DNA from: Tachypleus tridentatus
Taxonomy: Eukaryota; Arthropoda; Merostomata; Xiphosura; Limulidae
Length of the DNA stretch: 64,000 bases
Direction: 5' to 3'
NCBI RefSeq assembly: GCF_004210375.1
Contig: NC_134829.1
Span: 27,792,034 to 27,856,033 of the forward strand
The notes under the pieces are model-generated. The model did no database searches. It saw only the letters and a program-made list of their open reading frames with translations, and was not told the DNA's origin. This document shows, one piece after another, positions 1-64,000 of this stretch. How positions within the stretch are numbered: position 1 is the first letter of the stretch; each line of letters begins with the position of its first letter. A program made the translations under genes and the position numbers.

Positions 1-2355
1 TAACTAATAAGTAACACACAGCTACACTTGGTCAGAATCTGATTTTTATGTGAAAATATTCACAACTGTAGTAGTGTTTCAGTAGTTCCTATCATTAGAC
101 AGTTTTGTTTAGATTATGTTGCAAAGAATTATACAAAGTCTAGTTCTACAAATGAAAAGGAATGTTTGTATTTCTCCTGCCATGAGTTCCACACATTTAC
201 AGAGTGATAGGCCTAACTCCACAGATAATACTTGTCACTTGCTAATTTCTCCCATGTTTCTACTATTACAGTGAAACACAAGCCTCGGTATTTACAAAAC
301 TAGATCAAGAAGCAACGTGCTTGGCCCCATATAAACATCAGAACAGGCCTGTTCTACCATGTTATTTTACTATTAATAAAGAATATGTTTCTCACTGATG
401 TTCTTGATTATGTATTCTGTTTTAGTATTTTCATATTCTTATATTACCATGCAGTGTGTTGATACATTTGAACAGAATATATATTTATTCTTGTATAGTA
501 AACACTGGTATGTTGAATAATATCTACTAGATGTATTGACATCTGTTAACATTATGATAATTTTCAGAGCATAAACACTTTCATAAGAAAAACTGCTATT
601 TTGTGATTGAAACATTGTTGAATTACTGTTATTATAGTGTGATTTAAATACCATTAAACCCTTCTTTGAAAATCCCAAAGGTATTAAGTAAGGAATATGG
701 AACTAAAGAAAGTCCAACATTGAAGTCTTATAAAAAGCATAAGGCATTAACCCTATAACAGATAGCTTATATAAATGGTGTTTGGACCACTGCTGTGGTT
801 ATTATATCCCAGTTGGCCTGATGAGCTGTGGTATTGAGTTAAATGAGATGGCAAGGGATGTAATTCAAAAAATGTTCTTCTGAGAAGAGCCCAAAGGACA
901 AAGTAAATAATTTAGTTTTTATTAATACTGTTGTCTTATGGCAAATGCAATCGATTATAATCATGCTTCGCCAGCAAAAGGCATTCATACTATAATATAC
1001 ACTTAGAATTTATAATATCATCAGTTGTTAAGGTGTGTATGCCTTTTACAAGTCAACAAAGAATGATTATGATATACCTATTATAAGACTGTATTAGACC
1101 TATCACATTTCTAATCCAGTCCTTTTAGGATTTTAAAGAATTAAAAAGTTTATGATGGTAATATTATTTCAATCACTAAATTTGTCATATCCACTGCCTG
1201 CAAGGCATTTTGCTCAATCCAGAATTCATCAGGCTGGCTGGGATACAACAAACACAGTGGTGATCTGAATATAATCCATTTAATACAACAACAGTTACCT
1301 TTCTAAATGGAGATTCCACCCATGCCATTAATTGTTCAGGTAAAAGTAGGCCCAAAGTTAAATTTGGTGATGTCATTAGAGAACCAAATATATACATATG
1401 CATGCACCAATATCATCTATGAAAAATATATAAAAATATGTAAACAAGACTCTTATCTTGACCATGTATAAATAGTATATAAATACGGTAAGTACTGCAT
1501 AATGCAGATTTACCATATGTAAAAGTCTACAAATGTGCATAGCTGATGAATTTTGATAAAACTACAGATTACCTTTCTAAACTAAAGTGGAAAAGGCCAT
1601 AATAACTGGAAAGTTTGAGAACTTGTGTGTAAAGTTTTAAAGTGTTTTACCAAAAAGAAAGGGACCAGACAACTGTTTCATCTTGACACAAAAGAAACAT
1701 TTTATTGTACCCTCACAAACATGCAAGTTATTCTGGTCACCAGCTTCACTGTAACAGTGAAAAAGAAAACTTTTCAACAAGCAGTAAGTGAAACTAAGAA
1801 GCTAACAGTATAAACATTAAAGCCATTCTGACCATGAACCAATAGGGTTTACCATTATCAGAACTTCCTGGATTGCCAAGTGATTAGTTATCATGAGATC
1901 AGTGCCACAGAAAGTTAAGAGAGCATATTTTTCTGATACAAGTGTTCGTGCGGTTTGATAACACACACATGATCTCAACTTGTACTGTATCTTTCAAGCC
2001 ATAGCTAGCTTTTATGAATAGTGGTATGTTCTGAATCTGTTGTCTATACTTGATATGATAGTGTGGGTAACATATTGCCATATGTTCTCTTTTATTTTCA
2101 GTTCAACAAATTGAATAGCAAAATGTCAAAAGATGGGTATGTTTACGAAGAGAACTCCTTCTGTGCATAACAAGTTTTAACAAAAAAATAAAATTAGATT
2201 ATTCCATTTAAACGCATTTACTTGAGCATAGCTATTTCTTCTCGACTTCTGCAAAAAAAAAAAACACCTAAATGTCCGTACAAAGCTTTTTAATTTTTGA
2301 AAGAGTTATACCCATAATGTTTACATGACACATTCTTCTATATTGCTGTATGAAC
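1..2355. other. CpG-poor non-coding flank
   Basis: No coding exon, repeat family or RNA gene is recognisable. The stretch is AT-rich and has only about 11 CG dinucleotides, in contrast to the CpG-retaining DNA that begins near 2.34 kb. It resembles the WRNIP1 introns in this respect, so it may be the intron or 3' part of a neighbouring methylated gene lying to the left. That is an inference from composition only. Confidence 0.4.
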
Positions 2356-2626
2356 GGCCCAGCATCACCTGGTGGTTAAGACACTCAACTCGTAATCCAA
2401 GGGTAATGAATTTGAATCCCCATCACAACAAACGTGCTCGCCCTTTCAGCCGTGGGGGCGTTATAGTGTGACGGTTAACTCCACTATTCGTTGGTAAAAG
2501 AGTAGCCAAAAAGTTGGCGGTTTGTGGTGGTGATTAGCTGCCTTCCCTCTGGTCTGACACTGCTAAATTAGAGACGGCTGGTGTAGAAAGCCCTCGTACA
2601 GCTTTGCGCAAAATTAAAGAAACAAG
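2356..2626 (+). repeat. SINE-A copy (tRNA-Thr-like head), diverged
   Basis: This is a full-length copy of the main SINE family: head with a tRNA A box and B box, middle segment ending in CTGCCTTCCCTC, and tail GCTTTGCGCAAAATTAAAG. The anticodon-loop equivalent CTCGTAA (CGT) is retained. Several CpGs of the head are already TG or CA. Confidence 0.85.
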
Positions 2627-2745
2627 CTATGTGAACAATGCAATGAATTTAATATTCTTTATGACTTTTTTGTTTTTGCAATGTTATATAATAATATCAA
2701 AATGATAATGTTTTTGTTTGTAAATCAGACATATTAAAACTGTAT

Positions 2746-2912
2746 GCCCCCAGATAGCACAGCAGTAAGTTTGAGACATCATGATAAAAACGCCATCTAA
2801 AGATTTGTTTGAAGTTAAGCACAAAGCTACACCACAGGCTATTGTGTTACAATACCTGGTTTCTTGTGTTACAAGACCCCAAAAATACTGCTATGCCAGT
2901 GGGGGCTTAGCT
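2746..2912. repeat. two SINE-B pieces, head to head
   Basis: Bases 2,746-2,805 read as a plus-strand SINE-B head (GCCCCCAGATAGCACAGCAG). From about 2,806 the tail appears in reverse (AAGCACAAAGCTACACCACA), followed to 2,912 by a reversed head. A minus-strand copy therefore abuts a partial plus-strand copy. Confidence 0.6.
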
Positions 2913-3000
2913 AACTGAAGGCTTTATACCTGATTAACCCATTTATACAAATGGTACGCAGGTGGTAGGCTGTTTATTAAAACTGACAGAATGTTTGAAA

Positions 3001-3061
3001 TTCGAACTGGTGGCCCTCGGATTCGAGTCGAGTGCCTTAAACATCTGGCCATGCTGAGCCT
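3001..3061 (-). repeat. SINE-A head fragment
   Basis: Only the tRNA-like head is present, in reverse (ATTCGAGTCGAGTGCCTTAA followed by CATCTGGCCATGC). Middle and tail are missing. Confidence 0.6.
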
Positions 3062-3370
3062 GACAGGATGTCAGTGTTCAACATTGCAAATATTGTTAAC
3101 GCTGCTTTTAGGTCTGTGCCAGTAATAATGTCATACACCTGTAAGTTTTAAGTGCGTATGAATCATACTTTATGAAAATGCTAGAAAGATAAGTTGTAAA
3201 ATGCGCAAATTTGTCGCGTACGTATAAGTGACATTTTTGTATGTAGATAGCGGTAAACACGGACAGCACTGGCGAGAACTCTCACTAGTTAAATTTCGAT
3301 AAAAGTTTTAGCCGCGACGTAGCGGCTCATTGAACGGCTCCGAGTTGTTTATGAAATGCAAACCTTTTTC

Positions 3371-3600
3371 TTACAGCTCCACCTCATTGTTGTTGGTTGT
3401 ATATTGTTGTTTTGGTACCGTGTCCGTAGCTGCTTTTAGAAGGAACTCCACGATTATTTGTCTGTAAGAATCAATTTCTGATTCGTTGTTCGCTGTATGT
3501 TTAATTTTGTCTGGTAGTTTGCTGCCTAACACTTTTTGAAATTCTTGCCAATTAGCTTTTTTGTAATCAAATTTGTCTTGCCTACTGATTTTATCTTTAT
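3371..3600 (-). pseudogene. LINE ORF2 linker segment (inverted 5' piece)
   Basis: The translated minus strand shows the linker between endonuclease and RT of Jockey-type LINEs: a FDYKKANWQEFQ motif, then IDSYRQIIVEFLLKAATDTV. It stops at 3,371-3,373, near the insertion edge. On the other side of the junction (about 3,600) the same reading frame runs into antisense of the RT segment, so the longer open frame there is an artefact of the inversion. Not functional. Confidence 0.7.
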
Positions 3601-3605
3601 GGGGG

Positions 3606-5501
3606 GTGAGATCGAAGACACACCATATTGGAAACCAATCAAACAACTATTACCAATGATAAAACAACGAAGACATTTAAGGAGACTACTCATGGCAACA
3701 AGAGAAAAAGAAATAAAAACACAAATTAACAACATCAGAAATAAAATTAGAGCAGAAATTAAACAGCTAAAACAAGAAAAATGGGACAACTTCTGCTCCC
3801 AACTAAACGAACAAACCGACCCTAGTAAGTTCTGGCTACCCTTATAAAAAAGATTCACAAATAAACCCACGACAAGAAAATACTCAACACTGGGATATAA
3901 CAGCACCTTAACACAAACCAACAAAGAAAAAGCAGAAGCCTTCAAACATTAATTACAAAACACATTTTAAATACGGACATGAACAACAATTACGACAACA
4001 AAATAAACAACCACGTAACAAATAACAGAATTACATAAACTACATTATCCGGTCAACATTATAAACAGTAACACTAATAATACATATGACTTCAATACAC
4101 AACTACTCACCAAAAAAATTAAAACTAAATGAACTTGAACAAGCAATCAAAAAACAAAGCACCAGGAAATGATGGAATACAAGCAATACTTCCCCCAAAA
4201 AAAAGTACTCCAAAATTATTTGACCACCTATTAGCAATATTTATCTCTACACTCTGGATACATCCCAGTTTCTTGGAAGCAAGCAAATATCTTAATGTTC
4301 CACAAAGAGGGAAAACCAGCCAATAAACCAAACAGTTATCGACCAGCTGTGTATGTAAAATTATTGGAAGAATAATAAGCAACAGACTCTCCACATTTTT
4401 GGAGATTAATTCAAAATTACCAGAAGAGCAAAACGGATTTAGAAAATATACACAAACAACAGATCACTTAATCAGGTTAACTGAAACAATAATAAACAGT
4501 TTTAATAAAAAAGAATACGCTATCGCCTGCTTCCTTGATATCGAGAAAGCATTCGACACTGTATGGCACAATGGTCTTCGGTTCCGTATGTATGAAATGG
4601 GACTACCGCGTGGAATTATTCGCTGGTTATTTAACTTTTTGGAAAATAGAAAATGTAGAAGGAACTTTCTCGGAGTTCTTCACTCCAGAAGCTGGCGTCC
4701 TTCAAGGAGGGGTGGTAAGTCCTATTCTCTTCATCATGTATGTAAATAATATGCCACTCAAAGACCCAAACTATGGATACGCGTCACAGTTCGCTGATGA
4801 TGTAGCAATTTGGAAAAGTGCCCCTACACCAGAAATAGCAGCCACTAACTTACAACTACAACTAAATAGATTATGTGAATATTGTGAAAAATATAGAATT
4901 AAAATAAACACTGCGAAGACACAATTAGTAATATTTTCAAAATCAACGAAACATCAAAAAGTTCAACCCCAGATCTGCATAAACGGAAAGCTTCTCCAAA
5001 CTGCTACATCTGCAAAATTTTTAGAGTTAACATATGATTCTAAACTTACATGGATAAAACATGTAAATAACATAAAAAGTAAAATTTGGCGAAGAATTAA
5101 CTATGCTAGGAGTATAACTGGTAGAAACTACGGAACAACACATGAAAACATCATTAAAATATACAAGACATACATTAGACCTGTAATAGACTATGCAGCT
5201 CCTGCATGGATCAATGTAAGTGTAAGACAAATACAAACCAAACTCCAAACATTACAGAATATACTAACTACATCAGCATACAGGGTACCTAAAACCACTT
5301 CCTCAAAGTTCATGCACAATTACACAAACAATAACAGATAGACTTCTACATAGTACAATAAAATATTTTGATAAAAATTGGCGAAAAAATGAGTTGTTAT
5401 GTGAACTAGACAGATATTGCATATATGATGAAGAGAGACCAAAACACTTCTCCGTTAAATTTGTACATCAAATCTTTAAGATAAAATCAAATTTAAAATA
5501 A
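3606..5501 (+). pseudogene. LINE reverse transcriptase, frameshifted remnant
   Basis: The RT is spread over several frames. Visible in order: TPYWKPIKQLL and an Arg/Lys-rich helix ending in EQTDPSKFW (3,618-3,840); NKAPGNDGIQ, RT motif 1 (about 4,140-4,180); EEQNGFRK and FLDIEKAFDTVWH, motifs 2-3 (4,420-4,570); EAGVLQGGVVSPILF (4,690-4,730); and the catalytic FADD box (about 4,790). A thumb region runs to 5,341, and a C-terminal tail continues in another frame to a stop at 5,499-5,501. At least four frame changes and an internal stop at 3,846 make it inactive. The motif set fits the Jockey/CR1 group; the exact clade cannot be fixed by eye. Confidence 0.85.
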
Positions 5502-5640
5502 TAATAATAAAATAATGCTAAAATAAAACAGGCCACCTACGTTCTAGACTTATTTAAAAAATAAATAAATAAAATATGAAAGAACAACATAAATGGACAT
5601 TGTCCTGAAAAGGACCAGATTAAAGTTATGATATTACTTC

Positions 5641-7670
5641 AGCCATTCAGTATTTACTCGAAATATATTAATCAGGCCACTCCAACAAAGTAATGGAAGG
5701 AGGAAGAGGTCCAGTGTACCTGACCCTCCTGGGTATACAAATATATATATACCCAAACACCTAGAGAGAGAGAGAGCTCTACCTCTTGAGCGATTTGAGA
5801 TCCAATTACAGCCGCTGCTGTTGAGGTTTGAGGCTTTTCCTCTTAACCTTTAATAAGCCAGTTTAGATACCTATCTTGTTTTTAACAACTGTTTGTATAT
5901 ATATATTATTTTTCAAGATATTATTCTTTTTTAGCATTAGATCCTTAACGACATTTAATCTCCAGAAAAGTTTCGTACAGTATGTTTCAACATGACGACG
6001 AGTGAAATGGAAACATCTACATATGTTTTTACAGTACACTGTGGTACTTAATGTTTCGGAGACAAATATATGTTATTTCATGTATGTTCATAAAATACAC
6101 GAGTGATGCTAATTAACCAGCATGATAAGGTAAAAATCACATTGTTTGGATCAGTACTGGTGCTATTTTTATGTGGAATTAATTTATTCAGTTAAACGTT
6201 CTGCTTGAGTTTCATGTGAATTGCAGTTTTTGGCATTAATGTTGTTAATCAGGTGGTTGTAGTTGATTCATGATACGTTATTTTTAGTTCATTATTCGCT
6301 ATTTCATGTTGAGGAATTAAAATATAGAGTAAAAGGATAAAGTTAATTAAAAACAAACAAACACGAAAGACTACAATACTGAAACAACTGTAACACCGTT
6401 ATACAAGTTATTCAAAACAGACTTAATTGTAGCGAAGTTATGTTCTTATTTAAAGTTGTAAGCTCATTTGTAATATATAATCTTTTTTAAATTGAAAGTT
6501 CAATACTGGTTCGTCCAGCTGAGATGTCTGACATTTTTAAGTAAGAAGTAGTGACTGCTCTGTGTGTGAACTGTGGAGGATCTGACAGTTGTTTATTAGT
6601 TCTATTTGATACTCCCATAGGTTCACAGGTGTAACTGGCAAATAGTTTTGTCAATGTAAGTGTGATCGCAGCCACCACGATCCTAGAGCTCATAGGGGTA
6701 GGTATAGATCTTTAGACCTGAATAGATTTTGAATCTTGAAAGATAACTTGTGTATCATATGTAGTTTAACCTGTGAGCAAAATATTATAATTATTCATAA
6801 ACTTTGTAATTTCATTATGAAACTCTGTTTACCCAAAAATAGGGACGGCCAGTCTCAAAGGGTTTTCGTCTTCTGAGTATGGTTGCTTTGAGTGTGCAAT
6901 GTTGTTAGAAAGGAACTTGTGTGAGAGCAAGATAAACCCGTTGTTTATTAGAATATTCTGAAAGGTGGTTATTTCGGTGTGAAGAGAGAGGTATGCAGAA
7001 GAGGTGTTATATGTTTTGTTGAAAAGGTTTATGTTTAAGGCAGCCCGGAATAAAACTGTCGAAAAGCATATATAAGCCTGTAAACATTTTATTACGATAA
7101 ACAGATTGTTGTAAACTGGTTATCTAATCTGATGATTTGTGTATCAAGAAAAGACAAATTACCGTTTTCAGTTTCACAAGTAAAATTAATGTTAAGGTGT
7201 TTCGAATTCAAATAATCCAAGGATTTTTTATACGTGATTAGAGCTTCGAAGGAATACAAATGTATGTATCATAAATATATCTTCCATATAAAGACGGTTT
7301 GCATTGAGCGGAAAGAGGGTCATTTTTCCATAATAATATTTAAATTATTTTACCGTTGTCATATACAGTGAATAAACATCATATATAAATAATACATTAA
7401 CCTATACATTATCCAATTAAGTAATTTAAAATCTGGATTCTTATTCCCTTAGTTTTCTAAAAGCAGAAGACAGTGCATTAAAATTAATTCTACAAATAAC
7501 AATGTATTTTAAAGTTCCTTAGGTTATTTTAAAGTGTGTTTACAGACTTACGTGAACGAACTTGTAAAAATAAAGGAAGGGGACACAATAAAAAATTTGA
7601 GACGTCCTTATGTACGTGGGACGAGGTAATTAATTCTCAGGGTTTTTTTGTCACAATGTGTTAAGGGAGA
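5641..7670. other. intergenic, no gene recognised
   Basis: AT-rich, CpG-retaining DNA with short low-complexity runs (ATATATAT at 5,743, GAGAGAGA at 5,764). A minus-strand open frame at 6,487-6,693 starts with a hydrophobic, signal-like stretch but matches nothing I recognise. No repeat family was identified. Confidence 0.5.
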
Positions 7671-7675
7671 TAGCC

Positions 7676-7790
7676 CTCAGTGGTGTAGCAGTAAGTGTGA
7701 AGGCTTATAACATTTACAAGTTCTGTTTTTATAGCCCCCTATAGATAGACCAGAGACAGTCCGTTGCGTTGGTTCGTGCTTAACAATGAA
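7676..7790 (+). repeat. SINE-B copy, degenerate
   Basis: Head CCCTCAGTGGTGTAGCAGTA, then the tail GTCCGTTGCGTTGGTTCGTG and CTTAACAATG, resembling the better copy at 23,669. Confidence 0.5.
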
Positions 7791-7828
7791 CAAATTTAAC
7801 TCAAGAAAGGTCAATGGTGGATTATTAA

Positions 7829-8055
7829 TTTGTTTCAAATTTCACGCAAAGTCGTCCCTAATTTAATAGTGTCAGAGGAGATGGAAGGCAGCTAGTCATT
7901 ACTACCTACTACTAATTCAGGGGCTTCTCTTTTTACCAATGAATAGTAACGCCCCCACAGCTGAAAGGGCGAGCATGTTTGGTGTGACGGGGATTCGAAT
8001 TTGCGACTCTCAGATTACGAATCGAGCGCCTTAACCACCTGGCCATGCCAGGCCT
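7829..8055 (-). repeat. SINE-A copy
   Basis: Reverse-orientation copy with head, B box and middle intact. About 24 bp of the tail core between GCAAAG and TCGTCCC is deleted relative to other copies. Confidence 0.85.
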
Positions 8056-8545
8056 GTCTGATATGAAACAACTATCAATTTCCAAACTTATATGTTTTTA
8101 TTGTGTTCTTTGTGGATATGACTCTAGTATTGTTAATACAATCGTTTCCCATATGGCCCATTTTCTTCAGCGTATAAGAGAAAGAAAACAAGCCCAGGGA
8201 AGTGTAAAGGTTGATCGCGAGAGTTTCTAGTCCTTGCTGTACGAGGTATGGTATGCTTAGGGAGACATACAATTCTTTACCTTCGGTGTATAGGACGCAT
8301 GGGAGGTTTAAGACCCCTTTTTTGAGGGAAAAATATGAGTCTTATAAACCGAAAAATACGATAATATCTGAATTTCACTGTTTGCACCAACAGATGACGT
8401 CCTTCAGTATATCATTAAAAAAAAAAGAAAATAAGACAATATGTATCTGTCAATGATAAGCAAACAACAGGAATGCACACTTTTTCGTTCAGAAAACAAA
8501 TATCACAAAAACACACACACATGTAACGTAATAAAATTTACTTAC
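8056..8545. other. no feature recognised
   Basis: A plus-strand open frame of 81 codons (8,211-8,456) has no recognisable domain and ends in an A-rich run. Nothing else is seen. Confidence 0.4.
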
Positions 8546-8681
8546 CTGAAACTCTTTCAAAGTCTGACACGTGAAACTTTCTAATTACCCACTGTTTTCC
8601 ATAGCGTCTTGTAAGATATCGATTAACAGCACAAGGTAAACGAATATTCATAGTGTTAAAATATACCCGTTCTTCAGTTTG
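8546..8681 (-). CDS. candidate exon recalling the LicD/fukutin C-terminus
   Basis: On the minus strand a 45-codon open stretch lies between a possible acceptor (TTCTTAGTAG, exon from 8,681, phase 0) and a strong donor (TTTCAG followed by GTAAGT, phase 1). Its middle reads RLPCAVNRYLTRRYGKQW. The pattern of a PC motif, YL, YG and W a few residues apart is what I remember from the C-terminal part of LicD/fukutin-type phosphotransferases, which add phosphate-linked groups to cell-surface glycans. That assignment is from memory and weak. The upstream catalytic exons were not found. The C-type lectin exon 2.2 kb upstream on the same strand ends in phase 1, so the two cannot be joined directly with this acceptor. 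It could also be a chance open frame. Confidence 0.33.
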
Positions 8682-9440
8682 CTACTAAGAATGAATATTT
8701 TCTTTAAAATACATTGTTTACACAATGAAGATTAGTGTTTATATGCACATTTGTATAAAATGTTTTATTAGGCTTTTGTGGTTTTTAAAAACGGAATTAT
8801 ATTACCAGCAAGCATGCCCTGATTAAGCCTACTTAGGACCGACGTGCAAATGTATTTTTAGGGACCATTGATATAATTGTCAGTCCTTGCATTAATCTAG
8901 CTCTGGTAACGAAACAACATAAATATATCATTTTCAATTAAGTGTTATCTAAACCGTTATTTGACAAGTCTCCATGTAAATAATGAACTGATGTGGGAGT
9001 TAGCGTTGTTCGGATCTGATACTTATGTTACCTATGTGAGTTGATCAATTACATCAGCTAACAACTCAAATACCGCTGTAAACTTCTTAATAACTAAAAC
9101 TGTTAAGAGTTACATTACTTGCTAGGAAAAGCAATAATTTGTCCTCTTATATGTCTGCAAATTAAATAAACATCTAACCTAGAACAGTAATACTATTTAC
9201 ATAAACTAATTGTAAATTGTTGAGAAAGATAAATTTAAACATTTAAAAATCAGTAATTAATTACAAAAGTAGACAATTCTGAGATTTAAAATGCTTGGGT
9301 AATTCTTATTTTTCACTAAAGAACTGGTAAGAACTAATGCAGCAGATATTTATCACTTTTATTAAATTTAAGTCTAACTTTTCCAAAGTGTCTAGATGAG
9401 TTTTATTTTAACATTTTTTTTTTTTTTTTGCATTAAAGCT
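8682..9440. other. no feature recognised
   Basis: AT-rich DNA ending in a 17-base T run (9,414-9,430). No coding or repeat signal is seen. Confidence 0.5.
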
Positions 9441-9840
9441 AGTCTCCCGCTAGGACAACAGTTTGTTTTTGTTTTGGAATTTCGCACAAAGTTACTCGAG
9501 GGCTATCTGTGCTAGCCGTCCCTAATTTAGCAGTGTAAGACTAGAGGGAAGACAGCTAGTCATCACCACCCACCGCCAACTCTTGGGCTACTCTTTTACC
9601 AACGAATAGTGGGATTGACCGTCACATTATACACCCCCACGGCTGGGAGGGCGAGCATGTTTAGCGCGACGCGGGCGCGAACCCGCGACCCGCGGATTAC
9701 GAGTCGCACGCCTTACGCGCTTGGCCATGCCAGGCCAGGACAACAGTATGTCTTCCGATTTACAATGACGAAAATCAGGGGTTCGGGGGACACAGCAGAT
9801 AGCCTGATTTAGCTTTACTATAAGAAAACACACACACATA
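9441..9840 (+). repeat. SINE-C copy split by a later SINE-A
   Basis: The head starts CCCGCTAGGACAACAGT at about 9,446-9,462, is interrupted by SINE-A, and resumes AGGACAACAGTATGTCTTCC at 9,737. It runs through GGGGTTCG and AGCAGATAGCC to a CACACACAC tail at about 9,840. The 11-bp AGGACAACAGT is the duplication made by the insertion. Confidence 0.85.
9463..9736 (-). repeat. SINE-A copy, young subfamily, nested in SINE-C
   Basis: Complete reverse-orientation copy flanked by perfect 11-bp AGGACAACAGT repeats (9,452-9,462 and 9,737-9,747). It shares diagnostic changes (ATACACCCCC, GCGACGCGGGCGCG) with the copy at 28,306 and differs from it at only a handful of positions. Confidence 0.95.
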
Positions 9841-10327
9841 TGAAAACTAATTTGTCTTTATAGGAAATTAATTTTTAAACGTCATAGTTTTGTTATGCCT
9901 AAAACTTTTGCAGTTGATTTTTTCTTTTTAGTACTTCAATGAATAACAAATAGATCTTGCCATATCTGATTAACCTTTTCTATTTCAAGTTGCTGGTTAA
10001 TTTATTTATTTAACAAGAAAGTTGCTTTCTTCGAGACGAAGGCACTTCAAGAGATACGCCCGAAAAGATAACGTACACTGTTCAATAACCTAGTCAGAAG
10101 AGAGTTAATCAAGTCTTCATTAATTAGAAATGAAACCTGAATGTAAAGATAAAACTATTTGAGTTAGTAACAAACGAACAGCTTGCTTGAAAATCAGTTT
10201 TTGATACTGTTTTAGCTTATCACTCTTTTCTTTCATATTCTCACTACAAATTAAGAATTTCAGAGATAGAAACAGGTTCGATAAAGTGGGTAAGTATAAT
10301 ATAATATAATATTTCTTCTTGACACGT

Positions 10328-10430
10328 TCCTCAGTGGGAGATGAGGAAGTATACGAACTGAAAACGCCAGAATCCGGGGTTCGATTCACCACCGTATACA
10401 CGACAAACAGCTAAGTGTGACCCTGCACTT
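10328..10430 (+). repeat. SINE-B/C copy, degenerate
   Basis: B box CCGGGGTTCGATTCACC and a following ACAGCTAAGTGTG tail. The head is diverged. Confidence 0.5.
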
Positions 10431-10465
10431 AAACAAGTTTGTCCGTTTTTCTATTATTTTTTTTT

Positions 10466-10727
10466 AAATTTCGCTCAAAACTACACGAGGACTATCTGAG
10501 CTAGTCGTCCATAATTTAGCAGTGAAAGACTAGAGAAAAGGCAGCTAGTCATCACCACCCAGCGCCAACTTTTAAGCTACTCTTTTATTAACGAATAGTG
10601 GGATTGACTGTCACACTATAATGCCCTCAGGCCGGAAATAGCAAGAATGGTTGATGGAATGGGGAATCGAACCCACAACCCGCAGATTGCAAGTCGAGCG
10701 CCCTAACCACCTGGCCATAGCGGGCCC
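10466..10727 (-). repeat. SINE-A copy
   Basis: Full-length reverse copy, from tail AAATTTCGCTCAAAACTACA to head CTGGCCATAGCGGGCC, moderately diverged. Confidence 0.85.
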
Positions 10728-10898
10728 GCTACAACAAACCAGCTTGTTGAAACAGGAGAGAGGGGTGTGAAACAAACCTGATTTTAAGCGAAAGTTTCAA
10801 CCACTAATAGTGTATAAATAAAGAGTAAGAGTTACAGATTTCACTTCATCAGTGACTCGTTATAAGCCTGTTATACAATGTTGATATATTATACTCAC

Positions 10899-11300
10899 CT
10901 GGAATGGACCGCTCACATATTACAAGATAGATATTAGAGCAATAAAACAGCTGCCAGAGGAACTTCTTAGAACCCTGCATCCGTACGCAGTTGTACTCAA
11001 TGCTATTCTTTGGTTCTCCAGGCGTCCAGGGCCATCTCACATTTAGATCCAATTCAGTTTCATCGTTGAAAACCATCAGGCCCTCAGTGGCTACATCACT
11101 TAACCCAATCCACACTGAAGGAGTGTTTTGACCTTGATTCCTTATGTAAGTTTTACATAAGTCAATTAAGAGGTTAGCTGTGAACAGGTCGGAAGGAGTA
11201 GCTAATTCTTGACCAATACTTTTACAGTAGGCCTTAGCGTATTCCCACGTTCCTGATTTGTCGAATAACGTAAAACATCGGTTGGTTGAACACATCTCGT
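10899..11300 (-). CDS. C-type lectin-like domain exon
   Basis: A single 134-codon exon between an acceptor GCTTGATTTCAG (exon from 11,300) and a consensus donor CCAG|GTGAGT (exon to 10,899). Both borders are phase 1, the usual symmetrical arrangement of shuffled extracellular domains. The translation carries a whole C-type lectin fold: CFTLFDKSGTWEYAKAYC at the start, VWIGLSD in the middle, WTPGEPKN in the long loop, then YNC, FYC and LVICE, giving the two conserved disulfides (AYC with ICE, YNC with FYC). The sugar/calcium motif EPN is replaced by EPK and no clear WND follows, so classical mannose binding is doubtful. Other exons of this gene, including any signal peptide, were not identified; the minus-strand promoter at 18.2-18.4 kb is one candidate start. 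Confidence 0.85.
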
Positions 11301-11524
11301 CTGAAATCAAGCCAAAGTTTGACGTTGATATAAGTACAGGATTCTTTAATACTTGAATATAATAAGAAGTGGCATGTATATTATGGGGCGATTAACTGTG
11401 ATATATTACAAAATGCTCTCAGTTAATCTAACAGTTTAGTATTCAAATTAACGTTTTGTGGGGAAATTAACTCAGTACTAAATATGAACTAACAATGATT
11501 TGGTAATATTTGCAAACTTTAGCT

Positions 11525-11636
11525 GTTTGTTTGTTTTAAAAGAGAGCCACATTAGGCTATCTGCTGGGTCTACTGTAGGGAATCGAACACTGGATTTTAG
11601 TGTTGTAAACCTGTAAAATTACCAATGACCCACCGA
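11525..11636 (-). repeat. SINE-C copy
   Basis: Reverse copy: AGCCACATTAGGCTATCTGC, then GGGAATCGAACACTGGATTT and the head GACCCACC. Confidence 0.7.
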
Positions 11637-12134
11637 CGAATGGATTGTATTTGGGTGTATTCTCTTTGTGTTCTATCTTACGCTTGACAGGTGATGTCCT
11701 TAATCTGTAAACCTTACTTTTAAAGTTTGTCAAGTGACAAAATTTCTATAATTCTGATAAACACATATACTTATTGTCTTCATGTATAAACCTTGTGTGC
11801 TTTAGTACCCTTTTGTATTAAACCTGAATAATACAGGTCTAGGTACGGTCGAAACATGTGTTTTCCACAAAAATATCACTATGTTTACAAGTCATTGTTT
11901 GTTAATTTCCAACTCAAATAAACCTGTTTGCTTTTCAATGCAAACCAGCGCACCCATCGGTACAGCAGTATTGGACGTGGTCTAGGGGTAACGTTTTAAA
12001 CGGATTTGTCTCTGCAGTAACCCTGGACAGTACGAAGTCATACGAATTTCATATATAGTATCTTGCACATTATAACCTCGTCACTCGTCAGTTGTTGTTG
12101 TTTTTTTAATGAGGTAAATATATCATCTCGATCA

Positions 12135-12250
12135 TTTTGTCTCTCGATAGGATAGCGACAAGTCTAAGGATCTTCAACGCTAAAAACCTGGGTTCGATTT
12201 CCACGTAAGACACCGCGGATAGTCAAGTGTGGCTTCGTGATAAAACAAAT
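12135..12250 (+). repeat. SINE-C copy
   Basis: CTAAAAACCTGGGTTCGATT (B box), then GGATAGTCAAGTGTGGCTTC and a short A-rich end. Confidence 0.65.
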
Positions 12251-12514
12251 TCGGCCATCGTTAGAATACGTTTACTGTTGTTAAGTAAATGAAATGTTTT
12301 ATTGGAAAGTGTTCTCTTACAGACTATTCAAAGAAAAAAGATAAACTTGTAATTTTATTTATAATAATGAAAACACACCAACAAACACATACATACACCT
12401 CACCCCATCCCCAAATAATCTTCTATTGCATAGTTTGCTGTGGTCATTTCAAAATTTTAATGAACCTTACATGAAACAATACAAAAGTATATCAGCACAC
12501 TTTTAGTTCCTTGT

Positions 12515-12605
12515 TTTCTTTCAGCACAAAGCTACACAATGCCCTGTCTTCAGTGTACCTCTGTCGGGGATAGATCTCCGAATTTTAGAGTTGGTACTCA
12601 CATAA
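12515..12605 (-). repeat. SINE-B copy, degenerate
   Basis: Reverse tail CAGCACAAAGCTACACAATG followed by a weak head (GGGGATAGATCTCCGAATTT). Confidence 0.55.
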
Positions 12606-12629
12606 GGTAATAAGTTTGAGAAGTGTGTG

Positions 12630-12745
12630 TGTTTTTTTCTTTTAGCAAAGCCACAAAGGCTATCTACTCAGCCCACCGCGGGGAATCGAACCCCTGATTT
12701 TAGCGTTGTAAATCCGGAGACATACCGCTGTACTAGCGGGGGGCA
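12630..12745 (-). repeat. SINE-C copy, well preserved
   Basis: Reverse copy with GCAAAGCCACAAAGGCTATC, GGGGAATCGAACCCCTGATT and head ACATACCGCTGTACTAGCGG. A good reference for the family's tRNA-like A and B boxes. Confidence 0.85.
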
Positions 12746-12906
12746 AGTTTGAGAAGAAACTGATAATTTACCACAATTTCAGTCATTACTTCCAATATTA
12801 CGTTCGGCATTAAAACCAGACAAAATTAAAAATGAAAATGAATATAACAACGGCAAAAGTGTGGGTGCTGCTGTGAAAAAAAAACGTTTTGCTATTTGTT
12901 AAAAGT

Positions 12907-12946
12907 GTATATATATATATACACACACACATATATATACATATAT
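12907..12946. repeat. TA/CA microsatellite
   Basis: Alternating TATATA, ACACAC and ATATAT blocks. Confidence 0.9.
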
Positions 12947-13234
12947 CAAGAAAAAAGTTAAAGTCGGGTATATTTTAGTCCGTCTTCTTGTGTTTTAAAC
13001 CAAAGTTACTTAAATTATCTGGAATCTCACTGGTTGGCAACATTACTTTATAATAATTAAAGAAAATATATTAATTCTTATATAATTATTTACGTATTAC
13101 AAGAATTAAAGGAAACCTATACGTCTGATGATTTACGATATGAGGACCTGGTTTGTATTATCGCTATAGTATAGGTTGTCTAATGACTTACAGTATGAAA
13201 ATTAGGCCTACATTGTGACTACTGTATAAGTATG

Positions 13235-13505
13235 GTTTGTTTTGAATTTCGCGTAAAGCTACATGAGGGCTATCTGCGCTAGCCGTCCTGAATATAGCAG
13301 TGAAAGGCTGGCGGAAAGGCCGCTAGTTATCACCACCCACACCCAATTCTTGGATTACTCTTTCACTAACAAATTATGCGATTGATCTACATTATAGCAT
13401 CCCCACGGCTGAAAGGACGAGTATGTTCGGTGACGGAAATAGGAACCCAAGACCCTCATCTCAGACTGCGAGTCCAGCACCCTCACCATCTGGCCATGGC
13501 AGGCT
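13235..13505 (-). repeat. SINE-A copy
   Basis: Full-length reverse copy from GTTTGTTTTGAATTTCGCG to GGCCATGGCAGGC, fairly diverged. Confidence 0.85.
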
Positions 13506-13544
13506 CAAAATTTCATTTTGTTTCTGTGTAATTAGATGAGATTT

Positions 13545-13668
13545 GTTTGTTTTAAGTTAAGCACGAAAATTACACAATGGGTTATTTGTTCTGTGCCCCC
13601 CATGGGCATCGAAACCTAGTTTCTAGAGCTCTAAGTTTGCAGACATACCGCTGTGTTACTGAAGGGCG
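13545..13668 (-). repeat. SINE-B copy
   Basis: Reverse tail TTAAGTTAAGCACGAAAATT, then GGGCATCGAAACCTAGTTTC and head ACATACCGCTGTGTTACTG. Confidence 0.75.
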
Positions 13669-13752
13669 TCCAATGATTTACAGTATGAAAATAGGGTCTA
13701 TATAGTCATTATTGTATTAAGTTACTTTTTGGTTTTACTTAATATATATATA

Positions 13753-13970
13753 CACTGCTGGCCAAAATCGTAAGGCCAATGAACATAAAGAAAAAATATG
13801 CATTTTTCGTTGTTAGACTCAACCACTTATTTGAGTAGAGCTTCGAAAGATGGAAATAAGAAAAGGGGAAAATAAAAAAAAGCTTCTTTTAGCATTTAAT
13901 AGGGAAAATGTGAACACTATGAAATTGGCCTAAATACTAGCTGGTCAAAGTGTAAGACTATACTGAAAAG
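13753..13970 (+). repeat. left IR/DR of the Tc1 element
   Basis: Pairs with 15,118-15,336 over its whole length with scattered mismatches. Shared landmarks are TAGACTCAACCACTTATTTG and GAGCTTCGAAAGATG. Confidence 0.85.
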
Positions 13971-14075
13971 AAGTGTTAATCGGTAAACACGTAACGAAAT
14001 TTAGTCACTTGTGTTCAAGCATTAGCATTGTCAACATCGCCCACTGACAACTCCTGTGTTACATTGGGTAAAAAC

Positions 14076-15075
14076 ATGGCAAAGGCTAAAAAGTTGACAG
14101 AGTTTGAACGTGGCAAAATTGTCGAGCTTCAAAAGCAAGGTCTCTTTCAACGTGCCATCGCTAAAGAGATTAGGCGTAGTAAAACGGCTGTTGCAAATTT
14201 CTTAAAATACCCTGAGGGGTACGGAACGCGAATTTCAAGTGGTCGACCCACGAAAATTTCGCCGGCATTGAGCAGGAGGATTCGACGGGTTGTCCAGCAA
14301 GACACCAGCCGATCGTCGAACCAGATTGAGGCCCTTACAGACGCAGAATGCAGCTCAAGAACAATAAGACGGCATCTACGAGAGAAAGGCTTTAAAAACC
14401 GTAAACGTCTTCAAAGGCCACGCCTCCTTCCACACCACGAATCAGCTCGGTTAAACTTTGCTGAGAAGCACCAAACATGGGACGAGAAAAGTGGACGAAG
14501 GTTTTATTCTCTCATGAGGAAAAATTTAACCTGGATGGTCCAGATGGTTTCCAACGTTACTGGCACGATAAGGATAACTCACCGGAGACATTTCCTACAT
14601 GACACAGTGGAGGAGGTTCCATCATGGTCTGGGATGCTTTCTCCTTCCATGGAACAATGGAGCTTCAGGTTATACAGAGGCGTCAACCAGCAGCTGCTAC
14701 ATTGGCATGTTGGAGAAGGCATCCTTATTGACTGAAGGACCTCGCTTGTGTGGAAATGACTGGATCTTTCAGCAGGACAGCAAAGCAATCCACAATGCCC
14801 GCAGGACAAAGGACTTTTTCATGGCGAATAGCGTGATTCTTTTGGACCATCCAGCGTGTTCACCCGAACTGAACCCCATTGAAAATGTTTGGGGGTGGAT
14901 GGCAAGGGAAGTCTATAGAAATGGACGTCAATTCCAAACAGTGCACGATCTTCGTGAAGCCATCTTCACCACTTGGAATAACATTCCAGCTAGCCTTCTG
15001 CAAACGCTTATATCGACCATGCCAAAGCGAATGTTTGAAGTTATTCGCAATGACGGCCGTGCAACTTACTATTGA
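14076..15075 (+). pseudogene. Tc1 transposase (DD34E), frameshifted
   Basis: Translation starts at the ATG of MAKAKKLTEFERGKI. The paired helix-turn-helix DNA-binding domain is intact through [14 protein letters not shown]. Soon after the HQTWDE stretch (about 14,490) the frame shifts. In the next frame the box that should hold the first catalytic Asp reads [14 protein letters not shown], so Asp is His. A stop follows, then another frame from about 14,600. The C-terminal half is preserved, with FQQDSKAIH (second Asp) and PIENVWGW (Glu), separated by 34 residues as in Tc1 DD34E enzymes. Two or more shifts, a stop and a lost catalytic residue make it a dead copy. Confidence 0.9.
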
Positions 15076-15117
15076 GACCTCTTGTTGGGCATTTCCTACC
15101 CTGTTTAGGACTTCTTT

Positions 15118-15336
15118 TTCGTATGGTCTTAAACTTTTGACCAGCTAGTATTTAGGCTAATTTCATAGTGTTTACATTTTTCCTATTAAATGCTGAAAAA
15201 GGTTTTTTCATTTTTATTTTCCCATTTCTTATTTTCATCTTTCGAAGCTCTACTCAAATAAGTGGTTGAGTCTAACAACGCAAAATGCATATTTTTTTCT
15301 TTATGTTCATTGGCCTTAAGATTTTGGCCAGCAGTG
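15118..15336 (-). repeat. right IR/DR of the Tc1 element
   Basis: Inverted partner of 13,753-13,970, ending GGCCAGCAGTG before TA. Confidence 0.85.
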
Positions 15337-15627
15337 TATATACCATATACCAGTCTTCGAAGTGAAAACAAAATAAATCAGCGATGGTTTGAATAATCGA
15401 CGTAGTTTAACGGGAAGAGTCTCTTTCTGAAATCTGAAATTAATGTTTAAACTTTATAAAATATTTTAGGGTTTGTTACAGTAGCAGTCCGCTATGAATT
15501 CCTTACTGGATTAACAAAAGAGTAACTGTACTGTAGACCGTAAAACGATATTCAAGTTCATATTTAAAACAAACCAACAACACGTGAAAAACTTAGTTGA
15601 AAACTAATGCTTTTACTGAGCCAAAAG

Positions 15628-15900
15628 GCCGGGCATGGCCAGATGGTTAAGGCACTCGACTCGTAATCCGAGGATCACGGGTTCGAATCCCCGTCACATC
15701 TGACATGCTCGGCCTTTCAGTCATGGGGGCGTTATAAAGTGATGGTCAATCCCACTATTCGTTGGTAAAAGAGTAGCCCAATAGTTAGCGGTGGGTGGTG
15801 ATGACTGGCTGCCTTCCCTCTAGTCTTACACTGCTAAATTAGGGACGGCTAGCGCAGATAACTCTCGTGTAGCTTTGCGTGAAATCGAAAAACAAACTAT
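15628..15900 (+). repeat. SINE-A copy, well preserved
   Basis: Begins GGCCGGGCATGGCCAGATGG, carries a perfect B box GGTTCGAATCC, and ends in GAAATCGAAAAACAAAC. AAAAGGC occurs at both ends (15,624 and 15,906), a possible short target duplication. Confidence 0.92.
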
Positions 15901-18184
15901 AATAAAAAAAGGCTGAAAACAAAATATACGCTTTCAGGAAAACAACACACAAACGTCCGTATAAAGTGGTGGAATGAAAGACAATGATTTAGTTGGGATA
16001 ATTAAGATCTATGTAATTTTAAACCTAAGGTCCTTGACATGAAAAGTTAATAGTTTCTTTTTTTTTTGCTAGTAACATTATAACCCAAAATATATTAAAT
16101 ATTTGTGATATAAAGTAAAAGATAAAAAAAAAATGCCATAGGGCCGTTGAAGCAACAGTCACCAGTGCATGGACTCTTGGACTAATACCCCTTTGGACCA
16201 TTGCATTTGAAGCATAACAGCTGATTTTCTGTATTTATCCTTCTTCATGGTCCTGTTACGGTTACTAAAGTGATAGTGAGGGTGACTGTGTTCTCTCTCT
16301 CTTGTGTGGTAGTTTGTGTACTTCAATAACATTGTAGTTGTAATGGATTTGGTCTTGGATGCAGCCATTATCTTCTCAAACTACATTACACTGCACATTT
16401 TCAATTTTTAGCTTTAATATTTAATTGCAAGTATATAAATAAATATTGTAATAAACCAACAAGTACAACATGCAGAGTTGGATGAGAGATTTGTTTTGTC
16501 TACTTGAAGTCTCTTTCTTCAGTTAGAAGTGCAAGATCCCTGGGGTATACCTTTCTGTATAACTAAGAGAAATGATTCAAGCTTTGTATTCACCAAATGT
16601 TCATTCTAATATAAAGAGTTGAGAAAATAGCTGACTCATTTCAGTATTATATCTCAGTATATTATTTGATAATCATTCCTAGCTTCTCCCTTGTCTCCCA
16701 AGAACTTAACCAAATCGTGATGACAAGAAATCCACTTGAAGTAAAAATGTATTGCAGAAACTTAGACATTTGCTTACAAAATTCCTGGCGTCACAGTATG
16801 CTTTTAAGGAGTTATAAAAATAACATTTATAATGTAGTGACCTTATGGGCTATTATTACCATTTGCCTCTTCGAAATTCGCCAGAAAGTTGTGGGATGGA
16901 ATCAAATGGAACTTCTGTTCATACAGATGTTACAAACAGTGCAAAAGAGATACTATCGAAGACAGTATTCTGTTATGATGATACAATAGTTTTATTCGAT
17001 GAGGTTCAGCGTTTCATGAACAATACGTGTTTTCCCTCATGTCTACATACCTTCGTAAAACTGTTCATCTTTCAAAATCTAAGTTACTAATGTGTCTTCT
17101 TACTTCCTACCCATCTGTAAACATTACTTTATCTTCCTAACTTTTTACTTACTTACGAAAGCTCTTTTATTTGGTGTTTCGTCCTTCTTACCTAACTGTC
17201 TTCCTTTGAAAATTCTGTAAATTTTCTTCAAATACATACTATACTTTATACATATTTTCTTATTGATTTTACAGTGAAGATCATTTAATCACTATTTCCG
17301 AGTTTACACCAATTGACGTCAAAATATATTCGTATAAAACAAAAAGTTATATTGTTTTACCACTTACAGGACACGGTAGTCACCAGTCCAAGGCAGTAGA
17401 AAAACAAAATCTATAAAAAATGAAATAATCATATAAACATTAACATAGAGAGTTGCGTAGATTGAAAGAACGTTATTGTAAAACACTAATAGGTATTTAC
17501 TTAAAATGAGAATCATACACTGAACAATATTCCTTGTTGTGTTACTCTTTACCACCGTTGTTTACTACCTTTATCTTTAGTTGGTTGTTGTTTTTATTTT
17601 GATACATCAATTACATTGTGAAGCTCTGACTGTATTTTTTTATTTTGGTAAAATAATGTATTTTAAACGTATAACATAAGCAAGCAGTTGTCATTAAAGC
17701 ATCTATATTTTTAAAGATAATTTTACTCATGAAATTTCAACATACCTTAGTTTGATTTGTTTATATTATTTTAATATGTCATTCTTTCACGCATAAAATA
17801 ATACTCCTTGTTACGTCTAACACAGTGAAATAAATACACGAAACTTTCGTGAATAACGAATTTAAACTGTAGCTTTCAGTGTATAAAATACTTGATGAAA
17901 ATACACATTTAAAATTACATTTTGAAGACACCTAATTCTTGGTGATGTGATATCTTGACAAGGGAATAATTTTTTTTTAGCACTGATATGTACTTCTCGA
18001 ACTGCTTTTCAGGCCTAGTACCTCGTTTGTGTGTTCTGAGCTTTCAGAACGTAAACTTAACATAAAATTAATAACTTAGGATTATTACACATGTTAATAA
18101 TAATAATTACAGATAAGTTTAATTTGTTGTAAATTGCCAAGAAGACAATACGTGACCTTCAGGTATATTAACACCTTGAAACAA
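15901..18184. other. intergenic with unassigned open frames
   Basis: Two overlapping plus-strand open frames sit at 16,666-16,989 and 16,845-17,090. Neither shows a domain I know; the second could begin after an AATGTAG acceptor-like site at 16,837. The rest is AT-rich CpG-retaining sequence without recognised repeats. Confidence 0.4.
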
Positions 18185-18445
18185 CTCACCCAAAGCGACA
18201 CATATATCATGTTGCTAGGCTCAGTAGATATCAGTGGTCACTGGCATTGTTACAATTCACTGTTTCTTAAATTGTAGAAAACTTATCGCTAAGTCTGGAT
18301 TCGCGGGCCCTTTTATATTCCCAGTAAGTGCAGTTACCAGTTGCGTCATGGTTTGGGAATTAACTAGAACTCGCAAAATCCTTAATGCGCGCGAATGAGA
18401 TCTTAATCTGCCTTTACATCATAGAGCGTATCATTGACGTCACAA
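18185..18445 (-). promoter_or_regulatory. candidate minus-strand promoter and first exon
   Basis: Read on the minus strand: a palindromic CRE (TGACGTCA, 18,435-18,442), about 120 bp later a canonical TATA box (GGAATATAAAAGGGCCC; TATAAAA at 18,317-18,311), then roughly 100 bp of leader. An ATG at 18,210 opens MIYVSLW, which ends at a strong donor TTTGG|GTGAGT (exon edge 18,190). A start codon with a few hydrophobic residues before the first intron is common in genes for secreted proteins. The downstream gene is unknown; the C-type lectin exon 7 kb further on the same strand is a candidate, but intermediate exons would be needed because the phases differ (0 versus 1). Confidence 0.4.
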
Positions 18446-18623
18446 TATGTTGCTAATATTTTATAGTGATCATAGTATAGATAACTATTTGTTTAGATTT
18501 GTGCTTAAGTACAAAGAAAAGTATTTCATTGAATGCCTTGTTGATGGAAAACCTTGAAAAATATATAAATTAATAACTTTATATTTTTATACAAAACTGT
18601 ATCTAAATTAAATATTTTGTTCC

Positions 18624-18625
<2 letters not shown>

Positions 18626-18655
<30 letters not shown>
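18626..18655. repeat. (GT)n microsatellite
   Basis: About 15 uninterrupted TG units. Confidence 0.95.
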
Positions 18656-18658
<3 letters not shown>

Positions 18659-19245
18659 TGTTGTTGTAAGCCATGTTTCAGGGTTTTAGTTTGGATTTTT
18701 AAAATTAATTTAGCTAGAGATAGTTATAGATTTGATGTAACGCAATTAACACTTGACGTCTCGAATTTTCTTGACATTTGGTGATAACCTTTGACCCCTA
18801 GAAATTTCAGGAGCGCCTTGAATGGAATTGTATAACGTATAGTTAGGTTACAAGACAGAGAGTGAATATATCTGTAAGTTGACTAGTTGTTTGCTGGGTC
18901 TATTTCAGTATTATTCAGACATTTCACGAAGTAAAGCTACAAATGTTTTTTTTATTATTCATTTATGACTTAGGCATATCAAGAAACAGCGTTTACAGAA
19001 CTTTGAACGTGAGTCGGTAATAAACGCTTTTATTTTCATCAAATTGAATGGACATGACATTATCTTTATAAAACAATAAAAATAACCCATCCAACGATAA
19101 AATGCAAAGAACAGTACGAAAACAGTGTTTTTAATCTATGTATTTATATGGAAAATGTTCTATCACGTAAATGTGAAGCATATTTTAACACTCACAGTTT
19201 GGCCCACTTACTAGGCTTTTTGATGAAAATGTATATTTAATTGTT

Positions 19246-19372
19246 CGCACCCCGCTAGTACAACGATATGTCTTCGGATTTAAAACGCTAAAATCAGGGG
19301 TTCGATTCCTCTCGGTAGGCTCAGCAGATAGCCCGATGTGGCTTTGCTCTAAGAAAATACACATACACACAT
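19246..19372 (+). repeat. SINE-C copy, well preserved
   Basis: CCCCGCTAGTACAACGATAT, B box GGGGTTCGATTCCT, then CAGCAGATAGCCCGATGTGG and an ACACATACACAC end. Confidence 0.88.
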
Positions 19373-19764
19373 TTAATTGTTTATTATAGCACCATACTGC
19401 AAAATGTTTAATATACAATTCTTTTCGTTAATTTTTTTTTCTTTTCTTTGTTCTCTTAACAGCTCTCCAATACCTAAATATTCTCTATATATTTTTATAT
19501 TTTATGTATATTGTATTACTTTCCAAGCCTTTCATAACCTAAACAGGAAGAAGACCAGTGTGACTGTAACTGCCTAACCATAGTTATAGGCGTTTTATAT
19601 GTTGTGCCATTAAGTGAACAAAATCAGTAGTTTCGTAAGAAACAAAATAAAAATGTCAATCATGTTTGTCTTAAACTCATACATTAAGAATCACAGGAAT
19701 ATTTATCAGTTGATATTAATTTAAACAAAGACTTTTTCTGACAACTAAAAGTAAAGAGATCGTG

Positions 19765-19880
19765 TGTTCTTTTTTATAGCAAAGCCACATTGGGCTATCT
19801 GTTGTGTCAACCGAGGGGAATCTAACGCCTGACTTTAGCGTTCTAAATCCATAGACTTACCGCTGTCCCAGCAGAGGACG
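19765..19880 (-). repeat. SINE-C copy
   Basis: Reverse copy: AGCAAAGCCACATTGGGCTA, GGGGAATCTAACGCCTGACT, head CTTACCGCTGTCCCAGCAG. Confidence 0.82.
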
Positions 19881-20187
19881 GAAATAGTATATAAAAATGG
19901 TTTTGTCTCACAAACTAAGATGATAGTAAAAAAATCTAGAAATAGGTATTCCAGCCACACTTACACACAAAATAATTACTTATTAATTTAAAAATATGTT
20001 AAATTACACTTACCTGTCATTTACAAAATCAAAAATGTATATACAAAAATATAAATACATTTATTCAGTTAAAATTAAAACAGTGTATTTGTGTACTGAT
20101 TACTTTATTGTCAAGTGGGTTAGTTTATTGCAAATATATTTACGTATTCAACATATTATTTATAACTATTATAGTTTATCGTATTAT

Positions 20188-20305
20188 TCAATCTCCTGAT
20201 GGGACAGTGGTAAATTTAAGGATTCACAACGTTAAAATCCATCGTTCGATTTCACACAATGGACAGAACATATAGCTCAATGTGGCTTACTCTAAAACAA
20301 ACACG
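20188..20305 (+). repeat. SINE-C copy
   Basis: TCTCCTGATGGGACAGTGGT, diverged B box ATCGTTCGATTTC, tail ATGTGGCTTACTCTAAAACA. Confidence 0.7.
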
Positions 20306-21079
20306 TTATCCATAGCGCTAATACCTCCTTACTGCTCCTAAATTTCATTTGAAATACTGCTTCTAGCGATATTAGCTTTCCACATTGCACAGATTACAGT
20401 TTTATTTCGTGAGAGTACTCGTCGAAGTCGTCACAAGTTGAGAAAACGGAGAAAACTTTCTTTTATAAAAGGCAATGTGTTATATGTACTATTTTTAGTT
20501 TATCACAACACTTTGTGATATGATTCTTTTTTAGAAGAAGCATACAAACTCCAGCCATCAACCATTGTACTATCGGGCTACACTACGTTTCCTACTCCTT
20601 TTAATTTAAAAATTAGATTTGTTAATTTGATATTTTGCTTTATAATTCCCAAGGTTGAAAGATGTCGTTTTTTAAGCAGGCTTTTAAATTTAACTTTCCC
20701 TAAGAACTGATTAGGTTAAATGGAGATTAGGTGTTTTCAAACCTAATTATCTTGCAGGAATAATAATGTGTTTTTGATTAGCATGTAGAGCTATTCTTGT
20801 TGGCGAATCGGGCAGTAGTAATAGGTAGACTCATCCATTATCTTTACTGTCAATTGGCCAATTTATCTAACAGACACCAACCAGTTACTGTTTTGTTGTA
20901 TAAAAAACTGAAAGGTTAATTGCCATGTCTAAAACAGTGTTGGAGACTGAGAAACCAGATTTTTCACACATTTAATATTGATAATCGAGATTCTACCGAG
21001 ATTTTTCCCAGAAATTTTCACATACACTTCATATATTTCACATACGTTTTCAGATCTTTAAATGGGATTGGTTTAATTT
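20306..21079. other. no feature recognised
   Basis: AT-rich intergenic sequence without coding signal. Confidence 0.5.
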
Positions 21080-21089
21080 CTAACTTATA

Positions 21090-21202
21090 TGGGTGGTGAT
21101 GACTAGCTGCCTTCCCTCTAGTCTTACACTGCTAAATTAGGGACGGCTAGCACAGATAGCCCTCGAGTGGCTTTGTGCGAAATTCCAAAACAAACAAGCA
21201 AA
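21090..21202 (+). repeat. SINE-A copy, 5'-truncated, with target duplication
   Basis: Only the last 113 bp of the SINE (from GGGTGGTGATGACTAGC to CAAACAAGCAAA) are present, yet perfect 10-bp CTAACTTATA repeats flank it (21,080-21,089 and 21,203-21,212). It was therefore born truncated, as expected for LINE-driven reverse transcription. Confidence 0.93.
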
Positions 21203-21212
21203 CTAACTTATA

Positions 21213-22059
21213 CGGTGTTTTGGTAACTTTAAATTTTAAGTTAAAACTCTCAAGGTTCTTGCTTTTGATTTTCATTAATAGGTTTGTAGATTTGTATGCA
21301 GTTTTGCTCTCCAAGAAATCTTAAAAGTTCTCTTGCAGTTTAGGGTTAATTTCCACTTTCGTTAGTGTTGGCACCGTTCAATGTTCGCCTGCAATATGAT
21401 TAAGTAATTGCTTAAGTTTCTCAGAGAGCAAATTGTGTATAAATCACTCCATAGGACGGTGAAGCCTAATTTTCTGTATAAAATGTGTATTATTGTTATT
21501 ATTTAGGCAAGGTAAAGTGAGTTTAATTTAGATTGTTAAATTTTAACCTGGATAAACTATTTTTGTTATTATATTTTATATGTCAGTGGGGAAGGGGAGA
21601 AAACGTAATAATAAGAACATATTATTTGTTAAAGCCTTTATACTCCTGCTAGTCAATTTTTTCTTCTTCTTTTGTTTGATTACACTTTCCAACACATAAT
21701 CACTTGCCTTGTATTGTATGATAGTGTATTGTTGTTTGGTAAACTGTGAACATCTCCATTAAATATTGGGTCCTTGTGTAAATCTATGTGTCCTTTCTCA
21801 TTTAATCTTCAGTCGTCACACCTGTAAGGAAATACCCATCCACTCCTGCATAATTGATCCGCGGACCTCCAGTTTTTGCAGACCCTGACTCTTTTGTATA
21901 TCGAAAAAATCTCGAGATACCAAACCAGAAATGAATAGCAACGCTTAAAGATTAAATATAGAAAAATCAAAACCACGTCTCCAAACAATACAGGAAAACT
22001 AACATCGTAAGAAACTGGTGCTTATGGAAGATACCGTTTTAGTCCGTGCTGTTTAAAAC
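21213..22059. other. no feature recognised
   Basis: AT-rich intergenic sequence without coding or repeat signal that I can identify. Confidence 0.5.
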
Positions 22060-22185
22060 GTTTGTTTGGAATTAAGCACAAAGCTGTGCAGTGGGCTATT
22101 CATGCTTTGCCCACCAAGGATATATCGAAACCCAATTTCTAACGATGTGAGACCGTAGACATACCGCAGTGGTACTGGGGGGCAT
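22060..22185 (-). repeat. SINE-B copy
   Basis: Reverse tail GGAATTAAGCACAAAGCTGT, then CCACCAAGGATATATCGAAA and head ACATACCGCAGTGGTACTGG. This copy shows clearly that SINE-B shares its tail with SINE-A. Confidence 0.82.
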
Positions 22186-22304
22186 TTAAAACGTTCAGTG
22201 TATTTTTATTAGAAATAATTGTGAAAGTTGTGACTAATGTTATGGATGCTTGAAACATAGCAATATAAAATAAAAATATTTGTGTTTTTTCTCTTAACAG
22301 ATAA

Positions 22305-22600
22305 TGGCTCGCCATGGCCAGGTAGTTAGGGCGCTCGACTCACAATCTGAGGGTCGTGGGTTTGAATCCACATCCCACCAAACATGTTTGCCCTTTCAGC
22401 CGTTGGGGCGTTTAAACGTAAAGGTAAATATAACCATTCGTTGTTAAAAAGAGTAGCCTAAGAGTTCGCGGTTGGTGATGATTACTAGTTGTCTTCCCTC
22501 TAGTCTAAAACTGCATACAAATCTACACTGCTAAATTAAGGACGGATAGCACAAATAGCCCTCGTATAGCTTTGCGCGAAATTCAAAAGCAAAGAAACAC
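22305..22600 (+). repeat. SINE-A copy with small internal insertion
   Basis: Full-length copy, diverged. An extra AAAACTGCATACAAATCTAC lies before ACTGCTAAATTA. Confidence 0.85.
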
Positions 22601-22641
22601 TAGTTTTTCTAAGTGATGTGACCCATCCGAGCAATACAATA

Positions 22642-22735
22642 GCGTGTGTGTGTGTGTTTTATTGCAGAACCACATCGGGTTATCTGCTTTGTCTACCAAG
22701 GAGAATTTAATCTTTTATTTAAGCGTTGTAGTGTT
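22642..22735 (-). repeat. SINE-C fragment
   Basis: Reverse tail with TGTGTGTGTG, GCAGAACCACATCGGGTTAT and GTCTACCAAGGAGAAT. The head is lost. Confidence 0.65.
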
Positions 22736-22783
22736 GTAGTCTTCCAACCGGGGAACATAATGCAATATTGAGACGAAAAATTA

Positions 22784-23039
22784 GGCCCGGCACGGCCAGG
22801 TGGTTAAGGCGATCGACCTGTAATCTGAGGATGACGGGTTTGAATCCCCGTCGTGCCAAACGTGCTCGCTCTTTCAGCTGTGGGGCCGTTATAATGTGAC
22901 GGTCAATCCCACTAATCGTTGGTAAAAGCATAGCTCAAGAGTTGGCGGTGGGTGGTCTTACATTGCTAAATTAGAGACAGCTAGCGCAGATAACCAACCC
23001 TTGTATAGCTTTGCGCAAAATTTTAAAACAAACAAACAA
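22784..23039 (+). repeat. SINE-A copy with internal deletion
   Basis: Begins GGCCCGGCACGGCCAGGTGG and ends TTTTAAAACAAACAAACAA. About 25 bp (the GATGACTAGCTGCCTTCCC block) is missing. Confidence 0.88.
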
Positions 23040-23449
23040 TTAACCCATTTTTACTACATTAGAATTTACTTGTTTTCCAATTTATAAGATTCATCTAAAA
23101 TTTTTCAAGAAATAGAGGTTTGGATGATGTTACGTGAGATTTGTTTAAAAGCATTTACACATTTACTTTCGTTTTTGTTGAATGGTACTGTAAATGAAGC
23201 TCTCAGTTAAGTTTAGTTTAAAAGCATTAACTTGTCATTTTTTATTGATAGAATATTACTTGAACTGGAGCTCTCACGCCAATACGTCTTTAGTTATCGT
23301 TTAATTAAGTCGTTATAATCTGTTTGGCTATTGACGTGGGCACCGATTTCCACTATAAGGTGCACGCGCATGTGTGACGAGGATACCATGAAAAATATTG
23401 CATGACGTCAGTGATTAAAAAAAAACTTCTTAGCCACCAGCAGAGGGAA

Positions 23450-24028
23450 GTATTTCATATTATCCTAATGGAATAGCGTAATCAGTCTTTTTTCTTTCTT
23501 TCTTCTTGCCTCTAATTTGTTTTGCGACTGTTTCCCACCTACTTTTCTTGCCATTTTGAACTCTGGATCCAAACCATTGCATCCACACTAACATCTAGGA
23601 CATTTCCCATAAGTACTGCAGACTCAAACTTTGTACTTAGAAGCCATTTTCTTCTTTTCCTTTATTAACGCCCCCAGTGGCACAGCGGTTTGTTTGTGTA
23701 CTTACGAACTCTAGAATCCGGGTTTCGATCCCCGTGGTGGGCAAAGCACAGATAGTCCAATGTGTTGCTTTGTGCTTCGTTTCAAATAGTCAATCAACCT
23801 GTATTAATGTTGCTATATCAATAGAAGACCAGTACACTTACTCACTTAACGTTGATATTATGTCAATATCTGTTATGTGGCAAGTCGTGAATCCAGTTTT
23901 CACAAGGGTGAGGCAACTGCCCACTTTTTGTCCAATCATATTTTTGTTAGTCAAAAACAAACGATACGGAATTACTTGAAAAATTTGATTTTGCAAAATC
24001 CAGGGTGCCTGGTCTGTGGAAGCACTGT
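23450..24028 (-). mobile_element. fragment of unnamed DNA-transposon-like family (copy 1)
   Basis: Bases 23,450-23,880 (minus the SINE-B at 23,669) align by eye with 47,650-47,890 in the same orientation; shared words are AGCCATTTTCTT, GGACATTTCCC and TCAATA..AGA.CAGTAC. The right edge, read on the minus strand from 24,028, is CAGTGCTTCCACAGACCAGG, close to the inverse of the terminal sequences of the copies at 33.1-34.1 and 46.7-47.9 kb. Termini starting CAGTG.TTCC resemble hAT elements. No intact protein is visible. Confidence 0.5.
23669..23790 (+). repeat. SINE-B copy, inserted in the transposon fragment
   Basis: Head GCCCCCAGTGGCACAGCGGT (perfect A box TGGCACAGCGG), GGGTTTCGATCCCCGTGGTG, tail GTTGCTTTGTGCTTCGTTTC. 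TATTAA on both sides and the uninterrupted homologue at 47.85 kb show the empty site. Confidence 0.88.
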
Positions 24029-26062
24029 TAAAAATTTCATGCAGACACAACATTTAAGGTTGTTGTGATTAAACGTTTTCGTAAAAGACGTTTCTGGCTG
24101 TTCGAAGGATCTGGGGTTCAATATATTTGGTACTTTCATCCTGGGTGATACCCTTCTGACACATTGACCACACTGGCAGCTCAGACATCTTAAGGTTAAA
24201 GCATACTCACCCCTAAGTTTGAAATGGCAGAGGTTAATGGAATTAACAATCACCGATTAAAGTAGGGCTGTGTTAAAATACGCGGCTTTGTGTGCTAACC
24301 ATGTAGTCATGCTCAACGTAATGAGAAATTCCAATACCAGAAAGCAATTGATTTTGCTAAGAGATTGTCAGCAAACCTGTGAAGTATAGAGGGTCAGTTT
24401 AAAGATGTATTTTCACTTTCCAATCAAAATTTAATGTATTTTTTTACATGAATGTCATTAAAATTGGTGGATGCAGTAAGTTCAAGAACATAACGTTTTT
24501 ATTTTATTTTATTATAACAATATTTTTGCTTTGAGCTCTAACTCTAACGATGTTGAATTCCTGTCAAATGCCTTTAGTCAAGTTTGAATAGAAGCATTTA
24601 AAGTGAATAGTGCTATACAATCCTTTTGTGACCAATAACCATGTGTTTGTAAGATTGACTCAATACTCTCTAGCTATTTATGTTGAATTTTTTGTATAGT
24701 TTTGTGCAATCATCACAACCCTCTTTCTGTACTTTTTAGTATTGCCATTCATACATCATAGTTAATTTTTGTAAAAAGAAATTACTTGTTCCCCTCTTTC
24801 TTATTTCAAAAACAGACAACACACAGTAAAAAATATACCTCATATGCCAAAAGGAGAACTATACTGAAACGAGCGTAGACATTAAAATAAATGTATAATG
24901 GTAAATTCGTAACAATATTTTATAATTCAATCATAAAAGATATATCAGTTTCTCAGTTTTCCCAGTTTTGGGTTACACTGAGTCCAATGAAACTGGAATG
25001 GTTCTTCCAGGTTATTATAAGTGCCCCAAAACACAGGACCAATGTTAAAAGTATATTTACAAAACCCACACCTTCCAACTTCATTATGATTTACTAAATG
25101 TGCATATAATCGACTTCAGCACATGAGAAGGTCATGTTGATTAATTGAGAGAACATCATATAGATCCAAGGCCATGAAGTATAATACCAAGCATACATAT
25201 ACACACACAACTTCCAGTCTCTGCTCTACTTAAAATATAAAGAAAAGCAGACCGATATATAACTTATTGTTTTAATAATTAAGAATTTGGTGTTTTAAAC
25301 TCAAATGTCAATAACATGTACACAGATCTATCAGTTACATTAATATTTGATCTTCTTGGTAGTATCTATAGTGAATGTTAATTTTAGAGTATTCTTTATT
25401 TATTTGTTTGTTTTTATTGAAATTGTTTTAACAGATATCATGCGACCGAAATGAAAAGTCACAAACGGTCGTTATATAAAACCAACTTGAACTGTCATCC
25501 AACACCAGAAAATAAACTGTTATTTATGAAAGAGGAAAATAGTATATGTTTATAAACTAAATCCAATGCTAAGTAATAGTTTTCCTTTTTATTATTTCCC
25601 CTCAAAAAATCGTGTTGTAGGAGAACAGAAAAGTGTTACTGTTATACAAGATGTGAAACACTCAATAATTAGGTTTTCAAGCTATAATGCAACTTTATCA
25701 AGTATTTGTAAGCATCATGGAGTCATAAATTGAATGAAGCGGACAATTTTTTCTTGACCCTTCCTTACATATTATAAACCCAACTGTGCTTAGTGATAGC
25801 CTGTTCCCAAGTACTCTTAAAATGCTTTTCTGTCGTGCGCCTTGGGAAAACTTTACTCACATTTTTAACTATTGGGGAGAATAAAAAAAACAACAACAAA
25901 TACTTTGGCTTTTAGGTAGTGTCTAGTTTTCCACTTTAACAATACTTTCCAATGATAGTGAAAGTATCACCATCTGTGAACCACTCAATAATGGAAATTA
26001 GGTGTTCAAATAAAGTTACAACTCAACTTTAGTTGTTATCTGTAAGCATTATAGAATAGTAG
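24029..26062. other. intergenic, with a diverged direct duplication
   Basis: No gene was recognised. Two blocks, 25,650-25,735 and 25,975-26,062, resemble each other (GTGAAACACTCAATAAT versus GTGAACCACTCAATAAT, then TGTAAGCAT.AT), suggesting an old duplication with a period of about 325 bp. Confidence 0.45.
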
Positions 26063-26070
26063 ACTTAATG

Positions 26071-27070
26071 CATGGTTTTTAAAACTATGCTCAGCGGAGC
26101 CCTTGAGCTCCGCCATAGTTATCTTGGGCTCCACGAGAAAATTTTAGAATGTCAATAAGTGGCTTACCTTTCGGACATATTTCTCTATCTAAATGATGTG
26201 AATGTTACAGTGCAGGGTAACGTACTTCAAAGTTCAGAGCAAAATGGAAAGGCTTCAACGTAAGTTAAAACTTTGGGGTGAATGTGTGGTTATGGAAGAA
26301 CTTGATTGCTTCGAAAATCTCAGTAGTTTTTACTTCTGAATGAAATTACCTTAAGTGAAGATGCAAAACTTTCAGTCTTGCAGCATGTATCTGATTTGTG
26401 TACAACTATTGGGGACCACTTCCCTTCTCATTTAGCAAAATTACTGTGGATTCAAAATCCCTTTGTTGACTCTACAAATAATACCAACGATTTGCCTTTG
26501 AAAGAGAAAGAACAGCTTATAGAAATCTCAACTGATTACACTCTAAAAACAAAATTTCAGCAGGAAGAAATTACACAATTTTAGATTTAAATGACTATGG
26601 AATACCATGAGATAAGCAACGATCTTTCAAAATTTTGATGCGTTTTTCAACAAGATATCTTTGTGAGTAAACATTTTCACTATATACAGCTACAAAAACC
26701 AAATTTAGAAACAGGCTAAATATTGAAGATGATTTACGCTTACAGGTAACAACCATAACTCCAAATATTGAACTACTTTGTGAAGAAAAGCAAGCCCAAT
26801 CGATCCACTAATAAATAAATAAGTACACTGTAATTTTACTGATTTAAATTTTGCAAGAAGAAATTTTTGAACAAGTAGAAGTAAAAATTGTTCTTTAAAT
26901 ATTGATATTGTTAATAAATTTATATTATAAAAGCTTGAAGTAAACTTTATCTGGTGCCAGTGACCGATTGTTTATATTTTGAGTGTATTTTTGTTTATTA
27001 AGGCTCCGAAATGTTTTTTTTTTCTTTCTGATGTGAAGCTCCGCAGGTCTAAAACATTTGGGAACCCCTA
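26071..27070 (+). mobile_element. hAT-family DNA transposon, internally deleted
   Basis: The element is exactly 1,000 bp and is flanked by perfect 8-bp ACTTAATG repeats (26,063-26,070 and 27,071-27,078), the duplication length of hAT elements. Ends are CATGGTTTTTAAAACTATGC and, reversed, TAGGGGTTCCCAAATGTTTT, diverged hAT-type inverted repeats. A palindromic block around GGAGCCCTTGAGCTCC lies near the left end. Only the C-terminal part of a transposase remains inside. Confidence 0.88.
26378..26815 (+). pseudogene. hAT transposase C-terminal remnant (ZBED5/SCAND3-like)
   Basis: The open part (26,378-26,584) reads WIQNPFVD, then LPLKEKEQLIEISTDYTLK and a following FQQEEITQF. In other frames come TATKTKFRNRLNIEDDLR and IELLCEEKQAQ (about 26,690-26,810). 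This order is the hAT dimerisation region of transposases related to ZBED5/SCAND3/FAM200, recognised from memory. The BED finger and catalytic core are missing and there are at least two frame breaks. Inactive. Confidence 0.75.
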
Positions 27071-27078
27071 ACTTAATG

Positions 27079-28294
27079 TACCAGCAGCCGTTTCTGTTTT
27101 GTTTTTTTCTCAGCCTATCCCGACCTACTGAGCACTACTATACGTAAAGATACATTAATCCCTTTGATCATTCAATGTAATTTTAATCGTGTTTCCATGT
27201 ATGGCAGTATGGGTTTTATTTAACAATCTGGTAAATTCCGCGAGCAAACTTATGGAAACAATGCTAAAAAAATATACTTTTTAATGTCTCTTGATAGTTT
27301 CAGTTTGAACAAATTGAACAAGTACATCTAACGTTTGTCGTATTTGTCTGTCTAATAAAAGTTTCGCTGTGTGAATTTAAACGTTTTAGTCTACCTTTGC
27401 TTCTGTTCAGATTTTTTATTTTTATTCTTTCACGTTCAGTTTATTACAGTGAAACACAAACGTATTGTCAAAACGTGCTAAGTAGAGAACCTCATAACTT
27501 GGGTCTTTTAACACAGAAGTAATTTTCACCTAGTCTTTAAAATATTCAAAAACATTATTGATTTCATAATTGCGTTTCGGATAGGTTAATACTGAAATTG
27601 TACTTGAAACTAAACCGTATGTTTTATACCACCTTTTACTCTTGTCACTAGTATACCATTATTAATACCCTTTATTTTCTTACTTTGTAATTTTGTAGCA
27701 TTAAATGGATATATTAAATGTCGCCCATGATTTGAGTACTAAAATAAATTCTTCCATATTTATTGCTATAGTTATTTAGATCTGTGTTTACGAATGACTG
27801 TGATTTTGTGCTTTGCTTGTAACAGCATATTACTTCCGTAGCTCAGTAATTGTACATGTTGGTTGTAGTGGTTCACAGTAATGGTATTTGTATTCGTGCG
27901 TTTACATACTTCGTACGAAAATATAGTATCTTCGTTGCTCCATACATAACAGGAAGTAGTAATATTTACAATAAAAAAATCGTATAGCGATTTTGCTGGC
28001 GTGAGAAGAATTCATTTGATGTAAACTAGCTAATAATTAGCGCTATTGATATTAAAATAAAATATTAGGACACATTCATTGTTTGTTTTAGTTACTATAG
28101 CTCCGTCATTAAATTAGTTGGTTCATTCGTGACTAAAACCCTATTTCGACGTTTCTGAAGTTCAGATAATAACTATACGATAGAGCGGAGAAAACTTTAT
28201 TTAAATTTGTTGTTATAAAATGAATTAATTTAAACGTATCACAGCCTGCAACTTAAAACACACACAATATTTCTATTTTGAATTTACGGATATT
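27079..28294. other. intergenic, CpG-retaining, no gene recognised
   Basis: No coding or repeat signal. I count close to 38 CG dinucleotides here, against two in 39,001-41,100, so this block is a convenient reference for the unmethylated-looking part of the window. Confidence 0.55.
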
Positions 28295-28305
28295 AATTTT
28301 ATGTC

Positions 28306-28577
28306 TTGTTTGTTTGGGAATTTCGCACAAAGCTACTCGAGGGCTATCTGTGCTAGTCGTCCCTAATTTAGCAGTGTAAGACTAGAGGGAAGGCAGCTAG
28401 TCATCACCACCCACCGCCAACTCTTGGGCTACTCTTTTACCAACGAATAGTGGGATTGACCGTCACATTATACACCCCCACGGCTGGGAGGGCGAGCATG
28501 TTTAGCGCGACGCGGGCGCGAACCCGCGACCCTCGGATTACGAGTCGCACGCCTTACGCGCTAGGCCATGCCGGGCC
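28306..28577 (-). repeat. SINE-A copy, young subfamily
   Basis: Complete copy with perfect 11-bp AATTTTATGTC duplications (28,295-28,305 and 28,578-28,588). Near-identical to the copy at 9,463-9,736, sharing its diagnostic changes. Confidence 0.95.
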
Positions 28578-29086
28578 AATTTTATGTCAACAAATTTACC
28601 AGATCAGGCATGGAACTCTTTTGATGTAGATGACGTTAGTTATTCACTTGAATATTTCACAAATAGAAACATGTCACTCGTGTGTGGTATCTTTTATAAT
28701 ATAAGACAGAACTTTCTGTTACTGTAGGCTTGCCTAAAATATACAAGTAAAATCTGTCGGTGACAATGTAGTATATAAATCGAATTCATTAAAAAAAAGC
28801 TTTGATTTGATGAATTTATTTTAAAAACGTATCAAGTAAAATAACTGCTAAGAGTTGTAAAACAATGCTGAATAAAAATACGTAATGGACCTCGTTAATA
28901 TCAAACAATGTTTCGCTGCATTATGAAGAAGGATTCAGTCTAAGTTTAAATGTAAACGTTTTTTTTTCTAAAAAAGTGAGATTTACTTGAAGCTTGGGCA
29001 CACACACACAAAGAACAAAACATCCTGGGCTACTTGTGAAGTTTGAGTAGTCTGTCAGTCAGCCAGTAGATACTAGAATGATGTTG

Positions 29087-29189
29087 CCTCTTTCTTTGTG
29101 AACCTGACGATGACCAAAGAAGGTCTAAACGTTGTTCGCTCTTCTATGTAAAATATTTTCTCAACCCAAACGAGCCGTTTTTGCATATA
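29087..29189 (+). repeat. Penelope-like element 3' fragment
   Basis: Matches the 3' non-coding end of the Penelope-like element at 31.9-33.1 kb (CCTCTTTCTTTGTGAACCTG and ACGAGCCGTTTTTGCATATA), but keeps about 70 bp that the other copy lacks, including a hammerhead-like motif. Confidence 0.7.
29104..29140 (+). ncRNA. hammerhead-ribozyme-like motif, decayed
   Basis: CTGACGA (29,104-29,110) fits the CUGANGA box. It is followed by TGACC, a short loop and GGTC that can pair as stem II, then TAAAC where an active hammerhead needs GAAA. Penelope-like elements are known to carry hammerhead motifs. Stems I and III were not convincingly closed by eye, and the G to T change would inactivate it. Confidence 0.4.
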
Positions 29190-29201
29190 AATTGCATAAC
29201 G

Positions 29202-29473
29202 GTTTGTTTTGAATTTCGCACAAAGCAACTCGAGGGCTATCTGTGCTAGCTGTCCCTAATTTAGCAGTGTAAGACTAGAGGGAAGGCAGCTGGTCATCAC
29301 CACCCACCACCAGCTCTTGGGCTACTCTTTTACCAACGAATAGTGGGATTGACCGTCACATTATAACGCCCCCACGGCTGGAAGGGCGAGCATGTTTGAC
29401 GCCACGGGGATGCGAACCCGCGATCCTCAGATTACGAGTAGTACGCGTTAACACGCTTGGCCATGCCGGGCCG
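29202..29473 (-). repeat. SINE-A copy
   Basis: Complete reverse copy with perfect 10-bp TTGCATAACG duplications (29,192-29,201 and 29,474-29,483), inserted right at the end of the Penelope-like fragment. Confidence 0.95.
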
Positions 29474-29585
29474 TTGCATAACGGACGCTTAGTGTTACAA
29501 AGTATGTTATCATGACGTCAGTAAAACATGCACAGGTAATAATCACATTAATGCTACGAACACTGTAAGCAGTATGACATACTGA

Positions 29586-29695
29586 CAGTAAGTCTGCGGA
29601 TTTATAACGCTAAAATCAGGGGTTCGATTTCTCTTGGTAGACACAGCAGATAGCCCGATGTGGCTTTGTTAGAAGAAAAACACACACGTACGAAG
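29586..29695 (+). repeat. SINE-C copy
   Basis: CAGTAAGTCTGCGGATTTAT, B box GGGGTTCGATTTCT, CAGCAGATAGCCCGATGTGG and a CACACACG end. Confidence 0.85.
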
Positions 29696-31097
29696 GTGAA
29701 AAGCAAGAAATAAAATATATTTGCTAGTTTTAATTTTGGGTTCATTTACTTTTACAACATAAGCAATTAAGAAATAACACATATTATCCAGGAACAAAAT
29801 TCGTATTACATTGTGTAATCGATTATACTATATTTGCTGTTTGAAAACAGTAAATTCCCTTCTAACTTTGATTTTGTGACCTGGATAATGACATTTAGAA
29901 ATTAACCTATTTTCTATGTAAAAACGGGCAAATTTGCACATTTTCATTTACATAAGGTCTGAATAAAACAACATATGAATCAAGATTTACATGTATTTAT
30001 ACTAAAGTTATACAAAAATGTTTAGAAGTGAGTAGTTTTTCGAGATTTGCGACTGTAATGTAAATCACTTTCACGTATCAGCCACCAAATATAGTCTCCC
30101 ATCATGTTTTTGTTATACGCTCCCAGGGCACAAAAGCAAAGTTTGAAGAGAAAAATATGTCTTTTCTATTTACTTAACGCACAACGAACTTTTCACTGAA
30201 TTATGTATCCGACAAAGAGAAATGTTTCAATAAATTAATACAGTTATTGTTTAATCTCCAGTAGCAAATTGCTGAAGCCTTCTAGTTGCATAGCGAAAAG
30301 TCTCAAGACTTATTTATAATTCTAAAAATCGGGTTTTGATACCCGCGGTAAGCATAACTTAAATGTCCTACTATGTAGTTTTCTGTTTAACGTAAAACGC
30401 CAATCGCTGAAGATAACGGTTTAGTGATATTTGTCCACCAATTATGAAGAAGAGCAGTAAATACAATAATCTGACTGATATTGAGCTAGCTTCTGGTTTT
30501 TGTGAAGGGCCACATTTACAAACGAATCTGTTAATACTTAACAGGACAAATTTTACAAATATAAATGTCTTATTGAAATCAGCACAAACAAAAATCTCAA
30601 TGACATGTCAGTGCTGAAAGGTTACGGAGCAGTTATTATAATGTGAGACACTTTTGGATGAAACCTTACAGAATAGATTCAACTCAAAATAAACACTTTA
30701 AATACGTGTTCATACGATGTTTATGAAAGTTTAAGCCAAAACCCTTACATTATCCGTGTATAGTCGTTGATTAACGGAAAGCAGTAATGCATGTTATTGT
30801 TCACTCCTAAATTGTAATTTACTTGTTTATGGTACAAACAAAGTTTTATATCAATAGCCATAAGCGCCAACCATTGGGAAATTGGCGAGACAGGTTCTTT
30901 GCATCTTCAACAGTCTGTCTGTGGATGGCCCTAAGGGGCGTTATAGGTATATGTCCTCCTATTTTAAGGACATATGTAAAAAACATGTTCCACAGTTTCT
31001 GTTTTGTGTGTCTGTTGGACTGGATCATAATGGACCCTTTCCGTTCCAGAAATTAATCCCATCAAAAACTATGAACGTGACCTGCTTGAAACTGCTT
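29696..31097. other. intergenic, degenerate SINE-B only
   Basis: A worn plus-strand SINE-B lies at about 30,287-30,402 (ATCGGGTTTTGATACCCGCG). Overlapping open frames on both strands at 30,823-31,133 show no known domain. Nothing else was recognised. Confidence 0.4.
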
Positions 31098-31108
31098 TCG
31101 ACTTCATT

Positions 31109-31389
31109 GGCCCGGCATGGCCAAGTGTGTTAAGGCGTGCGACTCGTAATCTGAGGGTCGCGGGTTCGCATCCATGTCGCGCCAAACATGCTCGCCCTTC
31201 CAGCCGTGGGGCGTTATAATGTGACGATCAATCTCACTATTCGTTGGTAAAAGAGTAGCCCAAGAGTTGGCGGTGGGTGGTGATGACTAGCTGCCTTCCC
31301 TCTAGTCTTACACTGCTAAATTAGGGACGGCTAGCACAGATAGCCCTCGAGTAGCTTTGTGCGAAATTCCAAAACAAACAAACAAACAA
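31109..31389 (+). repeat. SINE-A copy, well preserved
   Basis: Starts GGCCCGGCATGGCC and ends AAAACAAACAAACAAACAA, flanked by perfect 11-bp TCGACTTCATT duplications (31,098-31,108 and 31,390-31,400). Confidence 0.96.
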
Positions 31390-31780
31390 TCGACTTCATT
31401 TTCGTCTCGTCACGGTTTCCAAGAGCGTGTTCCAAATTACAATGAATGTGAAATGTAGTGCACCACTTTGGTCGAAGGATCATCTTTTAGGGTGTCACAT
31501 TGTTTCAGAGAGCACACAAAGTGCACTTGGATGCATTCTAAATATTCGACGAAGTGATTATTTTTCAGAAGAACTTTCATTATTCTAAATCTTCAAATCG
31601 TCCCACGGCAAATGGCAAAATAGACTCCAATAAATGTGTGCAAATATGTTGTTAAACGTAACAATTAAAGTTAGAATTAAAAAAATACTGAAAACACTAA
31701 TTTCATTTTTTGCTTAAATATGAGTGTGAAAAACATTACTGTTAAGCTTTGAAAAAATAATGTGTAGTTTTACTACAATC

Positions 31781-31862
31781 TGTTTGGTTTGAATTTCGCA
31801 CAAAGCTACACGAGAACTATCTTTGATAGTCGTCCCTAATTTTGCAATGTAAAACTAGACGT
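31781..31862 (-). repeat. SINE-A tail fragment
   Basis: Only the last 80 bp of the SINE in reverse (GGTTTGAATTTCGCACAAAG), cut where the Penelope-like element begins. Confidence 0.7.
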
Positions 31863-32073
31863 ACGGCATTTTTATATGCAAAAACGGCTCGTCAGGTTCA
31901 CAAAGAAAGAGGTAACTGACCGGAAGCTGATCACATGTTTGAAAGGGGTTGTGTAACTGAGTGTCGGAATGTAGAGGGCGGTGTTAGACGTTTGAATATA
32001 TAATTTTACTTATTTTATTATATTAATATAGGTATAAAGGCGTTCCTATATATTGGTTTATTTTGGGTTTAAG

Positions 32074-32990
32074 TTATTGTATAAGTAAGGCTTCTTTAAT
32101 TTTGCGTTTGTTTATGTTTGTTTCTTTATTTAGTATTTGAGTGTTTTCTATGGTTATGTTGTGTTTATTTGACTTGCAGTGTTCGAAAACGTGTGAAGGT
32201 GACTTTTTATGTTCTTTGAATCTGGTTTCCATTTTTCTACTTGTTTCTCCAATATAGAAGTCGTGGCAGTTATCACATTGTATTTTATAAATAATGTTAG
32301 TGTGGTGTTTGTCAGTGTAGTTTTTACATAGTATAGACCTCATTTTTGTGCCTGGTTTTTGAATAAATTTTGTATTAACTGGAATGCCATATTTTGTTAC
32401 TAATTTTTGCCAAATGTTGGTTATTTGTTTGCTGATGTTAGGAATATATGGTATACAGCAGTATATGGTTTCGTGATTTTTTGATTCGTGAGATATATTT
32501 ACTTTAGTTGGTTGATTTTGCTTTCTGTCTAGGTGTGTGCATATAATGTTTTCTACGGTTTGTGGGGAAACTTATTTATGTTGATGAAGTATTGTTTTAT
32601 TTTGTCTAATTCATCGTTAATTTTATCTGGTAAGCATAGTTTTATGGCTGTGTTTATTTGGTTTCTTAGTATGTTGAGTTTTTGTTTTGTTTCATGTGCT
32701 GAGTCCCAAGGAATGTATAGTCCAGTATGGGTGATTTTTCGGTGGATTTCTGTTTTGAATTGTGTGTCGGTTCTTGTAATTTTGAGGTTAAGAAATATTT
32801 GATTGCTTTCTTCCTGTTCACATGTGAAGTTAATGTTGGGATGTATAGAGTTAATGTGATTGAAAAAATTAAGTATGTGTTCTGTAGATTTGAATCCCGC
32901 AACCGTGTCATCTGCATATCTGTACCAGTATAGTGGTGGATGTAATGCTGTGTTAATTGCTTGTGTTTCAACTTGTGTCATAAGAATATG
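32074..32990 (-). pseudogene. Penelope-like RT (C-terminal half) and GIY-YIG endonuclease
   Basis: The first open part (32,981-32,553) starts MTQVETQAINTALHPPLYWY and holds the catalytic box YRYADDTVAGF, followed by a thumb domain to FINKFPHKP-like residues. One frameshift near 32,550 separates it from a second open part that runs through YCCIPYIPNISKQI, KPGTKMRSILC and the endonuclease: IIYKIQCDNC, FYIGETSRKMETRFKEHK and KRKIKEALLIQ before the stop at 32,074. The CxxC between the two GIY-YIG halves and the Glu near the end are typical of Penelope elements. Fresh-looking apart from the single shift, but it lacks its N-terminal half. Confidence 0.88.
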
Positions 32991-33140
32991 ACCCTAACCC
33001 AACCATAGAAATTCCCAGTAACCAGTTAGCAACCCTAATAGAATTCACGACGATAAAGACAAACTTCATGTTCAACAACCAAAACTATATACAAACAAAT
33101 AGCCTAAGCATGGGCAACCCAGTATCACCAGTTCTAGCCA
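32991..33140 (+). pseudogene. Penelope-like RT central segment, inverted
   Basis: Plus-strand translation from 33,002 reads TIEIPVTSQLATLIEF, FMFNNQNYIQ and SMGNPVSPVLA, which is the RT region immediately before the YADD box. It lies back to back with the sense segment, the junction being near 32,990. Confidence 0.8.
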
Positions 33141-34058
33141 CCAAGGACTCATGTGTGAAAGCAAGGTGTTGAAGACGTTGTTGTAGTACTCTAATAATGA
33201 ACAGGAATGATGTCTATTGAATTCAGCAGTCCTTTGGTATCGAATCCACAGCAGCATTAAACTTTCCAACTGTAGAAGCTTAACGGAAGGCATCAAGATT
33301 CAGTGCACTTGACAAGAACAGTCGATTGCTTGTGTTCTGCAAGACTGTATTAACGATTGTATGCATCACATTACTTCCATGAGATCCAGATGATCTTATT
33401 AACATGACTATAAACGACATTTTTATAAAAACTGATGATGCAAAACTACTTTCATCTACGAATAATTTGCAACAAGTTCTGCCAGAAAAATGTATTCAGA
33501 GAAAAGTTATACTTGAACTGTTATGTCAGTTTATCACATTCAAAGAAGTGAAAGAGAGACTGAAGATTAGAAAATAAGCTTTTGAAGCAGCTAGATGGCA
33601 CTTGAGTCAACTGAGGTCTGGGTTTCAGCTAACACCTATAGTACAATCTGTCTAGTAAGCTGCACTGAAAGCAATAGAGTACCACAGATCAAGGTGATGG
33701 AATTATCCCACTGACACCAAGGTCAAGGCCATCATGTCTACTCTGAAAACAAAGAACAAAGAACACAACAAATTATGTTCGGTCTTAGCTAATAGGCTGA
33801 ACGGGTAAGTTAACACTACAAAACCACGTGTACGTCTTCTACGTTTAGTATAGTGTACAATGGAAGTCAAAAACTTGTGATAGCGTCACTAAAACTAAAT
33901 CTGCGAATTTTTTCGTAAAACTTTTGTGGAATTTCAGTTCAATCTAAAATTGCTAAAAAATATAGTTTTAGCTTGTTCCGAAATGAGGCTATATTATACA
34001 GCCCTGTTATACAGCCCTGTTATACAGCCCAAATCGAGGGTGCCTGGTCCCTGGAAGA
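33141..34058 (+). mobile_element. fragment of unnamed DNA-transposon-like family (copy 2)
   Basis: Aligns by eye with 46,686-47,575 in reverse orientation, over about 850 bp (for example ACAAAGAACAAAGAACACAA and CAGAGAAAAGTTA). It ends TGGTCCCTGGAAGAACTG, the inverse of a CAGT.CTTCC terminus. A broken coding trace reads TDDAKLLSSTNNLQQVLPEK at about 33,430-33,490, matching the open frame in copy 3. TTATACAGCCCTG is repeated near 34,000-34,030. Confidence 0.55.
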
Positions 34059-34841
34059 ACTGGTAAAATAAATATGGATTTAGAATGTGGAATAAAATAT
34101 GTTGAATACAACGCTGTGGAGAAACGCCTTCATTTGAGTTTTAATGAGAGACATGAAACGTTTGAAATATTTCTTTTTCTTTGTTTTTTTACCAGTGACT
34201 TCCAGTTAAACACTGTTCGAAAGGTGGTAATAAATATAAGGAAATGCAAAGAATGGTCGATGGTATGACGCAAGTTTCGAATCCACAGCCCAACATGCAA
34301 TGTTGGACACTTTTAAATTACAATTAAAATATAAAATAAATTATATTGAACTTAACTATTATTATACATTGAAAGTTCTTTCAGTAATTGTACAACGGAG
34401 AGGATTTTAGTAAAGAAATATTTAAAACATATATAGTGTATACTTGTAGTGATTTCCTATCGATGTACAATCAGAAAAGAACAGGTGTGATGCTGAATTT
34501 TAGAAGACAAACACAAGTGCGAAAAATAAATAAACGAAAGTATCGTTTGTATAAATTACTCTGTGGACTGAAACAAAGTGTATAATGTTTTACTGCTCAC
34601 TCAGTGTACTAGCTAGATAACGTTACATCAAAATATGTTCAAAAGACTCTCCCATCTTTTTTTTTAACGCTGTGAGTAGATGCATAATAACAATATTTCA
34701 TAAATACACAATTCAGTGACATGTCAGACTATCATATATTGAAAACTACATGGCTTTAGAGCATACTGACGCTAGTGGTGCTTGACTAATTAGAGATTTT
34801 AGTGGGCATATTAAAAAAAATCTTATGATTTTTATAGACAA
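34059..34841. other. no gene recognised
   Basis: Two short plus-strand open frames (34,074-34,268 and 34,388-34,585) have no identifiable domain. A KLLCGLKQS stretch in the second is too short to call a copia-type RT. Confidence 0.4.
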
Positions 34842-34922
34842 GGGCCGACACAGCCAGATGGATAAGACACTCGACTCGTAATCCGAGAGGTGCGAGTCCG
34901 AATCCCTACTATAACAAACATT
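34842..34922 (+). repeat. SINE-A head only
   Basis: GGGCCGACACAGCCAGATGG to GAATCCCTACTATAAC, about 80 bp of tRNA-like head without middle or tail. The acceptor-stem halves do not pair, so it is not a tRNA gene. Confidence 0.7.
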
Positions 34923-35036
34923 TTTATCGTTCATGAACTACTTCAATGCTGCACTAACCGCAGTGAGGTTGAACTTTCTGCAATACGATATATGTTGATA
35001 GTGTTTTACAATTACTTTTTTCTTTTATGGGATTCG

Positions 35037-35312
35037 GCATAAAGTTACATAAAGAGCTATCTTTGCTCTACCCATCATGGGTATCGAAACCTGATTTCTA
35101 ACAGAGTGAGTTCGCAAACATACCGCTGTGCCATTGGGAAGAGGTTAACAAATACAAATACTACAACTTTATCCAGCATAAAGTTATATAATGGGCTATC
35201 TGTTCTCTGCCCATCACGGGTATCGAAACCTGATTTCTAACAGTGTGAGTTCGCAGACATACCGCTGTGCCATTGAGAGGTGGTTAACAAATACAAATAC
35301 TACAACTTTATC
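35037..35312 (-). repeat. tandem duplication carrying two SINE-B copies
   Basis: Two units of about 139 bp (35,037-35,175 and 35,176-35,312), each with a reverse SINE-B (GGGTATCGAAACCTGATTTC, ACATACCGCTGTGCCATTG) plus the same flank (AACAAATACAAATACTACAA). The SINE was duplicated with its neighbour sequence, not inserted twice. Confidence 0.88.
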
Positions 35313-36037
35313 TGAATTCTATAGCCTGTAAGTATATGGCTCGCATATATTATCACTCGCTCAATCTCATTTTGCATCTACAAGAGTATTGCTACAATTC
35401 CACTGTTACTGGCAAGAGGAAATAATAATATCGTCATGGATACGTCAGTATGGGAGCTTCTACTGAAGCATATTTCAACGACAATACTGAGAACTTGAAT
35501 TCTTAGATTTGTCTAAAATGTGCATTAGCTTTAGTAAGAGCGGATATTGGAGTAGCGATCTTGGAGAAATTGCCTGTAAAACAAGATAACACGATACAAA
35601 CCCAAAGCAATTACACACTCTTTATTTTTTCACGATTTTGGCCCATCTTGAAATATTCCAGAATTTGCAGGGCCCATTAAGGCATAATTAAGTGAAAGAA
35701 ATTAAACTTCTGTGTGAAATATCACATACTTTCTGGATTTCAACTTTAATTCAGCCATTCTTATCTACTGCAAAACTTTTAAATTTGAATAATACAAGGC
35801 GTCTCTCCTATTATTTAAGTATAAACTCCATCCAACTCTTAAACATACTTGCAGCTTTACAAGTGCCGAATGGTATGAATTTAAACACATCATTTCCTGT
35901 GCTGAAGTTAGTTTTGATCTGCACTTATCATCTAGTTGAACTTGTCAGTTTCTAAAAGCTAGTATTGAGTATTGAACTATTAAACACCTCTCATTCATCT
36001 GTTCATAGGAATGGAAATGCATCAATGATCGTCACAA

Positions 36038-36185
36038 CATTTACTTTATGAATATCAACAAAAACCTCCTCATGCCATCCTTCTTCCTCACAAACATCAC
36101 TGCAGATGACCAAGTGCTCTCGAAATGCCATAAGATCCCGCTTTTAACATCCACTTTCTTCCAGCTTTGGGTATATTCCAAGTGC
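36038..36185 (-). pseudogene. Ty3-type LTR retrotransposon RT fragment
   Basis: Minus-strand translation gives ESTWSSAVMFVRKKDGMRRF and, after a shift to another frame, VDIHKVN. This is the PWSSPVVLV-KKDG-FC-DYR-LN signature of Ty3-type RTs. Flanking minus-strand sequence (about 35.7-37.2 kb) may be the rest of the element, but I could not follow protease, RNase H, integrase or LTRs through it. Confidence 0.55.
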
Positions 36186-37261
36186 TCAGTAGAAGTCTAT
36201 ATAGTAGTTACTTAATCAGAGTGCGTGAAACATGATAACATTTAGAGAGTTCTTGTTGCTCTTATGTAAACAGGATTTCAATGAATTACCACGTAACTTA
36301 ACAAACACATGTCGAGTGCTACACAGTCCTAGAAGAGTTTAACTGATGACATTACCTTTCAACACGAACTGTCTGATTTAGTGGCCATACTCCACTCAGG
36401 TTTGATAAAGTCCTTAAAGGATAAGCAATAGCAGCTACTTTTTTCTGTTATCTTTTCTTCTCATGCTGTACAATCAACTAGAAAGGATAGATTTGACTAT
36501 CTCTCTGCATGGAAAAATAAACGCAATTTGCTACTGCTGTGCAGTCAGCTCTGACAAAATAAAAGTAATTCACTTAAAAATGGCCTTGTAGTCCACACCC
36601 ATATAATATATGTTGGCCTTTTTTTAAAGCAATGTGTGGATGGAGTCATTGGCTGCAATTTCAGGTGAATATCTGGATATCCCTATCAATATGATTGCTT
36701 CTATCTTGTTTATGACACAACACTGGAAGGTATTAATTGCGTTCTTGCTGGATGAAAGGTACCTGTATGAACAGAGCGGACCATATTCGGAAATGTCATA
36801 CAGCAATTGCTACCAGCCTCTTCCTCTCTTGCAATAAGTGTGGGGTGACATCCTATAACTTTGTCACCATAGGTACAACCTATTTCAGTGTGTAATTATT
36901 TTATATCCCTAACTGGTGTTCCTGCTTCATGGTCTTGCAAGGCTGTCCTTCAAAGTACTCATTGACAAGAATGCTATCATAGGTTTCTTATTCAGTTGAG
37001 CATTGAATTCGACCCTGTGGACTTCGTAGTTTTCCAGTGAATCAAATTACTGGAAAGCTCAGCTATAATTATGTCAATTTAGTCTCCAGGATGCACTTCC
37101 ATCAGTTACTCAATGGCATCGAGGAACAGACTAACTAAAGTGCGGACTAAGCATTGCAACTCTCCATCCTAAAAGTTTCAGGCAATAGCTTGCGTGAATT
37201 TCCTTAATAAATGGTTTGGTTGAGGTCCTCCTTTGCTGCCCTTTTAAACGTTATAAGGGTG

Positions 37262-37438
37262 ATCACCACCCACCGCCAACTCTTGGGCTACTCTTTTGCC
37301 AACGAATAATGGGATTGACCGTCACATTATAACGCCCCCATGGCTGAAAGGGCGAGCATGTTTGGCGCGACTGGGATGCGAACCCGCGACCCTCGGATTA
37401 CGAGTCGCACGCCTTAACACGCTTGGCCATGCCGGGCC
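37262..37438 (-). repeat. SINE-A copy lacking its tail
   Basis: Reverse copy with intact head (CTTGGCCATGCCGGGCC at the right edge) and middle. The 3' tail is missing from the left side. Confidence 0.88.
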
Positions 37439-37675
37439 ATTTAAAGAACAATAGTACGAGAAGGAATAATTGAAGGTTTGGAAAAGAAAAGGTAGACTCT
37501 AATTGAAACAGTTTTGTCTTTCAACATGGTGATTGACATGTCGAATGAGTTGTCATCAGCAATAATGGAGACAAGTTGATACGGGAATCTGTGATTTTCT
37601 TAGAAATAAACGGTTAATTAAAAATGAAAAATGAATAATGTTTTGAAATTGAATTGATATAATTAACACAAGCTC

Positions 37676-37750
37676 CTAGGCCCGGCAATTAGGGACGGTT
37701 AGCACAGATAGCCTTTGAGTAGCTTTGTGCGAAATTCAAAAAACAAACAA
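37676..37750 (+). repeat. 75-bp internally deleted SINE-A with target duplication
   Basis: The copy joins the first few bases of the head (GGCCCGGC) straight to the tail (AATTAGGGACGGTTAGCACA). Perfect 10-bp ACACAAGCTC repeats flank it (37,666-37,675 and 37,751-37,760), so the deleted form itself was inserted. It ends 135 bp before the WRNIP1 start codon. Confidence 0.92.
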
Positions 37751-37760
37751 ACACAAGCTC

Positions 37761-37885
37761 TAATAAAACAACGACAAATCCATTTTTAATGTTTTTTTTC
37801 TTTAACATTATTGGTGTGTTAAATTTTACAGTACTCACAATAGGGAGCGCTACAAAATTATAGCGGCTGTATTATATTATTAAGA
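37761..37885 (+). promoter_or_regulatory. WRNIP1 proximal promoter/5' leader
   Basis: Short interval between the mini-SINE and the WRNIP1 ATG. No TATA box at a sensible distance is visible. CpGs are retained (GGGAGCGCTAC, TAGCGGCTG), as expected for an unmethylated start region. The transcription start cannot be placed from sequence alone. Confidence 0.4.
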
Positions 37886-38194
37886 ATGAGCGGCAGTTTA
37901 AATAATCAAGAAACTGTTGATTGTCCAGCTTGTGGTAGAAAAATTAAAAGAAGTGTAATTAATTGGCATTTAGATAACTGTTTAGAACCTCAATCAGAAA
38001 AAGAAATTGAAAACCCGATTAAAAAACAATGTATTGAATATTCTCCAGAAACGAAAAACTCGAGGTTTTCAGGGCTAAATCGGCTGAGATTAGAAACTGA
38101 GGCTGAGACTCGCGAGAGTGAGACTGAAATTGAAAATGGGAAATTGAGATCACGAGCAACAACATCTCACGTTTGGTTAAATCACGCAAACCAA
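37886..38194 (+). CDS. WRNIP1: WRNIP1 coding exon 1 (UBZ zinc finger)
   Basis: Opens at the ATG of MSGSLNNQETVD. Residues 13-32 form a UBZ4 ubiquitin-binding finger: Cys13, Cys16, His28 and Cys32, with the HLDNCL signature. In vertebrate WRNIP1 this finger binds ubiquitin and brings the ATPase to damaged or stalled replication sites. A charged, low-complexity linker follows (KKQ.., ETEAETRESETEIE). The next exon needs phase 0. Two phase-0 donors exist, after codon 95 (CAC|GTTTGG, 38,170) and after codon 103 (CAA|GTACTT, 38,194, used here); neither is strong, so the edge is uncertain and an extra linker exon is possible. The open frame stops at 38,207. CpGs are retained throughout, unlike the rest of the gene. 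Confidence 0.85.
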
Positions 38195-41132
38195 GTACTT
38201 TATTTATAAAATAAAAGTTGTTAACTAGTCAAAACTTAAACGTAAAAGTGTTTTTCGGAACTAAGAAATTCAACCGAAATTAGTGAGCTATTAAACGTTT
38301 AACTCACTTTATAAGTTACTGTAACGAAATAACTAATGATACTTTGTAAGTTTTTTACTATTACTGTTAGTAGTTCTAGTTACACGTTTCTTATTTTTTA
38401 TAAATTCAAAATATTTTATTTATTTGAACAAAAAGCCAATGATTGAGATTTTAGGGTGTTCAGAATTTAAATGATAATGCAATGGTGACTGCAACCTAAC
38501 GTTTGGAAACATTTTTTGTGACTTAGATTTCAGTTGCATTATAAATTGTATAAATATATCTTACGATTTTTCGAATTATCATTTCTGTAATAGTAGGATT
38601 TCGATTTTTTCCAAAATTAAAGAAGACTTACAATGTGTGACCATAGAAACTGGAATATATTTGACAATAATAAACAAGGCTTTTATTTATTTGTGTAAAA
38701 GCTAATTATGTATTGAAAGCCCTGTTGTTTTTCTTGATTGTCAAATAACATTGGAAGTATGATACTGAAGGATAATTGGTTTGAATGCAAGAAAATGGGA
38801 TTGTGATAAATGTCAACCATCTTGATAGGGAACTGTTGCTACTGGAGTAACACACAGGTCTGTATATATAAAAATAATCTTGACAAGCTATACAGTAACG
38901 AGTGTTTAAGTTGACATGAACAGTAACTTACAGTTTGGTACTTCCAACACTGGGAAATAAAAGTGATATTCCTTGCATACATCCAAAAGTTTGGTTAACT
39001 TTTCTCAAATTAAAATGATCAACTGAATAGATAGATGTGTATTTAACTCCAGCCTTTTAGTTATTAACTTGTGAAATGGCTTATTATGTTTGTGCTGGTA
39101 GTGTTTCATTAACTTTAAATTTTGTTTTTGTGGATAATTTTACAAATGTGTGGGGTTGTGTTTAGGTTTGGTTGATTTTTCTATTCAGTGACAAATTCCT
39201 TTTCATGATTTTTGTGGATAAGTACAAAGAGCAGTTTTACATAAACTACATTTTGTGTGAAACATTTAGCTCTAAGAGAATTCAGAGATGTAAATTTGTT
39301 TTCTTTCAAGTATATAGAACAAGAGATGACCAGGTATTTATTATCTTTAGTGTCATGAAGAAATTTTCCTTGAGACACTTATTGAGGTAGTGGAAAGATA
39401 GGGTTGAAGATGAAATCCTGAATATCAGAAGAAGGTTTAAGCTTCAGCTCTGATATCATGCAAAAACGTGTCACATAAGAGTTATTAATTTATGGAATTG
39501 TTTGGCAGTTTATATTGTATGTGCTTGAAACTTCACTGTTAGGTAACCTTGGTAGACTTAAGTGGTTTTATGTCACTTAGTTTTATTTTAGATTTTTAAA
39601 GTCATGTTTGCATTTTACACATAATATAAGTTGGAGAGCTAAAAGTTTTAATCTTCAGGGTTGGTAAGTGGGAGTTTGTATAACTAGGAGCTTTGAAGAA
39701 TATAGTAGTGAAAAGTTGATAAAAGTGAAATGAAAGATGGAAATACTGTGCAAAAAGATCCTCCCTTTAATAGACCACTAATCACAAAAAAACAAATAGA
39801 ATATCATAACCATGTTAAATGTAATTATTCACATCTTTGTGTTTAAGTGACTTTTTACATCATTATATTAACTTGATAACAAGAGAAGTTAAATCAAAGG
39901 GTGTGTAGTTTCCTAAATTCTCCCTAGACTTGTTTTTTTTTACAACAGGGACAATGCTGGTGAGTTTTTCAGCCACTAAAAGTTTTTTTTTTTTTAGTGT
40001 CAAGAAACTTCTGAAAATAAATTGTTAAAGCTCTCATTTATCTTTACTAAAATCTCCAAGATTATATGATCTTTTCTGGGCTATAGGCTTTAATTTAAGA
40101 AATTTCCTAGGTTATCCTGAAAAAAAAAATTGCATTTTTAATAAAAATAGAACTTAGAAAAAATTTAAAGCTGATCAGTTTCTATAGAAAATAGAAGGAT
40201 TTTTGTCTTTGTCTCTACTTCTTAAAACTAGTAAATATTTATTAAGTAATTTTGTTATTTAAATAATAAGATAACTAACTAGATAAGAGAAGTGAATAAC
40301 TCACTGACAGGTGCTAAATTTATTCACTCATTGAATACATCACTGATACACTGAGTCATGTATTTATATTCTCTTATTTCTACATTTTGCCAAATATTTT
40401 TATATTCTATAGAGGCCTTAATAACTATGAAGATTTGAGATATTTCAACATGTACCCTTAAAATGCATCTAAATCAAGGTATTAAAAATACAAATCACAA
40501 CAGTGTAAACTGAACATAATCCATTTTACAAATAAATTTCTTGTTGTTTTAAGCTAAGAATTTTTAATTTACCAGAAATTTAATTTATTTTTATACGAAG
40601 ACTTCAGTTGTAATGTAAAAAATTGATAGGAATTTATCTTTTTTCAACTAATTTGACTGAATCAACACAAAAACTTGAAGTTTTTGAAAGATATTTCCAT
40701 TTAGATTAGTCTTTCATTCTTTCTCTGTCCACATGTATTTGACAGTTTGTAGGAGTTTTTTGTTTTTTTTAAATATATAATACAACCCTTACTTAGTGTA
40801 CAACTAATTTCAATAACAGTATCAAGCTTATTAATGCTGTGATGTCTAGTAGTTTGAGATAAGTGTGTATTGTAAATGTAAGACTTTATTTCTTAATATT
40901 ACATGTACTTTACTACTCAGAAATTTATGAGTATTTTTTAAAAATGAAAACATTGTTCTTCATTTAATCTTTTCTCAACAAAGTTGGCATCTAATGATAA
41001 CATTAAATAGTAAATATAAAAGTTCATTTTAATACATTTGATAACACTGATTTATTAATAAATATTACATTGCTACCATAGCACAAACTTTATAAGAGTT
41101 ATGAAGTGCCCCCAAAAAAGTAGATGGAAATA

Positions 41133-41970
41133 GATGTTAAAAAGTTACACCTGTAATAATGTCTTTATAGTAACACTGGTAAAAAGTTACACCTGTAATA
41201 ATGTCTTTATAGTAACACTGGTAAAAAGTTACACATGTAATAATGTCTTTATAGTAACACTGGTAAAAGTTACACCTGTAATAATGTCTTTATAGTAACA
41301 CTGGTAAAAGTTACACCTGTAATAATGTCTTTATAGTAACACTGGTGTTACACCTGTAAAATGTAGTAACACTGGTAAAAAGTTACACCTGTAATAATGT
41401 CTTTATAGTAACACTGGTAAAAAGTTACACCTGTAATAATGTCTTTATAGTAACACTGGTAAAAAGTTACACCTGTAATAATGTCTTTATAGTAACACTG
41501 GTAAAAAGTTACACCTGTAATAATGTCTTTATAGTAACACTGGTAAAAGTTACACCTGTAATAATGTCTTTATAGTAACACTGGTAAAAGTTACACCTGT
41601 AATAATGTCTTTATAGTAACACTGGTAAAAGTTACACCTGTAATAATGTCTTTATAGTAACACTGGTAAAAAGTTACACCTGTAATAATGTCTTTATAGT
41701 AACACTGGTAAAAAGTTACACCTGTAATAATGTCTTTATAGTAACACTGGTAAAAAGTTACACCTGTAATAATGTCTTTATAGTAACACTGGTAAAAAGT
41801 TACACCTGTAATAATGTCTTTATAGTAACACTGGTAAAATGTTACACCTGTAATAATGTCTTTATAGTAACACTGGTAAAATGTTACATCTGTAATAATG
41901 TCTTTATAGTAACACTGGTAAAATGTTACACCTGTAATAATGTCTTTATAGTAACACTGGTAAAAAGTGC
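41133..41970. repeat. 42-bp minisatellite, about 20 units
   Basis: Unit TAACACTGGTAAAAAGTTAC followed by ACCTGTAATAATGTCTTTATAG, with 41-bp variants lacking one A and late units carrying ATGTTAC. One truncated unit lies at about 41,341-41,370. GTTAC and GTAAC bracket most of the unit, giving it dyad symmetry. Because 42 is a multiple of three, a 131-codon minus-strand frame (41,591-41,986) repeats the 14-residue FYQCYYKDIITGVT; it is a by-product, not a gene. Confidence 0.97.
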
Positions 41971-43676
41971 ACCCAAGTTTAAACAAATTTTAATGTACCT
42001 CTGTGAAAATCATAAACATAATATTTTGTTGTTGTTTTTTAAACAAAGAAGTGGTGTCATTTTCTCTCACTTTCCAGTATAACTAATGCCATTTTTATTA
42101 GGTTTTCTCCTGAATCTAGAATAAAAAAGAAGTTAAAGCAAATAATCTATTAGAACTTTAGAGACCAGAAATTTCATGTTCAGTTATAGACTGAAAATAT
42201 CTTAAAATCTCTTGTAATAAAGTACCAATACATGTTTCAAAAATTTCTGCATGCTGTTTTAAAACTTGAAAACAACCTGTATCTATAACAAATACCCATA
42301 TTGTTCTTCTTTTTAGTAAACTGTGTAATTTTAAAGCCAAAATCTCAGACACTTTGAAACTGTCAACCTCTCTTTCCCAAATCAAATTTTAGTTGTTTAT
42401 GAGCTCTTATATTTAACTTCAACAATATTCTTATTTTTAAATAACACACTTTTCCTATTCATGAATTATTTTGTCATAGTACATATATTACAGCTGCTTT
42501 CAAATATCTTATCTGTATTAGTAAAACAATGTTTTTTTAAATATAAGAATTTGTGAACATATACAGACAAAGCACAGTAAACAAGACCATATTGAAAGTA
42601 ACTTATTGTGTTGTTCAATAAGAAGAGTTTCTTTGATGAAAAGTGTTTATTATATTACAAGTTCAATGTTTGTGTGTATATTTACATGACACACACATAC
42701 ATCTTTATGTTTGTTTCTATTTTATATTATTTATTTTGTAAGTTTATATTGTTATCAATTCAGAATTATCTGTGGATTTCCTTAATTATAGTTCAAGGTT
42801 ACACTATATACTTTTAAGTTATAGTTATGATAAATATGTTTATTATTAAATAACCAAACTTTCAGTAAATGTATAAATGTGTTGCATGTTTGTCATCAGT
42901 GGTTTTATTATTTCTTATCTGTTTTTGATTTTTGTTAGATGAATCCAGTGCATCAGACATTATTGGATATTAATTATCACTCCTATTTTTTTGAGTGTCC
43001 TGATATTCCCAGCCAGTTCTTAAACCACCAGGTCTTTCTTTATTCTCAAGAATCATCTATCTGAAAACAAGTTTCCATTCCTTCTTATTTTTCATTATAA
43101 GAATGGTGAAACACCATGATAAGTTGCATAATTTTTCATCCTTTCTCTTGTAGTACAAATTTGAAATTTCATTTGGTACACTGAATGTTTATTATTAATG
43201 ATTCAATTACACTTTTTTAGTTGTAAACCTCTGCTGAGACATTTTACTTAATACCATGGGTCATCAATTGTGCTGAATCTCAGTATAACATTTGAATTTG
43301 AAGAGACCATGCATTTTCTCGGGGTGTTTTTGCACACCGTCTCAAACACTTGTAAAGTTTGTCACCTCTACTGTTGCATTGTCTGTTTATCATACCTTAC
43401 GCTTGTGTCCTCACATCCTATTACTTTCAGAAGAGTACAAAGAAATTGGAAGTCCTTAGCCTATCATTTTTCAAGATAATCCTATATATTTTTAGTCTTT
43501 TACTCATCTTTTATCAATAGAAAATAAACCCAGATATCTCAACCTAATCATTCCATCCCTGGAATTAACCTAGCAGCCCTCTCTGAGTTTTATACAGTAA
43601 GTAAGTATGCTTTTGCAAAGAAGAAGACCAAAAACTATACATAATATTTCAAGTGGGACCTAACTAGTTACTTTTG

Positions 43677-44253
43677 CAGAGATGCCAACCATTACAATTT
43701 GAGTGTAATCATTACAATTTTGGTGTATACTTTATGACTATACGCTCATACAGACAAATATTACAACTTGTTGCAACTCCCAAATTATTATATACTATAT
43801 AGGCCTATATAATAAAGTGATAAATTGATCCTCCAGAGCTTGAAAGGGGTGAGAAGAAAATTTCTAGTGAGGTACAAATAAATTTTGATAATAAATAAAA
43901 GACATAGTACAAATGGCTACTTGCAATAATCATGTTTATGCTTGAAATAATAAAAAATATTTGTATCTCCGATGTCCACCACTAGTTTGAGTGTGGTGCT
44001 TCTCCATATTGGGTACGAGGGGGAATCCATAGTTATGTCATCAGTGCTTGTCAGCCAATCAGCGCTTGCGCAGATGGGTATTTCTCGTTTTCTAAGCGGC
44101 ATAGAAACACCAATGCGATCGTTCACAAGATGGAAAAAAGAGGTCTCGTTCACCAGATTGTCTTGTTTCTGGCAAATCTAAAAAGACTAAAACTGTGAAA
44201 GGGCTCTGTCTACAATCATTACGCTCAGTCATTTGAAATAGTTGGCATCTCTG
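43677..44253. mobile_element. non-autonomous DNA transposon (MITE-like)
   Basis: Ends CAGAGATGCCAAC and GTTGGCATCTCTG are perfect 13-bp inverted repeats, flanked by CTTTTG on both sides (43,671-43,676 and 44,254-44,259). The repeats continue imperfectly inward (ATTACAATTTGAGTGTAATC versus its reverse near 44,215). The interior (43,970-44,130) is richer in G+C and CpG than the surrounding intron. No transposase. The CAG start suggests hAT, but a 6-bp duplication does not fit well. Confidence 0.75.
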
Positions 44254-46685
44254 CTTTTGTATGGAGATAATGCCTGTAAATACACTCTATATTTTTCTAT
44301 TAGTTTTATTATTCGTAGACATGGAGTACTACTTCTGTACTTTGAGTGACTTATACATCACTACAACATGGTGTTTTATTTTAGTCAGGCTATAGAGTTT
44401 CTGTATTTACTAAACACATGGCCCAAATTATGAAAACCAGAATGCAATATCTTGCACATACTACAATTAAATATCATTTAACAAATCATTGACCAAGTTG
44501 ATCCAAATCATTCTGTGGAACCTCAACATTCTCAATACAGCTATAGCTAGAAATGACTGTCAGTATTATTAATTTAAATAAGAAAGACCCAAGAAGTGAC
44601 ACCTGATATTTCACAAATAACAAGGATTCACTTTGATTGGACTGAATTAATAACTATTCTGCTTCTCTTATCCTGCCACCCAACAGTTTAAATAATTAGT
44701 TTTCCCTAACCCTTACCAGTTTAATTGTCATAACTAATCTTTTATATTGCACCTTACCAAAAGGTTTTGTAAAATCTAAGTAAACAAAACTCGTACCATC
44801 TGTAAATAACAAGTAATATGCTAAAAAAGAGAGAGAGATATATAACTGTAAGACAAGGTTTCCTATGGTGAATTTATTTGACTTTCATTTGTGATATTTC
44901 AGTAAATGGTTTTGAGCTTTTTTATCAGATTTTTCCCACTAGAGAAGTAAAATTAATTGATCCATGATTTACAAACAAACTCTAATTAACCAGTTCAAAA
45001 ATTAGAGTAACATTAGCAGCAACTTTCAAACTTTCAGGTACAAGTCCATTCTACTGATCTATTAAAAATAGAAGAAAGATTTGCATATTTAACCTTTGAT
45101 CTCCTTTGAAATTGTAAGGAAAATTTTTTTCTGACTCTGGTGCTCCATTATTAGTCTTTTTACCAATTGAAGTACTTAGAAATTGTAGTTGTGAGAAAGA
45201 TAAAAACAAACAAAAATGTAGCTTTGCTGCTAATGATTTCACTTCTTTCGTATCAAAGTTGAGTCTGAATTCTCTTGTTCTACTGATGATTGAGGTTGGG
45301 TTGATGTATTGTTTCATCAAGATGATACTGTGATGAGATGTTTTCTGTTTCATACAATTGATTCAGATTTTATACCTTCCCCTCTTCTGTACGTCTTCAT
45401 ATAACTTTACAGTAATCTCAAAGTCCATAATTATATATTAACCATTTCATACAAATTTTACAAAATAAAGCTCTCACACACACATGCAAGACAGACCTAA
45501 GGTCATGTATGTAATGTTTCAAGGGTAATAAGTTTTGTTTTTGTAAAATGCATGATTTTTCTACCATTATTCTTAGAGGAACACCACTTTATTTAAAGAG
45601 CATGTTAACAAAGCTTTAAGAAAGAAGTAGTTTAGCCTTTTTGTCATCCTTCTTCTGCTAAATAATTATAAATTGATGAAATAATTTAACATGGGAAGTA
45701 TGTTTCTTATCCATTTTTTTTCTCAGCTTATTTGATCAAGATCTTGTGTTTTCATGGTCAATCAAATGTTTATAAACCTGAGAAAATCTGCTCTAATGAC
45801 ATGAGGTTACAAGATAATTTACAGTGACTAACTTGTGGATACCAGTTACCTCTGATCAAAGTAATCTGTTAACTAAAAACTTAAAAATAATATGTCAATT
45901 GATATACTAGTTTAATTAGGATTTTTTTTTTTTGACAAAAAAAAGAAACAAACAAACTTGTAATTATTAGATTGTTACAAATAATTTGTTTGGTACTGTT
46001 ATTGTTAACTGTATTTATGGCTGTAACCCTAAAATCTCATGGTTTATTTCAATTCATTCTATACTTAGCTTACAATGGAAATAATACTCGAAAATATAAA
46101 TAATAATAAGTGAAGTAAATAAACAAATACACATTTTAATGAATCTATTCATAAAACTAACTACTAAATTAAAAGTGGAATATCTGAAGCAGCAGTAGTG
46201 ACTGTGCCAAGTAAGAAGAGTGGAATAACTGTTATGACTGTATTATTCACAAGGTCAAGCTTTGGGCCAAATCTTGGGTATTATCACAGCTTTTCCAAAT
46301 GTTCAGCTGTTACTTATGTTCATATAATGTTAGAAACAGTAGCTTTATATTTGTTTTTGATTGAAAGAAATAAAAAAAGCAGCAAAGTTGTTGCTATTCT
46401 TCATGGTAAAGTAGCAAAACAAAGTAGGATTAGCACAAAGCAAAATTACACTGGTAGACATTAATTCAAAATAGGGTTAGATAAGTACTACACATACATT
46501 GGTTGAATATATGAATATTTTGATTGAAACTAATGTTTTAAGGCCATAGGAGGACACAGAAAATTTGAAATGTAAATGTTGGAATGATGTAGTAGTTGAA
46601 GATGCTTCAATGTATTAAATAACTCATTCTGACAGTGGGGATTCAAATTTAATATGAGTGGAATCTTGTTATTAATCAATTTTAA

Positions 46686-47890
46686 CAGTGTTTCCCTGGG
46701 TCAGTTATCAAGGGGTTGAGCTATATGGTAGAACTTAATATATAATATAATTCAAGAATGAACTAAAACTATTTTTATCATTTTCAGGTTGAACTAAAAT
46801 TATGCTCAAAGTTTTACAACAAAATTTTGAGATGTAGTGATGCTGTTGTAAGTTTTTGACTCCCACAGTGTTCAGTATTAATCGTAAAAGATGTACATGT
46901 GGTGTTGACTTACCTGTTCTGCTTATTGGCTAAGATCAATTATAGTATGTTGTGTTCTTGTTCTTTGTTTGCAGAGTAGATATGATGGCCTTGAGTGTCA
47001 GTGTGATAATTCTCACCTTGACCAGTGATACTCTACTGCTTTTAGTGTAGCTTCTTATGGTTATGCTGGACAGATCATACTGTAGGTTCTAGCTGAAACC
47101 CAGACTTCAACTGTCAAAACTGTCATCTAGCTATTTCAAAAGCTGGTTCTTCAGTCTTTTGTCTCTCTTTCACTTCTTTGAATGTGATCAACTAACATAG
47201 ACAGTGCAAGTGTAACTTTTCTCTGAATATACTTTTCTGGAAGAGCTTGTTGCACATTAGTAGATGAGAATAGTTTTGTATCATCAAAGTTCATAAAAAT
47301 GTTTTCATTCACATTCATAAAGTCACCTGGATATGCTGGGTATAACATGATGCATATAATTCTTAATACAGTCATGTAGAATGCAAGCAATTGATTATTC
47401 TTGTTAATGGCACTGAAACTTGGTGCCTTCCATCAGGCTTCTTCATTTGGAAAGTTTGATGTTGCTGCAGGTACAATACCAAATAACTGCTGAATTCAAC
47501 AGACATCATTTCCACATCCTGCTGGAGTACTAAAACAACATTTTGAACACCTTGTTTTCACACTTGAGCTCTTGGATAATCTGTGTCATTTCTTCTGTGT
47601 CACAAAATCTGAGGATTCAGAAGTATTGCTAGATATTTCATATTCATCATTCTCCAATGAAATAACATAATCACTTCTTCCTTTTTTTTTTTACCTTTGG
47701 TTTGCTTTGCAGCTGTTTCCAATTTGGTTTTGTGCCATTTGGACTGGGTCTAAACCATGGCATCCTCGCTACCATTGAGGGCATTTCCCACAAGTACCGC
47801 ACATATGCACTTACAAGCCATTTTCTTTTTTTTCCCGTATTAACGTTGCTTTATCAATACAAGATCAGTACGCTCATTCACTGGATGTTA
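46686..47890 (-). mobile_element. fragment of unnamed DNA-transposon-like family (copy 3)
   Basis: The longest copy. The left edge CAGTGTTTCCCTGGGTCAG is the terminal repeat. The minus strand has a 79-codon open frame (47,390-47,151) with FDDTKLFSSTNVQQALPEKY and a lysine/arginine-rich end, matching the broken trace in copy 2. Further upstream in sense, 47,670-47,890 matches copy 1. Domains are not recognisable to me. Its 5' end is missing. Confidence 0.55.
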
Positions 47891-49217
47891 TTATCTGAAT
47901 AGATAAATGGATCTGAAAATGTAATACCACCATACAAAAAAAGCCAAGTTTGAACAAAAGAATTAGTCATATAAAGAGGTGATATGAAAAGAAAAGAGCC
48001 AAGTTATATAAAATGGAAAAACTTTCTAAAGATGTAATATAGAAGTGGGAAAGTTAGGAGAAATTGGGGAAACTTGGACTCTTTATATTCAATAAATATT
48101 CTGTACATTTTTCTTAACTCACCTGCTTTTAAATTACAAAATCACAGAGTATGTACTTATGTAATTTGATTTTCTATTACATCTTCATTTAGTTGACTTA
48201 TTTGTTCAGTGTTGTATGTAAAGTGTTTTGATCAGGTAACTTATAAGAAAAGCTTGTTGTATACTTTGTGTGTATTCACCGATTCCTTCTAGTCATTACA
48301 AAGCTCAATCCACATCTAATGCCAAGTAATCATGATAATTTCTTGGAATGTTTTCATGAAATTAGATTTAATTCAGCATTATTTGACACATAAATATAAA
48401 TTTTTATTTTATTATACAGAAAATGGTATAGATTATTAGTGTTGTCAAACAGTGGACATAAACATCTATTTGTGGGTCTTTAAAATTGTCACACCCTTAA
48501 AAAGTCATGAAAAGGAAGAGAAATGTTGTGCTTTGCTAAATATATGAACCTTAATGTGGTTAGTGTCTGTGGGGGTTTCTTCTTACTGGATATATTTGAA
48601 ACCTATGTAGAGTTCAACTAGCCATTAATTTTGAAATTATCTTAGTATCTTATATTTAAGATTCTCCATTCATCAGTGTATTTTGTTATCTAACATATGT
48701 AAGTGCTAAGGAATTTTATGTTTGTGTAGTAATATTGTCTGTTACAATTGGTGTTTAAGTATTTTTGGGAAAGGAAGTTTATGGCTGTCTGTTTGATGGA
48801 GAAATTTTTAAAACTGTTTTTCTGTTTTAATGTTTATATTCTAAGAGCAAAATGTTAAAGGAGTGGCATTAAAATTTGTTACTTGAAGAGATGAAAAAAA
48901 ATCTTACTTAATTTGTCCATCTACTTCCCATCACTGCTCATGGAACAGAGTGAAAATTAGAAAAATGAAAAACTGTGTTGTTTTTTATATCTTGTCATTT
49001 TTAGAATCATAAAACTTGTTAATATTGTTCCATCTAGAGAATGGTAATGGACAGTTGCTGCATGAACCTTTGCCAATAACTTTAAGTAATAAGGACATTT
49101 TGGTTGTTTTCACATTTGAGAAACATTGTTAGTAAAGGTAAGCCTGATGGTTTAAGATTAAGTAATATATGTTATTAATTCATATATTATAGGAATAAAA
49201 CTTCTTTTGTTACACAG

Positions 49218-49412
49218 GATTTGAAATCCATTGAATCAGTGAAAAACAGCACACCAAAATTTGCTCCTTTAGCAGATGTTGTGAGACCGTCTTATCTTGA
49301 AGAATATGAAGGTCAAGAAATGGTTTTAAGTGAAGGAAGTATACTGAGGACTCTCATTGAAGTGAATAACATACCTTCTATGATATTATGGGGACCTCCA
49401 GGCTGTGGAAAG
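49218..49412 (+). CDS. WRNIP1: WRNIP1 coding exon 2 (start of AAA+ domain)
   Basis: 65 codons, phase 0 at both ends, after acceptor TTTGTTACACAG. It encodes DLKSIESVKN, then PLADVVRPSYLEEYEGQE, the conserved entry to RarA/MgsA-type AAA+ ATPases (pairs with the human PLADTMRP region from memory). It ends in ILWGPPGCGK, the first part of the Walker A P-loop. The catalytic Lys is the last codon; the following Thr comes from the next exon. The donor AAG|GTTTGG has an unusual T at +3, but the reading frame and P-loop fix this border. Confidence 0.96.
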
Positions 49413-50364
49413 GTTTGGTATTACATTATGATAATTTATTATAAGTGTTTTACACTGAAAATACATCTATTCATGACAGATATATCATCCAAAATTCAAA
49501 TTAGTTTCCAGTTAGGTAAAATGTTGTTCTTTTAATGCCTTCTGTCTTTCATTTTACGTAAAAAGTTAATGGTTAACATGATGTATTTTATTTTCCTTTT
49601 AATTGGTTTGTTTTAAAGGAGGAAATAGGTTGTAAAATTTAAAATTAAAATATGATAATAAATTTTGGAATTTGTATTTTTGTAATACTTTATAAAATAT
49701 ACCTCAATATGCTTAGACATGAATCTGCATTATTTTGGAAACTTGTAAAACAATACTTTATATACCCAAGTATTGCCAAAATGTTTAATTTCTTGTTAGT
49801 TTTCAACATTCTGTTAAAAAGCAGTAATACTTAGATAATAAATAATAATTATAGTTGAAGGATTTTAGAGGGATTATAATGGACAGTATATGTAGAGAAT
49901 ATGCACATGCAAACACCTTGTTGTGATTGTGGTTTGTAAATATGCTGCATGGAAATAATATTACACTTTCCAAGTGGGAGTATCTATTTTGTGGGTTTAA
50001 CAGAGGTAACTTATTAATCAGGTGCACTAATTAACCCTACAATTACTGATGGAGCCCTGTGAGGACCCTATCATTTTTAAAAATATGTTAATAAACTCTC
50101 TGTTCACAAAACTGCTTATGAATCTGTGACTGTGTTGGTAATTTGGAACCAAGTTCAAATAATGTTACTTCTATTAAATAGAAGTTTAGTTTTTAAATAA
50201 ATAGATTGAGTAAATTTTATAAACTAAATTTGAATTTTTTGAAACAGCTTTGCATCTGTTGAGTTTTAAGAAGTACATTTATTTCCAAATATTATTTTGA
50301 TAAAAATGGAATTACATATAGAAAACATATCTGATTTACACTGAAGTTCACTTTTTTTTTATAG

Positions 50365-50559
50365 ACTTCATTAGCCAACATTATAGCAAAGAAAAGCAAG
50401 CAGAAACACAATTCTCGTTTTGTACAACTTTCTGCAACACAAGCAGGAGTGAAAGATGTCAAAGACATTGTAGAAGCTGCAAAAACTGAACAAAAGATTC
50501 TTAAAAGAAAAACTATTGTATTTATGGATGAAGTCCACAGATTTAATAAATTACAACAG
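50365..50559 (+). CDS. WRNIP1: WRNIP1 coding exon 3 (Walker A end to Walker B)
   Basis: 65 codons, phase 0-0, after a T-rich acceptor ending ATAG and before a consensus donor CAG|GTAAGT. It starts TSLANIIAKK, completing the P-loop GCGKTS, continues RFVQLSATQAGVKDVKDI, and ends with Walker B KTIVFMDEVHRFNKLQQ. Asp-Glu of Walker B coordinate and activate the water for ATP hydrolysis. The HRFNK signature is specific to the RarA/WRNIP1 family. Confidence 0.97.
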
Positions 50560-50891
50560 GTAAGTTGTTGATTGTTTGTTTATAAAGATAGTTAGCAGTG
50601 ATAGATTAAATGTCTGGGTAAGCATTATTGTCAGTTTACATTATTTGAAACACATTGTATTATCTAAAGATTCATAAAGTATTAACAGGTATTGCTCTGT
50701 GGTACTGTTTTGTTGTTTTTTTTGCCTACATTAAGAATTTCAATTAATAATTGCAGTACCACATAAAATATAAATTCAACTATGAAGCTAAAATAGCTTA
50801 ACATCGTACTTATTTCCTGGCTGTTTGAATTTCTGCTAAACTGATATTTCTCAAAGGTAGAACAAAAAGCATCAACATTTTCACAGACACT

Positions 50892-51025
50892 CAAGAAACA
50901 AAACTAATATATGTATGTATGTGTCACAAGAAACAAAACTAATATATGTATGTATGTGTCACAAGAAACAAAACTAATATATGTATGTATGTGTCACAAG
51001 AAACAAAACTAATATATGTATGTGA
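50892..51025. repeat. 35-bp tandem repeat, 3.8 units
   Basis: Unit CAAGAAACAAAACTAATATA followed by TGTATGTATGTGTCA; the last unit is shortened by a TATG. Confidence 0.95.
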
Positions 51026-52419
51026 CATATTTTTTATAGACTTGTAAAGGTGCAATGTAAGCAGTAGTTCCTTACCTATCTTAAATATATGTCATTTGTA
51101 ATAGGTAGGAAGATGTCTTTAAAAAGGTTACAAATGTTATTTAATGTTTATTCAAGGACAATAGTTCACCCATTCTATCAAATTCAATTATATTTCTTGA
51201 CCTTTCATTATTTTTTCTCCACTTTGCATGGATGTAGTGCTGGGCAGTTAGTGGTGTTTACTAATCAGTTAATTCTTTCCCGATGGGCTCAAGTTCGTTT
51301 ACACACGTTAAGCATTTGCAGTATAATTTTTTTTACAGTAAGAGTATCTTCACAAATCTGGTAGACATTTAGTAAATATTACAAATATTTTGTACACAAA
51401 AAATCAGATTTTTTTAATGAAATATTTTTACTAAAGATTTGTTTGTGAAAATAGTATTTTTCGTTACTAGTCTGAGTGCAAAGTGAATTCATACTATGAT
51501 TAAAAAATATACTCTTTGTCCAAAAAATTTCAAACATTATGTGTTTAATCTCTGAAACCTAAATACATTTCAAATATTTGTTCTCAATAATACTTATGTT
51601 ATCTTCTATACTCTAACTATGTGGGGTCTGTCAGTTGGCCAACCTTGTAACCATCATAAAAATATTAGGAAATAAATATAAATGTCCATGCTAGAATGAC
51701 TATATATTATAACACAAAAATACAAATGTTTAGTCTAAGTAGCTTAAGTCTCATATATTTAAATATATACAGGCCCACAATTCCTTTTCTGAAACCCTTG
51801 GGGCAAGTTGTGTTTCAGAATTCAAAATTTTTCAGATTTTAGAACAAATTTATTGCCTTGGTTGGGTCCAGAGCAGTACCCCATAATGAAACATTAATAC
51901 TGCAGCAAAAATGTATGAATACTCACACCAAGTGGATTAAATAAAGATTACAAATACTACTACAGCTTATTTATACAGTAATATACTGATAAATAGCCAC
52001 ATTTCAATTATTATACATTATATTTAAGTACATAGATTATTACTATTTATAAGTAAATTTAACTTATTTTTCATGCAGTATAGAACAATAAATCAATAAG
52101 TAAAGAAAACAATTATTTCTTTTGATCTTGGTTGCTGCTGGACATAAGTTGCTAAACCTTTAAAATTTTGCACATGGAGGATTTCAAACAAAATTTGTTT
52201 TAGGTTTTATATATACAGTTGAATAACCAAAGAATTATAAATAACTACACTGTTACTATAGAATTTCACAATAATTTATTAAGCTTAGTAACTGAGATTT
52301 TTTAGATTTTAAAAACTATGAATCTTACCTCCTTGAAAACTTGAATCAAAAGAATGTGGAACCCTTTTCAAAGATTAAAATGGCTGAGAAAATCACTATG
52401 AAGACATTCTAAGCTGTTG

Positions 52420-52460
52420 ATTGGTTATTCACGTCATATACTGTAGTAGGAGTATAAAAA
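52420..52460 (+). promoter_or_regulatory. promoter-like module inside intron 3
   Basis: An inverted CCAAT box (ATTGG, 52,420-52,424), a half CRE ACGTCA (52,431-52,436, one of the few CpGs here) and a TATA box TATAAAAA (52,453-52,460) are spaced as in a polymerase II core promoter. No downstream coding exon was identified, so it may be chance or part of an old element. Confidence 0.25.
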
Positions 52461-53532
52461 GGACTTTCAAAAAATGGAAAGAGATGAATGGGGCAACAGT
52501 TTTTATTCAGTGCATAAAACACATCACAGCAAAGTAAAAAGATATGTGGTTCTTATTTGATATTCTAGCTTGTCAGCATTAGTAATTTTAATTCCTAATT
52601 TGTATGAAACTACAGACTTAGTATTTTGACATCATGAACATTTAATTTTAAAGGTGCTGCATTCAACACACCATGTGACTCACTAAAATCTATATTTAGA
52701 TGTGTTCTTTTAATATTTACTTTTAAATGAAGAAATTAACTCATATATAATATTAAAGTTTGAATTATAATCTACAGTTTGATTTCAGATTTATTAACAT
52801 AAATTTGTTAAATAGTAGTTCAATAAAATTTTGAATGCAAGTTAACAAATGCAATGATATAACCTTTGACCTGTGACTCATAGTGAAAGGGTTAATGAGT
52901 GATCTCATTAATTATTTATATTTTATTAATCAATCAATACAGCATTCCTAAAACTATGGTATGTACAAGTAAAACGTTGGTAGCAGATGCTGCCACACAG
53001 TTGCCTTCCCTCTGGTCAGCTGTTCAAAATTGGCAAAAACTAGTGGCAGGTGGACTTAGTTGCTCTGTCATAAAAAAGACAGAGTGATTTCCAGATGGAT
53101 GTCAAAAAGTAAAGCAATTGTATGAAAAGACCATCACTTGGATGTACATGTCAGATATGCAGGATATTTTAATTTAGGCATTAATTAAATGTATCAAATT
53201 TATATTTGCCAACAAGACTGACATACACTATTTTCTTTTGTAACACAAATATATTTTAATATACATACAACAATACAATTTATAATAATGTTTATTGTAA
53301 ATAATGGTTTATATAAAAGAGTTTTTCAATCTTACAAATTATACTGAGTCCTCTGTGTGGTTTAGAACTGAATATTTTATCGATAATTCATGTTCTCAAT
53401 GAGCAAATTAATTCTGAGTTGATACTGCTATGCCTCGCTTAAGATAGCTAGCTTGGCTGGCTTCACACTGTTTACAAGCTAATGTCTTACCAACAAAGAT
53501 ATTTGATGACCTTCTAGAAATACTAACTTCCA

Positions 53533-53759
53533 ACAGGTTCGAATCCCCATCACACCAAACATGCTCGCCCTTTTAGCTGTGGGGGTGTTATAATATGATG
53601 GTCAATCCCACTATTCATTAGTAAAAGAGTAGCTCAAGAGTTAGCAGTGGGTGATGATGACTAGCTAGCTGCCTTCCTTCTAGTCTTACACTGTTAAATT
53701 AGGGATAGCTAGTGTAAATACCCCTTAAGTAGCTTTGTGCAAAATTCAAAACAAACCAA
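53533..53759 (+). repeat. SINE-A copy in WRNIP1 intron 3, 5'-truncated
   Basis: Lacks the first ~45 bp of the head. It is flanked by perfect 11-bp ACTAACTTCCA duplications (53,522-53,532 and 53,760-53,770). Nearly every CpG of the intergenic copies is TG or CA here (GATGGTCAATCCCACTATTC instead of GACGG..., ATTCATTAG instead of ATTCGTTGG). Confidence 0.95.
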
Positions 53760-55228
53760 ACTAACTTCCAAAATTAATTTGCCAAAACTGAATAGTTTGT
53801 AATGTTCAAAATCTATTAACATTTCCAGTCAAATTCTATAGTTTTCCAATTAGTAAGCATCAATTGCAGTTATAGCTTTTGAGACTTAAAGCATATTGAT
53901 TGTGGCTGACCAACAATATTATTTCTATGATTTGGCACATCATTTTATATACTCAGGTGAGATTCTTGAATGTTCAAGAGTATATGAAAACATACTAGTA
54001 CTTTTGCATAACATATATTATTGATTCTTGCTCTCAAGAATCTTCTACAGATTTAGATAACAGGTAGAACTTGTGCAATACACATACAACAATATACATC
54101 ATGTGCATCAAAATGAAACAAATGCAGATATTAATATAAATATATAACAGTAAATTTATTACAGCTTTGATAATTCAAAGTGTTTTGTTAACCATTTTCT
54201 ATTCTGATAGTGTACATGTAAGTTGGCATCTTGTTTCTCTGTTTAAGTGATTCAAAATATTTTAGTTAATAATTTTCAGTAGCCTAATCTGGTTGCAAAA
54301 ATGTACTTTTGCATCTTATGTGTTTCTTTGAGTTTTCAAGTTGTCACATTAACTTCTATAAACATATGAAACATTTTGTTTTCTAGTTTATTATGCATAT
54401 TTGAATATTGTAGGTTATTTTAAGTATAGGAGATCTTTTTATTACAATCAATACGTGTATACGTAGTTCTGAGTTGTAAAAAGAGAAAATATATATTATG
54501 GTTTTTAAATTGTATTATTGTTGCTGTTATTTCATTTCAAAAATTTAAACATTTCTCAATTTAGGATTACATCACTAGTTGTCTAACTAAAATTACATTT
54601 ATATATTTGTACTTTTTACCACATTTTTTCATATTATTTTTAGTGCAAGTTCTTGTACAAGGAATGAAATAATAACTTCAAACTGAAGTTAATTGTTCAG
54701 CAAAAACAAAAGTAACAACAACAAATATTCAGAAACACTTAGCTCATTAAATTTTATTATAATAACTGTCTCCATGATAGTGATAATTCATAATTAAAGT
54801 GTTTACAAAACCTGAATAAGATTTAAGATTACATATTCATTGTTGAAAGATTTAATTAAATGGTGTAAATATTTTACTTCTAGAAATGGCTTTCTATCTC
54901 TAGAACTGAAATGTAGGTTTGTTTTCCATTTTAATATTAAATCTGTGTCTCTTTTACAAGAAGAATAGTAATATTCCCTCAATATGCGATCTTTTTTAGT
55001 GATCTTTAAACAATACATACATATATTTCTGTTTTATATATTGTATTCTGATGTGTGTTTTTGTAATCTCTTCATAGTTTATGTAGTACTTGTACAAGAG
55101 TCATGAGTACATATTACATTCTCTTGCCATTAACAACTTAAAGAATATACAAATAAAAAAGAAAATTTTAATATTGGGAGTTTTGTTTGAGAATCAAGTG
55201 GCTTTGATTTTTGTTGTAATAATTGCAG

Positions 55229-55461
55229 GATTCTTTACTTCCTCATGTGGAAAATGGAACGATCATTCTGATAGGAGCAACAACTGAAAACCCTTCATTT
55301 GTTCTGAACTCAGCTCTGTTATCTAGATGTCGAGTTATTGTCCTTCAGAAACTTTCTGAAGATAACATAATGCGTATTTTAGCTAGAGCATTGAAACATC
55401 TTAACATAGAAGTTTTGGATAAAGAGAAAGAAAATGCCACTGATTTCAGTAGCTCTTCTGG
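55229..55461 (+). CDS. WRNIP1: WRNIP1 coding exon 4 (sensor 1, arginine finger)
   Basis: 77 codons plus two bases (phase 0 in, 2 out), acceptor ATAATTGCAG. It begins [12 protein letters not shown], continuing LQQ from exon 3 as in the family. [10 protein letters not shown] contains the sensor-1 Asn, and ALLSRCRV holds the arginine finger that reaches the neighbouring subunit's [23 protein letters not shown] starts the helical lid. The end is set at GG|GTTTGC because only this donor has the phase required by exon 5 (giving SSSG then STLYIENKAL). This is a second donor with T at +3. Confidence 0.95.
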
Positions 55462-55557
55462 GTTTGCAAATTTTCATATTCTTCTTACCAAACTAAATTC
55501 TTAAAAAGTATTTTAGTAACAATGAAAAAATTTGTCTAAATGGCTTTTTTTGTATTA

Positions 55558-56838
55558 TCAGGTCATCACTTAAGTAATGTCTAATTTTAGATTCAGAAAA
55601 AGAGAAAGGATTTCAAATGCTTTTAATGTTATTTAATCAATAATGTATGTTTCATTGTTATTGATTATTTCCTGCCAACTTCTGAATGCCACTTCTATAA
55701 ACTTCGTGGGATTTGGAGGAAGAGAATGTAGAAAGGGTAGTTTTAACATCTTCATGTGTTCCAAGCTCTTTTCCATCAAGAAAATTCTGCAACCTTCAGA
55801 ATAGATGATGAGCAGATGGGACAAGGTCTGAAGAATAAGGAGGATGTAGAAGGTTTTCCCACTCTTGCTCTTCACTTTTGCAGATTTGATCCTTGCTGTA
55901 TGGGGCTGTGCATTATCCTAGTGTAATATAATACAACACCTTTATGATTGAGCAAAGCAAGCATCTTTCCTTTCAGTGCAACATTTAAGTGCTCTAACTG
56001 TTGACAATAGAAGTCTAATGTAATCGTTACGTTGAGTAGCAGCAACTCAAAGTGGATCACACCAACAATATCCCACCAAATGCTTGACAAGACTTTCCTA
56101 AGATGGAGGTCCATTTTGGGCTGTGCTTTAGCCAGTTGACCTGCAATGAGCCATTGTCTGCAGCACTTAACATTTTTATAAAATATCCATTTTTCATCTC
56201 CAGTCACTAACCTGTTCATGAAAGGTGAGTTACGTTTACAAGAGTGCAGAGAAATGCAAATGTCCACTCTTGCTTTAAGGTTGACTTCTGTCAAATCATG
56301 GGGGACCAATTTTCCAAATTTTGACATCTTTCCAAGCTGTTGCAGATGACAGTAAACTGTTGAATGGTTGAATTTAGCTTCTGTGCTAGTTTTTCAACTG
56401 TTACAGTACAATCTTCATCAATATGCAGCAGGCAGCAAGACATCATTAAATTCAACAGGATGACCTGAATGTGGTGCCTTACTTAAGCTGTAGTCACCTG
56501 ATCTGAACTTCTGAAACCACCCTTGACATTTTCTTTCATTGAGAGACTCCACACCATAAACACCTTGAATGTTTCATGTTGTTTCTGCTGCACTATTGCC
56601 CTTTTTAAACTTATAAAGCAGCATATGCCTAATGTGCTCATCAGATACATCCATCTTCATAAGGGTTTATTTGATTAATGATCTGAAAAAGTGGACTTGA
56701 GTTAGTTTCCTTTATTTATCTAAACATTTTTATACATGTCCCATGACACATTTTAGTCATTAAAGCCTTCTATAAAGACAGAAATGATGAAGCACTTTCT
56801 GTATTAAATTTTCAGACAGTACTTATGGGATGACCTGA
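55558..56838 (-). mobile_element. mariner transposon, inactive
   Basis: 1,281 bp between TA dinucleotides (55,556-55,557 and 56,839-56,840), with inverted ends TCAGGTCATCACTTAAGTAA and, reversed from the right, TCAGGTCATCCCATAAGTAC (about 27 bp). It carries one broken mariner transposase in antisense to WRNIP1. Confidence 0.93.
55633..56660 (-). pseudogene. mariner transposase, frameshifted
   Basis: The start reads MKMDVSDEHIRHMLLYKF (from 56,660). The helix-turn-helix region follows in pieces with a stop. The middle frame (56,327-55,872) has HDLTEVNLKARVDICISLHS, RLVTGDEKWIFYKN with the first catalytic Asp, and LLNVTITLDFYCQQLEHLN. At the second Asp block the frame breaks: DNAQPHTA lies in another frame behind a TAG. 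The third site reads PPYSSDLVPSAHH, where mariners have PSD, so the last Asp appears lost. The C-terminus ends FRSWQEIINNNETYI. Inactive. Confidence 0.92.
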
Positions 56839-59016
56839 TATATAGAATTTACTGTGAGTTTTTGAAAACATTTTGACTTGAACATTTTTGCAGCATGATA
56901 AAATTAGGAAAAAAAACAACTTTTTGTTGCATTAAATAATGAATTCATAAAACTCACTTCTACAATACTGTAGTATAAATTCATTTATTATTCATTTTAG
57001 GTGCATGTAAAGATATTAAAAATAAATGTGACTATTGACATTTTTCTGCTTAGTAAGGGTTTTTTGATTGCTTAAAATCTATTTCTTGTGAAGCATAATT
57101 TTCCTTTCCAACTGTTTTATTATACTATATACTAATGGTCACAAATATTTGCTGAATCTTTGTCCTACATATGATTACATTTAGGTGAATAAAAGTATCT
57201 GGTGGTTTTTAAGGTAAAATGATTTTAAAATCCTTTAATTTATTGAGAACTTCTTTATGTTTGTCCTTTGATGAAGACAAGAATAAGTTTGTTTACGATA
57301 CAAGGTTTCAGTGAATTATTTCATTTCAGTGACTTAAACTGCTTAGCTTTGCATTTGCACATGAACACATATCAGTTCATTTGGTGTACCACACTAATTT
57401 TGATACTTACGGTTTAGTGGGACAAAAATGCACTTGATGCTTCCTTTCAACTACATACATCATTTTTCAGTCACAATGTCAGATGTTCACTAATGATGGT
57501 GAGAGGATTTGAAAAAGTTGATTGCTTATCACTTTATAGGCTTTTGCAGTTTTCTTTAATACATGAGGATACATCAGTATTATTTTTTGGATAGCTCCAA
57601 AGGTTACAAATAATAAAGTAAATACTAAAATACAATATCTTGTAGTAATGAGCTCATACAAACATGATCTTAGTTTCAGTTTTGTTCTTAATGCTTTATT
57701 CTCATATTCAGTTTGATAAAATATAGGTTTTATATAATAACGTTTCATTGTATTAGTTTTTGATGATTTCAGTCCTTGATGTTTACTTTCATTAGATGAG
57801 AGAAAATTTAAACATGCAAAACTGTCATTACTGAAGTAATTATTCTTTGAAATCTCAAAATAAACAAACTGCCACTAATCAGATCTCTGAAATATTGTCT
57901 TTTAAATAATGTAATTATACAGAACATACTGTAATATATAAACAATAAAAGAATATATGAGATTTATAAGAATTTGTTGTGTCAAGGCAAAAATCAACAT
58001 TTTATAAAATAATGTCAGTCATATCCCTAAATGTTAATAACCATATTTAATCATTGATTTGGTAAAATACTTACACCTAGGAACTGAATTAAAATATTTG
58101 ATGTTTGACAGAAATTTTAAGTAATACATTTGAGCATATTTAATTTCACCTAGGAAAATGTAGAGTGTAAAAATAATCTATGAAAGCTGAAAAAAAATAT
58201 GAATTTTTGTAGTTTTAACATAAAACAATTTGATGATCATGTAGTGTTAATATTGCAATGCTTGAATAACAGTAATTTGTTTTATGTGGCCAGTAACCTT
58301 TTCTCCTAATTTTTTTTAAAAATAATAAAACAATGGTAGATTTATATTTGAACATGTTTTTTTCAGTTTGTCATACTGCTGTTCTAACTAACTAACTAAT
58401 CCACTGGATATAAAATACTGTAAATCTATACCTTCGTGTAATTGTTTTATTCAGGTATGACAATATGCTCTTAAATCTTAACATCATGTATTACAGCTTT
58501 TTTTGGGGATGGGAGATGTAACAGAATTACATTTTGAGACATAAAGATGTAGTGACACACCATTTGTGTGGTTCTACATTTTTCTGAATAAGTGAAAAAG
58601 TTGCAACTGAGGAGAGTCAGACTATCTATTACTGGAGATGTTCTAATCAGTTAAATTATGTGTCTTACTTGATGGTGGAAACTGTAGACTTTAGTTTATT
58701 TATTAAGACAAACTTAGCAGGAATCAGCTATTTCATTCAGCTTTCATTAATTAATGTATTTCCAGTTCTGATGGAATGTGTATTACACTAATTAGAACTT
58801 TCATAATTTAATATATTATATCACTATATCAATAAAACATTAATGAAGTTTTACAAATATATTCATTTCATATTTTGAGCTGGTCAGTTTGCCAAAAATC
58901 TACACTTTAATTTATCCTTTTATTGGTTGTTACTTTATTTTCTTACTGGTTGGTGTTTTTATTGTTTAAGAAAAATATTATTCAAATGTAACCATTTCTG
59001 TAATTTGTTTTTTCAG

Positions 59017-59228
59017 ATCTACACTCTATATAGAAAATAAAGCCCTGGAAATGTTAGCAGCTGTATGTGATGGTGATGCACGTACAGCATTGAACAGCCT
59101 TCAAATGACTGTAGAATCTGCATCTTCTAACTGTTTTGAAACGAATAAATGTGATTGCCCCCATGTGATTAAAGTTGAGCATATAAAAGAAGGCTTACAA
59201 AGATCACATTTACTTTATGATCGTAAAG
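59017..59228 (+). CDS. WRNIP1: WRNIP1 coding exon 5 (lid domain)
   Basis: 212 bp, entering in phase 2 and leaving in phase 1 at AAAG|GTAAAG. It encodes STLYIENKALEMLAAVCDGD, then ARTALNSLQM, the lid helix with the conserved DGDAR sensor-2 Arg, an insert with CDCPHV, and IKEGLQRSHLLYDRKG, which leads into the C-terminal oligomerisation domain. Human WRNIP1 has the same order (GDARAGLN, EGLQRSHILYDR, from memory). Confidence 0.96.
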
Positions 59229-61276
59229 GTAAAGACTTATTTAAAAATTATTTTAAAAAGTAGATTTTTGAGGTAAAAAATTTCTTTGTTTATCTTTCTT
59301 TTCTTTTCATCATTTGTTTGAATCTCTTATAGTGATTTCAAATGTAATGGTTAACTTTGTCATCATCTTCATTTGGTTATGATATTTTGAACTTTCGATG
59401 TTGTGTTTGGAAATAATTACAGCATTCTTTGTCTTCTAATGCAATGGTTAATTTCATTTTTAAGAAAATAGTTTGGACGTAAAAAGATTTCAAGGAAGGA
59501 AATAATTTCTTCTTAAACTATAGATTTTCAATGTTTTTCAACATTTTAAATATTTAAATGTATTTTGAGTAGTTCTAGATAGGTAGAGAACAAGAGTTTG
59601 ATTTTCATTCCACATGTAAAAATTCTCATGTTGAAAAGAACTTAGGGCATGCCCACATGTTGAGTGATGCATATATTCAAAATTCATTTTTAGTTGTAAC
59701 ATTCTAGAATTTATGATATTTTAAACCTTTTTATCAATTAAAAGTTAGAACATCCTTCAACAACTAGAAATAAATATGGGAATAACCAGGAGATAGTTAC
59801 TATTTTGAAGAGGGAACTGTGCAAAATTGTTGACAAATAGCTAGTTTTGTTTTTGTGTGGTACACATAAATAAACTGTAAAAACACCTTAGACATTATGC
59901 AGAATCACTTCAGAAAATTGATTTTAAGGTAAGAGCTACTCATTTATTTGAGAAGCTGCAATAAAAGAAATTGGAAAACTGTTGTATATTTTGTGACATA
60001 CTCCATGTGGATTAATGCAGTTAGTTTTTCCAGGATTCTTCAGCAAGTACAAGGCTGACAATACAGGTTATTCTGGTTTTCAGGACACAAAGGAGCTCCG
60101 TGTCAGGAAAAAATTTGAATTTAATTACAAGTCCACTGAAATCACCACAGATGTTAATCAGTCATACAAATGAAATAAATGTCAAAGTGGTTCATAAAAT
60201 ACAAAATAACTAGTTACCAAATTCTACACATTGAGAGCTACTATTCAAACATATTGATGTCAACGATTAATAATTTTAACAAATATTTATGAACATTTTT
60301 ACATAGTTTAAAGATGTTTAGTCAAACACAAATACTAAGAATAGTATGTGTGAAAGGAACTTAATGTATTTTTTATTATCCATTTTTAATAAACAGCATT
60401 TTTTTAAAGGATTTAGATGCATCAGACAAATAATTTAGAAAGATATCAAAACAACTGAATTTGTTCTTTATGTGAACTCACTTCTTGGAACTACATGTCT
60501 TTACAGTAAGGACCATGTGCAACAGTCTCTTCAAGTATTTTTATTGTAAAGATATGGGAATCACTAGGCTATAACGTGCTCATAACTCATTACCTTGTAA
60601 ATGAACCATTGTAACATCTTTTGTTTTTGTTGTTTTGCAATAAAATATTTTATATAATTGATATTTAAGTCACAAAATATTTCATAAGACCAAAACATAG
60701 CAGATAATACCTTATTCCAGAATAGTTAATACAGAACATTAAGTATAATGGAGATAAAAACTAATTGTTAGCTCTCCCTCTTTCTCGAAAGTCAGTGTCA
60801 GGTTGAATGATGTTGATGTGGGATCTCAAATTAAGGGTTAACTTAAGTCTATAAAGAAAACATTAACTTAAAGATTTGCTATTAGGAATTAAAATAAATT
60901 AATAGCTCAAACCTTGATTTCTAGGATAAAAAAAATTCACTGGATCCATGTTGTTGGGTGGGGTTGTAGAATTTTGAGTTCGGACAAATAAATGTTAATT
61001 GAGGCTGTTATTTGGGATGAAGTTGGAGTGGTATAATGGAATTAACTGTGTTAGTCAAATGACTTTCCACAGTGCAACCAAGGCAGGCTAGAAATTAGAT
61101 ATAGTATTTCACTCTTTAGATGCAAAAAGGAAAATTGGAAACTAACAGAAATCAACCAGAAAATTAAACTGATTATTTGATATCTTTATTTTGTTAGGAG
61201 GTCAAACAACTGATTATCAGCTACACTAATGAGTCCATTTAGTGTTTGTTAGATTTTTCATTTCTGTCTTTTCCAG
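59229..61276 (+). other. WRNIP1: WRNIP1 intron 5
   Basis: 2.0 kb, CpG-poor, AT-rich. No repeat family or exon was identified. Confidence 0.7.
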
Positions 61277-61432
61277 GTGATCAGCATTATGACACGATAT
61301 CAGCGTACATCAAGTCAATGCGAGGTTCTGATGAAAATGCTTCTCTCTATTGGCTAGCTCGAATGTTAGAAGGAGGAGAAGATCCTCGATTTATTGCTCG
61401 AAGGTTGATTATTTTTGCTAGTGAAGATGTAG
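61277..61432 (+). CDS. WRNIP1: WRNIP1 coding exon 6 (start of C-terminal domain)
   Basis: 156 bp after acceptor TCTTTTCCAG, phase 1 at both ends. It reads (G)[20 protein letters not shown], then [20 protein letters not shown] and [12 protein letters not shown]. This is the RarA/MgsA C-terminal helical region that forms the tetramer. The donor is taken as GTAG|GTTAGT, inside the Gly codon; GAT|GTAGGT is a less likely alternative. The next exon should start with the LADP-like motif; none is present before 64,000. Confidence 0.96.
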
Positions 61433-61804
61433 GTTAGTAAGTTTATTTTGATGAAACTATGAATTATTCAACAAAACTGAAATAATTTAAAATCACCACA
61501 ATAGAGAAGAACATTAACCAAGAAAAATAATATTTTATAAATGACATTTGAGTCTTGAACTATGAATTCAAAATCATCCTGAGGCCACCAGTTAGGTATT
61601 AGTTTATTGTACCAAATATCTGGAATATTAAGACTTTAAACAATGTCATTATAATTGTTTATTATGTACTAGTGATTTACCAGTTTTATTAACAGTTTTT
61701 AGATATTTTGTAACATTAAAAAACAAGGATATATAAAAATACCCTCCATTATATATGAGATGCTATCTTATTTGTGATGATGAGAAACCCACTTGAAAAA
61801 AAAA

Positions 61805-61934
61805 TGTATCTCAGGATAGTTGGTATGAGTATTAACACTTTTACTAATAAAGCAGAGATGACCTGAGAAAGTCAAAATTATCTCTGCTTTATTAGTAAAA
61901 GTGTAAATACCCATATCAGCCGTCCCGAGATACA
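61805..61934. mobile_element. 130-bp foldback MITE
   Basis: Two arms of about 54 bp, TGTATCTCAGGATAGTTGGT... and its inverse ending CCGTCCCGAGATACA, are separated by about 20 bp. The inner parts (ACACTTTTACTAATAAAGCA and GAGAT) are identical in both arms. No target duplication longer than AT could be established. Confidence 0.85.
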
Positions 61935-63523
61935 TACATACTTCCTTAGTTATTATCTTTTTTTTTAAAACTTTATTAAATATTAGATTCAGTAAGACAT
62001 TTTGAATACACACATACATTATGAAGCTTTTCATTCTTTTGTGGCTTATAGAAAAATATACTACTATAACATTATACAAGGTGTTTACTGCCTTTTCCAC
62101 ACAAAAATCAACACTTGATTCACTTAGGTTGAAAACAGATTAAGCTTCTTAAATGTTTTAAACATTAAATCTATTTTAGTAACCTTGAGTTTCATGGCTA
62201 TTTTTTAATTAAATGAGATATGTAATAAATTTACTGTTATACATTTATTTTAGTGCCTACATTTTTTTCAGTACAGTTTACTTTTTATGCATGTTACGTA
62301 TATTGTTGGATGTGTATTGCCCAAGTCCTGCTTGTTCTCTAAATTTGTAGAAGATTCTCAAGAATAAAAATCAACATGATTGGTATATGAAACAGATGTG
62401 CTGAGAGATTATTATTATTACTATTAGTCAGCTACTGTTGGTGTGTTATCGGCCTCAGAAGCTATAATTGTTATTAACACCTATTAATTGGAAAACTACA
62501 GAATTTGACTAGAAATGTTTATTGATTTGAACATTACAAATTATTCAACTATAGTGAATTACTTTGGATCTTGTTATTTTGAGAGGACATTAAATATCAC
62601 CCTTAGTAAGATGTGAGCTTCTAACCAGTGTGAGGCTAGCCAAGAAAAGACATTGGTAGCTTAGGTGAAGTGTGACAATATCAACTCAGAATTTGCTCAT
62701 TATGGACCTGAACCATTGATAAAAATATTCATTTCTGGACCAGATGTAAGACTCAGTATTGTCTTTGTAAATGTCTTGTATATAATCCATCATTTGTAAT
62801 AACTATTAGTAATAACTGTTATCATAAGTTGTGTTGGTTTTTGTTTGTGTATCAGTCTTGTTAGCAAATATCATAAATTTTATACATATTAACAATTAAT
62901 TAAGTACTAAATTGAAATTAAAATTTCTGGTTATTTGAAATAGTAATACGTAACACACATAAAATAATAAATTGGAGGCCTGTCCAAAATACATTTTAAT
63001 ATGTAACAGATATTGGTTAAATTGGAAGATTAGCTACCTTCTACAAAACTAACAACAAAATATAAAGTAAATGTTAACCAACCATTCACTGTTTTGTAAA
63101 TTTGTTTTGAAAAGATCAGTTTTTCAGATTATCATCATTCTTTCCTTCCTCTTTTCAGTGTTAGTGAATGTTTTGATAATCTTGGTGTTTTTGTCACATG
63201 CCATATTGCTTGTAATGCTTAACTATGACCAGTGGGCTTTCCAAGATGGAAAATTTCTTGAATGATATGGTAGCTTTTCAAAAATATATATTTAATCTTT
63301 TGTTTTGTCATTAATTGTTAATGTAAAAAATAATTTGTAACTTTAGTTGCATTTTGATGTTTTGTTTTGATCATAAAATATTTTAAGTATCTGAAATTAT
63401 GTCAAATAATAAGTTCTGTCAGCTATTAATATACATTATAATGTCTTTGTGGTAAATAGGTAAGGGTTATTATCAAATTGAGCAATTAAACTATAAGCAA
63501 ATATTTACATGTATTAGAATGCA

Positions 63524-63757
63524 GGGCCTTGTGACTAGGATGCCTGATTCACAATCTCTAAGTTGTGAGTTCAAAATCCATCACTGAACAAGCTCACCTT
63601 TTCAGCTGTGGAGGCATTACAATAATAAATTCTACTTTCTTCTAAAAGAGAGCCTAAGAGTTGGCAGTGGGTGATGTTGACTAGGTACCTTTCTTGCTGT
63701 CTACCACTTCTAAATTAAGGACAGCCAATTCAGATAGTAGCATTGTGCAAAATTCCT
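63524..63757 (+). repeat. SINE-A copy in WRNIP1 intron 6, old
   Basis: GGGCCTTGTGACTAGGATGC to CATTGTGCAAAATTCC, strongly diverged. CpG sites of the family are lost. Confidence 0.75.
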
Positions 63758-64000
63758 TTATCAAATCATCAAAATTGTTAGGTTTTGAATATGGGCTAAA
63801 ACTCTCCTACAGTATGTGTCTGTAACTTATTGGCAATAAATGTTAAAAATAAATGGGCAGCACACATTCCACATGTTTTAAAATAATATACTGGAAACAA
63901 GCCAAAGGTATGCCCAAAAATTTGTTTCACTTTTGGTTACAAAGTTGTGTCTAAAGCTTTAAATAATTATATTTTCTTGTCAAAAGTCCCCACAGGCGAG

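Follow-up and report, generated by a model that had tools for sequence, protein, structure and literature searches.

In the spider Stegodyphus, passages of PMC6409797 put the methylated share of CpG sites at about one third in genes and 5% between genes, with introns methylated about like exons and transposable elements (TEs) that lie in genes sharing the methylation of the gene. For Ciona, passages of PMC3827831 describe intronic repeat copies as passively methylated. Around the TSS of a transgene placed there in a methylated intron, methylation was absent from an area reaching about 800 bp upstream and 1 kb downstream, and the edges of methylation domains were not tied to the first methionine (same passages of PMC3827831). 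In the excerpted text of an arthropod survey (PMC7343188), exon methylation is reported in most species, Limulus being one of 12 names that a table passage lists, and exons exceed introns in methylation in most species, with Parhyale as an exception. In a cnidarian, according to sections of PMC13345969, H3K79me2/3 and H3K36me3 accompany remethylation, and loss of methylation leads to spurious starts from intragenic TEs. The general gene-body pattern is thus already well described; judged by title, no paper on WRNIP1 methylation in invertebrates was found. We report here how an abrupt change in CpG content within a predicted WRNIP1 gene compares with these systems.

Position of the CpG edge and the gene that contains it

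CpG dinucleotides were tallied in 1-kb bins across the entire window, that is, the whole 64-kb stretch of DNA analysed, to which a two-state HMM segmentation was also applied. The observed/expected ratio (o/e) of CpG was 0.13 over 4-2,127 (low state), 0.79 over 2,146-38,612, 0.07 over 38,627-43,941 (low state), 0.75 over 43,967-44,230 (high state) and 0.14 over 44,246-63,997 (low state). A change-point fit, which models the chance of a C having G next, gave 38,611 as the best single change point; its 2-log-likelihood support spans 38,580-38,749, and the gain in log-likelihood was 211.7. When 1-kb blocks were permuted, none of 2000 permutations reached this gain, the maximum being 75.7. The edge lies inside intron 1 of WRNIP1, 725 bp past the ATG (37,886) and 417 bp beyond the end of exon 1 in the gene model. 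In the 726 bp before it, a stretch that begins at the ATG, 20 CpG were counted, versus 1 in the 726 bp after it. Given the domain edges described in the Ciona passages (PMC3827831), the distance of 725 bp from the ATG is to be taken as descriptive. The CpG-depleted gene body (38627..64000, plus strand), as delimited by change point, segmentation and gene model, starts in intron 1 and spans five further modelled exons and their introns to the end of the window. A gene-body footprint shows as loss of CpG along the transcribed part of a gene, beginning some way past its start, and the depletion seen here has this form.

An earlier note on this DNA had described CpG as frequent before about 38.6 kb and nearly absent after it, with an edge some 0.7 kb inside WRNIP1 that spares exon 1. 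The edge and the sparing of exon 1 are borne out by the above figures, and near-absence beyond the edge is correct except for the CpG-rich segment 43,967-44,230. Its count of two CpG in 39,001-41,100 was reproduced. For its comparison segment, 27,061-28,290, about 38 CpG had been claimed and 36 were counted; this segment is CpG-rich, but it is atypical even of the flank (o/e 1.23 vs 0.79). The start given to the depleted feature, 37,700, has to be moved, as it sits in CpG-rich DNA and the depleted block begins near 38,611. Depletion is also not confined to WRNIP1, since the block at 4-2,127 is low as well.

The gene model consists of six plus strand exons that join into 433 residues, with AG preceding exons 2-6 and GT following exons 1-6. 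Over residues 114-433 the model aligns with 3pvs_A (Replication-associated recombination protein A, E 8.4e-69), which we take to be the E. coli protein. Searched against Pfam, the model gave AAA, AAA_assoc_2 and the beginning of MgsA_C, of which it holds the first 36 of 167 positions. The coding part of exon 1 (37886..38194), spared with its 10 CpG, encodes a putative UBZ-like finger: residues 10-41 match the RAD18 fragment 5vf0_B (E 5.5e-5), and Pfam returned for this exon Sgf11, below the family cut-off. Exon 2 (49218..49412, 1 CpG), with a Walker A motif at its end, exon 3 (50365..50559, 1 CpG), with a Walker B motif, both seen by eye, and exon 4 (55229..55461, 3 CpG), whose donor was picked by phase, are backed by the RarA alignment, exon 3 by Pfam as well. 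Exon 5 (59017..59228, 3 CpG) carries AAA_assoc_2 according to Pfam, and exon 6 (61277..61432) the start of MgsA_C. We infer the junction of exon 1 with exon 2: the donor, CAA followed by GTACTT, is weak and was picked by phase. Another exon 1 donor, GTGAG at 38,118, was rejected by hand, its phase being incompatible with exon 2. WRNIP1, which is a housekeeping gene, has a UBZ finger ahead of a RarA core. With its RarA-like AAA+ core and the putative UBZ-like finger in front, the predicted gene is of the WRNIP1/RarA type. No continuation of MgsA_C was seen by eye in the plus strand frames of 61,400-64,000, so the gene probably runs on past the window, its 3′ edge lying out of view.

CpG decay in repeats, dinucleotides and codons

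Copies of a same SINE family lie on both sides of the edge; those aligned comprise 15 from the flank, some of them pieces, and 2 from the gene body. On a trimmed alignment, a consensus was made from the flank copies, and each of these was compared with the consensus of the others. The body copy in intron 3 (53534..53759, minus strand, analysed over 53,536-53,756) is truncated, tRNA-derived by eye, and sits between 12-bp direct repeats. It differs from the consensus at 17 of 191 non-CpG positions (0.089), has kept 2 of 13 CpG, and reads TG, CA or TA at the 11 other sites. Age-matched flank copies (n=7, at least 15 sites each, divergence 0.059-0.109) have kept 98 of 127 CpG (Fisher p 1.7e-5 vs the intronic copy). 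Older flank copies (n=5, divergence 0.128-0.178) have kept 42 of 84. Three flank pieces with 3 sites each (8 of 9 kept) were excluded from these sums. Expressed per unit of non-CpG divergence, CpG decay was 24.5 for the intronic copy and 4.75 for 11 flank copies pooled, a difference of about 5 fold, with single flank copies ranging from 1.2 to 6.2. The 15 flank SINEs have lost 72 CpG sites, 60 of them to TG, CA or TA, which indicates that the flank was exposed to CpG decay weakly, not never. The second body copy, past exon 6 (63643..63756, minus strand, analysed over 63,500-63,756), has kept 0 of 15 ancestral CpG; its divergence is 0.283, so it is not age-matched with the flank copies, and the decisive comparison hangs on the one copy of intron 3. 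The family presumably resembles SINEs of horseshoe crab or other chelicerate DNA. An exact 32-base core of the SINE was absent from IMG/VR and from prokaryote contigs, neither of which would be expected to contain a eukaryotic host.

An interspersed repeat of unassigned family is present once on each side of the edge (33141-33971 and 46763-47575, 77% alike). At 15 CpG of its flank copy, the body copy has kept 1 and shows TG or CA at 9 and other letters at 5. Over five non-overlapping alignments between inside and outside, CpG outside correspond inside to 20 TG/CA, 8 other and 4 kept, and in the reverse direction CpG inside correspond outside to 2 TG/CA and 2 other. A mariner transposase fragment in intron 4 (55872..56393, minus strand; PF01359 1.5e-19, with SETMAR and Mos1 chains) yielded nothing usable as a further test of decay. 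Tandem repeats were also seen in the introns. Intron 1 contains about 20 copies of a 42-bp unit (41138-41968, 96% matches, 0 CpG), parts of which are crossed by ORFs on both strands, and intron 3 a perfect 35-bp tandem repeat of 3.8 copies (50892-51023).

The o/e of TpG/CpA was 1.30 in the body versus about 1.15 in the flank (Mann-Whitney p 5.5e-7), and over 64 bins it was negatively correlated with CpG o/e (Spearman −0.78). The control pair GpT/ApC did not differ between body and flank (p 0.60; Spearman with CpG o/e 0.02), and the remaining dinucleotide classes printed shifted by 0.09 at most across the edge. The TpG/CpA excess that the earlier note had proposed to look for in place of CpG is therefore present, though the raw gain of TpG+CpA, about 5 per kb, is smaller than the CpG loss of about 21 per kb, which speaks against deamination as the source. 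Also against it, G+C drops from 0.352 to 0.294 across the edge, beyond what CpG loss alone explains. Further TpG turnover and a differing base composition of the introns could be the source of both the shortfall and the G+C gap.

Loss was greatest at unconstrained sites. CpG o/e was 0.11 in introns (inverted-repeat element described below excluded), 0.43 in exons 2-6 and 1.03 in exon 1. Synonymous-codon shuffles (5000) were run on the joined exons, a junction CpG being a third-position C followed by a first-position G. Exons 2-6 have 0 CpG at this junction of codon positions 3 and 1, versus a mean of 9.8 in the shuffles, none of the 5000 giving 0, and exon 1 has 4, versus a shuffle mean of 2.5. 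The 14 CpG remaining in exons 2-6 are all within codons, 9 of them as Arg CGN, and this is the pattern predicted by mutation pressure plus coding constraint. Two observations go the other way. Exon 6 retains 6 of the 14 CpG, an o/e of 1.0, none of them at codon junctions; and introns are more depleted here than exons, when exons are the more methylated in most arthropods of the surveyed passages (PMC7343188). Coding constraint may be the reason for the deeper depletion of introns. Loss of CpG is thus regional and context-specific, comes with a gain of TpG/CpA, has a 5′ edge, and is present in an age-matched repeat and at synonymous sites.

The flank, the left block and a CpG-rich patch in intron 1

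The CpG-rich flank (2146..38612) comprises the WRNIP1 upstream region and exon 1, and its composition suggests that it was little methylated in the germ line. With recognised TEs masked, and bins with fewer than 500 bases left dropped, o/e was still 0.74 and the lowest of 31 bins stood at 0.33, none being below 0.25; young SINEs thus do not explain the CpG content of the flank. Values vary along it, 1-kb bins at 16-17 and 36-37 kb going down to 0.30-0.31, and the second of these counts against a uniformly spared flank close to the gene, as it adjoins it directly upstream. Several ORFs were recorded in the flank. A C-type lectin ORF (10,849-11,391, minus strand, PF00059 1e-9) sits in CpG-rich DNA; this would agree with the contrast known to exist between constitutive genes and regulated ones. 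Others are reverse transcriptase ORFs at 4327-5341 (PF00078), CpG-rich Tc1/Tc3-type transposase ORFs at 13995-15075 (PF01498, PF13358), and two minus-strand ORFs at 32074-32993, Penelope-like by eye with a GIY-YIG-like stretch, for which Pfam gave 0 matches at 0.01.

The second CpG-depleted block (4..2127) has a TpG/CpA o/e of 1.37 and an abrupt right edge. It is as depleted as the WRNIP1 body and has no gene assigned to it, a point against a reading based on genes. Four of its five ORFs of at least 60 aa were tried against Pfam and none scored above cut-off, the best match being IL3Ra_N (E 0.00083, 19.7 of 26.1 bits, sub-cut-off). T-A skew is −0.028 in this block vs +0.035 in the WRNIP1 body, a reversal of sign that may point to a gene on the minus strand extending beyond the left end.

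A single segment of the gene body was called CpG-rich. This patch of 264 bp (43,967-44,230) interrupts an otherwise uniform depletion and in this respect also goes against the gene-body reading. It belongs to the right half of an element of 577 bp (43677..44253), which has terminal inverted repeats (CAGAGATGCCAAC...) and is flanked by the 6-bp direct repeat CTTTTG; the outer bases of the two arms are identical at 19 of 21 positions. The left half of the element has 1 CpG (o/e 0.17) and a TpG o/e of 1.46, the right half 10 CpG (o/e 0.72) and a CpA o/e of 1.43. The patch could be either a younger CpG-rich insert or a protected promoter, and the two cannot be told apart because a second copy of the element was not found in the window. 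Of the 35 CCAAT boxes counted on either strand across the whole body, the right half contains three, and it also has the only TGCGCA of the body, which we take to be an NRF1 half-site. Annelid regulators whose motifs mark unmethylated promoters include YY1 and NRF, as given in passages of PMC11292947, so that the promoter reading merits a test. It is nevertheless unlikely that the patch would be a transposon-borne, methylation-free promoter keeping an unmethylated hole open, perhaps as an alternative or antisense start of WRNIP1. A coding exon was also considered for the patch and rejected, the four ORFs across it matching no Pfam family above cut-off. Rfam gave no match at gathering scores across the window, and in a loose search of 43,200-44,600 the sole match was SCARNA7 at 43,446-43,555, sub-threshold.

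Origin of the edge and comparison with known systems

Taken together, the TpG/CpA excess, the age-matched SINE and the synonymous-codon test support the interpretation put forward in the earlier note: the edge is very probably a trace left by mutation where an animal WRNIP1 gene has long been methylated at CpG sites of its body in the germ line. We infer 5-methylcytosine as the cause; at the level of chromatin, events would have run as follows. WRNIP1 would be transcribed in germ cells. H3K4me3 excludes methyltransferase, and promoter chromatin bearing this mark over the first several hundred bases past the start would keep the de novo enzyme away. The transcribed body would bear H3K36me3 and H3K79 methylation, which accompany methyltransferase recruitment. 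Methylated C would then deaminate to T, turning CpG into TpG or CpA over time in introns, at synonymous sites and in TEs inserted into the gene body. CpG would persist in the promoter, in exon 1 and across the 36-kb flank because these were little methylated.

A genome methylated nearly everywhere could produce the same picture, if the 36-kb flank were an exception, unmethylated or rich in young transposons, and the edge simply the end of that domain. The likewise depleted block at 4-2,127 would then be in its place, as would a flank full of SINEs and other TEs, and the CpG comparison covers the 64-kb window. We nonetheless find this improbable: without its recognised TEs the flank remains at 0.74, with 0 of 31 bins below 0.25, its older SINEs (0.128-0.178) retain half of their CpG (42 of 84), and an edge 725 bp into the gene is about where the onset of gene-body methylation is expected.

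A difference in base composition without methylation, with AT-rich introns or an isochore-like shift, would account for the fall in G+C from 0.352 to 0.294 and for the correlation of CpG o/e with G+C (0.67 over 64 bins). The o/e ratio corrects for G+C, yet it is 0.79 for CpG before the edge and 0.14 after it, and 1.14 and 1.30, respectively, for TpG/CpA, with other classes shifting by 0.09 or less; the body SINE has TG, CA or TA at 11 of 13 CpG sites for a non-CpG divergence matching that of flank copies, and exons 2-6 are without codon-junction CpG, all of which makes such a difference very unlikely as the explanation. Finally, a change as abrupt as this one, within about 170 bp, might betray unrelated contigs joined at about 38.6 kb during assembly. 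The edge runs between exon 1, with its UBZ-like finger, and the RarA AAA+ exons, which are all on one strand and in one frame in the model, and the same SINE family occurs on both sides of the edge, so that an artefact of this kind is hardly credible.

Our results indicate that a single raw sequence can hold good internal evidence of past germline methylation. Codon junctions, and an intragenic repeat copy set beside similarly diverged ones from the flank, argue against base composition as a simple explanation. With the edge placed to about 170 bp, the reach of the protected 5′ zone can be estimated for a single gene. The WRNIP1 edge is a clean example of a pattern already known from the spider and Ciona, not a new one. 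As in S. dumicola, the signal extends over the exons and introns of the gene (PMC6409797). Features compared in that species, in the passages of PMC6409797, are intragenic TEs that are methylated where intergenic ones are hypomethylated, and genes that fall into classes of low and high CpG o/e; the o/e of 0.11 in WRNIP1 introns is below the mean of the low class, 0.35, which is over genes and not introns. Unlike S. dumicola, the signal here is known from the sequence footprint alone. The mosaic domains of Ciona described in PMC3827831 likewise cover the gene with methylation and leave its 5′ area unmethylated; there, in another phylum, this was measured directly, whereas here it would be read from the letters of the DNA. 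With the promoter CpG islands of vertebrates the locus shares a CpG-rich promoter beside a CpG-poor body; it differs from them in the length of its CpG-rich side, a flank of 36 kb where theirs is a short island.
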